Positions 1-64,000 of a stretch of 64,000 nucleotides of DNA are shown piece by piece. The stretch is taken from NCBI GenBank assembly GCA_960531495.1, contig OY482855.1, positions 1,426,001 through 1,490,000 on the forward strand, in the 5' to 3' direction. The notes below the pieces were generated by a model. The model worked only from the letters and a program-made list of their open reading frames with translations, made no database searches and was not told the origin of the DNA. A program made the position numbers and the translations under genes. Source of the DNA: Zeus faber (lineage: Eukaryota; Chordata; Actinopteri; Zeiformes; Zeidae). The first letter of the stretch is position 1, and each line of letters starts with the position of its first letter.

Positions 1-318
1 AGAGGGGAGTAGGAACTTTCTTGCGATGAGATACGTGTATCCATATTGGTCGTTCTACCACCTTAACTGCTGCTGCAGTGGTCCCTAACCCTGCTGGAAA
101 GGTCCTAGGAATCTGGCAGAGTTCCAGCTTTTCCTCTGTAAGTCGCGATCACCACCCATTCACCTGGTCAGCGGCCGTGTAGAGGTCCTTCAAGTGGGAC
201 GGGTAGGGCTGCTTTGACCTGGGCACATAGACTTAAACACTTGGGTGAGAGACACATTTTGACAACATTGTTTGGTATAGGTCCAAGATTGTTAAATGGG
301 CGTTAAATAGTTGAATAG
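1..318 (-). pseudogene. Endogenous retrovirus pol fragment (integrase C-terminus)
   Basis: Read on the minus strand, this stretch has short peptide blocks typical of the C-terminal DNA-binding part of class I (gamma/epsilon-like) retroviral integrase: a WVVI block, an LGPF block and a final WIHVSH block. The blocks lie in different frames and are separated by stops, so at least two frameshifts have occurred. In an intact provirus this domain helps bind DNA during integration. The ERV at 1553-8843 has its own integrase C-terminus at 2291-2667, so this is a second ERV fragment. It is cut by the window edge on the left and by an unclassified repeat on the right. It is non-functional. Confidence 0.6.
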
Positions 319-319
319 C

Positions 320-1552
320 AGACTACAGGCTCAGTACAAAAATGAATGTATGCACACTCGTGTAACAACAGAATAATATTATCACAATGTCTAATATGTA
401 GGAGATAATAGGCGGCCATTTTGACACGCCCATGCATGGCACCACTAGAATATCAAATGACACACTGGGACTGACGAGTGTGCAAAGATTTGTGAATTTC
501 CAAGTATCTTTTGGAACATGAAATTGTACGTGTTGCCACGCCCACACCGTGTGCCAAAATATATATGTATTTTAATAAGTTTTAGCTGTGAAGGTGTCTT
601 GTAGACACTCGTCAAGTTTGAAGTCGATCCGATAAATCGCCAAGGAGGAGTTTCGCGAAAGTACAAAGCATAAATATGACTAAAAAGTCAGGAAAATTCA
701 AAATGGCCGACTTCCTGTTGGGGTTTCCGTCATGGCGGAAATATATATTTTTTCCAAGTCTAGAGAGGTTACAAATGTGTACCGAATTTTGGGAGTTTAC
801 GTGGAAAAAGGTGAATAGGTCAGAAAATTATTATTTTATTTTCTAGGGTGGCGTGGCAACACGTAAAATTTCATGTTCCAAAGATACTAATTCACGAAAC
901 TTTGCGCACTTGTTAGTCCCAGTGTGGCAATTGATATTGTATGAGTTGCCTGCATGGGCGTGGCAAAATGGCCCGACACACCCTGTTGAAAATTTCAAAA
1001 CATCAAACCTATTCACTTTTTACCATGAAATTCACAAAATTCGGGACACTTTTGTAACTTCTTGGATTAAATGTGTAATTTTAGTCACTTTCCGTTCATT
1101 TTCTCGCTTTGTACTTTCGTAAACTCCTCCGAGGCCATTTATCTGGCTTCAAACTTGGCGAGTGTCTACAAGACACCTTCACGATTAAAAGATATTAAAA
1201 AAAATAATAATTGTCACACGATGTGGCCGTGGCAAAGCGTTGGATTTCGTGTTCCAAAAAAAGCTGTGTTTTTGTAATATTTTATCCACTTTTTATGCTT
1301 TGTACTTTCGTGAACTTCTCCTGGGGGATTTTTTGGATTGAGACTCATTGGGGATTAAAAGTTATTGAAACATTTTTTTTTCGTCACGATGCGGGTGTGG
1401 CAACGCGTTGAATTTTATGTTCAAAAAAACAGTTTACGTGACTTTTGGGGCCTTGAGAAACTACAAAATTATTGCAAAACTTTGCACACTCTTCAGTCCC
1501 AGTGTGGCATTTAATATTCTATGGGTCCTATACATGGGCGTGTCAAAATGAT
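320..1552. repeat. Unclassified interspersed repeat, copies in both orientations
   Basis: The segment from about 411 to 545 reads on the minus strand almost like 846-975 on the plus strand, giving inverted arms about 135 bp long with a 300-bp spacer. Further diverged plus-strand copies of parts of the same unit follow to about 1550. Hallmark phrases are GTGGGCGTGGCAACACG, TTTCATGTTCCAAA, CAGTCCCAGTGTGGCA and GTGTCTACAAGACACC. The same family recurs at 10787-11480. Open frames of 60-100 codons here are shadows of the repeat. I do not recognise the family; a non-autonomous DNA element or an old LTR piece are both possible. The left end interrupts one ERV fragment and the right end truncates the env remnant of another. 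Confidence 0.7.
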
Positions 1553-2262
1553 CAACTAGATGCAGTTGTCGTGGATGAGGATGTCGGGGTCCTGGTGCTG
1601 GGGAAAGGAGGCCCATACCTATAGCAACATAGGTGTCGCCACATTCCTTCTGTCTCAATGCCATGTACGCTTGTATTTCTGGTTTTCCCAACGTAGTCAT
1701 GATGCATTTTTCACTAGAGTACAAATGCATGGTATACAACAACATCCACATACAATTAACAGAGCAGCAATGATAGCAACGTTGATTATGCATGATAAAA
1801 TGAGGCCTTTTCATTTGGAAAACATAGAGTCCAACCAACCAGTGATGTGATCATCCATTCCTGCATTTTCTTTTAGTTCTACGCTCCGTGAGTGGAGTAG
1901 CAATTCCTCCTACTGGTTCCTGTGTTTATAAGCACATTACTCCATGCCCCACAATCAATATGGGTACCTTAAACCTCGTCCAGCCACCAGTCACTTGTTA
2001 GTCTAGGGTTGGTGGACCACGCATATTTCTCATTCCACTGGTACTGCTCCTACCCTGTGGAATCACACTTTATTATGGAACAGAAATCAACATTGAATGC
2101 CAGGATTTGTCCTTCATAGGCATAAATGACAAGAACTGTTTCTTTCATTCGGCCCCACTCTTTGACCTTTGTCATATACTGGTCATACGATAATTGGGGT
2201 CCCACTTGGTAAGAATATGTATACTGTGTAGGGTCCAGGACTTCTCCTAGGGTAAACAAAAA
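1553..2262 (-). pseudogene. ERV env remnant with large internal deletion
   Basis: The minus strand opens with a 69-codon frame (2259-2050) just after the integrase end, where env should start. About 200 bp further on, near 1800-1690, a second frame encodes a strongly hydrophobic stretch ending in a cysteine cluster (CGCCCIPC), typical of the membrane-spanning C-terminus of a retroviral transmembrane subunit. The roughly 1.2-1.5 kb that should lie between them (surface subunit, cleavage site, fusion peptide, heptads) is missing. Env normally mediates receptor binding and fusion; this remnant cannot. The left end at 1552 meets an unrelated repeat, so the tail and 3' LTR are also lost. Confidence 0.6.
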
Positions 2263-2290
2263 AAATATTATTTTTTTTTTACATGGTTAA

Positions 2291-4360
2291 TTACAGAATG
2301 CTTACGTCTTTCAGCTGGATCCTTGTTTCTGTGAGAGTTCTTGCGGGTGGGGTGACAGGGGCGCAGTGGGAGAGGTGGTGACAGGGAGCACCAGTTTTAT
2401 TTTTGAGCTTTACTGCATGTGAGGTGGCCAACACTACCTCCCAAGGTCCAGTCCACCTTGGCTCAGGCCACTTCTGTTTGTGGACCTTGATGTGGACCCA
2501 GTCTCCGGGGCTGACCACCAGGGTGTGGGGCAGTCTGGGGCAGTGTTCTTGACCTGTGAATACAAAACTCGAGATACTGCGGTTAGTGCTTTGACATATT
2601 CAGGTAAACCTTCCTGGAAATCATCAAAAGCGGGTGATTTAGCTGGTAGGTTGTGAGGACCTGGCATGGGGCGGCCTGTTAATATCTCGTGTGGGCTAAG
2701 ATGTGTTTGACTATGGGGAGAGGTCTCGCATGGACATTAATGCTAGGGGTAGGGCATCTACCCACGTTAGTTTAGTCGTTTTTGTGATGTTCTGTAGAGA
2801 CATACTGAGTTGCTGTTTTGTCTCTATCAGCACCTTGGCCATTTTTTCTTTCAACGTCTGGTTTGCACTTTCAACTAGGCCTTTTGACTGGGGGTGATAG
2901 ACTGAACCAGATCTATGGGAGATACCTAATGCCTGTTCTACCTGGCTGAGTTTTTTATCGCTGGTAAAATGAGATCCATTGTCCGAGCAGATAACTGTGG
3001 GGTAACCCCACCGAGGAATGCGTTTTTTCCATAACCATTTAATCACAGATACTGCATCCTCTCTTTTGCAAGGGACTGCTTCTACCCATTTGGAGAATCG
3101 ATCTACCATCACGAGTAGGTATCTGTACCCTTGTACTCTGTTGTCCCTGCCCATGCCGGTGTAATCTATGCATATTTCTCTGAAGGGGTAGGGGGGCACT
3201 GAGAATGTTCCCAAAGGTCTTTGGTAGACTGTCTTCTTATTTAGCTCGTGACAGACGACGCATTCTGCAATATGGTTGGCCACCATTTCCTCCAGGTAGG
3301 GATGCCACCAGTCCTGTTTGAGCCTGTTGGTGGTTCTTTTGGGTCCTTCATGAGTCTGTCCATGTGCATCCTTGATGAGGTAGACCAGGAGTGCGGCTGG
3401 TGCTACTGGGCGCCCATCGTGGCTTCTCCATTGGCCGCTGGTGAATGTGGCTCCTTTCTTCTGCCACTGCGAGTGTTCGTTCCATTTCGCTTCTTTCTGC
3501 ACTTCTTTCAGATGTTCCTCTGACAAATTGAGGGCGTTGTCTTCAGTAAATACAATCATCATTGCTGCGCTTTCTTTTAGGTTCCCTCCTGCTTCTTTTG
3601 CTGCTGTGTCGGCTGCGTTTGAATTTCCTTTGGAGTGTCCTTTGCATTTGATGATCTGGATTTTTCGGGGGAGATGTATAGCTTCCAGGAGGGCGAGTAT
3701 GAGGTCTTTGTGTTTTACCGGGGCTCCTGCTGACGTTTGGAGTCCTCTTTTCATCCATATGGCTACATCCACGTGAGCTGCAGCGTGTGCGTATGCTGAG
3801 TCGGTGAATATGTTTGCATTTTTGTTTTTTGAGATTTTTAATGCTTTCACCGAGGCGTCGAGTTCTGCTTTTTGTGCTGATGCTGGTTGTTCTATCATCC
3901 CACTTCTTAGGGTGACGTGGTGTCCATTAATTTGTTGAATGGCTGCGTATGATGCTCTATTTCCCTCTTCTTCTTTGAAACAACAACCATCTATAAACAG
4001 GACAATTTCTGCATCGGGGTCAGATGTTCCATCCAAGTCTGTGCGGCCCTTTGCTTCCAGTTTCATGAGCTGTACGCAGTCATGGGTGCCATCTGCATAC
4101 TGTAGTCCGCCGGCCAAGTTGATTCCATCGGCTGTGTACAAGACATTGTCTCTTTCCAGGGTGACATGCAAGCGCATCTTGTGTTTTGGTGTGGTAAAGG
4201 TGAAATCCGTTTGATCGAGGTAGGATTTGACTCCATGAGTGGTATGCACGATGGTGGGGTGGTAGAAAGTAATGTGGTCGGTTCTCGTAGGGCGTGTGCG
4301 ATGGCAGCCGTGTGTCGTCCACATCCGGAGAGTCCATGTTCCACTGTGTCGAGTTTGCAA
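2291..4360 (-). pseudogene. ERV pol, RNase H and integrase part
   Basis: A long frame (4360-2711, 549 codons) holds an RNase H domain beginning near FIDGCC, with a later acidic residue in TDSAYAH and a GHSKGN segment near its end. An integrase follows: an N-terminal zinc-binding H/C region ending in CVVC, then the catalytic D,D-35-E core visible as [14 protein letters not shown] and GLVESANQ. The frame stops at 2711. The C-terminal DNA-binding portion continues in two other frames (2667-2434 and 2518-2291, with a WTGPWEV block), so at least two frameshifts separate it. RNase H removes RNA from the RNA-DNA hybrid; integrase joins viral cDNA to host DNA. The RNase H and core residues are visible, but the gene as a whole is broken. 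Confidence 0.85.
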
Positions 4361-5585
4361 CTGTGGTGAGCCAGGATCGCGCGCTCACCGTGTCGAGGCT
4401 GCCAGAGCACAGCTTGACAATTCCGTGCTTTTCAGTAACGTCCAAATGGAACGAGGAAGAGATGTCTGGGGTGCATAGGTGTTCGGCCTTCCCCATGAGT
4501 TGTTTCAATCTTATGAACGCTTCCTCCGCACTTGTGGTCCAGTTGAGTGGTGCCTTGACGTTCCGATGGCCATCTTCCGCAATGGGTTCGCGTGGGGGAA
4601 CAGTGTGGTCCACATAATCAGCTATGTGGTGTCTGCTATAGCCAGTGAGTCCCAGGAATGCTAGCATTTGCTGCACGGTGGTGGGTTTAGGGTACTGGAG
4701 CATTGCCTGTTGTCTTTCCGGGTTGATGTATCTCTTATCTCCCGTGATCCTTTTTCCCAGGAATACCACTTCTGTGCGGCAGACCTGTGCTTTTTCCTTC
4801 CTGATTTTGTAGCCACATTTTGCGATGCGCCGTAGCAGGGATTTGGTGGCCGTGAGGCAATTTTCTACTGTGGTGATGTCCATGAGGATGTCGTCGACAT
4901 ACTGGATGAGTAGGAGTTCCTTGAGATCTGCCTTCAGGCAGGCGTTGAATATGGTTGGCGTGCATGTGAATCCTCGTAGCATTCTTGTGTAGGTCTAAGA
5001 GCATTTTTTAAATGTGAATGCAAACATATCTTGACTTTCTTTGGCCAAGGGGAGGCAAAAAAATGCGTTGGCCAGGTCGATGACGGTGAAAAATTGATGA
5101 CTCGGGGAGCCTGCATGCAGGGCGACATGGGGGTTGGGCACTTTTTCAGTAATGGGTTGGACCACCTGGTTGATACGTCGCAGATCGTGGACCAGGCGCC
5201 ATGAGTGTCCTCCAGCCTTGGGTACTGGTAGAATTTGTGTGTTCCACGGTGAATCCGCTGGTCGTAGAACTCCTGCTTGTAAGAGGCCTTCAATGCTGGA
5301 GTCTATTCGAGCAGCTGCCTCGGGCTTGACCTTGTACTGACCTTGCCAAATGGGCACAGCGTGGGCTTTCACTTTGATGTGTATATTGTGGTGTGGTGTG
5401 CAGCCAACGTGATAGGGGCCGGTGGTCCAGAGGGTTGGCGGTAGTTGGGCGAACATTTCTGCTGCCAGGGGTTGTTCTTCGATGCTTCCTTGATAAGTTC
5501 TTTCCAGGACATTTCTTTCATATATGCCTTGTTCGTAGCTGTTGTGTCCTATTCTCCAAACCGATTTGTCTGGCGTGTGTTGCAA
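4080..5585 (-). pseudogene. ERV pol, reverse transcriptase part
   Basis: Two in-phase open stretches (5585-4995 and 4982-4080) are separated by one stop codon at 4995-4997. They encode a retroviral reverse transcriptase: the finger/palm start (LLQAGVLRP, SPWNTQILPV), motif A (TVIDLANAFF), the QGFTCTPTIFN-equivalent segment just after the stop, and the catalytic YVDD box at 4890-4901. The connection domain follows, and near 4360-4420 the frame shifts into the RNase H frame. The sequence resembles gammaretrovirus-like rather than lentiviral RT. With one nonsense codon and frame changes at both ends it is a pseudogene. Confidence 0.9.
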
Positions 5586-6421
5586 CAGGGGGTTCGTTGT
5601 GGGGACCCAGGTGGGTTGGCGAGGGCTCTTTTGACCATGGGGCCCAATTGTTTGGCTGCATGGTTGGCTTCTACGGCTAGGGTCACATGTGGAACTGCGG
5701 TGTCGTGAAGTAGATACCAGGATTGTTGGTCTGGTGTCAGGCGGACCGCTGCTGCAACTCCTTCGTGGCCCAGATAGAAGTCTGTTGTCTGGAGTCGTTC
5801 TTGTCGTCCCTCCTTTTTCGCTTCCCAGCCTTCGTCATAGATGTCATCACGGTGGCGTGTGAAACAGAGAGTGCAGTGTACGGGTCCAGCATCGACTTTT
5901 TCCAGAGTTGGTAGGTTTACAAAATGCCACCAGCCGGTGAGTGTGGGGTCGGGGGTGGTATCAGGAGTTCCACCTAAGACGAGTATACGTTCGAGGGGTA
6001 TTAGCTCTTCTTTTGGCTCAGAGAAACTAACTTCCAGACCGTGGAGGTTACATATCACAGATGCCCCTGTTCTTCGGAGAAGGTCCCTTCCCATTAGGTT
6101 GGTGGGGCAGCTTGGTGAGTAGAGGTATTGGTGTCTGACTTTGTGAGGACCTATCTTGGTAGGGAGGGGTGCGGTGAAGGGTTGGACTTGTGTCGTCCCA
6201 GAGAATCCAACAGTCCGTAATTTCCGAGTGGATAGTTGTATGTAGTACGTAGTATGTTGGCGGCCAGGTTCTTCAAGCAAGACACGTGACAGTGACAGTG
6301 ACAGTAATTCCTTGGATTGACAGTGATTCCTTGGATTGTACATGGCACTACTGGTTCGGCATTTATTTTTGTCTGTACCACCACTTCCATGTCCCCTGGG
6401 CGCCTCTATGCTCCATGCCAT
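5549..6421 (-). pseudogene. ERV protease region, active site not visible
   Basis: This 290-codon frame overlaps the end of gag in another frame and leads towards pol. A retropepsin C-terminal hallmark is clear (NLMGRDLLRRTGA; the family carries G-R-D/N near its end). The D-T/S-G catalytic triad is not found where it should lie, about 60-90 residues earlier. That place instead holds a short GTGACA tandem run (about 6285-6304) and a direct duplication of ATTCCTTGGATTG (6306-6318 and 6326-6338). Retropepsins cut Gag-Pol polyproteins and need this aspartate, so the enzyme would be dead. A frame change near 5560 separates it from the RT frame. Confidence 0.65.
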
Positions 6422-7023
6422 GGCGGGGTGTCCATGCGGGGTCCTCCCTTTCCTCTCGAGGAAGCTCCTCTTCCTCTCTGAGGGGGGCGGTAGGATCCTC
6501 TATATAATTGCTGGGGTTGTTGGTTCTGGGGGCATTCCCTTGCCCAGTGGTCACTTTGGCCACAGATGAAACATCCTGTAGTTTTCTCGGGTCCTCCCCA
6601 TCCTCTAGAGGATTGGAATTGTCCTCTCCCTCTCAGTTGCTGCCATTGGGGGGGGCCTTGGGGGTATGAGGGTGCGGGGGCCCCGGGATACTGCCGCTGG
6701 GGATATTCATAGGGAGTCCAGGCCTGCTGCCATTGGGGTAGGTGCTGGGCTGGTGGGTAGGCGGGGGTTACAGTTAGGGGCTGTGGTCCTGTCCATTGTA
6801 GTGGCGCGGTTTGGGGCGGGGCCTGTGCTTCAGGGGTGGTGACTACTGCTTGCACAGTTGCTTTCTTCTTTTTGTCCGTATTGACTTCATCTTCCAGTTT
6901 TTTTACCTGCATTTTTAGTAGTCTGGTTTGTATGGAATCTTTCTCCAGGAATTCGTCTTCTTGCTTTTTGATGTGTCTTTCCAGGTGATGGATGAGATGG
7001 CTCTCCCACTGTCTCTCGGTCAT
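6406..7023 (-). pseudogene. ERV gag C-terminus with nucleocapsid zinc knuckle
   Basis: This 205-codon frame starts with charged, helix-prone sequence, continues through a long proline/glutamine/tyrosine-rich linker, and has one CCHC knuckle (CFICGQSDHWAREC, spacing CX2CX4HX4C) followed by a basic arginine/glycine tail. This is the usual order of capsid end, linker and nucleocapsid in a class I retroviral gag; nucleocapsid binds genomic RNA. It lies in a different frame from the upstream gag part and overlaps the protease frame by about 16 bp. Separation from the rest of gag by a frameshift and stop makes it part of a broken gene. Confidence 0.8.
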
Positions 7024-8843
7024 GTCTGACAGTCAAACTGTGTCTGCGAGCTACAGCCTGACATCTCCTGGGAGGCCATTTTGGCATTTGGCATCTGCAT
7101 GTACATGGGGAGACCCACTAGGCAGGGGTCATGACGTTCTACAGTGCTATCACTCCAGAGCTCCTTTGCTCATGTGAGATAGGCGTGTGGTTCTTCCCCA
7201 TTTTTAAATCTCAGGCCTGCCAGGGCCACTGTGTTGCGTCTGGTCGGCCAGGTTTCTCTCATGGCTGTCCATATGTCATTCCGCATGTGGTCGAATGGGT
7301 GCTCGTGTGCCATGGTGAGGGTTCTAACTTCTCTTTCCAGGGAGGTCAGGGTGATGTTTCCTGCTGTGGCGCGGAGAATGGCTCGCACATCTCTTAGGGC
7401 TAGTGTGTCAGCCGCTGTGTGGTTTTCGAAGATTCGGATCCATGCTGCAGCTCCTTTGTCCAACGCTGATAGGTTGCCTTTGAGGGCCTGCATGTCGCGG
7501 TGGTACCAGGGAACAAATGTTTCTCTTTTGGCGGACTGCTTTTGTTCCTCCTCTCGTTGTCTAATTTTCGAGCGGGTAACTATCCCTATTGCTGACGATC
7601 TTCTGGCCTGGCTTTTGGATGATGCTATAAGGGTTCCTTTTCTTCTGTTGTCGTTTGTGTACTCTCCCCGGGAGCTGCCACTGTTTTTGAATGACCACTT
7701 TTTTGTCTTAGTCTCGTGGTCTGACATGGGTTCTTCTTCCCAGGAGCGGAGGGGGGTGGGGTGTCTTTGTTTTTTTTTCTTAAAGGTGTATTTGGGGACT
7801 ACAGGGGTAGGTGAAGGTGTGGGCTGGCTTCGGGTCTTTTGTTTTTCTTTGGGTTGTTGTTTGGCTGTAGCGTCTGCAGGAGGTGCTATGAGATGAACAT
7901 GGGTTGTGTTGGCATCCTCTGGTAGTGGGCCACATTGTCCAGTCAGTGTGACAGTTGCGTGGCTAACCCTTGTGGTACATTTCTTTTTCCTTTCTTGATG
8001 TCTTTTTGTGGTTTGTAGGACTGGCAAGTGCATTCGTCGTCCTCTGTATTAGAGGAGAGAAACTCTTTGTGTCTGTTTGATCGTTAGGGGGCGATGTCTG
8101 ATCATTGTCCTTGTTCTCACTGTCAGATGGCTTTGGGGAGGGCTGTACTCGGAAATGGATTTGATCGGGCCTTCCATTACTAATACGGGTGCTTGTATTT
8201 CTGGCGGGGGTGGGGTGGCTATTTTCTGGTTGCTCAGCACAGGGGGCGCTGTTGCTTCAGGTGTGTGCTCGGTCTTAGGGTTGTACAGAGAGGGGGGGTG
8301 CCGATGTGTTTCTTCATCGGCCAGCAGGGAGGGGTAGAGGGATGGGGTGGTGTGTGGTTGGAGTGGGGTGTGACCTTGGGGGATGGGTTCGGGGAGGGGT
8401 GGTAACTTGTCTTCTTGTGGGGGGTAGGGTTCCTTCTGGGCTTCTACCACTGCCTTGGTTGCGGCATTTCTGATTTTATTGCGACGTTCGACAATCATTT
8501 CCGCTCTAATCCATGCCGTCATTATGTGCTGAACCAGCGCCCATTGTGCACGCTGCTTGTTTAACTTGCGCTTTCAAGCCCCCATTAATCCAGGGTTGTT
8601 TTTTGCATCCACTCCTGCTTCAGCCAGCAGTCTTTTTTCTTCCTCTATCACCTTGGTGCGGTTTTCTGCTGTCGGGGTAGTGTCTTTCGACCACCACCCT
8701 GCTTTGATCCATTTTTGTTCATATTTATGGAATTTCCAAGTTTCTCAAGCATGGAACTTTGGCTCTGTTCTGTTCTTGAGCTCAGCTACAGCTTCAATAC
8801 GAATCTCACTGGTGCCGGGTCTGGGGGATGGGGTCTTTTCCAT
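7024..8843 (-). pseudogene. ERV gag N-terminal and capsid parts
   Basis: The likely gag start is the minus-strand ATG at 8843-8841. The same phase runs down to about 7050 but is cut by four stops: TGA at 8747-8745, TGA at 8576-8574, TAA at 8051-8049 and TGA at 7172-7170. The encoded text has a charged N-terminal part, a proline-rich middle (about 8430-8150) and a capsid-like part (about 7560-7170) with WYHRDMQALKG and ending in GEEPHAYLT, as in class I ERV capsids. Three of the four stops are TGA where arginine would fit, as expected from CpG decay of CGA codons; that is inference. Gag would form the virion core; this copy cannot. Confidence 0.7.
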
Positions 8844-9034
8844 TATGTTTTTGAATGGCAGGAGAACAAAAGACATGGGAAGAAGTGGGAGGGGGAAACC
8901 TCAAATGTTCGGATCTCAATGTGTTTCTGGTGCAGCTACGCCACTAGTGGTCTTTTAGGTTATTACAGGTCAACTTTTTTTTTTATTTGTATTTTTTTTT
9001 TATATATTGCCCTTTTATCTAGGGCAATTTGAGG

Positions 9035-9240
9035 AGGTTGTTCATACACATACACACACAAAACCTCTAGCACACATGCACAGACTCTATCAAACACACA
9101 CTCTCTTAAACACAAAGACTGTCTCAAACACACACACGCCCGCGGTCTCTCTCACATTCACACACACGCATGGTACCTCTCTTTCCACACACACAAGGTA
9201 CCTCGTTGCGCACACTCTCACTCACACAGCCGGCAATACA
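9035..9240. repeat. CA-rich low-complexity tract
   Basis: An irregular run of CA dinucleotides broken by short CT and AA steps (ACACACAAAACC, CACACACTCTC, ACACACACGC). The open frame across it is a by-product of low complexity. It lies between ERV gag and the ERV leader; nothing else is seen from 8850 to 9345. Confidence 0.8.
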
Positions 9241-9409
9241 ATTTTACGCTAAGTCACGTGAATTGGGCCTTTAACCCTTTAATATTTGGTTTCTCTAAGA
9301 ACCGGGCCTTTAACCCCTAAATGCTTGGCTTCCTTTTTACTTTAAAAATGATTCCGGGCCTTTCACCCTTAAATGAAATTACCGACTATCGACTACCCTT
9401 CTGAAGGCT

Positions 9410-9602
9410 GAGTTTAACATTTTTCATCGCCAGACATCACTTAGTTTAGGCATTTCGGAGGACTTTTCAACAACCGGGCCTAAACGGGATTCGGAATTAC
9501 TTCACGAGTTAAACATTGTTCATCACCAAAACGTCGCTCAGTTTAGGCATACTGGATGTATTCTCTACACACGGGCCCAAACGTTACGTGGAATTACTAC
9601 GC
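9410..9602. repeat. Two diverged tandem copies of a 96-bp unit
   Basis: The unit starting GAGTTTAACATTTTTCATC at 9410 is followed by a similar one starting GAGTTAAACATTGTTCATC at 9506. Both contain a TTTAGGCAT step, a CGGGCC step and a GGAATTAC end. Shorter CGGGCCTTTAACCC-like echoes precede them (about 9265-9370). This sits in what should be the ERV leader or the edge of its LTR; no function is evident. Confidence 0.6.
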
Positions 9603-9705
9603 AATTTAAACACACAGCCGCTTCGAAGGGGGGTTTCCTAACCCGTTCCCTTAACTTACCTTACTACCGTTCTCATCAAACAATCCAATTTCTCCTCTCC
9701 ACAAT

Positions 9706-9729
9706 ATTTAACAATTATTATTGTTAAAT
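9706..9729. other. Perfect 10-bp inverted repeat (hairpin)
   Basis: ATTTAACAAT and ATTGTTAAAT are exact reverse complements around a 4-base TATT loop. The hairpin lies directly against the 5' end of the SINE at 9731, so it could mark or have influenced its insertion site. Confidence 0.75.
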
Positions 9730-9730
9730 A

Positions 9731-9986
9731 ATGGGGATGGGGATGGGGATGGTAGCTCAGGGGATGGGGATGGGGATGGTAGCTCAGGCGGTAGAGCTGG
9801 TGGTCTAGTGATCTAAAGGTTGCTGGTTCAATCCCAGGCTCCTCCTGCTAGCATGCTGTAGTGTCCTTGAGCAAGACACTTAACCCCTAATTGCTCCTGA
9901 TGGCTGCGTCCGTCGGTGTTTGAACAATTGTAAGTCGCTTTGGATAAAAGCGTCTGCTAAATGACTAATTTTTTTTTTTTTTTTTT
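9731..9986 (+). mobile_element. tRNA-derived SINE with duplicated head
   Basis: The element has a tRNA-like RNA polymerase III promoter: an A box in TAGCTCAGGCGG (9780-9791) and a B box GGTTCAATCCC (9825-9835). A body follows with CTTGAGCAAGACACTTAACC, then a tail with GCTTTGGATAAAAGCGTCTG (about 9935-9955) and a run of T. This tail type is common in fish tRNA-SINEs (V-SINE-like; subfamily uncertain). The head segment GGGGATGGGGATGGTAGCTCA occurs twice in tandem (9733-9759 and 9760-9786), so the 5' end is duplicated and G-rich. It inserted into the leader of the minus-strand ERV. It is an element, not a functional tRNA gene, because the cloverleaf is incomplete and the body is SINE-specific. 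Confidence 0.85.
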
Positions 9987-10180
9987 AATTATTCATGCAT
10001 CATTCAACAATACATCCCCAAAACCACAAAGTTGTTCGTCCAGCCTTAAACAGTACAACACTTCCACCTAAAATATTCCTATCTAATCTATGCAGACTTC
10101 ATGAAATGGCTCTGCTCACCTTTTAGCGGGTACCCATGGAAGTATCGCAACCGTTCAGGCTTTCGGAACTCCTCTGCAGT

Positions 10181-10203
10181 CTTGTAATGGGATCACCAAT
10201 TTG
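10181..10203 (-). promoter_or_regulatory. Candidate retroviral primer-binding site next to an LTR end
   Basis: On the minus strand the sequence reads ...CACAACA (LTR-type CA end at 10202), AAT spacer, then TGGTGATCCCATTACAAG (10198-10181). A TGG start three bases after a CA end is the usual layout of a primer-binding site, which pairs with the CCA end of a tRNA. The tRNA is not identified with confidence. Position fits the 5' side of the minus-strand ERV. The LTR at 13740 has the same CAACA, three bases, TGG layout. Confidence 0.4.
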
Positions 10204-10786
10204 TTGTGTTCAAAATTTCCAAATCCGGAATGATGGGATGAAACTGGAACTTTGAGCTACGGAGAGTTTATAGGACGGTTTGAGAATCTACCAAAAAATA
10301 AAAAACGTTTTACGTCGACGTGGTTAGTCCTAAGCTGCGTGTCTCATCTAGCATACATTTCACCCAGGAGTCTGCAGAAACTTTGTTTCCTCATCACTTT
10401 GTTACAAACGACAGACCCCCCTTTGCGAGGCGGTCCCGCCTTTGTTATTTCCCATCTCCCGAGTATCTAGTTTCAGACTCCCCGCTGTGTGTGCGCCAGA
10501 TTAACCGTTTCAGTGCCGGTTTCTAACTGGTTGCGTAGTTACACCCAGTGTCTTTAGACATGTTTTAATTTTGGCTCTGACTGATCAATAAAACTGTATT
10601 TCATAATTACCCACTATATGAATGATAGTAATGTACATGAATAAATTTATGTAATGTATACTGTAGTATACACACATATAGTTTTGCTATCGAGGATTAG
10701 TTCAATCTGTAATGTTATAGTTATAGTAGTATAGTTATATGTAGTACGTAATAGTTATAGTATATGTATATATATATATATATATT
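10204..10786 (-). other. Possible ERV 5' LTR region, no gene
   Basis: If the site at 10181-10198 is a primer-binding site, the 5' LTR should lie here. I could not confirm it: no matching LTR exists on the left side of the ERV, and no convincing minus-strand TATA plus poly(A) pair is seen. A plus-strand AATAAA occurs near 10575. From about 10620 to 10786 the sequence is AT-rich, with a TA run (about 10764-10784) and a T run leading into the next repeat. Confidence 0.3.
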
Positions 10787-11480
10787 TTTTTTTCTCACAA
10801 AACCCAACAGGAAGTCGGCCATTTTTAATTTTCCTGACTTTTTAGTCATATTTATGTTTTGTACTTTAGCGAAACTCCTCCTTGGCGATTTATCGGATCG
10901 GCTTCAAACTTGACGAGTGTCTACAAGACACCTTCACAGCTTAACATTATCAAAATATATATATTTTTTGGCACACGGTGTGGGCGTGGCAACACGTTCA
11001 ATTTCATGTTCCAAAAGAGACTTGGAAATTCACGAAACTTTGTGCACTCGTCAGTCCCAGTGTGGCAATTGATATTCTATGGGTTCCGTGCTTGGGCATG
11101 GCAAAATGACCGGACACGCCCTGTTGAAAATTTCAAAACATCAAACCTATTCACTTTTTAACATGAAATTGGGTATATTAATGTAACATCACTAGACTCA
11201 AAAAAAATTATATTGCCGCCATGACCGACACCCAACCAACAGGAAGGTGGCCATATTGGATTTAATGTGCGCAAACTCCTAGGGGATTCATCAGATCGAC
11301 TTCAAAGTTCGCGAGTGTCTACAAGACACTTTGGGGATTAAATTTATTAAAACATTGGGTTTTCGTCACACAATGTGGGCATGGCACTGTGTTGAATTGA
11401 AGTGTTAACCTGACTTTTGGGGCCTTAAGAAACTCGAAAAATCACAAAACTTTACACACTCAAGATCAAACCTATTCACT
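10787..11480 (+). repeat. Unclassified interspersed repeat, same family as 320-1552
   Basis: This carries the same ordered phrases as the copies at 320-1552: CCCAACAGGAAGTCGGCCAT, TTTAGTCATATTTATG, the GACGAGTGTCTACAAGACACC block, GTGGGCGTGGCAACACG, TTTCATGTTCCAAAA and TCAGTCCCAGTGTGGCAA. A partial second unit begins near 11215 (CGCCATGACCGACACCCAAC) and repeats the CTACAAGACAC block. The 100-codon frame at 10859-11161 is a conserved shadow of this repeat. Confidence 0.75.
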
Positions 11481-11569
11481 TTTTTAGTATCTCCTCCGAG
11501 ATCTGCATAGAATTCCGGCAGGTTTTCCTCTTGTCTTTCTCCTCCGTCGGCGTATTGGTAAACACAGTG

Positions 11570-11774
11570 GCGGCAGGACAAAGAGATCTTAGTACGTACT
11601 CCGGTAAGTTGCGAAAAAGTCCGTATGAGGTGTCGAACAGACGTCCAGGAGTGCTTGTCGTTCATATTGTAATAGCGACAGTGCACTGCATGCAAAAATA
11701 AGAACAATACAAATAGTAATAAACACAAAACTAAGAGTTGAATGCAGAGCCGGTGTGTCCATACTACGGCGCAC
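11570..11774 (-). pseudogene. Possible LINE ORF 5' fragment (Rex1/L2-like)
   Basis: A minus-strand frame from 11774 encodes a hydrophobic segment followed by LLQYERQALLDVCS, which resembles the region near the start of the ORF of fish Rex1/L2-type LINEs, where a Y-x-R-x-x-L-L-D/E-I/V motif is usual. The text that should follow continues in another frame, so it is broken. An overlapping frame (11728-11405) has a signal-peptide-like start but runs into the repeat at 11480, so I do not call a secreted protein. A small hairpin (CCCGGA/TCCGGG, 11774-11791) lies at its 5' side. Confidence 0.35.
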
Positions 11775-11799
11775 CCGGAAGTTAGTCCGGGTTAACTCA

Positions 11800-12650
11800 T
11801 AAGTTAGCTAGCTTCCTCTGCTGAACCAATATTTTACTAAAATGACTTTTACAACTCTCTTTGCTCCAACTTCCATCCTTAACAAAGAATCCCAAATGCA
11901 TCATTTGCTAACTTTCCCACTTTCATTGTCTTTCACATCAACTTCCATAATCATTTCAGCCTGTCAACTAACTTTACAGCTCTCTCGCCTTGTTATATTT
12001 TTTTCAAATAAATTTAAAGCCTTACAGTATCCTTTCCAGAAATCCTACCAGATATTTAGATTATAACGCTACTTTTAAACCAAGGACTCATGTGGGAAAC
12101 TAGTTTGACATGTTGTGTACAACACACATACTATGCTTACTGTATCTCACATTTATACATTTGCTTGTTTTTAATCGCGATTTTCATCAGCCTTGTAGCT
12201 AAACATACCCCGAGACACTGATAAAATGTCTCCGAACTCATCTCATCCATACGTGCTCCAGAGTGATCCATCGGCCAGGCGGTCACACGCCTCAAACACC
12301 ATTTCAATCACCCAAGGATTCATTCATTCAACGCTTTTGCTAGGATGGGTCAAGAATAATCTATAATAATCATGTATTTAATAATGTCGATTTTATTATT
12401 GGATAACATAAAGCAAATAAACAGACAAAAACCACGATTCTCTTGATCAATGCAAAATTGGCTACTTCATAAGTAAGGCATACATTTTTAATGTACAACA
12501 CATCTCTGAGTACTTAAAAAAGCCCTCTATATAATACATTTCTCTTTATTCTTCTTCATAATATTGTTCTTATACTGTAGCTAACCAATAATAAATGAAA
12601 TACTTTTTACCATTAATGCAACTTCTGGTGCTCCTTCGTTTTGCTGATGG
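11800..12650. other. No recognisable feature
   Basis: AT-rich unique-looking sequence. Reading frames are short and lack domain hallmarks. No tRNA, LTR or terminal repeat was seen; the left end of the hAT element found at 12655-13529 should lie here but was not found. Confidence 0.5.
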
Positions 12651-12654
12651 CCTT

Positions 12655-12830
12655 CTAGTCTGGATCATACGTTGTGAGGTTAAGCTTAATGCAGGCGTTG
12701 AGGCTTCCATCAGTTAAACTTAAGCGTAGGATGGTCTTAATGTTTCTCAGATGCGAGAAAGACTGCTCACATGCATTTGTAAAGCCAAACATGGTCAATA
12801 CAGCATTACTCACACGCTGCATTGTGTGCT
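12655..12830 (-). pseudogene. hAT-type transposase C-terminus (dimerisation region) remnant
   Basis: The minus strand ends at a TAG (12657-12655). Before it the translation contains LTMFGFTNACEQSFSHLRNI and, after a basic stretch, LRLSLTDGSLNACIKLNL. The pattern of a small-residue stretch, C-E-x-x-F-S, a K/R-rich turn and L-x-L-T-D-x-x-L is the C-terminal dimerisation region of hAT transposases and their ZBED-like relatives. Only about 55 residues remain; upstream (to the right) the sequence is interrupted by a LINE tail. A hAT-type terminal repeat on the same strand lies at 13515-13529, so both may belong to one decayed transposon. Confidence 0.6.
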
Positions 12831-12871
12831 GTGTGACGGGACGCTCGTTCCAAGTTTTAAGAATCAGCTGG

Positions 12872-13110
12872 TCTTCAGTTTCAAGTTCAAGTTCAAGTTC
12901 AAGAGATTATTTGTCACATACATATTGAAGTTTTTTCGACTTCTGTCCACTTTTGTTCAGCTGATTGGTCCGACTCGAGGCAGGGAGTTTTCTTAATGTT
13001 TGTCTGTCTTACAGAGGGGATCGGCGCATGGGCTCGTAAGCAGTCCAGCAGTGGAACGCCATTCCTCCTGCTCCCAAGAGGATCATTATTATCCACAATT
13101 ATTATAATGA
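12872..13110 (-). mobile_element. 5'-truncated LINE 3' tail (same family type as 33040-36561)
   Basis: On the plus strand a run of GTTCAA hexamers (about 12875-12903) is followed by GATTATTTGTCACATACATA. The LINE at 33040 ends with GATTCAA heptamers followed by a nearly identical TTTATTTGTCACATACATA. Read on the minus strand these are LINE 3' ends with short tandem tails. The body to about 13110 is short, so the copy is strongly 5'-truncated. It lies inside the remnant hAT element. Confidence 0.6.
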
Positions 13111-13113
13111 TCC
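13080..13113. other. Inverted repeat, 10-bp arms
   Basis: GGATCATTAT (13080-13089) is exactly complementary to ATAATGATCC (13104-13113) with a 14-base AT-rich loop. It lies at the edge of the truncated LINE tail. Function unknown. Confidence 0.7.
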
Positions 13114-13498
13114 TCAGTGATACATATAATTGTGGCCTGCGTGCCGCAAGTTGAAATGAACAGTAAAACTTTCGCCATGTCGGCGCACCACAGCCATCTC
13201 CTTCCCTAAGCCCTTACCTGTGGGCAGAGACTTCCACAAGTTGCGCCTGAGCAGAGACCCGGTAGGGGCAGGGCGCCGAGTAAATTGCGCCCCGGAGTCT
13301 TTATGTTGTCCGCAGCCGGTGCTTGACTACTTTGTCCGCCACATTTATATTTTGAATTTTATTTTCAAGTTGTAATTTCTCTTACCTGTTTTACTTTAAA
13401 ATGACACAGAATAATAATTTATTACTTGTTAATTGTGATGAAAAATTTTAGCTCAAAATTGTATGCGAGCCATATACCGTCATCAAAAGAGCCGTAAT

Positions 13499-13529
13499 TG
13501 GCTCGCGAGCCATAGGTTCCCGACCCCTG
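13499..13529 (-). repeat. hAT-type terminal inverted repeat
   Basis: On the minus strand the end reads CAGGGGTCGGGAACC (13529-13515), the typical start of a large group of vertebrate hAT elements, followed by a perfect 14-bp palindrome TGGCTCGCGAGCCA (13499-13512). The adjacent 8 bp, CTCTAGAT (13530-13537), is the expected length for a hAT target duplication, but no matching left copy was found. It fits the transposase remnant at 12655-12830. Confidence 0.65.
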
Positions 13530-13537
13530 CTCTAGAT

Positions 13538-13911
13538 TGATTCAATCTTTAAGCTTACTCAGATCTTCCCTGATCGGAACAATATCTCAGTGAGTCGTCA
13601 CCTTCACTTTTCGGGAATCTTGTGTTGCCTTTGCTGGACCTGTCCAGACGACTCCTTGTTGGATATCTTACGGCCGGTCTCTGACTGCCGCTGGGCACAC
13701 AACCTGGACATGAAGAGAGTCTCATCATCGTCGCCAGATTGTTGGATAAATTATCCTAGGTGGTCGGTGAGGTTAATCTGCCCGCTACAGGAAAACAAAA
13801 CTGAGAGTATTAAAGATATTTATTCTGCAAAATAAAGAGAAAGATACCGTCATGCTTCAAAGCAGTGTTCTGATCAGTCTACCCCTATTACTGACGAAGA
13901 GGGCTTTATAC
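13538..13911 (-). mobile_element. LTR core with primer-binding site and leader of an LTR retroelement
   Basis: On the minus strand there is a TATA box TATAAAGCCC (13910-13901), an AATAAA signal (13824-13819), an LTR end ...TTATCCAACA (to 13740), a 3-base spacer, and TGGCGACGATGATGAG (13736-13721) placed as a primer-binding site. About 180 bp of leader follows to the left until the hAT end at 13529. The spacing of TATA, poly(A) signal and LTR end is right for U3-R-U5. The right (U3) border was not found, and no coding part is seen to the left, where the hAT and LINE pieces lie. Confidence 0.55.
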
Positions 13912-16673
13912 CAAAGAGAGGTTGTGTGTCAGGTGTCATTTACAACTCTGATCCTCAGTCATATCCCTGGGTGTTCCCCCAAACAGTGATTTAACAGTCA
14001 AACTTCGGTCACAGACACAATCCTACTGTACCATAAAACAAACACACAACGCTCTTTTAAGTCCCTCTTGTCCTTATCCTTATCTCCACACAAGGTTAAG
14101 TAAAGGATGGAATGTGGTCTGGTTTTTCCAATACTACAACTGAAATGTTTTAGACAGTTTTTACACACAGACACACACAGACAATTTTTTTGTCTCTTTA
14201 TATTAACTCTGAGTGACTCATAAAAACCCATAGACAATGAGTTTTATAACTAAGTAACATACAAAAGGCTGTTGTCCTGTATAAAACATGTAAAACCTCA
14301 TTCAAATAGTTGATCATGTGCATTTTTCTCTCACAGCCTACATACGTGCAACTGCGGCTCTAGCGCATGCCACTGTGATTGCACTGACGTTTCACCTTCT
14401 GGACTTGATAGACCTGCTGGCTAATTTAAGGGTCTTATTGGCCCGACTTAATGGCCTTGTTGGCCGACTTGAAGGACCTGCTGGATGATGTAGATAACGT
14501 GTTAATACGTTGTCATAGCTCCCACATTGTATACATACAACAATAACATGAATTATCTCACAAATTGTGCTTTCTCAAGGGCAGTGAAGAGGCTGATGGA
14601 AGAGATGTTAATCCGGGTCTGGGACATGATCAGATTGGCTGAGTGTGCCTTGATCTGTTTATGCCTGTTCTGATTTTACTATTATATTATTATACTATCA
14701 TCCAAATGTTATGATGTTGCAATACTGACTGCGCGGGGGGCGCACCGGGAGGCAGAACAACCGTGTTTTGGTTGCATCTAAATTTTTTAGTATGGCTTTT
14801 AAGTTGGTTTTTAACTGTATTTCTGTGTTTGTATTGGAACTGATTTTTTTAATCTGGCTTTTAAATCAGTTTTGAAACTGTATTTCTGTATCAGGATTGG
14901 GTCTGAATTTTTGGGACACATCATCAGTAGTGGACCCCAGGACCATGGGGTGTTTGACCATTATCACTAGACACCCTCGCCTGAGGAAGGCCCTCCCGTG
15001 GTTGATCAAGCCTCGGAGTGTGTCCCATAGCCAATTGGAGTTCAATTTGGGTTATGCTCGATTGTGGGTAGGCAAAGAGTTTTGCTAAGCATTAATTTAG
15101 AATGATTTATGTTAAGAGTTTTGCTAAACATTAATTTTGAATGACCAATTTACTAATGCTTCATGCAATTATGCCATGTCAAGGTTGGTATGGTAAATTA
15201 TAAAAAAAAAATAAAAGGTTACGTTTAATAGGTAAGTATTTAGAGGTGTCTTGTGTTCCTACTTTGTGTCAGGGTCTTCTGTAGGTTCAGAATGAAGTTA
15301 GCTCCTCGGCACATCTGAATTTATGGGGCATAGCTCCACCCATTTTTTGGAATAAACTCCTTTTATTTTCTTTGTTTTCTTCCAATAAAAATCCTAATTG
15401 GTTTTAACCAATTGGGGATGGGGGGATGGGTTTTAACCAACTTCATCTTTCATTTTCATAAACGTCCTTTACTTACTCAACTTACTACGCCGGATCGAGC
15501 TGTACACTCTACCTTCATCCACTCCCTCATTTTCATGAGGGAAAGGAGGATAGAAGAGAGAAGATAGAAGATAACGTATTGTCAGACGATTTAAAATGCT
15601 GAAAAGGCGGTTAGGTTAAAAGCTTGTATGTGCGTCCCACACTGTGTTGGTGTGGGGCGTGGTTGTGTGTTTGGGCGCCGCGCCCCTGCATCGATCTGGT
15701 CGCGATTCGCCTATCTCTCCCAGTGCCAAAACTTATATTCACAAATACACCACACAATAGGCCTAGGGCTTGCGGGATGGGTGGGGTGCAAGCTATATAG
15801 GTGGGGATGCAGCGGGCAGCTGCCATCTTGCCTGTCACGCTCCTGCCCCAGCGTGCTTCTCGTCCGTTACGAAATGTTAATCCGACTCATATTGGCTTAG
15901 AATGCATACACTCGCACACGAATCCTACTCCAAGCAACACTCCACCAGACCAGGGTCTGCGGGGCAGGAGGGGTGTGAGTGATTCAGGGTCGACTTGCCT
16001 GAAGGACTTGCATCCCCAACCCCGCAATTTTGACTGCAATAGGCAACAGTACACATTTAGCACTGGGGTTTTCCGGGATGGACAGACAGGCGGTCCTATC
16101 ACACACACACACACATGCACACACCACCACACCTTCTTTGAATGCACCCCAGCAGCCTTCTGGTTGCATTACTCTCCTTTTCTCCCTCATTTACTGCCAT
16201 AACTATGACAGGAAGAGGCCAGGTGACCATTTGTCATTCCAGTTTTCCTGGACCTAATCAACTGTTTTTCATTACATGTTGTCGTCCAATGTTAATTTTT
16301 TTGTGTAAATGTTTTCAGGTTCTATGTTTAATTGTCTCACCGGCCATGATTCTCTCCCTCTTGGGGTAGTGATCAGTTGTTTATAGACCCAAACATGATA
16401 AATAGTTTTCCAAAGAGGGGGGTTGGTGGTGGTTCTCTTTGACCAAAAACTGTGCTCTTGTCATCCTACAGGTCATCCACTGGACAGAATTATTGCAGCA
16501 GTTCTTGATGATTTAAGAATTAATAAAGTGTTGCATTGCAGGTGGAGAACTTGAGCTACACTTGCGGACTAACTCTGTCCTAGATGCAATGGCATGCAAA
16601 TACTCTTTGTTGTATGCCCAGCATGCTGACAGGATGGGTTGAAAATAAATAAATAAAAAATAAAATCTCCACG
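13912..16673. other. Intergenic stretch without supported genes
   Basis: This includes a local tandem duplication of an AAGAGTTTTGCTAA-starting 38-bp unit (about 15074-15150), a CCCACAC/GTGTGGG hairpin (15636-15656), a GC-rich patch (about 15630-16060) and an AC microsatellite (16099-16114). The GC-rich patch has a TATA-like CTATATAG (15792-15799) followed about 25 bp on by CAGCTGCCATCTTG (E-box and YY1-like). A 133-codon frame from 15801 crosses the microsatellite and shows no domain; I do not call it a gene. A small satellite-like piece at 15582-15624 is listed separately. Confidence 0.5.
15582..15624 (+). repeat. Isolated fragment resembling the satellite core
   Basis: This 43-bp piece contains GATTTAAAATGCTGAAAAGG followed by CGGTTAGGTTAAAAGCTT. 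The satellite A monomer has GATTTAAACGTCGAAAAGG followed by CGGATCGGTTAAACGCTT in the same order. By eye about four bases in five agree, allowing small gaps. It lies about 1.05 kb outside the array and is not flanked by the rest of a monomer. Confidence 0.45.
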
Positions 16674-19600
16674 AATTACTCTGTGTGGCAGGATCAGACA
16701 AAAGGTCAAACATGTATTTGTCGAGTTAAAAAACGCATTTTCAGCCCATTTAAACGTCGAAAAGGCGGATCGGTTAAACGCTACAGTCATTACTCTGTGT
16801 GACAGTGTCAGGCAGTTTAAATACTATGATGAACTAGTATGTGCTGCTAAAGTGTTGTTTGTCAAACAGTTGTAGGTCCTTCTAACATTTATTTTTCGAG
16901 TAATGATTATTTTTATCAACGTCTGCACATGTGGGAAAAAACGCATTTTCAGCCGATTTAAACGCCGAAAAGGCGGATCGGTTAAACGCTACAGTCATTA
17001 CTCTGTGCGACAGTGTCAGACAGTTTAAATACTATGATGAACTAGTATGTGCTGCTAAAGTGTTGTCTGTCAACGAGTTTTAGGCTCATATAAAATGTAT
17101 TTTTCGAGTTATGAGTATTTTCAGAATTTTGGACGGTTTGCTGCCTTGCTGAATTAGAGAAACACCGAACCAATGTCTCTTTATAGGTGAATGATTCAGA
17201 ATGCTGCAGTACACCATATAATTTTAATTAATATGAGGAACAATTATGTGCTTAAGTCTTTCTCAAAGACAGTTTAAATACAATGATAAACTAGTATGTG
17301 CTGCTAAAGTGTTGTTTGTCAACCAGTTTTAGGCCCATATAAAATGTATTTCTCGAGTTATGATCATTTTCATCAAAGTCTACACATGTGGGAAAAAACG
17401 CATTTTCACCCGATTTAAACGTCGATTTGGCGGAACGGTTAAACGCTTCAGTCATTACTCTATGTGACAGTGTCAGACAGTTTAAATACAATGATAAACT
17501 AGTATGTGCTGCTAAAGTGTTGTTTGTCAACCAGTTTTAGGCCCATATAAAATGTATTTTTCGAGTTATGATCATTTTCAGAACTTTGGATCGTTTGCTG
17601 TCTAGCTGAATTAGAGAAACACCGAACCATTGTCTCTTTGTAGGCGCATGATTTAGAATGCTGCAGTACACCATATAACTTTAATGAATATGAGGAACTA
17701 TTATGTGCTTCTTATGTCTTTCTCAAAGACAGTTTAAATACAATGATAAACTAGTATGTGCTGCTAAAGTCTTGTTTGTCAACCAGTTTTAGGCCCATAT
17801 AAAATGTATTTTTCGAGTTCTGATAATTTTCATCAAAGTCTACACATGTGGGAAAAAACGCATTTTCAGTCGATTTAAACGTCGAAAAGGCGAATCGGTT
17901 AAACGCTTAAGTCATTACTCCATTTGACAGTGTCAGACAGTTTAAATACAATGATGAACTAGTATGTGCTGCTAAAGTGTTGTTTGTCAACCAGTTTTAG
18001 GCCCATATAAAATGTATTTTTCGAGTTATGATCATTTTCAGAAATTTGGACGATTTGCTGTCTAGCTGAATTTGAGAAACACTGAACCATTGCCTCTTTG
18101 TAGGTGCATGATTTAGAATGCTGCAGTACACCATATAACTTTAATTAATATGAGGAACAATTATGTGCTTCTTATGTCTTTCGCAAAGACAGTTTAAATA
18201 CAATGATAAACTAGCATGTGCTGCTAAAGTGTTGTTTGTCAACCAGTTTTAGGCCCATATAAAATGTATTTTTCGAGTTATGATAATTTTCATCAAAGTC
18301 TACACATGTGGGAAAAAACGCATTTTCAGCCGATTTAAACGTCGAAAAGGCGGATCGGTTAAACGCTTCAGCCATTACTCTGTGACAGTGTCAGACAGTT
18401 TAAATACAATGATAAACTAGTATGTGCTACTAAAGTCTTGTTTGTCAACCAGTTTTAGGCCCATATAAAATTTATTTTTCGAGTTCTGATAATTTTCATC
18501 AAAGTCTACACGTGGGAAAAAACGCATTTTCAGCCGATTTTAACGTCGATTTGGCGGAACGGTTAAACGCTTCAGTCATTACTCTATGTGACAGTGTCAG
18601 ACAGTTTAAATACAATGATAAACTAGTATGTGCTGCTAAAGTCTTGTTTGTCAACCAGTTTTAGGCCCATATAAAATGTATTTTTCGAGTTCTGATAATT
18701 TTCATCAAAGTCTACACATGTGGGAAAAAACGCATTTTCAGTCGATTGAAACGTCGAAAAGGCGAATCGGTTAAACGCTTCAGTCATTACTCCATGTGAC
18801 AGTGTCAGACAGTTTAAATACAATGATGAACTAGTATGTGCTGCTAAAGTGTTGTTTGACAACCAGTTTTAGGTCCATATAAAATGTATTTTTCGAGTTC
18901 TGATAATTTTCATCAAAGTCTACACATGTGGGAAAAAATGCATTTTAAGCCGATTTTAACGTCGATTTGGTGGAACGGTTAAACGCTTCAGTCATTACTC
19001 TATGTGACAGTGTCAGACAGTTTAAATACAATGATCAACTAGTATGTGCTGCTAAAGTGTTGTTTGTCAAACAGTTTTAGACCCATATAAAATGTATTTT
19101 TCGAGTTCTGATAATTTTCATCAAAGTCTACACGTGGGAAAAAACGCATTTTCAGCCGATTTTAACGTCGATTTGGCGGAACGGTTAAACGCTTCAGTCA
19201 TTACTCTATGTGACAGTGTCAGACAGTTTAAATACAATGATAAACTAGTATGTGCTGCTAAAGTGTTGTTTGTCAAACAGTTTTAGGTCCATATAAAATG
19301 TATTTTTCGAGTTATGATCATTTTCAGAACTTTGGATGATTTGCTGTCTAGCTGAATTAGAGAAACACCGAACAATTGTCTCTTTGTAGGTGCATGATTT
19401 TGAATGCTGCAGTACACCATATAACTTTAATTAATATGAGGAACAATTATGTGCTTCTTAAGTCTTTCTCAAAGACAGTTTAAATACAATGATAAACTAG
19501 TATGTGCAGCTAAAGTCTTGTTTGTCAACCAGTTTTAGGCCCATATAAAGTGTATTTTTCGAGTTATGATAATTTTCATCAATGTCTACACGTGGGAAAA

Positions 19601-22252
19601 AACGCATTTTCAGTCGATTTAAACGTCGATTTGGCGGAACGGTTAAACGCTTCAGTCATTACTCTATGTGACAGTGTCAGTCAGTTTAAATACAATGATG
19701 AACTAGTATGTGCTGCTAAAGTCTTGTTTGTCAACCAGTTTTAGGCCCAAATAAAATGTATTTTTCGAGTTCTGATAATTTTCATCAAAGTCTACACGTG
19801 AGAAAAAACGCATTTTCAGCCGATTGAAACGTCGAAAAGGCGAATCGGTTGAACGCTTCAGTCATTACTCTATGTGACAGTGTCAGAAAGTGTAAATACA
19901 ATGATAAACTAGTATGTGCTGCTAATGTGTTGTTTGCCAACCAGTTTTAGGCCCATATAAAATGTATTTTTCGAGTTATGATCATTTTCCGAACTTTGGA
20001 CCGTTTGCTGTCTAGCTGGATTAGAGAAACACCGAAACATTGTCTCTTTGTAGGTGAATGATTCAGAATGCTGCAGTACACCATATAACTTTAATTAATA
20101 TGAGGAACAATTATTTTGCTTCTTAAGTCTTTCTCAAAGACAGTTTAAATACAATGATGAACTAGTATGTGCTGCTTATGTCTTGTCTGTCAACCAGTTT
20201 TAGGCCCATATAAAATGTATTTTTCGAGTTCTGATAATTTTCATCAAAGTCTACACATGTGGGAAAAAATGCATTTTCAGCCGATTTTAACGTCGATTTG
20301 GTGGAACGGTTAAACGCTTCATTCATTACTCCATGTGACAGTGTCAGACAGTTTAAATACAATGATAAACTAGTATGTGCTGCTAAAGTGTTGTTTGTCA
20401 GCCAGTTTTAGGCCCTTATAAAATGTATTTTTCGAGTTATGATCATTTTCAGAACTTTGGACGATTTGTTGTCGAGCTGAATTAGAGAAACACCGAACCA
20501 TTGTCTCTTTGTAGGTGAATGATTCAGAATGCTGCAGTACACCATATAACTTTTATTAATATGAGGAACAATTATTTTGCTTCTTAAGTCTTTCTCAAAG
20601 ACAGTTTAAATACAATGATGAACTAGTATGTGCTGCTTATGTCTTGTCTGTCAACCAGTTTTAGGCCCATATAAAATGTATTTTTCGAGTTCTGATAATT
20701 TTCATCAAAGTCTACACATGTGGGAAAAAATGCATTTTCAGCCGATTTTAACGTCGATTTGGTGGAACGGTTAAACGCTTCATTCATTACTCCATGTGAC
20801 AGTGTCAGACAGTTTAAATACAATGATAAACTAGTATGTGCTGCTAAAGTGTTGTTTGTCAGCCAGTTTTAGGCCCTTATAAAATGTATTTTTCGAGTTA
20901 TGATCATTTTCAGAACTTTGGACGATTTGTTGTCGAGCTGAATTAGAGAGACACCGAACCATTGTCTCTTTGTAGGTGAATGATTCAGGATGCTGCCGTA
21001 CACCATATAACTTTAATTAATATGAGGAACAATTATTTTGCTTCTTAAGTCTTTCTCAAAGACAGTTTAAATACAATGATGAACTAGTATGTGCTGCTAA
21101 TGTCTTGTTTGTCAACCAGTTTTAGGCCCATATAAAATGTATTTTTCGAGTTCTGATAATTTTCATCAAAGTCTACACGTGGGAAAAAACGCATTTTCGG
21201 CCGATTTTAACGTCGATTTGGCGGAATGGTTAAACGCTTCAGTCATTACTCTATGTGACAGTGTCAGACAGTTTAAATACAATGATAAACTAGTATGTGC
21301 TGCTAAAGTGTTGTTTGTCAACCAGTTTTAGGCCAATATAAAATGTATTTTTCGAGTTATGATCATTTTCAGAACTTTGGACGATTTGCTGTCTACCTGA
21401 ATTAGAGAAACACCGAACAATTGTTTCTTTGTAGGTGCATGATTCAGTATACTGCAGTACAGCATAGAAATTTAATTAATATGATGAACTATTATGTGCT
21501 TCTTAAGTGTTTCTCACAGAGTTCTAGGCCCATCTAACATGTATTTGTGGAGTTATGATCATTTTCAGAACTTTGGACGATTTGCTGTCGAGCTGAATTA
21601 GAGAAACACCGAACCATTGTCTCTTTGTAGGTGAATGATTCAGAATGCTGCAGTACACCATATAACTTTAATTAATATGAGGAACAATTATTTTGCTTCT
21701 TAAGTCTTTCTCAAAGACAGTTTAAATACAATGATGAACTAGTATGTGCTGCTTATGTCTTGTCTGTCAACCAGTTTTAGGCCCATATAAAATGTATTTT
21801 TCGAGTTCTGATAATTTTCATCAAAGTCTACACATGTGGGAAAAAATGCATTTTCAGCCGATTTTAACGTCGATTTGGTGGAACGGTTAAACGCTTCATT
21901 CATTACTCCATGTGACAGTGTCAGACAGTTTAAATACAATGATAAACTAGTATGTGCTGCTAAAGTGTTGTTTGTCAGCCAGTTTTAGGCCCTTATAAAA
22001 TGTATTTTTCGAGTTATGATCATTTTCAGAACTTTGGACGATTTGTTGTCGAGCTGAATTAGAGAGACACCGAACCATTGTCTCTTTGTAGGTGAATGAT
22101 TCAGGATGCTGCCGTACACCATATAACTTTAATTAATATGAGGAACAATTATTTTGCTTCTTAAGTCTTTCTCAAAGACAGTTTAAATACAATGATGAAC
22201 TAGTATGTGCTGCTAATGTCTTGTTTGTCAACCAGTTTTAGGCCCATATAAA

Positions 22253-23580
22253 ATGTATTTTTCGAGTTCTGATAATTTTCATCAATGTCTACACGTGGGA
22301 AAAAACGCATTTTCAGTCGATTTAAACGTCGATTTGGCGGAACGGTTAAACGCTTCAGTCATTACTCTATGTGACAGTGTCAGTCAGTTTAAATACAATG
22401 ATAAACTAGTATGTGCTGCTAAAGTCTTGTTTGTCAACCAGTTTTAGGCCCAAATAAAATGTATTTTTCGAGTTCTGATAATTTTCATCAAAGTCTACAC
22501 GTGAGAAAAAACGCATTTTCAGCCGATTTTAACGTCGAAAAGGCGAGTCGGTTGAACGCTTCAGTCATTACTCTATGTGACAGTGTCAGAAAGTGTAAAT
22601 ACAATGATAAACTAGTATGTGCTGCTAATGTGTTGTTTGCCAACCAGTTTTAGGCCCATATAAAATGTATTTTTCGAGTTATGATCATTTTCCGAACTTT
22701 GGACCGTTTGCTGTCTAGCTGAATTAGAGAAACACCGAACCATTGTCTCTTTGTAGGCGCATGATTTAGAATGCTGCAGTACACCATATAACTTTAATGA
22801 ATATGAGGAACTTTTATGTGCTTCTTAAGTCTTTCTCAAAGACAGTTTAAATACAATGATAAACTAGTATGTGCTGCTAACGTCTTGTTTGTCAACCAGT
22901 TTTAGGCCCATATAAAATGTATTTTTCGAGTTCTGATAATTTTCATCAATGTCTACACGTGGGAAAAAACGCATTTTCAGTCGATTTAAACGTCGATTTG
23001 GCGGAACGGTTAAACGCTTCAGTCATTACTCTATGTGACAGTGTCAGTCAGTTTAAATACAATGATAAACTAGTATGTGCTGCTAAAGTCTTGTTTGTCA
23101 ACCAGTTTTAGGCCCAAATAAAATGTATTTTTCGAGTTCTGATAATTTTCATCAAAGTCTACACGTGAGAAAAAACGCATTTTCAGCCGATTTAAACGTC
23201 GAAAAGGCGAATCGGTTGAACGCTTCAGTCATCACTCTATGTGACAGTGTCAGAAAGTGTAAATACAATGATAAACTAGTATGTGCTGCTAATGTGTTGT
23301 TTGCCAACCAGTTTTAGGCCCATATAAAATGTATTTTTCGAGTTATGATCATTTTCCGAACTTTGGACCGTTTGCTGTCTAGCTGAATTAGAGAAACACC
23401 GAACCATTGTCTCTTTGTAGGCGCATGATTTAGAATGCTGCAGTACACCATATAACTTTAATGAATATGAGGAACTATTATGTGCTTCTTAAGTCTTTCT
23501 CAAAGACAGTTTAAATACAATGATAAACTAGTATGTGCTGCTAAAGACTTGTTTGTCAACCAGTTTTAGGCCCATATAAA
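22253..23580 (+). repeat. Tandem 664-bp higher-order repeat
   Basis: Two neighbouring A monomers plus one B monomer (206+206+252 bp) recur at 22253 and 22917 with shared variants, such as the ACACGTGAGAAAAAACG form in the second A. A shorter 461-bp A+B unit recurs at 20162 and 20623. These are higher-order units formed by local duplication. Confidence 0.8.
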
Positions 23581-26500
23581 ATGTATTTTTCGAGTTCTGA
23601 TCATTTTCATCAAAGTCTACACATGTGGGAAAAAACGCATTTTCAGTCGATTTAAACGTCGAAAAGGCGAATCGGTTAAACGCTTCAGTCATTACTCCAT
23701 GTGACAGTGTCAGACAGTTTAAATACAATGATGAACTAGTATGTGCTGCTAAAGTGTTGTTTGTCAACCAGTTTTAGGCCCATATAAAATGTATTTTTCG
23801 AGTGCTGATCATTTTCAGAACTTTGGACGATTTGCTGTCGAGCTGAATTAGAGAAACACCGAACCATTGTCTCTTTGTAGGTGAATGATTCAGAATGCTG
23901 CAGTACACCATATAACTTTAATTAATATGAGGAACAATTATTTTGCTTCTTAAGTCTTTCTCAAAGACAGTTTAAATACAATGATGAACTAGTATGTGCT
24001 GCTTATGTCTTGTCTGTCAACCAGTTTTAGGCCCATATAAAATGTATTTTTCGAGTTCTGATAATTTTCATCAAAGTCTACACATGTGGGAAAAAATGCA
24101 TTTTCAGCCGATTTTAACGTCGATTTGGTGGAACGGTTAAACGCTTCATTCATTACTCCATGTGACAGTGTCAGACAGTTTAAATACAATGATAAACTAG
24201 TATGTGCTGCTAAAGTGTTGTTTGTCAGCCAGTTTTAGGCCCTTATAAAATGTATTTTTCGAGTTATGATCATTTTCAGAACTTTGGACGATTTGTTGTC
24301 GAGCTGAATTAGAGAGACACCGAACCATTGTCTCTTTGTAGGTGAATGATTCAGGATGCTGCCGTACACCATATAACTTTAATTAATATGAGGAACAATT
24401 ATTTTGCTTCTTAAGTCTTTCTCAAAGACAGTTTAAATACAATGATGAACTAGTATGTGCTGCTAATGTCTTGTTTGTCAACCAGTTTTAGGCCCATATA
24501 AAATGTATTTTTCGAGTTCTGATAATTTTCATCAAAGTCTACACGTGGGAAAAAACGCATTTTCGGCCGATTTTAACGTCGATTTGGCGGAATGGTTAAA
24601 CGCTTCAGTCATTACTCTATGTGACAGTGTCAGACAGTTTAAATACAATGATAAACTAGTATGTGCTGCTAAAGTGTTGTTTGTCAAACAGTTTTAGGCC
24701 CATATAAAATGTATTTTTCGAGTTATGATCATTTTCAGAACTTTGGACGATTTGCTGTGTGTTGTTTGTCAACCAGTTTTAGGCCCATATAAAATGTATT
24801 TTTCGAGTTATGATCATTTTCAGAACTTTGGACGATTTGCTGTCTACCTGAATTAGAGAAACACCGAACAATTGTTTCTTTGTAGGTGCATGATTCAGTA
24901 TACTGCAGTACAGCATAGAAATTTAATTAATATGATGAACTATTATGTGCTTCTTAAGTGTTTCTCACAGAGTTCTAGGCCCATCTAACATGTATTTGTG
25001 GAGTTATGATCATTTTCAGAACTTTGGACGATTTGCTGTCGAGCTGAATTAGAGAAACACCGAACCATTGTCTCTTTGTAGGTGAATGATTCAGAATGCT
25101 GCCGTACACCATATAACTTTAATTAATATGAGGAACAATTATTTTGCTTCTTAAGTCTTTCTCAAAGACAGTTTAAATACAATGATAAACTAGTATGTGC
25201 TGCTAAAGTGTTGTTTGTCAACCAGTTTTAGGCCCATATAAAATGTATTTCTCGAGTTCTGATAATTTTCATCAAAGTCTACACATGTGGGAAAAAATGC
25301 ATTTTCAGCCGATTTTAACGTCGATTTGGTGGAACGGTTAAACGCTTCAGTCATTACTCTATGTGACAGTGTCAGACAGTTTAAATACAATGATGAACTA
25401 GTATGTGCTGCTAAAGTGTTGTTTGTCAAACAGTTTTAGGCCCATATAAAATGTATTTTTCGAGTTCTGATAATTTTCATCAAAGTCTACACGTGGGAAA
25501 AAACGCATTTTCAGCCGATTTTAACGTCGATTTGGCGGAACGGTTAAACGCTTCAGTCATTACTCTATGTGACAGTGTCAGACAGTTTAAATACAATGAT
25601 AAACTAGTATGTGCTGCTAAAATGTTGTTTGTCAAACAGTTTTAGGCCCATATAAAATGTATTTTTCGAGTTATGATCATTTTCAGAACTTTGGACGATT
25701 TGCTGTCTAGCTGAATTAGAGAAACACCGAAACATTGTCTCTTTGTAGGTGCATGATTTTGAATGCTGCAGTACACCATATAACTTTAATTAATATGAGG
25801 AACAATTATGTGCTTCTTAAGTCTTTCTCAAAGACAGTTTAAATACAATGATAAACTAGTATGTGCTGCTAAAGTCTTGTTTGTCAACCAGTTTTAGGCC
25901 CATATAAAATGTATTTTTCGAGTTCTGATAATTTTCATCAATGTCTACACATGTGGGAAAAAATGCATTTTCAGCCGATTTTAACGTCGATTTGGTGGAA
26001 CGGTTAAACGCTTCAGTCATTACTCTATGTGACAGTGTCAGACAGTTTAAATACAATGATAAACTAGTATGTGCTGCTAAAGTGTTGTTTTTCAGCCAGT
26101 TTTAGGACCTTATAAAATGTATTTTTCGAGTTATGATCATTTTCAGAACTTTGGACGATTTGCTGTCGAGCTGAATTAGAGAAACACCGAACAATTGTTT
26201 CTTTGTAGGTGCATGATTCAGTATACTGCAGTACAGCATAGAAATTTAATTAATATGATGAACTATTATGTGCTTCTTAAGTGTTTCTCACAGAGTTCTA
26301 GGCCCATCTAACATGTATTTGTGGAGTTATGATCATTTTCAGAACTTTGGACGATTTGCTGTCGAGCTGAATTAGAGAAACACCGAACCATTGTCTCTTT
26401 GTAGGTGAATGATTCAGAATGCTGCAGTACACCATATAACTTTAATTAATATGAGGAACAATTATTTTGCTTCTTAAGTCTTTCTCAAAGACAGTTTAAA

Positions 26501-28177
26501 TACAATGATAAACTAGTATGTGCAGCTAAAGTCTTGTTTGTCAACCAGTTTTAGGCCCATATAAAATGTATTTTTCGAGTTCTGATAATTTTCATCAATG
26601 TCTAAACGTGGGAAAAAACGCATTTTCAGTCGATTTAAACGTCGATTTGGCAGAACGGTTAAACGCTTCAGTCATTACTCTATGTGACAATGTCAGTCAG
26701 TTTAAATACAATGATAAACTAGTATGTGCTGCTAAAGTCTTGTTTGTCAACCAGTTTTAGGCCCATATAAAATGTATTTTTCGAGTTCTGATCATTTTCA
26801 TCAAAGTCTACACGTGGGAAAAAACGCATTTTCGGCCGATTTTAACGTCGAAAAGGCGAATCGGTTAAACGCTTCAGTCATTACTCTATGTGACAGTGTC
26901 AGACAGTTTAAATACAATGATAAACTAGTATGTGCTGCTAAAGTGTTCTTTGTCAAACAGTTTTAGGCCCATATAAAATGTATTTTTCGAGTTATGATCA
27001 TTTTCAGAACTTTGGACGATTTGCTGTGTGTTATTTGTCAACCAGTTTTAGGCCCATATAAAATGTATTTTTCGAGTTATGATCATTTTCAGAACTTTGG
27101 ACGATTTGCTGTCTACCTGAATTAGAGAAACACCGAACAATTGTCTCTTTGTAGGTGCATGATTCAGTATACTGCAATACAGCATAGAAATTTAATTAAT
27201 ATGATGAACTATTATGTGCTTCTTAAGTGTTTCTCACAGAGTTCTAGGCCCATCTAACATGTATTTGTGGAGTTATGATCATTTTCAGAACTTTGGACGA
27301 TTTGCTGTCGAGCTGAATTAGAGAAACACCGAACCATTGTCTCTTTGTAGGTGAATGATTCAGAATGCTGCAGTACACCATATAACTTTAATTAATATGA
27401 GGAACAATTATTTTGCTTCTTAAGTCTTTCTCAAAGACAGTTTAAATACAATGATAAACTAGTATGTGCTGCTAAAGTGTTGTTTGTCAACCAGTTTTAG
27501 GCCCATATAAAATGTATTTCTCGAGTTCTGATAATTTTCATCAAAGTCTACACATGTGGGAAAAAATGCATTTTCAGCCGATTTTAACGTTGATTTGGTG
27601 GAACGGTTAAACGCTTCAGTCATTACTCTATGTGACAGTGTCAGACAGTTTAAATACAATGGTCAACTAGTATGTGCTGCTAAAGTGTTGTTTGTCAAAC
27701 AGTTTTAGGCCCATATAAAATGTATTTTTCGAGTTCTGATAATTTTCATCAAAGTCTACACGTGGGAAAAAACGCATTTTCAGCCGATTTTAACGTCGAT
27801 TTGGCGGAACGGTTAAACGCTTCAGTCATTACTCTATGTGACAGTGTCAGACAGTTTTAATACAATGATAAACTAGTATGTGCTGCTAAAGTGTTGTTTG
27901 TCAAACAGTTTTAGGCCCATATAAAATGTATTTTTCGAGTTATGATCATTTTCAGAACTTTGGACGATTTGCTGTCTAGCTGAATTAGAGAAACACCGAA
28001 CAATTGTCTCTTTGTAGGTGCATGATTTTGAATGCTGCAGTACACCATATAACTTTAATTAATATGAGGAACAATTATGTGCTTCTTAAGTCTTTCTCAA
28101 AGACAGTTTAAATACAATGATAAACTATTATGTGCTGCTAAAGTCTTGTTTGTCAACCAGTTTTAGGCCCATATAAA

Positions 28178-31100
28178 ATGTATTTTTCGAGTTCTGATAA
28201 TTTTCATCAATGTCTACACGTGGGAAAAAACGCATTTTCAGTCGATTTAAACGTCGATTTGGCGGAACGGTTAAACGCTTCAGTCATTACTCTATGTGAC
28301 AGTGTCAGTCAGTTTAAATACAATGATGAACTAGTATGTGCTGCTAACGTCTTGTTTGTCAACCAGTTTTAGGCCCATATAAAATGTATTTTTCGAGTTC
28401 AGATAATTTTCATCAAAGTCTACACATGTGGGAAAAAACGCATTTTCAGTCGATTTAAACGTCGATTTGGCAGAACAGTTAAACACTTCAGTCATTACTC
28501 TATGTGACAGTGTCAGACAGTTTAAATACAATGATAAACTAGTATGTGCTGCTAAAGTCTTGTTTGTCAACCAGTTATAGGCCCATATAAAATGTATTTT
28601 TCGAGTTCTGATTACTTTCATCAAAGTCTACACGTGAGAAAAAACGCATTTTCAGCCGATTTAAACGTCGAAAAGGCGAATCGGTTGAACGCTTCAGTCA
28701 TTACTCTATGTGACAGTGTCAGAAAGTGTGAATACAATGATAAACTAGTATGTGCTGCTAATGTGTTGTTTGTCAACCAGTTTTAGGCCCATATAAAATG
28801 TATTTTTCGAGTTATGATCATTTTCCGAACTTTGGACCGTTTGCTGTCTAGCTGAATTAGAGAAACACCGAACCATTGTCTCTTTGTAGGCGCATGATTT
28901 AGAATGCTGCAGTACACCATATAACTTTAATGAATATGAGGAACTATTATGTGCTTCTTAAGTCTTTCTCAAAGACAGTTTAAATACAATGATAAACTAG
29001 TATGTGCTGCTAAAGTCTTGTTTGTCAACCAGTTTTAGGCCCATATAAAATGTATTTTTCGAGTTCTGATAATTTTCATCAAAGGCTACACATGTGGGAA
29101 AAAACGCAATTTCAGTCGATTTAAACGTCGAAAAGGCGAATCGGTTAAACGCTTCAGTCATTACTCCATGTGACAGTGTCAGACAGTTTAAATACAATGA
29201 TGAACTAGTATGTGCTGCTAAAGTGTTGTTTGTCAACCAGTTTTAGGCCCATATAAAATGTATTTTTCGAGTTCTGATCATTTTCAGAAATTTGGACGAT
29301 TTGCTGTCTAGCTGAATTAGAGAAACACCGAACAATTGTCTCTTTGTAGGTGCATGATTTTGAATGCTGCAGTACACCATATAACTTTAATTAATATGAG
29401 GAACTATTATGTGCTTCTTAAGTCTTTCTCAAAGACAGTTTAAATACAATGATAAACTAGTATGTGCTGCTAAAGTCTTGTTTGTCAACCAGTTTCAGGC
29501 CCATATAAAATGTATTTTTCGAGTTCTGATAATTTTCATCAATGTCTACACGTGGGAAAAAACGCATTTTCAGTCGATTTAAACGTCGATTTGGCGGAAC
29601 GGTTAAACGCTTCAGTCATTACTCTATGTGACAGTGTCAGACAGTTTAAATACAATGATGAACTAGTATGTGCTGCTAAAGTCTTGTTTGTCAACCAGTT
29701 TTAGGCCCATATAAAATGTATTTTTCGAGTTCAGATAATTTTCATCAAAGTCTACACGTGGGAAAAAACGCATTTTCAGTCGATTTAAACGTCGATTTGG
29801 CGGAACGGTTAAACACTTCAGTCATTACTCTATGTGACAGTGTCAGTCAGTTTAAATACAATGATGAACTAGTATGTGCTGCTAACGTCTTGTTTGTCAA
29901 CCAGTTTTAGGCCCATATAAAATGTATTTTTCGAGTTCAGATAATTTTCATCAAAGTCTACACATGTGGGAAAAAACGCATTTTCAGTCGATTTAAACGT
30001 CGATTTGGCGGAACAGTTAAACACTTCAGTCATTACTCTATGTGACAGTGTCAGACAGTTTAAATACAATGATAAACTAGTATGTGCTGCTAAAGTCTTG
30101 TTTGTCAACCAGTTATAGGCCCATATAAAATGTATTTTTCGAGTTCTGATAACTTTCATCAAAGTCTACACGTGAGAAAAAACGCATTTTCAGCCGATTT
30201 AAACGTCGAAAAGGCGAATCGGTTGAACGCTTCAGTCATTAATCTATGTGACAGTGTCAGAAAGTGTGAATACAATGATAAACTAGTATGTGCTGCTAAT
30301 GTGTTGTTTGTCAACCAGTTTTAGGCCCATATAAAATGTATTTTTCGAGTTATGATCATTTTCCGAACTTTGGACCGTTTGCTGTCAAGCTGAATTAGAG
30401 AAACACCGAACCATTGTCTCTTTGTAGGCGCATGATTTAGAATGCTGCAGTACACCATATAACTTTAATGAATATGAGGAACTATTATGTGCTTCTTAAG
30501 TCTTTCTCAAAGACAGTTTAAATACAATGATAAACTAGTACGTGCTGCTAAAGTCTTGTTTGTCAACCAGTTTTAGGCCCATATAAAATGTATTTTTCGA
30601 GTTCTGATAATTTTCATCAAAGGCTACACATGTGGGAAAAAACGCATTTTCAGTCGATTTAAACGTCGAAAAGGCGAATCGGTTAAACGCTTCAGTCATT
30701 ACTCCATGTGACAGTGTCAGACAGTTTAAATACAATGATGAACTAGTATGTGCTGCTAAAGTGTTGTTTGTCAACCAGTTTTAGGCCCATATAAAATGTA
30801 TTTTTCGAGTTCTGATCATTTTCAGAAATTTGGACGATTTGCTGTCTAGCTGAATTAGAGAAACACCGAACAATTGTCTCTTTGTAGGTGCATGAATTTG
30901 AATGCTGCAGTACACCATATAACTTTAATTAATATGAGGAACTATTATGTGCTTCTTAAGTCTTTCTCAAAGACAGTTTAATTACAATGATAAACTAGTA
31001 TGTGCTGCTAAAGTCTTGTTTGTCAACCAGTTTCAGGCCCATATAAAATGTATTTTTCGAGTTCTGATAATTTTCATCAATGTCTACACGTGGGAAAAAA

Positions 31101-31253
31101 CGCATTTTCAGTCGATTTAAACGTCGATTTGGCGGAACGGTTAAACGCTTCAGTCATTACTCTATGTGACAGTGTCAGACAGTTTAAATACAATGATGAA
31201 CTAGTATGTGCTGCTAAAGTCTTGTTTGTCAACCAGTTTTAGGCCCATATAAA
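28178..31253 (+). repeat. Tandem 1538-bp higher-order repeat, two copies
   Basis: Landmarks at 28178, 28331, 28592, 28997 and 29510 recur exactly 1538 bp later at 29716, 29869, 30130, 30535 and 31048. Rare variants are shared between copies (CAGTTATAGGCCC, AAGGCTACACATG, AGTTTCAGGCCC). Copy boundaries are about 28178-29715 and 29716-31253. High identity points to recent duplication of a multi-monomer block. Confidence 0.88.
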
Positions 31254-32676
31254 ATGTATTTTTCGAGTTCAGATAATTTTCATCAAAGTCTACACGTGGG
31301 AAAAAACGCATTTTCAGTCGATTTAAACGTCGATTTGGCGGAACGGTGAAACACTTCAGTCATTACTCTATGTGACAGTGTCAGACAGTTTAAATACAAT
31401 GATAAACTAGTATGTGCTGCTAAAGTCTTGTTTGTCAACCAGTTTTAGGCCCAAATAAAATGTATTTTTCGAGTTCTGATAATTTTCATCAAAGTCTACA
31501 CGTGAGAAAAAACGCATTTTCAGCCGATTTAAACTTCGAAAAGGCGAATCGGTTGAACGCTTCAGTCATTACTCTATGTGACAGTGTCAGACAGTTTAAA
31601 TACAATGAATAACTAGTATGTGCTGCTAAAGTGTTGTATGTCAAACAGTTTTAGGCCCATTTAAAATGTATTTGTTGAGTTATGATCATTTTCATCATAG
31701 TGTGCACATGTGGGAAAAAACGCATTTTCAGCCGATTTAAACGTCGAAAAGGCGTATTGGTTAAACACTTCAGTCAGTACTCTGTGTGACAGTGTCAGAC
31801 AGTTTAAATACAATGGTGAACTAGTATATGCTGCTAAAGTGTTGTTTGTCAAACAGTTTTAGGCCCATACAACATGTATTTGTCGAGGTATGAGCATTTT
31901 CAGAACATTGGACGGTTTGCTGTCTAGCTGATTTAGAGAAACACCGAACCATTGTCTCTTCAGAGGTGAATGATTCAGAATGCTGCAGTACAGCATTGAA
32001 ATTTAATTAATATGATGAACTATTATGTCCTTCTTAAGTGTTTCTCACAGAATTCTAGGCCCATCTAACATGTATTTGTGGAGTTATGATCATTTTCATC
32101 ATAGTGTGCACATGTGGGAAAAAATGCATTTTCAGCCGATTTAAACGTCGAAAAGGAGAATTGGTCAAAAGCTTTAGTCATTACTTTGAGTGACAGAGTC
32201 AGACAGTTTAAATACAATGGTGAACTAGTATATGCTGCTAAAGTGTTGTTTGTCAAACAGTTTTAGGCCCATGTAAAATGTATTTGTCGAGTTATGATCA
32301 TTTTCATCATAGTGTGCACATGTGGGAAAAAATGCATTTTCAGCCGATTTAAACGTCGAAAAGGAGAATTGGTCAAAAGCTTCAGTCATTACTCTGTGTG
32401 ACAGTGACAGACAGTTTAAATACAATGATGAACTAGTATATGCTGCTAAAGTGTTGTTTGTCAAACAGTTTTAGGCCCATAGAAAATGTATTTGTCGAGT
32501 TATGATCATTTTCATCATAGTGTGCACATGTGGGAAAAAACGCATTTTCAGCCGATTTAAACGTCGAAACGGCGAATTGGTTAAACGCTTCAGTCATTAC
32601 TCTGTGTGACAGTGTCAGACAGTTTAAATACAATGAATAACTAGTATGTGCGGCTAAAGTGTTGTTTGTCAACCAG

Positions 32677-32716
32677 TGCGCATGCGCGACTGGCATCCGA
32701 CAGCACCAGGAAGTGG
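32677..32716 (+). promoter_or_regulatory. NRF-1 palindrome and ETS-like site at the LINE 5' end (copy 1)
   Basis: TGCGCATGCGCG (32677-32688) matches the NRF-1 consensus YGCGCAYGCGCR at every position, and CCAGGAAGTGG (32706-32716) carries a GGAAGT ETS core. LINEs need a promoter inside their own 5' end, and NRF-1 plus ETS is a known TATA-less combination. The first T comes from the satellite. Promoter activity is inference. Confidence 0.55.
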
Positions 32717-32881
32717 AACACCGCGGGTGGAACACGGAAGGGAGTTTTTTCCGGACTCCAGAACGTCTTTACGGAATCTTTTTCATTTTTATGTGACTGA
32801 TCCTCCAGCAGTGGTTGTTTTCAGTGCGTGGGGGGTCCCCCCCCCCACACACCCCAACCACCCTTTTTCTTGGGGTGTGCG

Positions 32882-33039
32882 ATGACCGATCACATTGAAA
32901 CAAACTCTGCGACCGGGAAAATGGATCACGTACGGCTGAATGAAGAAGCAAACGCACCAAAAGGTGGCGGCGAAGCAGACAGAAGCTATGGAAAAGAGCT
33001 TACAGTCTGTGTGGACCTGCAAGGGGAGGAAAGTATTAC
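32882..33039 (+). pseudogene. LINE copy 1 ORF1, N-terminal piece
   Basis: The ATG at 32882 starts the same frame as the intact ORF1 of copy 2 (start 61549). About 53 codons are read, differing from copy 2 by at least one residue (D for E near the end), and then the frame enters the nested LINE at 33040. The reading frame resumes on the other side at 36563. ORF1 would encode an RNA-binding protein of the retrotransposition complex; this copy cannot make it. Confidence 0.8.
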
Positions 33040-36000
33040 AAGATTCAAGATTCAAGATTCAAGATTTTTTATTTGTCACATACATATACATACTTCCATA
33101 CATATATGCAGTGAAATGTAATGCATGTGATAGCACACAATAAGTCCTAGGAAAAAGTACAAAAATAAAATAAAATAAAAAGTAGAAAATTCCTTTCTAA
33201 TAGACCGACTAACTGACTCCTAAAACGTAATACAGTAAGTGGAATACTTATAGAATAAGATAAAAAATATATAGAATAAAATACAATAAAAAATAAATTG
33301 AAATAAAATGGAATAGGTTGAAGGAATATGGGTATGTATATACAGATATGTGCATTTAAAGTGGCATGTGAATTAAAGTGGCATGTGAATGTGAATAGTG
33401 TGAGGTAGTGTTTGGGATAATACAGCACAGTATACAACAGTACGGCGCAGCAATACGGCATCACGAACAACCCTGAACAGTGATACAGTATGCGGTACAG
33501 TATGCTTCATACAGTACAGTAGGTAGTGGAGCCTAGTGCATGGCTCAGTTAGGACCCCTGGTGAGGTCAGCGTTGACAGTTCTGATGGCTTGAGGGAAGA
33601 AACTCCGTCTGAGTCTCTCTGTTCTCGCTGCGTGACTGCGGAGGCGCTTGCCTGACCGCAGCAGCTGAAACAGTCCGTTGTTGGGGTGATGAGGATCCTT
33701 CATGATCCTACGGGCTCTGCTACTACACCTCCTGGTGTATTACTCCTGCAAGGGGGGGAGGGTAGTTCCAGTGGTACGTTCAGCTGAACGCACCACCCTC
33801 TGCAGGGCCCGCCTGTCCTGGGCAGTACAGTTCCCAAACCAGGCAGTGATGTTGCCTGTCAGGATGCTCTCCACTGCTCCAGAGTAGGACTTGAGGATCC
33901 TCACCGAGACCCGGAATTTCCTCAGCTGCCTGAGGTGGTAGAGACGCTGCCTCGCCTTTCTCACCAGAGTGTCTGTATGAACAGTCCATGTTAAGTCCTC
34001 TGTGATGTGGACTCCCAGATATCTGAAGCTGCTCACCCTATCGACAGAAGTCCCATTAATCCACAAGGGCGCGTGCGTCCTCGATTGTGATCCACGCCTA
34101 AAGTCCACAATCAGCTCCTTGGTTTTGCTGACGTTCAGGTGGAGGCTGTTGTCCTGGCACCAGAGTGACAGGTCAGCCACCTCCTCGCGGTAGGCCTTCT
34201 CATCGCAGTCGGTGATCAGGCCCACGACCACGGTGTCGTCAGCAAACTTGATGATGGTGTTGGAGCTGGACCTGGCCACACAGTCATGTGTGTACAGGGA
34301 GTACAGTAGGGGGCTGAGGACGCAGCCCTGGGGGGATCCTGTATTCAGGGTGAGGGAGCTTGACATGTACTTCCCCACCTTGACCACCTGGGGGCGGCCT
34401 GTGAGGAAGTCCAGGATCCAGGTGCACAGCGGAGCATTCAATCCTAGCTCCAACAACTTGACAGCCAGTCTGGTGGGGACTATGGTGTTGAAAGCTGAAC
34501 TATAATCAATGAACAGCATTCTCACATAGGCCCCCTTCTGGCCATCCAGGTGCGTGAGCGTGGTGTGCAGTACCTGGGAGACCGCGTCATCCGTGGATCT
34601 GTTCTGCCGGTACGCGAACTGCAACGGGTCCAAGGTGCGGGGGAGGGAGGCGCAGATGTAATCCTTAATCAGCCTCTCGAAACACTTCATGACCACCGAG
34701 GTGAGGGCCACCGGACGGTAGTCATTCAGGCAGGTTGGAGAGGCGATCTTCGGGACAGGAACGACGGTGGACCTCTTGAAACAGGACGGGACCACTGATT
34801 CAGCCAGGGAGATGTTGAATATTGTGGTGACCACCGGAGCTAGCTGGTTAGCACAGGTCTTCAGTACTCGTCCAGATATGCCATCTGGACCCGCAGCTTT
34901 CCTGGTGTTGACACGCATCAGAGCCCTCCTGACCTCGTGCACGGACACTGAGAGTGCGCGCTCGTCCCCAGCGGTGTAACTCCAATTAGCCGGCGAGCTA
35001 GCGGTGCTGCTGCCAGACTCGAACCGCGCATAAAAGGAGTTCAGTTGGTTGGCCAGGGAGGCGTCCACACTCGTGGCTGGGGAGGAGCTGCTCTTGTAGT
35101 TTGTTATTGTTCGCAGCCCCTCCCACAAGCGTCTTGTGTCCCCCCGCTCCATCTGCAGCTCCACGGTGTCTCTGTACGTCCGTTTGGCGTCCCTCACCAC
35201 CCTCCGCAGATTGTACGACGCCGCTTTGTAATTGTCCATGTTGCCAGATACAAGTCCGTCGTTGTAAGCGGCCGTGCGCGCATTCAGAGCGCAGCGGATG
35301 GATTTATCAACCCATGGTTTCTGGTTTGGAAATATCCGAACTTTCACCGTGGGAACGATTTCATCCGCGAGCGTAGCCACAAAACTCACTACAACCTCCG
35401 TAAACTCGCTGACGTCACTTGAGCTCGCTTGGAACACGTCCCAGTCTACGTCAGTCAGAGCGTCCTGAAGCGCAGCCTCTGATTGGTCCGTCCACCGCTT
35501 CACTTCCCTCGTCATCACCAGATCCCGCGCGATCAGAGGCCTGTAAACAGGAAGCAGCGAGATCGCGGCGTGATCTGATTTCCCGAAAGCAGGAAGCGAC
35601 ACGGGCTTGTATCCGTTCTTGTAAGGAGTGTAACAATGGTCCAGAGTTCTGTCTCCCCTGGTGGCACACGTGATGTGTTGGTGGAAATTCGGCAGAACTT
35701 TTTTCAGGTTGGCCCTGTTAAAGTCCCCAGTCACCACCACAGCCGCGTCGGGATGTCTGTTCTGAAATCCGCACAACACATCGTGCAGAACCGACAGAGC
35801 TGCGTCGGTGTCCGCTTGCGGTGGGATATAAACGGCTGTAATGATGACCGTGCTGAATTCCCGGGGGAGATAAAATGGACGGCATAGTATGGTCAGCTGT
35901 TCCAGGTTCGGCGAGCAGGAGTGGGAGAGGAATTTGGTGTTGTTGGCGTTACACCAGCGGTTGTTTACCATTAGGCAGACGCCTCCACCTTTGGATTTCC

Positions 36001-36561
36001 CCGACTCTCCCGTTCTGTCGCCGCGGAACACGGAGAAGGCCTCGGCTGGACGTATGGCTTCATCCGGCACCAGTGGGGTCAGCCATGTTTCCGTCAGGCA
36101 GAGGACGCAACAGTTCCTCGTGTCACGCTGGAATTGAATCCTCGCTCGAAGTTCATCCATCTTGTTCTCCAGGGACTGGACGTTAGCAAGAAGGATGCTT
36201 GGCAGAGGTGGACGGTAAGGTTGCGTCCTCATTCTGACCCGAATGCCGCCTCGTTTACCTCGGTGCTTCCTCCGTGGGCCGGCTCGTGGAACAGCGACTC
36301 CATTTTTGTTGTTGTTGCGAGTGTTCCCGCGTAGGATTTCCGCCGGCCACTCTGCTCCCACGGATAAAAAGTCCCAAAGTTGTTCGTTTAGGGAAATTTT
36401 TATATCCATGAGTGCATCGCGGCCGTATGAGTTAATTGTTGATGTTTTTCTGGCGAACATCGTGATAAAAAAAGGAAAAAAATACTAAAGAGTAAGAAAG
36501 TAACCGGAGCGCCGGCGCAGGCGACCGCTAGGGGCGGCGCCACTATCGCCACACATCGCCA
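33040..36561 (-). mobile_element. Rex1/L2-like LINE nested in LINE copy 1
   Basis: Copy 2 reads GTATTACGACGACGG without interruption; copy 1 has GTATTAC, then 3.5 kb, then TACGACGACGG, so the insert is 33040-36561 with a probable 3-bp TAC duplication. The element runs on the minus strand: a GC-rich 5' UTR (36561-36461), one long ORF, a 3' UTR, and a 3' end of short tandem GATTCAA repeats (plus-strand view, 33041-33065) typical of CR1/L2/Rex1-group LINEs, which lack poly(A). It appears full length and must be younger than the insertion of its host LINE. A 5'-truncated relative lies at 12872-13110. Confidence 0.9.
33545..36460 (-). pseudogene. Rex1/L2-like LINE ORF (endonuclease and reverse transcriptase), one stop
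   Basis: The frame from the ATG at 36460 runs 906 codons to a TAA at 33742-33740, then stays open in phase for another 64 codons to TGA at 33547-33545. Family members usually continue through this tail (PHHPNNGLFQLL), so the TAA is probably a single nonsense mutation. Domains: AP-type endonuclease (LANVQSLENK, LCLTETWL, GDFNRANL near residue 245, SDHAAISLLP); reverse transcriptase with AAGPDGISG, NDYRPVALTS, LFIDYSSAFNTIVP, SPQGCVLSPLLYSL and the FADD catalytic box at about residues 739-742. The endonuclease nicks target DNA and the RT copies RNA at the nick. The SSAFNTI form of motif A points to Rex1 rather than classic L2; exact clade unsure. Confidence 0.88.
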
Positions 36562-36562
36562 T

Positions 36563-37787
36563 ACGACGACGGAATTGATGAAGAACGTGCGAGAGCTCTG
36601 CGGCGGTTTACTAGCTTGCCGCACCACCGGAGATCGACGATACGAACTTACAATGACAGGAGAGTGAGACAGAAAGAGAGAGAGAGAGAGACAGAAAGAG
36701 AGAGCGACAGACAGAAAGAGAGGGGGAGAGAGAGACAACAAGACTTTTTTTCCGGAGTTCAAAAATGAGTCACCAAAGAGGGAAAGATCGCCTGCTGGAG
36801 GGATTCAAGATTGGAGAGGTAAGAATAATAGCCAGAGAATTGAGGAATGACGAGATGGTCGTTTCCTTCCTCAACCTCCCGGCTTATATTACTGACGACG
36901 AAATACTGGGGAAGCTACATGGTTGGGGCGTGTCGGCCACCTCGCCGATTAAGCGCAGAATGTGGCCAGGAACCCGTATTGCGGACGGTACACGGTTTAT
37001 GAGAGTAAAATTCAATAAATTAGTTCAGAGTCTTCCATACTCTGCAAAGTTTCACACTGCCATAGGGCCAGAGTACTTCCGCGTCATTCACGATAGACAA
37101 TCAAAGGTCTGCCGCCTCTGTATACAGCCTGGACATATCCTACGGGAATGTCCGGAGTTCTTCTGTCGCAAATGTGGATTGCAAGGACACTTTGCGAGAG
37201 AGTGCAAAAGTGCCAAGAAATGTGACCTGTGTCATAACACTTGGAATGAATGTGACTGCAATAAGAGCGAGGAGGACGGCGGCGCTCCGCTGGTCACGAC
37301 GGCCGCTTCAACCGATAGGCAAGGCGAACTGCATAGCGAGGATGAAAATAAAATGGAGACTGAGACAGGGCAGGCGGATGTGAGGGATGAAACTCAACCT
37401 GCAGTGGCGGGTAGTATGAACCAAGCAAGCAAGGTGAGGCTAGATCTGAGCTCCGGCTCTGACGAGGAGAGCGGAGCGAGACGAGGAGCAAGGCTGAAGG
37501 CGGAGGTGGGAGGGGAGGTGCTAGCCTTGGGAGTGGGCCCCACCCCCGCTCCTACCCCGCTGCTGCTGAAGCAAATCAGAGATCCTGCATCTGAGATGGG
37601 AATGATGAATAGGTCATCATCTCAGTCCCAGCCCCTCCAGCGACTGCCTCTTGATAACCCGATCTCAAGTGCAAGTGAGGCCGAATCCGAGATAGACTTG
37701 TCTCATATGAACAGAATTGGGAAAAGGCTAAGTGAAAAGCAGATGAGAAGGAGAAGCAAGAGAAACAAAGACAGAGTTAATAACTAA
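36563..37787 (+). pseudogene. LINE copy 1 ORF1, remainder with zinc knuckles
   Basis: This resumes the ORF1 frame after the nested LINE. A 112-bp GA-rich insert (36657-36768) then introduces a stop and shifts the frame. From the ATG at 36765 a 340-codon frame is open. It includes an RRM-like segment (VVSFLNLPAYITDDEIL ... TRFMRVKF), two CCHC knuckles (CRLCIQPGHILREC and CRKCGLQGHFAREC, both CX2CX4HX4C), a third partial C-rich motif (CDLCHN), and an acidic then basic C-terminus. A truncated protein from 36765 would keep the RRM-like and knuckle regions, but its normal N-terminus is lost. The stop (TAA 37785-37787) lies 37 bp before the ORF2 ATG. Confidence 0.88.
36657..36768 (+). repeat. 112-bp GA-rich insert in ORF1 of LINE copy 1
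   Basis: Copy 2 reads ACAATGAGTGACC; copy 1 has ACAATGA, then a GAGA/GACAGA-rich stretch ending TTTTTTTCCGGAGTTC, then AAAATGAGTCACC. Five bases (AATGA) flank both sides. The length is not a multiple of three, so it shifts ORF1. Its TTTTTTCCGGA end resembles TTTTTTCCGGACTCC near the LINE's own 5' end (32746-32760). Confidence 0.8.
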
Positions 37788-37824
37788 ATGTCGAAAATCA
37801 TACTCTCTTCTCAGTGTGACTCTA

Positions 37825-40800
37825 ATGATTAGCTTCACTTCTCTAAATGCTAACGGCCTACGCACAAAATCGAAAATAGATTCTGTACTGCAAACTTTGA
37901 ACTCAGATGTAGTCTGCCTGCAAGAAACTTGGTGGGACCAGGAGCATCACGACTATGTGGCGAACCAGAGAAACAAGCAGGTATTTTCAAACCACGGGTC
38001 AGCAAGATCATGCGGGGTAGCAATCATATCTAAGATTGCTTCAGGCATGAGTGCTCAAGAGATATACAAAGACGATCAAGGCAGAGTATTAATTGTAGAT
38101 TTTTCACTTAATAAACAACGATATAGAATAATTAACATATATGCACCAAACAATGAAAATCATAGAAAGCAGTTTTTCATTAAATTAAAGAAATGGTACG
38201 GAAACAATGTAATAATAACTGGAGACTTTAATGTGGCTCTAACAAAAATGGACGTGTCAGTAAACAATACCTTCAAGAGTGACGCCAGTCGAACAACCCT
38301 AATGAATTTGATAAATCACCATAACCTAGTAGAAATGTGGAGAATCTCAAACCCTTTGAAGCGGGACTTCTCGAGAAGGCAGATTGTAAAGGGGGTCCTC
38401 AAACAGTCCAGAATCGATCTCTGTCTGGCTTCCTCCAGCATTATCAGGGACATTAACAAAATTAAATATGAGTTCAATAGCTGGAGCGATCACGCATCTT
38501 TATACTGGCAATTAGGGGACGATGGAAGGCCCAGAGGTGGGGGCATCTGGTGCTTCAATGCCAGTCTCCTTGAGGACCAAACCTTCAAAAAAAAGATAAG
38601 GAATCTACTGAGCAATATAACAGATGAATTAGCTGTAGAAGAAAACTATATTAAATCATGGGACGATGTAAAAAGACGAATTAAGAGAGCCTGTATAAAT
38701 TATAGTAAAGAGAAAGGATGGCGGGAAGGAATGGAGGAGAGAACATTAAGGCACCTCCTCGCAAAAGAAATTACATTACTTGACCATAACCCTGACAGAA
38801 GTTGTGCAAAATTTGAAGAATATGAAGCTAAACTTCACTCTTTTGAAAAGAAAAGATGCATAGGAGCAGCTGTTAGAAGTAGATTTAAAAATATCACAGA
38901 TGGGGAGAAATGTACAGCTTTTTTCCTTGGCCTAGAAAAACAAAAACAAAACAAAGCCAGAATGGGTCAGATTGAAAATAGTAAGGGGGAAATAATAGCT
39001 GAGCAGGAAGACATACTGGACGAAATACATAGGTATTACGAGAACCTCTTTACTAGTAACAGCTCCAATCCAAAACAGACTAAAGAAATACTGGAATGTA
39101 TTGATAGGGAAATCAATCACATCGACAAAGAAGAGTGCGACACGGTAATCACATTAGCGGAAGTAGAACTGGCAATAGATGGACAAAATAAGAACAAAAG
39201 CCCAGGCCCAGACGGAATCTCGACAGAGTTCTACCAGTGCTTCAAAGCCCAGCTGGCCCCCTTGCTGCTAAAACTTTACACTAGTATTAGAGTAAACCAG
39301 ACAACTCCGGACTCCCTCACAAAAGGTATCATCACAATTGTATTTAAGAATAAAGGATGCCGGAACCAACTGAAAAACTATAGGCCAATTAGCCTACTCA
39401 ATTCAGATTATAAGATTCTGGCAAAAATTCTGGCTAATAGACTTAAAGCAGTAATAGGCTCAATCATCAGCAATACGCAAACTTACAGTATCCCAGGCAG
39501 AGATATTACAGACTCCATCAATACAATTAGGGATACAGTAAAAACAATGACTATGCAGAGGGGCCTGCTGCTTGGAGTAGACCTAGAAAAAGCTTTTGAC
39601 AGGGTTGAGCATCCGTTCCTCTGGTCCGTAATGGAAAAGTTCGGCTTCGGAGCAAAGTTCATCGATTGGATCAAGGTTTTATATCGAAGTGCGAGTAGCA
39701 GGGTGAAATGCAACGGACTTCTCACCAGGGACATTCGGATCGAGAGGTCGGTGAGACAGGGATGCCCCCTCTCAGCTCTGCTATACACCCTGGTCGCAGA
39801 ACCCCTCGCACTCCTAATACTGAAAGACAAAAATATAAAAGGTATCTTAACGCCAAATGGCAGCAAAACCAAAATAGTCCAATATGCAGACGACATTAAT
39901 ATCATGGTCTCGGATGGTGACAGCATAGACCATGTCTTCAAACACCTAGGGGCCTATGAGAAAGCCTCTGGCGCAAGAATCAATAAAGAAAAATCTGCAA
40001 TAATGTTCTGCGGTAAGAATCAAAAAACGATAAACAAATGGGGCCTTAAAGAGACCACAGGGTGCAGAGAAATCTGGGGTGTGTACATTGGGAAAGACGA
40101 GAGTGAAGCAAGAGATAAAACATGGAAGAGTGTGATAATTAAAATACAGTGTACCTTGAACCTGTGGAGGGCGAGGGGGCTTAGTCTAAAAGGAAAGGTA
40201 ATAGTATCTAATGCCCTAGTGCTGTCAAAAATAAATCATGCTTTGGGAACCTGTGAGCTGCCCGATTGGGCACTAAATTCATTGAACGGTGAGATCTCCT
40301 CCTTTCTTTGGAAGGGTAAGGGAAATATGTTCGCCCACAGGACGTTAATTGCTAATAAACGGGAGGGGGGATTAGGGCTGATTGACATTGGTGCCAAAAG
40401 AGACGCACTGAGGGTTAAATTGATAGGGAAATTCTTGGATTCGACCAGGCAGTATCCCTGGGAGGACGCACTCGCAGGCTACCTGGCGGAGTTTGGGGAG
40501 AGGAGCAAATACAATCTCTGTACCCACTACCCCAGAAAAACTTACAGTGGCCTGCCGGGCTTCTACCAGGAGGTGCTGGAGGCATGGGGAAGGATACTCC
40601 CCCACCTCAGACCCGAGTGCAGTAAAAAAGAGCATGTGCTGCAGTTACCTTTCCTCTCGAATCCATGCTTCACCTATAATGGGAGAAACCTCGTCAGCAG
40701 TCACTTAACGGCAGCAGGCCTAACAAGAGTGGGACAGGTGACCGACCACAAAGGGAACTTTGATATAGGGAATGTACTATGGGAATTAGACAGATGGAAG

Positions 40801-41619
40801 GTGCAATACAGGGAAAAACTGATTGTCTCTTTCGGGGAAAAATTTGATCAAAGCCTACTACCTGAGTGGCGAGGCATGCTCAAAGAGAAAGGAACCAAGG
40901 TGCAGGATGATGCCCTGAACTTCCTCCTGTGCCTTAGAGGAAAATTCCCCACCATCCAATCAGTGAAAACCAGAGACTGGTATAGATTACTCATTTCAAA
41001 GATTGTGACAATTCCAGCTTCAGAAAAGGCCTGGTCAAGGATATTTCCTGGCTATTCAATTAGAAATATATGGAACAACATGGAAATCCCTTTTGCCACA
41101 TCAGCCATCTTCCACCTGGATTTCAAGATAAGGCACAGGAGGATTTTTACTGGCATCATCCTGCATCAATAACACAAAGACTTGCACAAAAGGGAGTGTG
41201 TGGTCTGCATGGAAGAAGCAGAAGACATTGAGCACCTGTTCCTTAGGTGCACGGCCCTCACAAACTATAGGGAGAGGGTCAAGAGCCTACTGGTGGAACA
41301 TTGTGGCCTTAGGAGACTAACAGGGCTTACATGGGACTGGGCCTACATGTTTGGCCCCCCCCCCAAAACAATGAGCCCAACGGAAAACTTACTGATAAAC
41401 ACTGTGCTGGCATTTGCCAGGCGCGCAACATGGACAAGAAGGAACTTGGCACTATATGAGGGTAGAGACGTAAGCATACAAAGCCTCTTTGGAAACTCAC
41501 TAAAGGCCCACCTATTGTTGCTAAATGGAGGAAACAAAGACCTTTTTGTAATCCAATTTATGCAACAAACTACCCTACTCCAGGAAACTGAATGCCACTC
41601 TCTCTCCTTCGCATTCTGA
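37825..41619 (+). pseudogene. LINE copy 1 ORF2: endonuclease-reverse transcriptase, one stop
   Basis: From the ATG at 37825 the frame is open for 1115 codons, is cut by TAA at 41170-41172, and continues in phase to TGA at 41617-41619 (1265 codons in all). AP-type endonuclease: LNANGL at the start, QET at residues 33-35, GDFN at 133-136, SDH at 221-223. Reverse transcriptase: SPGPDGISTEF, NYRPISLLNSDYKILAKILA, LLGVDLEKAFDRV, RQGCPLSALLYTL and catalytic YADD at residues 687-690. After the stop a zinc finger follows (CVVCMEEAEDIEHLFLRC, CX2CX8HX4C), usual at the end of L1/Tx1 ORF2. The lone stop removes the zinc finger. The protein would nick target DNA and prime reverse transcription there; in target-specific members the endonuclease gives much of the specificity. 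Confidence 0.93.
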
Positions 41620-41733
41620 TAGGATAGAGAAGGGAGAAAAAGGGAAAACATGTATTTCCCAAGTGTTTAAAAATGTTTTCTTGGCATAATTGTTACTGTT
41701 GATGATTCTGTATTTTTATACTAAAAAAAAAAA
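41620..41733 (+). other. LINE copy 1 3' UTR, poly(A) tail and satellite junction
   Basis: A short 3' UTR of about 100 bp, with no AATAAA seen, ends TTTTTATACT followed by about 11 A. The next bases, TGTATTTGTTGAGTTATG, are satellite. Uninterrupted monomers read ...CCATATAAAATGTATTT at this point, so the A run merges with target A residues, as expected when the RNA tail anneals to a T-rich nicked strand. Confidence 0.8.
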
Positions 41734-42535
41734 TGTATTTGTTGAGTTATGATCATTTTCATCATAGTGTGCACATGAGGGAAAAAACGCATTTTCAGCC
41801 GATTTAAACGTCGAAAAGGCGAATTGGTTAAACGCTTCAGTCATTACTCTGTGTGACAGTATCAGACAGTTTAAATACAATGATGAACTAGTATGTGCTG
41901 CTAAAGTGTTGTTTATCAAACAGTTTTAGTCCCATAGAAAATGTATTTGTCGAGTTATGATCATTTTCATCGTAGTGTGCACATGTGGGAAAAAACGCAT
42001 TTTCAGCCGATTTAAACGTCGAAAAGGCGTATTGGTTAAACACTTCAGTCATTACTCTGTGTGACAGTGTCAGACAGTTTAAATACAATGATTAACTAGT
42101 ATGTGCTGCTAAAGTGTTGTTTGTCAACCAGTTTTAGGCCCATATAAAATGTATTTGTCGAGGTATGAGCATTTTCATAACATTGGACGGTTTGCTGTCT
42201 AGCTGAATTAGAGAAACACCGAACCATTGTCTCTTCAGAGGTGAATGATTCAGAATGCTGCAGTACAGCATAGAAATTTAATTAATATGATGAACTATTA
42301 TGTGCTTCTTAAGTGTTTCTCTCAGATTTCTATGCCCATCTAACATGTATTTCTGGAGTTATGATCATTTTCAGAACTTGTGACAGTTTGCTGTCTAACT
42401 GAATTAGAGAAACACCGAACCATTGTCTCTTCAGAGGTGAATGATTCAGAATGCTGCAGTACAGCATAGAAATTTAATTAATATGATGAACTATTATGTG
42501 CTTCTTAAGTGTTTCTCACAGATTTCTAGGCCCAT

Positions 42536-45500
42536 CTAACATGTATTTGTGGAGTTATGATCATTTTCATCATTATGTGTACGTGTGGGAAAAAACGCAT
42601 TTTCAGCCGATTTAAACGTCGAAAAGGGGAATTGGTTAAACGCTTCAGTCATTACTCTGTGTGACAGTGTCAGACAGTTTAAATACAATGGTGAACTAGT
42701 ATATGCTGCTGAAGCGTTGTTTGTCAAACAGTTTTAGGCCCATACAACATGTATTTGTCGAGGTATGAGCATTTTCAGAACATTGGACGGTTTGCTGTCT
42801 AGCTGAATTAGAGAAACACCGAACCATTGTCTCTTCAGAGGTGAATGATTCAGAATGCTGCAGTACAGCATTGAAATTGTATTAATATGATGAACTATTA
42901 TGTGCTTCCTAAGTGTTTCTCTCAGATTTCTATGCCCATCTAACATGTATTTGTGGAGTTATGATCATTTTCAGAACTTGTGACGGTTTGCTAGAGAAAC
43001 ACCGAACCATTGTCTCTTCAGAGGTGAATGATTCAGAATGCTGCAGTACAGCATAGAAAATTTAATTAATATGATGAACTATTATGTGCTTCTTAAGTGT
43101 TTCTCACAGATTTCTATGCCCATCTAACATGTATTTGTGGAGTTATGATCATTTTCAGAACTTGTGACGGTTTGCTAGAGAAACACCGAACCATTGTCTC
43201 TTCAGAGGTGAATGATTCAGAATGCTGCAGTACAGCATAGAAAATTTAATTAATATGATGAACTATTATGTGCTTCTTAAGTGTTTCTCACAGATTTCTA
43301 GGCCCATCTAACATGTATTTGTGGAGTTATGATCATTTTCATCATTGTGTGCACATGTGGGAAAAAACGAATTTTCAGCCGATTTAAACGTCGAAAAGGG
43401 GAATTGGTTAAACGCTTCAGTCATAACTCTGTGTGACAGTGTCAGACAGTTTAAATACAATGGTGAACTAGTATATGCTGCTGAAGCGTTGTTTGTCAAA
43501 CAGTTTTAGGCCCATACAACATGTATTTGTCGAGGTATGATCATTTTCATCATTATGTGTACATGTGGGAAAAAATGCATTTTCAGCCGATTTAAACATC
43601 GAAAAGGGGAATTGGTTAAACGCTTCAGTCATAACTCTGTGTGACAGTGTCAGACAGTTTAAATACAATGGTGAACTAGTATATGCTGCTAAAGCGTTGT
43701 TTGTCAACCAGTTTTAGGCCCATACAACATGTATTTGTCGAGGTATGAGCATTTTCAGAACATTGGACGGTTTGCTGTCTAACTGAATTAGAGAAACACC
43801 GAACCATTGTCTCTTCAGAGGTGAATAATTCAGAATGCTGCAGTACAGCATAGAAATTTTATTAATATGATGAACTATTATGTGCTTCCTAAGTTTTTCT
43901 CTCAGATTTCTATGCCCATCTAACATGTATTTCTGGAGTTATGATCATTTTCAGAACTTGTGACGGTTTGCTGTCTAACTGAATTAGAGAAACACCGAAC
44001 CATTGTCTCTTCAGAGGTGAATGATTCAGAATGCTGCAGTACAGCATAGAAATTTAATTAATATGATGAACTATTATGTGCTTCTTAAGTGTTTCTCACA
44101 GATTTCTAGGCCCATCTAACATGTATTTGTGGAGTTATGATCATTCTCATCATTGTGTGCACATGTGGGAAAAAACGCATTTTCAGGCGATTTAAACGTC
44201 GAAAAGGGGAATTGGTTAAACGCTTCAGTCATTACTCTGTGTGACAGTGTCAGACAGTTTAAATACAATGGTGAACTAGTATATGCTGCTAAAGTGTTGT
44301 TTGTCAACAAGTTTTAGGCCCATCTAACATGTATTTATTGAGTTATGATCATTTTCATCATTGTGTGCACATGTGGGAAAAAACGCATTTTCAGCCGATT
44401 TAAACGTCGAAAAGGGGAATTGGTTAAACGCTTCAGTCATAACTCTGTGTGACAGTGTCAGACAGTTTAAATACAATGGTGAACTAGTATATGCTGCTAA
44501 AGCGTTGTTTGTCAAACAGTTTTAGGCCCATACAACATGTATTTGTCGAGGTATGAGCATTTTCAGAACATTGGACGGTTTGCTGTCTAACTGAATTAGA
44601 GAAACACCGAACCATTGTCTCTTCAGAGGTGAATGATTCAGAATGCTGCAGTACAGCATAGAAATTTTATTAATATGATGAACTATTATGTGCTTCCTAA
44701 GTTTTTCTCTCAGATTTCTATGCCCATCTAACATGTATTTCTGGAGTTATGATCATTTTCAGAACTTGTGACGGTTTGCTGTCCAACTGAATTAGAGAAA
44801 CACCGAACCATTGTCTCTTCAGCGGTGAATGATTCAGAATGCTGCAGTACAGCATAGAAATTTTATTAATATGATGAACTATTATGTGCTTCTTAAGTGT
44901 TTCTCACAGATTTCTAGGCCCATCTAACATGTATTTGTGGAGTTATGATCATTTTCATCATTGTGTGCACATGTGGGAAAAAACGCATTTTCAGCCGATT
45001 TAAACGTCGAAAAGGGGAATTGGTTAAACGCTTCAGTCATTACTCTGTGTGACAGTGTCAGACAGTTTAAATACAATGGTGAACTAGTATATGCTGCTAA
45101 AGTGTTGTTTGTCAACCAGTTTTAGGCCCATCTAACATGTATTTGTCGAGTTATGATCATTTTCATCATTATGTGTACATGTGGGAAAAAACGCATTTTC
45201 AGCCGATTTAAACGTCGAAAAGGGGAATTGCTTAAACGCTTCAGTCATTACTCTGCGTGACAGTGTCAGACAGTTTAAATACAATGGTGAACTAGTATAT
45301 GCTGCTAAAGCGTTGTTTGTCAAACAGTTTTAGGCCCATACAACATGTATTTGTCGAGGTATGAGCATTTTCAGAACATTGGACGGTTTTGCTGTCTAGC
45401 TGAATTAGAGAAACACCGAACCATTGTCTCTTCAGAGGTGAATGATTCAGAATGCTGCAGTACAGCATAGAAATGTTATTAATATGATGAACTATTATGT

Positions 45501-48500
45501 GCTTCCTAAGTTTTTCTCTAAGATTTCTATGCCCATCTAACATGTATTTGTGGAGTTAGGATCATTTTCATCATAGTGTGCACATGTGGGAAAAAACGCA
45601 TTTTCAGCCGATTTAAACGTCGAAAAGGGGAATTGGTTAAACGCTTCAGTCATTACTCTGTGTGACAGTGTCAGACAGTTTAAATACAATGGTGAACTAG
45701 TATATCCTGCTAAAGTGTTGTTTGTCAAACAGTTTTAGGCCCATCTAACATGTATTTGTGGAGTTATGATCATTTTCATCATTATGTGTACGTGTGGGAA
45801 AAAACGCATTTTCAGCCGATTTAAACGTCGAAAAGGGGAATTGGTTAAACGCTTCAGTCATTACTCTGTGTGACAGTGTCAGACAGTTTAAATACAATGG
45901 TGAACTAGTATATGCTGCTAAAGTGTTGTTTGTCAACAAGTTTTAGGCCCATCTAACATGTATTTGTCGAGTTATGATCATTTTCATCATTATGTGTACA
46001 TGTGGGAAAAAACGCATTTTCAGCCGATTTAAACGTCGAAAAGGGGAATTGCTTGAACGCTTCAGTCAGTACTCTGTGTGACAGTGTCAGACAGTTTAAA
46101 TACAATTGTGAACTAGTATATGCTGCTGAAGCGTTGTTTGTCAAACAGTTTTAGGCCCATACAACATGTATTTGTCGAGGTATGAGCATTTTCAGAACAT
46201 TGGACGGTTTGCTGTCTAGCTGAATTAGAGAAACACCGAACCATTGTCTCTTCAGAGGTGAATGATTCAGAATGCTGCAGTACAGCATTGAAATTGTATT
46301 AATATGATGAACTATTATGTGCTTCCTAAGTGTTTCTCTCAGATTTCTATGCCCATCTAACATGTATTTGTGGAGTTATGATCATTTTCAGAACTTGTGA
46401 CGGTTTGCTAGAGAAACACCGAACCATTGTCTCTTCAGAGGTGAATGATTCAGAATGCTGCAGTACAGCATAGAAAATTTAATTAATATGATGAACTATT
46501 ATGTGCTTCTTAAGTGTTTCTCACAGATTTCTAGGCCCATCTAACATGTATTTGTGGAGTTATGATCATTTTCATCATTGTGTGCACATGTGGGAAAAAA
46601 CGAATTTTCAGCCGATTTAAACGTCGAAAAGGGGAATTGGTTAAACGCTTCAGTCATAACTCTGTGTGACAGTGTCAGACAGTTTAAATACAATGGTGAA
46701 CTAGTATATGCTGCTGAAGCGTTGTTTGTCAAACAGTTTTAGGCCCATACAACATGTATTTGTCGAGGTATGATCATTTTCATCATTATGTGTACATGTG
46801 GGAAAAAATGCATTTTCAGCCGATTTAAACATCGAAAAGGGGAATTGGTTAAACGCTTCAGTCATAACTCTGTGTGACAGTGTCAGACAGTTTAAATACA
46901 ATGGTGAACTAGTATATGCTGCTAAAGCGTTGTTTGTCAACCAGTTTTAGGCCCATACAACATGTATTTGTCGAGGTATGAGCATTTTCAGAACATTGGA
47001 CGGTTTGCTGTCTAACTGAATTAGAGAAACACCGAACCATTGTCTCTTCAGAGGTGAATAATTCAGAATGCTGCAGTACAGCATAGAAATTTTATTAATA
47101 TGATGAACTATTATGTGCTTCCTAAGTTTTTCTCTCAGATTTCTATGCCCATCTAACATGTATTTCTGGAGTTATGATCATTTTCAGAACTTGTGACGGT
47201 TTGCTGTCTAACTGAATTAGAGAAACACCGAACCATTGTCTCTTCAGAGGTGAATGATTCAGAATGCTGCAGTACAGCATAGAAATTTAATTAATATGAT
47301 GAACTATTATGTGCTTCTTAAGTGTTTCTCACAGATTTCTAGGCCCATCTAACATGTATTTGTGGAGTTATGATCATTCTCATCATTGTGTGCACATGTG
47401 GGAAAAAACGCATTTTCAGGCGATTTAAACGTCGAAAAGGGGAATTGGTTAAACGCTTCAGTCATTACTCTGTGTGACAGTGTCAGACAGTTTAAATACA
47501 ATGGTGAACTAGTATATGCTGCTAAAGTGTTGTTTGTCAACAAGTTTTAGGCCCATCTAACATGTATTTATTGAGTTATGATCATTTTCATCATTATGTG
47601 TACATGTGGGAAAAAACGCATTTTCAGCCGATTTAAACGTCGAAAAGGGGAATTGGTTAAACGCTTCAGTCATAACTCTGTGTGACAGTGTCAGACAGTT
47701 TAAATACAATGGTGAACTAGTATATGCTGCTAAAGCGTTGTTTGTCAAACAGTTTTAGGCCCATACAACATGTATTTGTCGAGGTATGAGCATTTTCAGA
47801 ACATTGGACGGTTTGCTGTCTAACTGAATTAGAGAAACACCGAACCATTGTCTCTTCAGAGGTGAATGATTCAGAATGCTGCAGTACAGCATAGAAATTT
47901 TATTAATATGATGAACTATTATGTGCTTCCTAAGTTTTTCTCTCAGATTTCTATGCCCATCTAACATGTATTTCTGGAGTTATGATCATTTTCAGAACTT
48001 GTGACGGTTTGCTGTCCAACTGAATTAGAGAAACACCGAACCATTGTCTCTTCAGCGGTGAATGATTCAGAATGCTGCAGTACAGCATAGAAATTTTATT
48101 AATATGATGAACTATTATGTGCTTCTTAAGTGTTTCTCACAGATTTCTAGGCCCATCTAACATGTATTTGTGGAGTTATGATCATTCTCATCATTGTGTG
48201 CACATGTGGGAAAAAACGCATTTTCAGGCGATTTAAACGTCGAAAAGGGGAATTGGTTAAACGCTTCAGTCATTACTCTGTGTGACAGTGTCAGACAGTT
48301 TAAATACAATGGTGAACTAGTATATGCTGCTAAAGTGTTGTTTGTCAACCAGTTTTAGGCCCATCTAACATGTATTTGTCGAGTTATGATCATTTTCATC
48401 ATTATGTGTACATGTGGGAAAAAACGCATTTTCAGCCGATTTAAACGTCGAAAAGGGGAATTGCTTAAACGCTTCAGTCATTACTCTGCGTGACAGTGTC

Positions 48501-48990
48501 AGACAGTTTAAATACAATGGTGAACTAGTATATGCTGCTAAAGCGTTGTTTGTCAAACAGTTTTAGGCCCATACAACATGTATTTGTCGAGGTATGAGCA
48601 TTTTCAGAACATTGGACGGTTTTGCTGTCTAGCTGAATTAGAGAAACACCGAACCATTGTCTCTTCAGAGGTGAATGATTCAGAATGCTGCAGTACAGCA
48701 TAGAAATGTTATTAATATGATGAACTATTATGTGCTTCCTAAGTTTTTCTCTAAGATTTCTATGCCCATCTAACATGTATTTGTGGAGTTAGGATCATTT
48801 TCATCATAGTGTGCACATGTGGGAAAAAACGCATTTTCAGCCGATTTAAACGTCGAAAAGGGGAATTGGTTAAACGCTTCAGTCATAACTCTATGTGACA
48901 GTGTCAGACAGTTTAAATACAATGGTGAACTAGTATATGCTGCTAAAGCGTTGTTTGTCAAACAGTTTTAGGCCCATACAACATGTATTT
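42536..48990 (+). repeat. 3233-bp higher-order repeat, two copies
   Basis: Landmarks at 43308, 43468, 44116, 44324, 44522, 44924, 45132, 45292 and 45537 recur 3233 bp later at 46541 to 48770. Rare variants are shared, such as AAACGAATTTTCAG (43367 and 46600). At the left end the offset is 3417 bp (42536 to 45953), because copy 1 carries one extra B monomer of about 184 bp near 43010-43190. Confidence 0.88.
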
Positions 48991-49973
48991 ATCGAGGTAT
49001 GAGCATTTTCAGAACATTGGACGGTTTGCTGTCTAGCTGAATCAGAGAAACACCGAACCATTGTCTCTTCAGAGGTGAATGATTCAGAATGCTGCAGTAC
49101 AGCATAGAAATTTTATTAATATGATGAACTATTATGTGCTTCCTAAGTTTTTCTCTCAGATTTCTATGCCCATCTAACATGTATTTCTGGAGTTATGATC
49201 ATTTTCAGAACTTGTGACGGTTTGCTGTCTAACTGAATTAGAGAAACACCGAACCATTGTCTCTTCAGAGGTGAATGATTCAGAATGCTGCAGTACAGCA
49301 TAGAAATTTAATTAATATGATGAACTATTATGTGCTTCTTAAGTGTTTCTCACAGATTTCTAGGCCCATCTAACATGTATTTGTGGAGTTATGATCATTC
49401 TCATCATTGTGTGCACATGTGGGAAAAAACGCATTTTCAGGCGATTTAAACGTCGAAAAGGGGAATCGGTTAAACGCTTCAGTCATTACTCTGTGTGACA
49501 GTGTCAGACAGTTTAAATGCTGCTAAAGTGTTGTTTGTCAAACAGTTTTGGGCCCATGTAAAATGTATTTGTCGAGTTATGATTATTTTCATCATTGTGT
49601 GCACATGTGGGAAAAAACGCATTTTCAGCCGATTTAAACGTCGAAAAGGGGAATTGGTTAAACGCTTCAGTCATTACTCTGTGTGACAGTGTCAGACAGT
49701 TTAAAGACAATGGTGAACTAGTATATGCTGCTAAAGTGTTGTTTGTCAAACAGTTTTAGGCCCATGTAAAATGTATTTGTCGAGTTATGATCATTTTCAT
49801 CATTGTGTGCACATGTGGGAAAAAACGCATTTTCAGCCGATTTAAACGTCGAAAAGGGGAATTGGTTAAACGCTTCAGTCATTACTCTGTGTGACAGTGT
49901 CAGACAGTTTAAATACAATGGTGAACTAGTATATGCTGCTAAAGTGTTGTTTGTCAACCAGTTTTAGGCCCAT

Positions 49974-52900
49974 CTAACATGTATTTGTCGAGTTATGATC
50001 ATTTTTATCATTATGTGTACATGTGGGAAAAAACGCATTTTCAGACGATTTAAACGTCGAAAAGGGGAATTGCTTAAACGCTTCAGTCATTACTCTGCGT
50101 GACAGTGTCAGACAGTTTAAATACAATGGTGAACTAGTATATGCTGCTAAAGCGTTGTTTGTCAAACAGTTTTAGGCCCATACAACATGTATTTGTCGAG
50201 GTATGAGCATTTTCAGAACATTGGACGGTTTGCAGTCTAGCTGAATTAGAGAAACACCGAACCATTGTCTCTTCAGAGGGGAATGATTCAGAATGCTGCA
50301 GTACAGCATAGAAATTTAATTAATATGATGAACTATTATGTGCTTCCTAAGTTTTTCTCTCAGATTTCTATGCCCATCTAACATGTATTTCTGGAGTTAT
50401 GATCATTTTCAGAACTTGTGACGGTTTGCTGTCTAACTGAATTAGAGAAACACCGAACCATTGTCTCTTCAGAGGTGAATGATTCAGAATGCTGCAGTAC
50501 AGCATAGAAATTTAATTAATATGATGAACTATTATGTGCTTCTTAAGTGTTTCTCACAGATTTCTAGGCCCATCTAACATGTATTTGTGGAGTTATGATC
50601 ATTTTCATCATTGTGTGCACATGTGGGAAAAAACGCATTTTCAGCCGATTTAAACGTCGAAAAGGGGAATGGTTAAACGCTTCAGTCATTACTCTGTGTG
50701 ACAGTGTCAGACAGTTTAAATACAATGGTGAACTAGTATATGCTGCTAAAGTGTTGTTTGTCAACCAGTTTTAGGCCCATCTAACATGTATTTGTCGAGT
50801 TATGATCATTTTCAGAACTTGTGACGGTTTGCTGTCTAACTGAATTAGAGAAACACCGAACCATTGTCTCTTCAGAGGTGAATGATTCAGAATGCTGCAG
50901 TACAGCATAGAAATTTAATTAATATGATGAACTATTATGTGCTTCTTAAGTGTTTCTCACAGATTTCTAGGCCCATCTAACATGTATTTGTGGAGTTATG
51001 ATCATTCTCATCATTGTGTGCACATGTGGGAAAAAACGCATTTTCAGGCGATTTAAACGTCGAAAAGGGGAATCGGTTAAACGCTTCGGTCATTACTCTG
51101 TGTGACAGTGTCAGACAGTTTAAAGACAATGGTGAACTAGTATATGCTGCTAAAGTGTTGTTTGTCAAACAGTTTTAGGCCCATGTAAAATGTATTTGTC
51201 GAGTTATGATCATTTTCATCATTGTGTGCACATGTGGGAAAAAACGCATTTTCAGCCGATTTAAACGTCGAAAAGGGGAATTGGTTAAACGCTTCAGTCA
51301 TTACTCTGTGTGACAGTGTCAGACAGTTTAAATACATTGGTGAACTAGTATATGCTGCTAAAGTGTTGTTTGTCAACCAGTTTTAGGCCCATCTAACATG
51401 TATTTGTCGAGTTATGATCATTTTCATCATTATGTGTACATGTGGGAAAAAACGCATTTTCAGCCGATTTAAACGTCGAAAAGGGGAATTGCTTAAACGC
51501 TTCAGTCATTTCTCTGTGTGACAGTGTCAGACAGTTTAAATACAATGGTGAACTAGTATATGCTGCTAAAGCGTTGTTTGTCAAACAGTTTTAGGCCCAT
51601 ACAACATGTATTTGACGAGGTATGAGCATTTTCAGAACCTTGGACGGTTTGCTGTCTAGCTGAATTAGAGAAACACCGAACCATTGTCTCTTCAGAGGTG
51701 AATGATTCAGAATGCTGCAGTACAGCATAGAAATTTTATTAATATGATGAACTATTATGTGCTTCTTAAGTGTTTCTCACAGATTTCTAGGCCCATCTAA
51801 CATGTATTTGTGGAGTTATGATCATTTTCATCATTGTGTGCACATGTGGGAAAAAACGCATTTTCAGCCGATTTAAACGTCGAAAAGGGGAATTGGTTAA
51901 ACGCTTCAGTCATTACTCTGTGTGACAGTGTCAGACAGTTTAAATACAATGGTGAACTAGTATATGCTGCTAAAGTGTTGTTTGTCAACCAGTTTTAGGC
52001 CCATCTAACATGTATTTGTCGAGTTATGATCATTTTCATCATTATGTGTACATGTGGGAAAAAATGCATTTTCAGCCGATTTAAACATCGAAAAGGGGAA
52101 TTGGTTAAACGCTTCAGTCATAACTCTGTGTGACAGTGTCAGACAGTTTAAATACAATGGTGAACTAGTACATGCTGCTAAAGCGTTGTTTGTCAACCAG
52201 TTTTAGGCCCATACAACATGTATTTGTCGAGGTATGAGCATTTTCAGAACATTGGACGGTTTGCTGTCTAACTGAATTAGAGAAACACCGAACCATTGTC
52301 TCTTCAGAGGTGAATAATTCAGAATGCTGCAGTACAGCATAGAAATTTTATTAATATGATGAACTATTATGTGCTTCCTAAGTTTTTCTCTCAGATTTCT
52401 ATGCCCATCTAACATGTATTTCTGGAGTTATGATCATTTTCAGAACTTGTGACGGTTTGCTGTCTAACTGAATTAGAGAAACACCGAACCATTGTCTCTT
52501 CAGAGGTGAATGATTCAGAATGCTGCAGTACAGCATAGAAATTTAATTAATATGATGAACTATTATGTGCTTCTTAAGTGTTTCTCACAGATTTCTAGGC
52601 CCATCTAACATGTATTTGTGGAGTTATGATCATTCTCATCATTGTGTGCACATGTGGGAAAAAACGCATTTTCAGGCGATTTAAACGTCGAAAAGGGGAA
52701 TTGGTTAAACGCTTCAGTCATTACTCTGTGTGACAGTGTCAGACAGTTTAAATACAATGGTGAACTAGTATATGCTGCTAAAGTGTTGTTTGTCAAACAG
52801 TTTTGGGCCCATGTAAAATGTATTTGTCGAGTTATGATTATTTTCATCATTGTGTGCACATGTGGGAAAAAACGCATTTTCAGCCGATTTAAACGTCGAA

Positions 52901-55900
52901 AAGGGGAATTGGTTAAACGCTTCAGTCATTACTCTGTGTGACAGTGTCAGACAGTTTAAAGACAATGGTGAACTAGTATATGCTGCTAAAGTGTTGTTTG
53001 TCAACAAGTTTTAGGCCCATCTAACATGTATTTATTGAGTTATGATCATTTTCATCATTATGTGTACATGTGGGAAAAAACGCATTTTCAGCCGATTTAA
53101 ACGTCGAAAAGGGGAATTGGTTAAACGCTTCAGTCATAACTCTATGTGACAGTGTCAGACAGTTTAAATACAATGGTGAACTAGTATATGCTGCTAACGC
53201 GTTGTTTGTCAAACAGTTTTAGGCCCATACAACATGTATTTATCGAGGTATGAGCATTTTCAGAACATTGGACGGTTTGCTGTCTAGCTGAATTAGAGAA
53301 ACACCGAACCATTGTCTCTTCAGAGGTGAATGATTCAGAATGCTGCAGTACAGCATAGAAATTTTATTAATATGATGAACTATTATGTGCTTCCTAAGTT
53401 TTTCTCTCAGATTTCTATGCCCATCTAACATGTATTTCTGGAGTTATGATCATTTTCAGAACTTGTGACGGTTTGCTGTCTAACTGAATTAGAGAAACAC
53501 CGAACCATTGTCTCTTCAGAGGTGAATGATTCAGAATGCTGCAGTACAGCATAGAAATTTAATTAATATGATGAACTATTATGTGCTTCTTAAGTGTTTC
53601 TCACAGATTTCTAGGCCCATCTAACATGTATTTGTGGAGTTATGATCATTCTCATCATTGTGTGCACATGTGGGAAAAAACGCATTTTCAGGCGATTTAA
53701 ACGTCGAAAAGGGGAATCGGTTAAACGCTTCAGTCATTACTCTGTGTGACAGTGTCAGACAGTTTAAAGACAATGGTGAACTAGTATATGCTGCTAAAGT
53801 GTTGTTTGTCAAACAGTTTTAGGCCCATGTAAAATGTATTTGTCGAGTTATGATCATTTTCATCATTGTGTGCACATGTGGGAAAAAACGCATTTTCAGC
53901 CGATTTAAACGTCGAAAAGGGGAATTGGTTAAACGCTTCAGTCATTACTCTGTGTGACAGTGTCAGACAGTTTAAATACAATGGTGAACTAGTATATGCT
54001 GCTAAAGTGTTGTTTGTCAACCAGTTTTAGGCCCATCTAACATGTATTTGTCGAGTTATGATCATTTTCATCATTATGTGTACATGTGGGAAAAAACGCA
54101 TTTTCAGCCGATTTAAACGTCGAAAAGGGGAATTGCTTAAACGCTTCAGTCATTTCTCTGTGTGACAGTGTCAGACAGTTTAAATACAATGGTGAACTAG
54201 TATATGCTGCTAAAGCGTTGTTTGTCAAACAGTTTTAGGCCCATACAACATGTATTTGACGAGGTATGAGCATTTTCAGAACATTGGACGGTTTGCTGTC
54301 TAGCTGAATTAGAGAAACACCGAACCATTGTCTCTTCAGAGGTGAATGATTCAGAATGCTGCAGTACAGCATAGAAATTTTATTAATATGATGAACTATT
54401 ATGTGCTTCTTAAGTGTTTCTCACAGATTTCTAGGCCCATCTAACATGTATTTGTGGAGTTATGATCATTTTCATCATTGTGTGCACATGTGGGAAAAAA
54501 CGCATTTTCAGCCGATTTAAACGTCGAAAAGGGGAATTGGTTAAACGCTTCAGTCATTACTCTGTGTGACAGTGTCAGACAGTTTAAATACAATGGTGAA
54601 CTAGTATATGCTGCTAAAGTGTTGTTTGTCAACCAGTTTTAGGCCCATCTAACATGTATTTGTCGAGTTATGATCATTTTCATCATTATGTGTACATGTG
54701 GGAAAAATGCATTTTCAGCCGATTTAAACATCGAAAAGGGGAATTGGTTAAACGCTTCAGTCATAACTCTGTGTGACAGTGTCAGACAGTTTAAATACAA
54801 TGGTGAACTAGTATATGCTGCTAAAGTGTTGTTTGTCAACCAGTTTTAGGCCCATCGAACATGTATTTGTCGAGTTATGATCATTTTCATCATTATGTGT
54901 ACATGTGGGAAAAAACGCATTTTCAGCCGATTTAAACGTCGAAAAGGGGAATTGCTTAAACGCTTCAGTCATTACTCTGTGTGACAGTGTCAGACAGTTT
55001 AAATACAATGGTGAACTAGTATATGCTGCTAAAGTGTTGTTTGTCAACCAGTTTTAGGCCCATCTAACATGTATTTGTCGAGTTATGATCATTTTTATCA
55101 TTATGTGTACATGTGGGAAAAAACGCATTTTCAGACGATTTAAACGTCGAAAAGGGGAATTGCTTAAACGCTTCAGTCATTACTCTGCGTGACAGTGTCA
55201 GACAGTTTAAATACAATGGTGAACTAGTATATGCTGCTAAAGCGTTGTTTGTCAAACAGTTTTAGGCCCATACAACATGTATTTGTCGAGGTATGAGCAT
55301 TTTCAGAACATTGGACGGTTTGCAGTCTAGCTGAATTAGAGAAACACCGAACCATTGTCTCTTCAGAGGGGAATGATTCAGAATGCTGCAGTACAGCATA
55401 GAAATTTAATTAATATGATGAACTATTATGTGCTTCCTAAGTTTTTCTCTCAGATTTCTATGCCCATCTAACATGTATTTCTGGAGTTATGATCATTTTC
55501 AGAACTTGTGACGGTTTGCTGTCTAACTGAATTAGAGAAACACCGAACCATTGTCTCTTCAGAGGTGAATGATTCAGAATGCTGCAGTACAGCATAGAAA
55601 TTTAATTAATATGATGAACTATTATGTGCTTCTTAAGTGTTTCTCACAGATTTCTAGGCCCATCTAACATGTATTTGTGGAGTTATGATCATTTTCATCA
55701 TTGTGTGCACATGTGGGAAAAAACGCATTTTCAGCCGATTTAAACGTCGAAAAGGGGAATTGGTTAAACGCTTCAGTCATTACTCTGTGTGACAGTGTCA
55801 GACAGTTTAAATACAATGGTGAACTAGTATATGCTGCTAAAGTGTTGTTTGTCAACCAGTTTTAGGCCCATCTAACATGTATTTGTCGAGTTATGATCAT

Positions 55901-58900
55901 TTTCAGAACTTGTGACGGTTTGCTGTCTAACTGAATTAGAGAAACACCGAACCATTGTCTCTTCAGAGGTGAATGATTCAGAATGCTGCAGTACCACATA
56001 GAAATTTAATTAATATGATGAACTATTATGTGCTTCTTAAGTGTTTCTCACAGATTTCTAGGCCCATCTAACATGTATTTGTGGAGTTATGATCATTCTC
56101 ATCATTGTGTGCACATGTGGGAAAAAACGCATTTTCAGGCGATTTAAACGTCGAAAAGGGGAATCGGTTAAACGCTTCGGTCATTACTCTGTGTGACAGT
56201 GTCAGACAGTTTAAAGACAATGGTGAACTAGTATATGCTGCTAAAGTGTTGTTTGTCAAACAGTTTTAGGCCCATGTAAAATGTATTTGTCGAGTTATGA
56301 TCATTTTCATCATTGTGTGCACATGTGGGAAAAAACGCATTTTCAGCCGATTTAAACGTCGAAAAGGGGAATTGGTTAAACGCTTCAGTCATTACTCTGT
56401 GTGACAGTGTCAGACAGTTTAAATACATTGGTGAACTAGTATATGCTGCTAAAGTGTTGTTTGTCAACCAGTTTTAGGCCCATCTAACATGTATTTGTCG
56501 AGTTATGATCATTTTCATCATTATGTGTACATGTGGGAAAAAACGCATTTTCAGCCGATTTAAACGTCGAAAAGGGGAATTGCTTAAACGCTTCAGTCAT
56601 TTCTCTGTGTGACAGTGTCAGACAGTTTAATTACAATGGTGAACTAGTATATGCTGCTAAAGCGTTGTTTGTCAAACAGTTTTAGGCCCATACAACATGT
56701 ATTTGACGAGGTATGAGCATTTTCAGAACCTTGGACGGTTTGCTGTCTAGCTGAATTAGAGAAACACCGAACCATTGTCTCTTCAGAGGTGAATGATTCA
56801 GAATGCTGCAGTACAGCATAGAAATTTAATTAATATGATGAACTATTATGTGCTTCTTAAGTGTTTCTCACAGATTTCTAGGCCCATCTAACATGTATTT
56901 GTGGAGTTATGATCATTTTCATCATTGTGTGCACATGTGGGAAAAAACGCATTTTCAGCCGATTTAAACGTCGAAAAGGGGAATTGGTTAAACGCTTCAG
57001 TCATTACTCTGTGTGACAGTGTCAGACAGTTTAAATACAATGGTGAACTAGTATATGCTGCTAAAGTGTTGTTTGTCAACCAGTTTTAGGCCCATCTAAC
57101 ATGTATTTGTCGAGTTATGATCATTTTCATCATTATGTGTACATGTGGGAAAAAATGCATTTTCAGCCGATTTAAACATCGAAAAGGGGAATTGGTTAAA
57201 CGCTTCAGTCATAACTCTGTGTGACAGTGTCAGACAGTTTAAATACAATGGTGAACTAGTATATGCTGCTAAAGCGTTGTTTGTCAACCAGTTTTAGGCC
57301 CATACAACATGTATTTGTCGAGGTATGAGCATTTTCAGAACATTGGACGGTTTGCTGTCTAACTGAATTAGAGAAACACCGAACCATTGTTTCTTCAGAG
57401 GTGAATGATTCAGAATGCTGCAGTACAGCATAGAAATTTTATTAATATGATGAACTATTATGTGCTTCCTAAGTTTTTCTCTCAGATTTCTATGCCCATC
57501 TAACATGTATTTCTGGAGTTATGATCATTTTCAGAACTTGTGACGGTTTGCTGTCCAACTGAATTAGAGAAACACCGAACCATTGTCTCTTCAGCGGTGA
57601 ATGATTCAGAATGCTGCAGTACAGCATAGAAATTTTATTAATATGATGAACTATTATGTGCTTCTTAAGTGTTTCTCACAGATTTCTAGGCCCATCTAAC
57701 ATGTATTTGTGGAGTTATGATCATTTTCATCATTGTGTGCACATGTGGGAAAAAACGCATTTTCAGCCGATTTAAACGTCGAAAAGGGGAATTGGTTAAA
57801 CGCTTCAGTCATTACTCTGTGTGACAGTGTCAGACAGTTTAAATACAATGGTGAACGAGTATATGCTGCTAAAGTGTTGTTTGTCAAACAGTTTTGGGCC
57901 CATGTAAAATGTATTTGTCGAGTTATGATTATTTTCATCATTGTGTGCACATGTGGGAAAAAACGCATTTTCAGCCGATTTAAACGTCGAAAAGGGGAAT
58001 TGGTTAAACGCTTCAGTCATTACTCTGTGTGACAGTGTCAGACAGTTTAAATACAATGGTGAACTAGTATATGCTGCTAAAGTGTTGTTTGTCAACCAGT
58101 TTTAGGCCCATCTAACATGTATTTGTCGAGTTATGATCATTTTCATCATTATGTGTACATGTGGGAAAAAATGCATTTTCAGCCGATTTAAACATCGAAA
58201 AGGGGAATTGGTTAAACGCTTCAGTCATAACTCTGTGTGACAGTGTCAGACAGTTTAAATACAATGGTGAACTAGTATATGCTGCTAAAGTGTTGTTTGT
58301 CAACAAGTTTTAGGCCCATCTAACATGTATTTATTGAGTTATGATCATTTTCATCATTATGTGTACATGTGGGAAAAAACGCATTTTCAGCCGATTTAAA
58401 CGTCGAAAAGGGGAATTGGTTAAACGCTTCAGTCATAACTCTATGTGACAGTGTCAGACAGTTTAAATACAATGGTGAACTAGTATATGCTGCTAAAGCG
58501 TTGTTTGTCAAACAGTTTTAGGCCCATACAACATGTATTTATCGAGGTATGAGCATTTTCAGAACATTGGACGGTTTGCTGTCTAGCTGAATTAGAGAAA
58601 CACCGAACCATTGTCTCTTCAGAGGTGAATGATTCAGAATGCTGCAGTACAGCATAGAAATTTTATTAATATGATGAACTATTATGTGCTTCCTAAGTTT
58701 TTCTCTCAGATTTCTATGCCCATCTAACATGTATTTCTGGAGTTATGATCATTTTCAGAACTTGTGACGGTTTGCTGTCTAACTGAATTAGAGAAACACC
58801 GAACCATTGTCTCTTCAGAGGTGAATGATTCAGAATGCTGCAGTACAGCATAGAAATTTAATTAATATGATGAACTATTATGTGCTTCTTAAGTGTTTCT

Positions 58901-60150
58901 CACAGATTTCTAGGCCCATCTAACATGTATTTGTGGAGTTATGATCATTCTCATCATTGTGTGCACATGTGGGAAAAAACGCATTTTCAGGCGATTTAAA
59001 CGTCGAAAAGGGGAATCGGTTAAACGCTTCAGTCATTACTCTGTGTGACAGTGTCAGACAGTTTAAAGACAATGGTGAACTAGTATATGCTGCTAAAGTG
59101 TTGTTTGTCAAACAGTTTTAGGCCAATGTAAAATGTATTTGTCGAGTTATGATCATTTTCATCATTGTGTGCACATGTGGGAAAAAACGTATTTTCAGCC
59201 GATTTAAACGTCGAAAAGGGGAATTGGTTAAACGCTTCAGTCATCACTCTGTGTGACAGTGTCAGACAGTTTAAATACAATGGTGAACTAGTATATGCTG
59301 CTAAAGTGTTGTTTGTCAACCAGTTTTAGGCCCATCTAACATGTATTTGTCGAGTTATGATCATTTTCATCATTATGTGTACATGTGGGAAAAAATGCAT
59401 TTTCAGCCGATTTAAACATCGAAAAGGGGAATTGGTTAAACGCTTCAGTCATAACTCTGTGTGACAGTGTCAGACAGTTTAAATACAATGGTGAACTAGT
59501 ATATGCTGCTAAAGCGTTGTTTGTCAAACAGTTTTAGGCCCATACAACATGTATTTGTCGAGGTATGAGCATTTTCAGAACATTGGACGGTTTGCTGTCT
59601 AACTGAATTAGAGAAACACCGAACCATTGTTTCTTCAGAGGTGAATGATTCAGAATGCTGCAGTACAGCATAGAAATTTTATTAATATGATGAACTATTA
59701 TGTGCTTCCTAAGTTTTTCTCTCAGATTTCTATGCCCATCTAACATGTATTTCTGGAGTTATGATCATTTTCAGAACTTGTGACGGTTTGCTGTCCAACT
59801 GAATTAGAGAAACACCGAACCATTGTCTCTTCAGCGGTGAATGATTCAGAATGCTGCAGTACAGCATAGAAATTTTATTAATATGATGAACTATTATGTG
59901 CTTCTTAAGTGTTTCTCACAGATTTCTAGGCCCATCTAACATGTATTTGTGGAGTTATGATCATTTTCATCATTGTGTGCACATGTGGGAAAAAACGCAT
60001 TTTCAGCCGATTTAAACGTCGAAAAGGGGAATTGGTTAAACGCTTCAGTCATTACTCTGTGTGACAGTGTCAGACAGTTTAAATACAATGGTGAACTAGT
60101 ATATGCTGCTAAAGTGTTGTTTGTCAACCAGTTTTAGGCCCATCTAACAT
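49974..60150 (+). repeat. Nested 2644-bp and 5091-bp higher-order repeats
   Basis: Landmarks at 50977, 51137, 51797, 52005, 52203 and 52605 recur 5091 bp later. From about 53021 on, the offset becomes 5299 bp (53021 to 58320, 53621 to 58920), i.e. one extra 208-bp A monomer in the second copy. Inside the first copy, 50977, 51137, 51393 and 51797 recur 2644 bp later at 53621, 53781, 54037 and 54441. This shows at least two rounds of segmental duplication. Confidence 0.85.
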
Positions 60151-61343
60151 GTATTTGTCGAGTTATGATCATTTTCATCATTATGTGTACATGTGGGAAA
60201 AAACGCATTTTCAGCCGATTTAAACGTCGAAAAGGGGAATTGCTTAAACGCTTCAGTCATTACTCTGCGTGACAGTGTCAGACAGTTTAAATACAATGGT
60301 GAACTAGTATATGCTGCTAAAGCGTTGTTTGTCAAACAGTTTTAGGCCCATACAACATGTATTTGTCGAGGTATGAGCATTTTCAGAACATTGGACGGTT
60401 TGCAGTCTAGCTGAATTAGAGAAACACCGAACCATTGTCTCTTCAGAGGTGAATGATTCAGAATGCTGCAGTACAGCATAGAAATTTTATTAATATGATG
60501 AACTATTATGTGCTTCCTAAGTTTTTCTCTAAGATTTCTATGCCCATCTAACATGTATTTGTGGAGTTAGGATCATTTTCATCATAGTGTGCACATGTGG
60601 GAAAAAACGCATTTTCAGCCGATTTAAACGTCGAAAAGGGGAATTGGTTAAACGCTTCAGTCATTACTCTGTGTGACAGTGTCAGACAGTTTAAATACAA
60701 TGGTGAACTAGTATATGCTGCTAAAGCGTTGTTTGTCAACCAGTTTTAGGCCCATACAACATGTATTTGTCGAGGTATGAGCATTTTCAGAACATTGGAC
60801 GGTTTGCTGTCTAACTGAACTAGAGAAACACCGAACCATTGTCTCTTCAGAGGTGAATGATTCAGAATGCTGCAGTACAGCATAGAAATTTTATTAATAT
60901 GATGAACTATTATGTGCTTCCTAAGTTTTTCTCTCAGATTTCTATGCCCATCTAACATGTATTTCTGGAGTTATGATCATTTTCAGAACTTGTGACGGTT
61001 TGCTGTCCAACTGAATTAGAGAAACACCGAACCATTGTCTCTTCAGCGGTGAATGATTCAGAATGCTGCAGTACAGCATAGAAATTTTATTAATATGATG
61101 AACTATTATGTGCTTCTTAAGTGTTTCTCACAGATTTCTAGGCCCATCTAACATGTATTTGTGGAGTTATGATCATTTTCATCATTGTGTGCACATGTGG
61201 GAAAAAACGCATTTTCAGCCGATTTAAACGTCGAAAAGGGGAATTGGTTAAACGCTTCAGTCATTACTCTGTGTGACAGTGTCAGACAGTTTAAATACAA
61301 TGGTGAACTAGTATATGCTGCTAAAGTGTTGTTTGTCAACCAG

Positions 61344-61383
61344 TGCGCATGCGCGACTGGCATCCGACAGCACCAGGAAGTGG
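61344..61383 (+). promoter_or_regulatory. NRF-1 palindrome and ETS-like site at the LINE 5' end (copy 2)
   Basis: TGCGCATGCGCG (61344-61355) and CCAGGAAGTGG (61373-61383) are identical to copy 1 in sequence and spacing. Retention in both copies is expected from recent common origin, so it does not by itself prove selection. Confidence 0.55.
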
Positions 61384-61548
61384 AACACCGCGGGTGGAAC
61401 ACAGAAGGGAGTTTTTTCCGGACTCCAGAACGTCTTTACGGAATCTTTTTCATTTTTATGTGACTGATCCTCCAGCAGTGGTTGTTTTCAGTGCGTGGGG
61501 GGTCCCCCCCCCCACACACCCCAACCACCCTTTTTCTTCGGGTGTGCG

Positions 61549-62817
61549 ATGACCGATCACATTGAAACAAACTCTGCGACCGGGAAAATGGATCACGTAC
61601 GGCTGAATGAAGAAGCAAACGCACCAAAAGGTGGCGGCGAAGCAGACAGAAGCTATGGAAAAGAGCTTACAGTCTGTGTGGAACTGCAAGGGGAGGAAAG
61701 TATTACGACGACGGAATTGATGAAGAACGTGCGAGAGCTCTGCGGCGGTTTACTAGCTTGCCGCACCACCGGAGATCGACGATACGAACTTACAATGAGT
61801 GACCAAAGAGGGAAAGATCGCCTGCTGGAGGGATTCAAGATTGGAGAGGTAAGAATAATAGCCAGAGAATTGAGGAATGACGAGATGGTCGTTTCCTTCC
61901 TCAACCTCCCGGCTTATATTACTGACGACGAAATACTGGGGAAGCTACATGGTTGGGGCGTGTCGGCCACCTCGCCGATTAAGCGCAGAATGTGGCCAGG
62001 AACCCGTATTGCGGACGGTACACGGTTTATGAGAGTAAAATTCAATAAATTAGTTCAGAGTCTTCCATACTCTGCAAAGTTTCACACTGCCATAGGGCCA
62101 GAGTACTTCCGCGTCATTCACGATAGACAATCAAAGGTCTGCCGCCTCTGTATACAGCCTGGACATATCCTACGGGAATGTCCGGAGTTCTTCTGTCGCA
62201 AATGTGGATTACAAGGACACTTTGCGAGAGAGTGCCAAAGTGCCAAGAAATGTGACCTGTGTCATAACACTTTGAATGAATGTGACTGCAATAAGAGCGA
62301 GGAGGACGGCGGCGCTCCGCTGGTGACGACGGCCGCTTCAACCGATAGGCAAGGCGAACTGCAAAGCGAGGATGAAAATAAAATGGAGACTGAGACGGGG
62401 CAGGCGGATGTGAGGGATGAAACTCAACCTGCAGTGGCGGGTAGTATGAACCAAGCAAGCGAGGTGAGGCTAGATCTGAGCCCCGGCTCTGACGAGGAGA
62501 GCGGAGCGAGACGAGGAGCGAGGCTGAAGGCGGAGGTGGGAGGGGAGGTGCTAGCCTTGGGAGTGGGCCCCACCCCCGCTCCTACCCCGCTGCTGCTGAA
62601 GCAAATCAGAGATCCTGCATCTGAGATGGGAATGATGAATAGGTCATCATCTCAGTCCCAGCCCCTCCAGCGACTGCCTCTTGATAACCTGATCTCAAGT
62701 GCAAGTGAGGCCGAATCCGAGATAGACTTGTCTCATATGAACAGAATTGGGAAAAGGCTAAGTGAAAAGCAGATGAGAAGGAGAAGCAAGAGAAACAAAG
62801 ACAGACTTAATAACTAA
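61549..62817 (+). CDS. LINE ORF1 protein with RRM-like region and CCHC zinc knuckles
   Basis: Intact 422-residue frame. I prefer the ATG at 61549 to the upstream in-frame ATG at 61495, because the latter would read through the C-run of the 5' UTR. Layout: polar N-terminus (1-80); RRM-like segment (about 105-190; VVSFLNLPAYITDDEIL, a WG turn, TRFMRVKF); two CCHC knuckles at about 198-211 and 216-229 (CX2CX4HX4C); a third, incomplete C-rich motif (CDLCHNTLNECDC); an acidic middle rich in E/D/S; and a basic C-terminus (KQMRRRSKRNKDR). Such ORF1 proteins bind LINE RNA and form the particle that carries ORF2 protein. ORF2 follows after 37 bp in another frame, so it probably depends on reinitiation or a similar mechanism. 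Confidence 0.93.
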   Translation: MTDHIETNSATGKMDHVRLNEEANAPKGGGEADRSYGKELTVCVELQGEESITTTELMKNVRELCGGLLACRTTGDRRYELTMSDQRGKDRLLEGFKIGEVRIIARELRNDEMVVSFLNLPAYITDDEILGKLHGWGVSATSPIKRRMWPGTRIADGTRFMRVKFNKLVQSLPYSAKFHTAIGPEYFRVIHDRQSKVCRLCIQPGHILRECPEFFCRKCGLQGHFARECQSAKKCDLCHNTLNECDCNKSEEDGGAPLVTTAASTDRQGELQSEDENKMETETGQADVRDETQPAVAGSMNQASEVRLDLSPGSDEESGARRGARLKAEVGGEVLALGVGPTPAPTPLLLKQIRDPASEMGMMNRSSSQSQPLQRLPLDNLISSASEAESEIDLSHMNRIGKRLSEKQMRRRSKRNKDRLNN

Positions 62818-62854
62818 ATGTCGAAAATCATACTCTCTTCTCAGTGTGACTCTT

Positions 62855-64000
62855 ATGATTAGCTTCACTTCTCTAAATGCTAACGGCCTGCGCTCAAAAT
62901 CGAAAATAGATTCTGTACTGCAAACTTTGAACTCGGATGTAGTCTGCCTGCAAGAAACTTGGTGGGACCAGGAGCATCACGACTATGTGGCGAACCAGAG
63001 AAACAAGCAGGTATTTTCAAACCACGGGTCAGCAAGATCATGCGGGGTGGCAATCATATCTAAGATTGCTTTAGGCATGAGTGCTGAAGAGATATACAAA
63101 GACGATCAAGGCAGAGTATTAATTGTAGATTTTTCACTTAATAAACAACGATATAGAATAATTAACATATATGCACCAAACAATGAAAATCATAGAAACC
63201 AGTTTTTTATTGAATTAAAGAAATGGTACGGAAACAATGTAATAATAACTGGAGACTTTAATGTGGCTCTAACAAAAATGGACGTGTCAGTAAACAATAC
63301 CTTCAAGAGTGACGCCAGTCGAACAACCCTAATGAATTTGATAAATCACCATAACCTAGTAGAAATGTGGAGAATCTCAAACCCTTTGAAGCGGGACTTC
63401 TCGAGAAGGCAGATTGTAAAGGGGGTCCTCAAACAGTCCAGAATCGATCTCTGTCTGGCTTCCTCCAGCATTATCAGAGACATTAACAAAATTAAATATG
63501 AGTTCAATAGCTGGAGCGATCACGCATCTTTATATTGGCAATTAGGGGACGATGGAAGGCCCAGAGGTGGGGGCATCTGGTGCTTCAATGCCAGTCTCCT
63601 TGAGGACCAAACCTTCAAAAAAAAGATAAGGAATCTACTGAGCAATATAACAGATGAATTAGCTGTAGAAGGAAACTACATTAAATCATGGGACGATGTA
63701 AAAAGACGAATTAAGAGAGCCTGTATAAATTATAGTAAAGAGAAAGGATGGCGGGAAGGAATGGAGGAGAGAACATTAAGGGACCTCCTCGCAAAAGAAA
63801 TTACATTACTTGACCATGACCCTGACAGAAGTTGTGCAAAATTTGAAGAATATGAAGCTAAACTTCACTCTTTTGAAAAGAAAAGATGCATAGGAGCAGC
63901 TGTTAGAAGTAGATTTAAAAATATCACAGATGGGGAGAAATGTACAGCTTTTTTCCTTGGCCTAGAAAAAAAAAACCAAAACAAAGCCAGAATGGGTCCG
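62855..64000 (+). CDS. LINE ORF2 (endonuclease-reverse transcriptase), 5' part
   Basis: The ATG at 62855 matches the copy 1 start at 37825. All 382 codons to the window end are open. The visible part covers the AP-type endonuclease (LNANGL, QET at 33-35, GDFN at 133-136, SDHASLYW at about 221) and the linker before the reverse transcriptase. Differences from copy 1 are scattered substitutions such as T to S and S to L, with no frameshift; the A-rich run near 63966-63976 keeps the same length as in copy 1. The RT, zinc finger and possible stop lie outside the window. As part of the copy without visible damage it is the best candidate here for an active enzyme, but that is unproven. Confidence 0.93.
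   Translation, partial: MISFTSLNANGLRSKSKIDSVLQTLNSDVVCLQETWWDQEHHDYVANQRNKQVFSNHGSARSCGVAIISKIALGMSAEEIYKDDQGRVLIVDFSLNKQRYRIINIYAPNNENHRNQFFIELKKWYGNNVIITGDFNVALTKMDVSVNNTFKSDASRTTLMNLINHHNLVEMWRISNPLKRDFSRRQIVKGVLKQSRIDLCLASSSIIRDINKIKYEFNSWSDHASLYWQLGDDGRPRGGGIWCFNASLLEDQTFKKKIRNLLSNITDELAVEGNYIKSWDDVKRRIKRACINYSKEKGWREGMEERTLRDLLAKEITLLDHDPDRSCAKFEEYEAKLHSFEKKRCIGAAVRSRFKNITDGEKCTAFFLGLEKKNQNKARMGP

Follow-up and report, generated by a model that had tools for sequence, protein, structure and literature searches.

A LINE of the L1 group that quite probably targets one exact base of a satellite A monomer of approximately 206 bp, inserting there by target-primed reverse transcription, was found in two copies in the genome of Zeus faber. 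The window analysed was the whole stretch of 64,000 nucleotides (contig OY482855.1, positions 1,426,001 to 1,490,000, forward strand), and all positions below are those within it. Site specificity of the insertion appears likely from the 5' junctions of both copies and the 3' junction of one. The wider proposition is evenly balanced in our judgement; according to it, one base of a long-monomer satellite would be the regular home of this LINE, staggered cuts would lose a short monomer piece at insertion, the array would supply the sites, and turnover of the array would both spread and remove the LINE.

The satellite array was delimited in the window by a tandem repeat finder together with a k-mer scan, in which any 13-mer occurring at least 4 times in the array was counted as satellite. 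It runs from 16,728 to 61,344 with two interruptions, LINE copy 1 and LINE copy 2, and the parts are as follows.

Positions 16728 to 32677, + strand: left array part, A-type monomers of ~206/208 bp, among which spacings of 252 and 460 bp and some ~196-bp B-like units also occur; its 3' limit is the 5' junction of copy 1 (tandem repeat finder; monomer anchors from 29 kb on; k-mer scan).
Positions 32678 to 41733, + strand: LINE copy 1, 9,056 bp long with its two later inserts counted, with an 11-A tail at 41723-41733.
Positions 41734 to 61344, + strand: right array part, A monomers (~208/211 bp) mixed with B monomers (~193/196 bp); its 3' limit is the 5' junction of copy 2 (tandem repeat finder; k-mer scan).
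Positions 61345 to 64000, + strand: LINE copy 2, its 3' part lying beyond the window end.

Besides both LINE copies, no interruption of at least 60 bp was detected by the k-mer scan over ~35.6 kb of the array, except for one 64-bp run at 16,860-16,935, which looks like a variant monomer and not an insertion, because it lies inside the array as delimited by the repeat finder. Internal repeats of 2-4 kb at 96-98.5% identity were found in the array, which is clearly dynamic, with rearrangement on a time scale similar to that of the divergence between the LINE copies. When the element was searched across the window by blastn, no copy was found outside the array. The window contained no CENP-B box and no tRNA gene (the latter searched with bacterial settings), and UnaL2 (9917-9970) was the sole Rfam family at gathering scores.

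The preliminary description had placed the start of both copies at a common base after CAACCAGT of an A-type monomer, and this was reproduced at 32678 for copy 1 and at 61345 for copy 2, respectively. The last satellite bases before the copies are as follows.

Positions 32670 to 32677, + strand: CAACCAGT before copy 1.
Positions 61337 to 61344, + strand: CAACCAGT before copy 2.

At both junctions the satellite reads ...GTTTGTCAACCAGT and is followed by the element start GCGCATGCGCGACTGG. The other measurements given at the outset were also recovered: the two copies share the strand and are 28,667 bp apart (~28.7 kb claimed), 3 differences were counted in the first 362 bp of the element, corresponding to 0.83% (~0.8% over the first ~360 bp claimed), 12 of the last 200 bp of the left flanks differ (~11-12 of 200 claimed), and the next monomer upstream is A-type at copy 1 and B-type at copy 2, as described. 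The full 5' end ascribed to both copies holds insofar as they agree with each other, and that agreement is its whole basis. CAACCAGT is a frequent motif of the array, matched 75 times in the window where 3.07 matches would be expected, so the octamer by itself carries no weight. Among the 114 A-type junction sites, 2 are occupied, at the identical base, and the remaining 112 continue into satellite. The naive chance of a second insertion at the same base of a ~206-bp monomer is ~1/206, or 1/412 when the strand is counted.

Without its later inserts of 3,525 and 108 bp, copy 1 (9,056 bp) is reduced to ~5.42 kb. The reading frames of the two copies and the later inserts of copy 1 are as follows.

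Positions 61549 to 62817, + strand: ORF1 of copy 2, open, 422 aa, with zf-CCHC zinc knuckles (Pfam).
Positions 62855 to 64000, + strand: ORF2 of copy 2, with an AP-type endonuclease domain, open up to the window end.
Positions 36765 to 37787, + strand: what remains of ORF1 in copy 1, open over 340 aa, CCHC knuckles being recognised by eye, its upstream part being parted off by the inserts.
Positions 37825 to 41172, + strand: ORF2 of copy 1, 1,115 codons long, encoding an AP-type endonuclease and a reverse transcriptase and closed by an in-frame stop at 41,170-41,172.
Positions 33040 to 36564, - strand: nested LINE in copy 1, 3,525 bp, with a CAAGATT-type repeated 3' tail on its left and one long ORF (33740-36460) carrying RVT_1; absent from copy 2.
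Positions 36657 to 36764, + strand: GAGA-rich insert in copy 1, 108 bp, bounded by ATGA/AATGA; absent from copy 2.

The nested LINE shows an apparent 3-bp target duplication, TAC. Copy 1 looks dead, since the nested LINE splits its ORF1 and its ORF2 has an in-frame stop. After that stop the ORF2 frame reopens from 41173 to a further stop at 41617-41619, and a weak zf-RVT match below the Pfam cut-off was obtained there.

In Pfam searches, ORF1 of copy 2 matched zf-CCHC with 34.6 bits (cut-off 20.8), with two stretches at a laxer threshold, and ORF2 of copy 1 matched Exo_endo_phos and RVT_1. The best match of ORF2 among solved structures (PDB) was human L1 ORF2p (E = 4.2e-82, residues 3-855), and R2 reached 9.2e-18 at best; the PDB includes few LINE families, and the placement of ORF2 obtained from it is therefore coarse. 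Residue alignment of ORF2 with L1 ORF2p paired LNxNGL, QET, GDFN, SRID and SDH in the endonuclease, and YADD with FADD of L1 in the reverse transcriptase, all of which we take to be catalytic motifs. Assignment of the element to the L1 group of non-LTR retrotransposons is supported by these protein sequence matches, as a coarse placement. ORF1 of the Tx1 clade, to which the preliminary description had likened the element, carries CCHC zinc knuckles, a feature present in the element described here, and the reverse transcriptase motifs of the element presumably resemble those of fish Tx1 proteins.

The 3' end of copy 1 consists of 11 A and is followed directly by satellite, as given below.

Positions 41734 to 41741, + strand: TGTATTTG, the first satellite bases downstream of copy 1.

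TGTATTTG had been named as the expected right-hand neighbour of most copies, and this was borne out for copy 1, one of the two copies, the right side of copy 2 lying beyond the window. An uninterrupted monomer commonly reads CAACCAGT-TTTAGGCCCATATAAAA-TGTATTT, and variants occur. In copy 1, 17 satellite bases are replaced and up to four A are possibly hidden in the tail, so that the deletion amounts to 13-17 bp; there is no target duplication. When the two flanks of copy 1 were joined, the resulting 800 bp aligned with empty stretches measuring ~816 bp. On the + strand of the window CCCATAGAAAATG occurs only twice, once in the monomer directly to the left of copy 1 and once in the first complete one to its right, and this confinement to the monomers on the two sides gives copy 1 the appearance of a simple insertion into a run of local monomers.

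For the comparison of element and flank divergence, the two copies were aligned over 2,658 element positions, of which 33 differ (1.24%), and the adjacent 205-bp left flanks, of which 12 positions differ. The flanks have thus diverged more than the elements (Fisher p = 4.6e-5, odds ratio 4.9), and at the element rate the probability of at least 12 differences in 205 is 1.2e-5. The 205-bp flank of copy 2 is identical to 6 of the 113 other A-type sites, all of them LINE-free and continuing TTTAGGCCCATCTAACATG; one of these and the longer empty counterpart of the upstream stretch are located as follows.

Positions 51789 to 51993, + strand: LINE-free A monomer identical to the left flank of copy 2, 205 bp; the five others end at 45120, 54637, 55860, 57084 and 60132.
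Positions 48066 to 49546, + strand: empty-site twin of the stretch upstream of copy 2, LINE-free, 97.4% over 1.5 kb.

The closest relative of the copy 1 flank is the monomer ending at 42132, with 7 differences, and the 1.5 kb upstream of copy 1 has its best match at 91.7%, also LINE-free. Speaking against two insertions, the copy 2 flank still ranks among the closer relatives of the copy 1 flank: of all 113 sites, only 6 were nearer to the copy 1 flank than the copy 2 flank is, and 52 were nearer to the copy 2 flank than the copy 1 flank is, an imbalance partly due to the 58 left-array sites being another subtype. The last 25 bp before the junction are identical between both flanks, and 5 of the 12 flank differences fall within the last 60 bp. 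The divergence gap, the empty twins and the upstream matches favour two insertions over duplication of a LINE-bearing array, and the two copies probably represent separate insertions into two different monomer subtypes, as far as the sequences of flanks and elements indicate. Of what the preliminary description had proposed, independent insertion at one exact base is accordingly well supported, by flanks more diverged than the elements and by the identity of the copy 2 flank to six empty monomers; a satellite-specific family, as also proposed there, would be represented so far by two copies in one window, with one 3' junction. Between the copies, 11 synonymous and 19 nonsynonymous coding changes were counted (dN/dS 0.47). 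The selection pattern was rejected as proof of separate active sources, the synonymous excess being non-significant (p 0.055 to 0.21, depending on transition bias).

A history with one insertion, in which the array was duplicated with the LINE inside it and the satellite beside one copy was later replaced by conversion or unequal exchange ending at the LINE edge, is considered unlikely. Exchange is made plausible by the recent internal duplications of the array, which are of similar age (2-4 kb, 96-98.5%); conversion tracts may end where homology ends, and the identical final 25 bp of the flanks would allow an exchange tract to end near the LINE. Against this, the exchange would have to end within ~25 bp of the first base of the LINE, at the left side of one copy or both, 5 of the 12 flank differences lie in the last 60 bp, the odds ratio of 4.9 between flank and element divergence (p = 4.6e-5) has to be accommodated, the upstream monomer order differs (A versus B), and each upstream stretch is best matched in LINE-free array elsewhere. 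Duplication of a LINE-bearing array was accordingly disfavoured on the element versus flank divergence, the nearest-monomer search and the upstream monomer order. That one LINE-bearing molecule was placed twice in the assembly is extremely improbable: satellite arrays are difficult to assemble, but copy 1 is distinguished from copy 2 by the 3.5-kb nested LINE, the 108-bp insert and 33 substitutions, and their flanks are not the same either.

It is also very unlikely that a LINE lacking target specificity inserted twice independently and was drawn both times by a T-rich nick site recurring in every monomer. L1-type endonucleases prefer TTTT/AA, and the bottom strand holds 4-5 TTTT and 4 TTTA per A monomer in the two monomers counted, so repeat hits would not be very rare. 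However, the top-strand junction is also identical to the base, a junction that generic L1 insertion leaves unfixed; in all six empty twins of the copy 2 site the sequence is CTAACATG, which offers no bottom-strand TTTT there; TTTTA does not occur on the bottom strand of either counted monomer; and copy 1 shows a small deletion and no duplication. Recognition of the satellite sequence, rather than chance, is the likelier determinant of the site, because the two copies share the top-strand junction as well, and bottom-strand TTTT is missing there from the empty twins of the copy 2 site.

Under satellite recognition, the junctions suggest that the endonuclease would nick the bottom strand just 5' of the top-strand TGTATTTG (in copy 1, after TTTT), that the exposed bottom-strand end would serve as the primer on the RNA's poly(A), and that the top-strand cut would fall after CAACCAGT, at a point upstream of the bottom nick, with a small deletion as the result. 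In R2, according to the cited passages, a strict bottom cut is combined with a variable top cut, with accompanying alteration of the target (PMC5035012), and among the Utopia families some insert without duplication and others with one of 20 bp (PMC4640811, as excerpted).

Further copies were sought in sequence collections. In viral contigs, ORF2 gave 2 pattern matches, of which 0 were confirmed as relatives by tblastn, and no match was obtained for the element 5' end, the satellite or the junction. In genome contigs the satellite gave no match, and of 17 pattern matches of ORF2, 0 were confirmed by tblastn; phages searched with the element DNA and plasmids searched with ORF2 yielded none. These viral, genome-contig, phage and plasmid collections are unlikely to include an animal genome, so the absence of copies there is of little weight. 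Among the titles and abstracts listed in searches of the open-licence literature, no LINE was recognised that is confined to a single base of a satellite with long monomers. The element had been called possibly undescribed, and those searches gave nothing to the contrary; most likely it is a satellite-targeting LINE of an already known kind, its target not found in print in those searches.

The element resembles human LINE-1 in that ORF2 has its best solved match there over residues 3-855 and in its poly(A) 3' end. L1 is dispersed and generates target duplications; in contrast, the element described here occupies the same base twice, has lost target bases in copy 1 and has an ORF1 with CCHC knuckles. 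Keno and Mutsu are members of the Tx1 clade. In the portions of the sources used here, Tx1 is placed within the L1 clade (PMC3747384) and described as a clade with AP endonuclease, Keno being given merely an AP-like endonuclease (PMC4640811), and the diversity of fish Tx1 is treated in PMC7140322. Site-specific LINE targets named in the cited excerpts are rRNA, tRNA and snRNA genes, spliced-leader exons, microsatellites, telomeric repeats and other transposons (PMC4640811, PMC8869645). Mutsu, Keno and Dewa are named as site-specific LINEs of zebrafish, with Keno in U2 genes and Mutsu in 5S genes (PMC3706591, in part), and Tx1-1_ACar of the anole is given as a Tx1 specific for telomeric repeats (PMC10088271, in part). 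Like Keno, Mutsu and Tx1-1_ACar as so described, the present element is a LINE with AP-type endonuclease at one position of a repeated target, the likeness being one of target and endonuclease type; unlike theirs, the target here is a ~206-bp satellite monomer and not an RNA gene, telomere, microsatellite or transposon.

Association of LINEs with satellites or other repeat-rich domains has been described in other forms. YURE of sea squirts is reported, in the passages cited, as occasionally inserted in a U2-derived satellite and is grouped with restriction-like-endonuclease elements (PMC4640811); as in YURE, the LINE is found in a satellite repeat, but its endonuclease here is AP-type and the window gave no Rfam match at gathering score other than UnaL2. 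Celine of poplar is presented in the excerpt used as a centromeric LINE with duplications of 10-30 bp and a loose AAGA/AATA preference (PMC11288735); like the present LINE, Celine is associated with a repeat-rich chromosomal domain, in which it is concentrated, and the present one uses one base of the monomer whereas Celine follows its loose preference. LINE density near BRSATI in zebrafish is treated in a passage of PMC9341512.

Known site-specific LINEs, as covered by the cited passages, mostly target conserved multicopy genes, telomeres and simple repeats. If the present reading is true, a fast-evolving satellite of ~206 bp would be an unusual LINE host, because its target sequence drifts, and the LINE would provide a system for testing in what way an AP-type endonuclease keeps up with a target that changes. 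It would also constitute a sequence-specific mark within satellite arrays, and for targeted insertion there would be practical interest in a new AP-type endonuclease that recognises a site of its own.

Foreign DNA in the satellite array (16728-61344) was searched for by a k-mer scan. Over the approximately 35.6 kb of satellite, no further insertion of at least 60 bp was detected beyond the two L1-group LINE copies (copy 1, 32678-41733; copy 2, from 61345 and cut by the window end at 64000; both plus strand), and the only foreign DNA seen consisted of these copies and the contents nested in copy 1. One 64-bp run flagged by the scan was read as a variant monomer. The features located within and outside the array were as follows.

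9917-9970: UnaL2 LINE 3' element (70.2 bits)
32677-32688 and 61344-61355: TGCGCATGCGCG, the final satellite T plus the element start
33040-36564, minus strand: second LINE inside copy 1
36657-36764: GAGA-rich insert of 108 bp in ORF1 of copy 1, with ATGA/AATGA at its borders

The nested minus-strand LINE carried a repeated tail of the CAAGATT type and a single ORF of 906 aa, for which the matches were RVT_1 and ALKBH8_N. The GAGA-rich insert was absent from copy 2. Outside the satellite, the UnaL2 match is the end of an L2-type LINE, and separate pieces of reading frame resembling endogenous retrovirus gag and pol by eye were observed on the minus strand at 2291-8573.

The A-monomer junctions matching the LINE insertion point were compared with the 205 bp of satellite directly left of copy 1 (flank 1) and copy 2 (flank 2). 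The 58 sites from 16 to 31.5 kb differed from either flank at a mean of 36-38 positions; among the 50 that lie to the right of copy 1, the mean differences were 15 from flank 1 versus 6 from flank 2. A shift in array subtype was observed close to copy 1 (31500-32677). Counts obtained with the B-monomer anchor are no census, because some left-side B-like units, e.g. near 32040, were overlooked by it.

The palindrome GCGCATGCGC formed the first bases of the element in both copies. TGCGCATGCGCG, an NRF1-type promoter consensus, occurred at two places in the window, giving 4 matches with both strands counted versus 0.01 expected. This motif could serve as a promoter at the extreme 5' end of the LINE.
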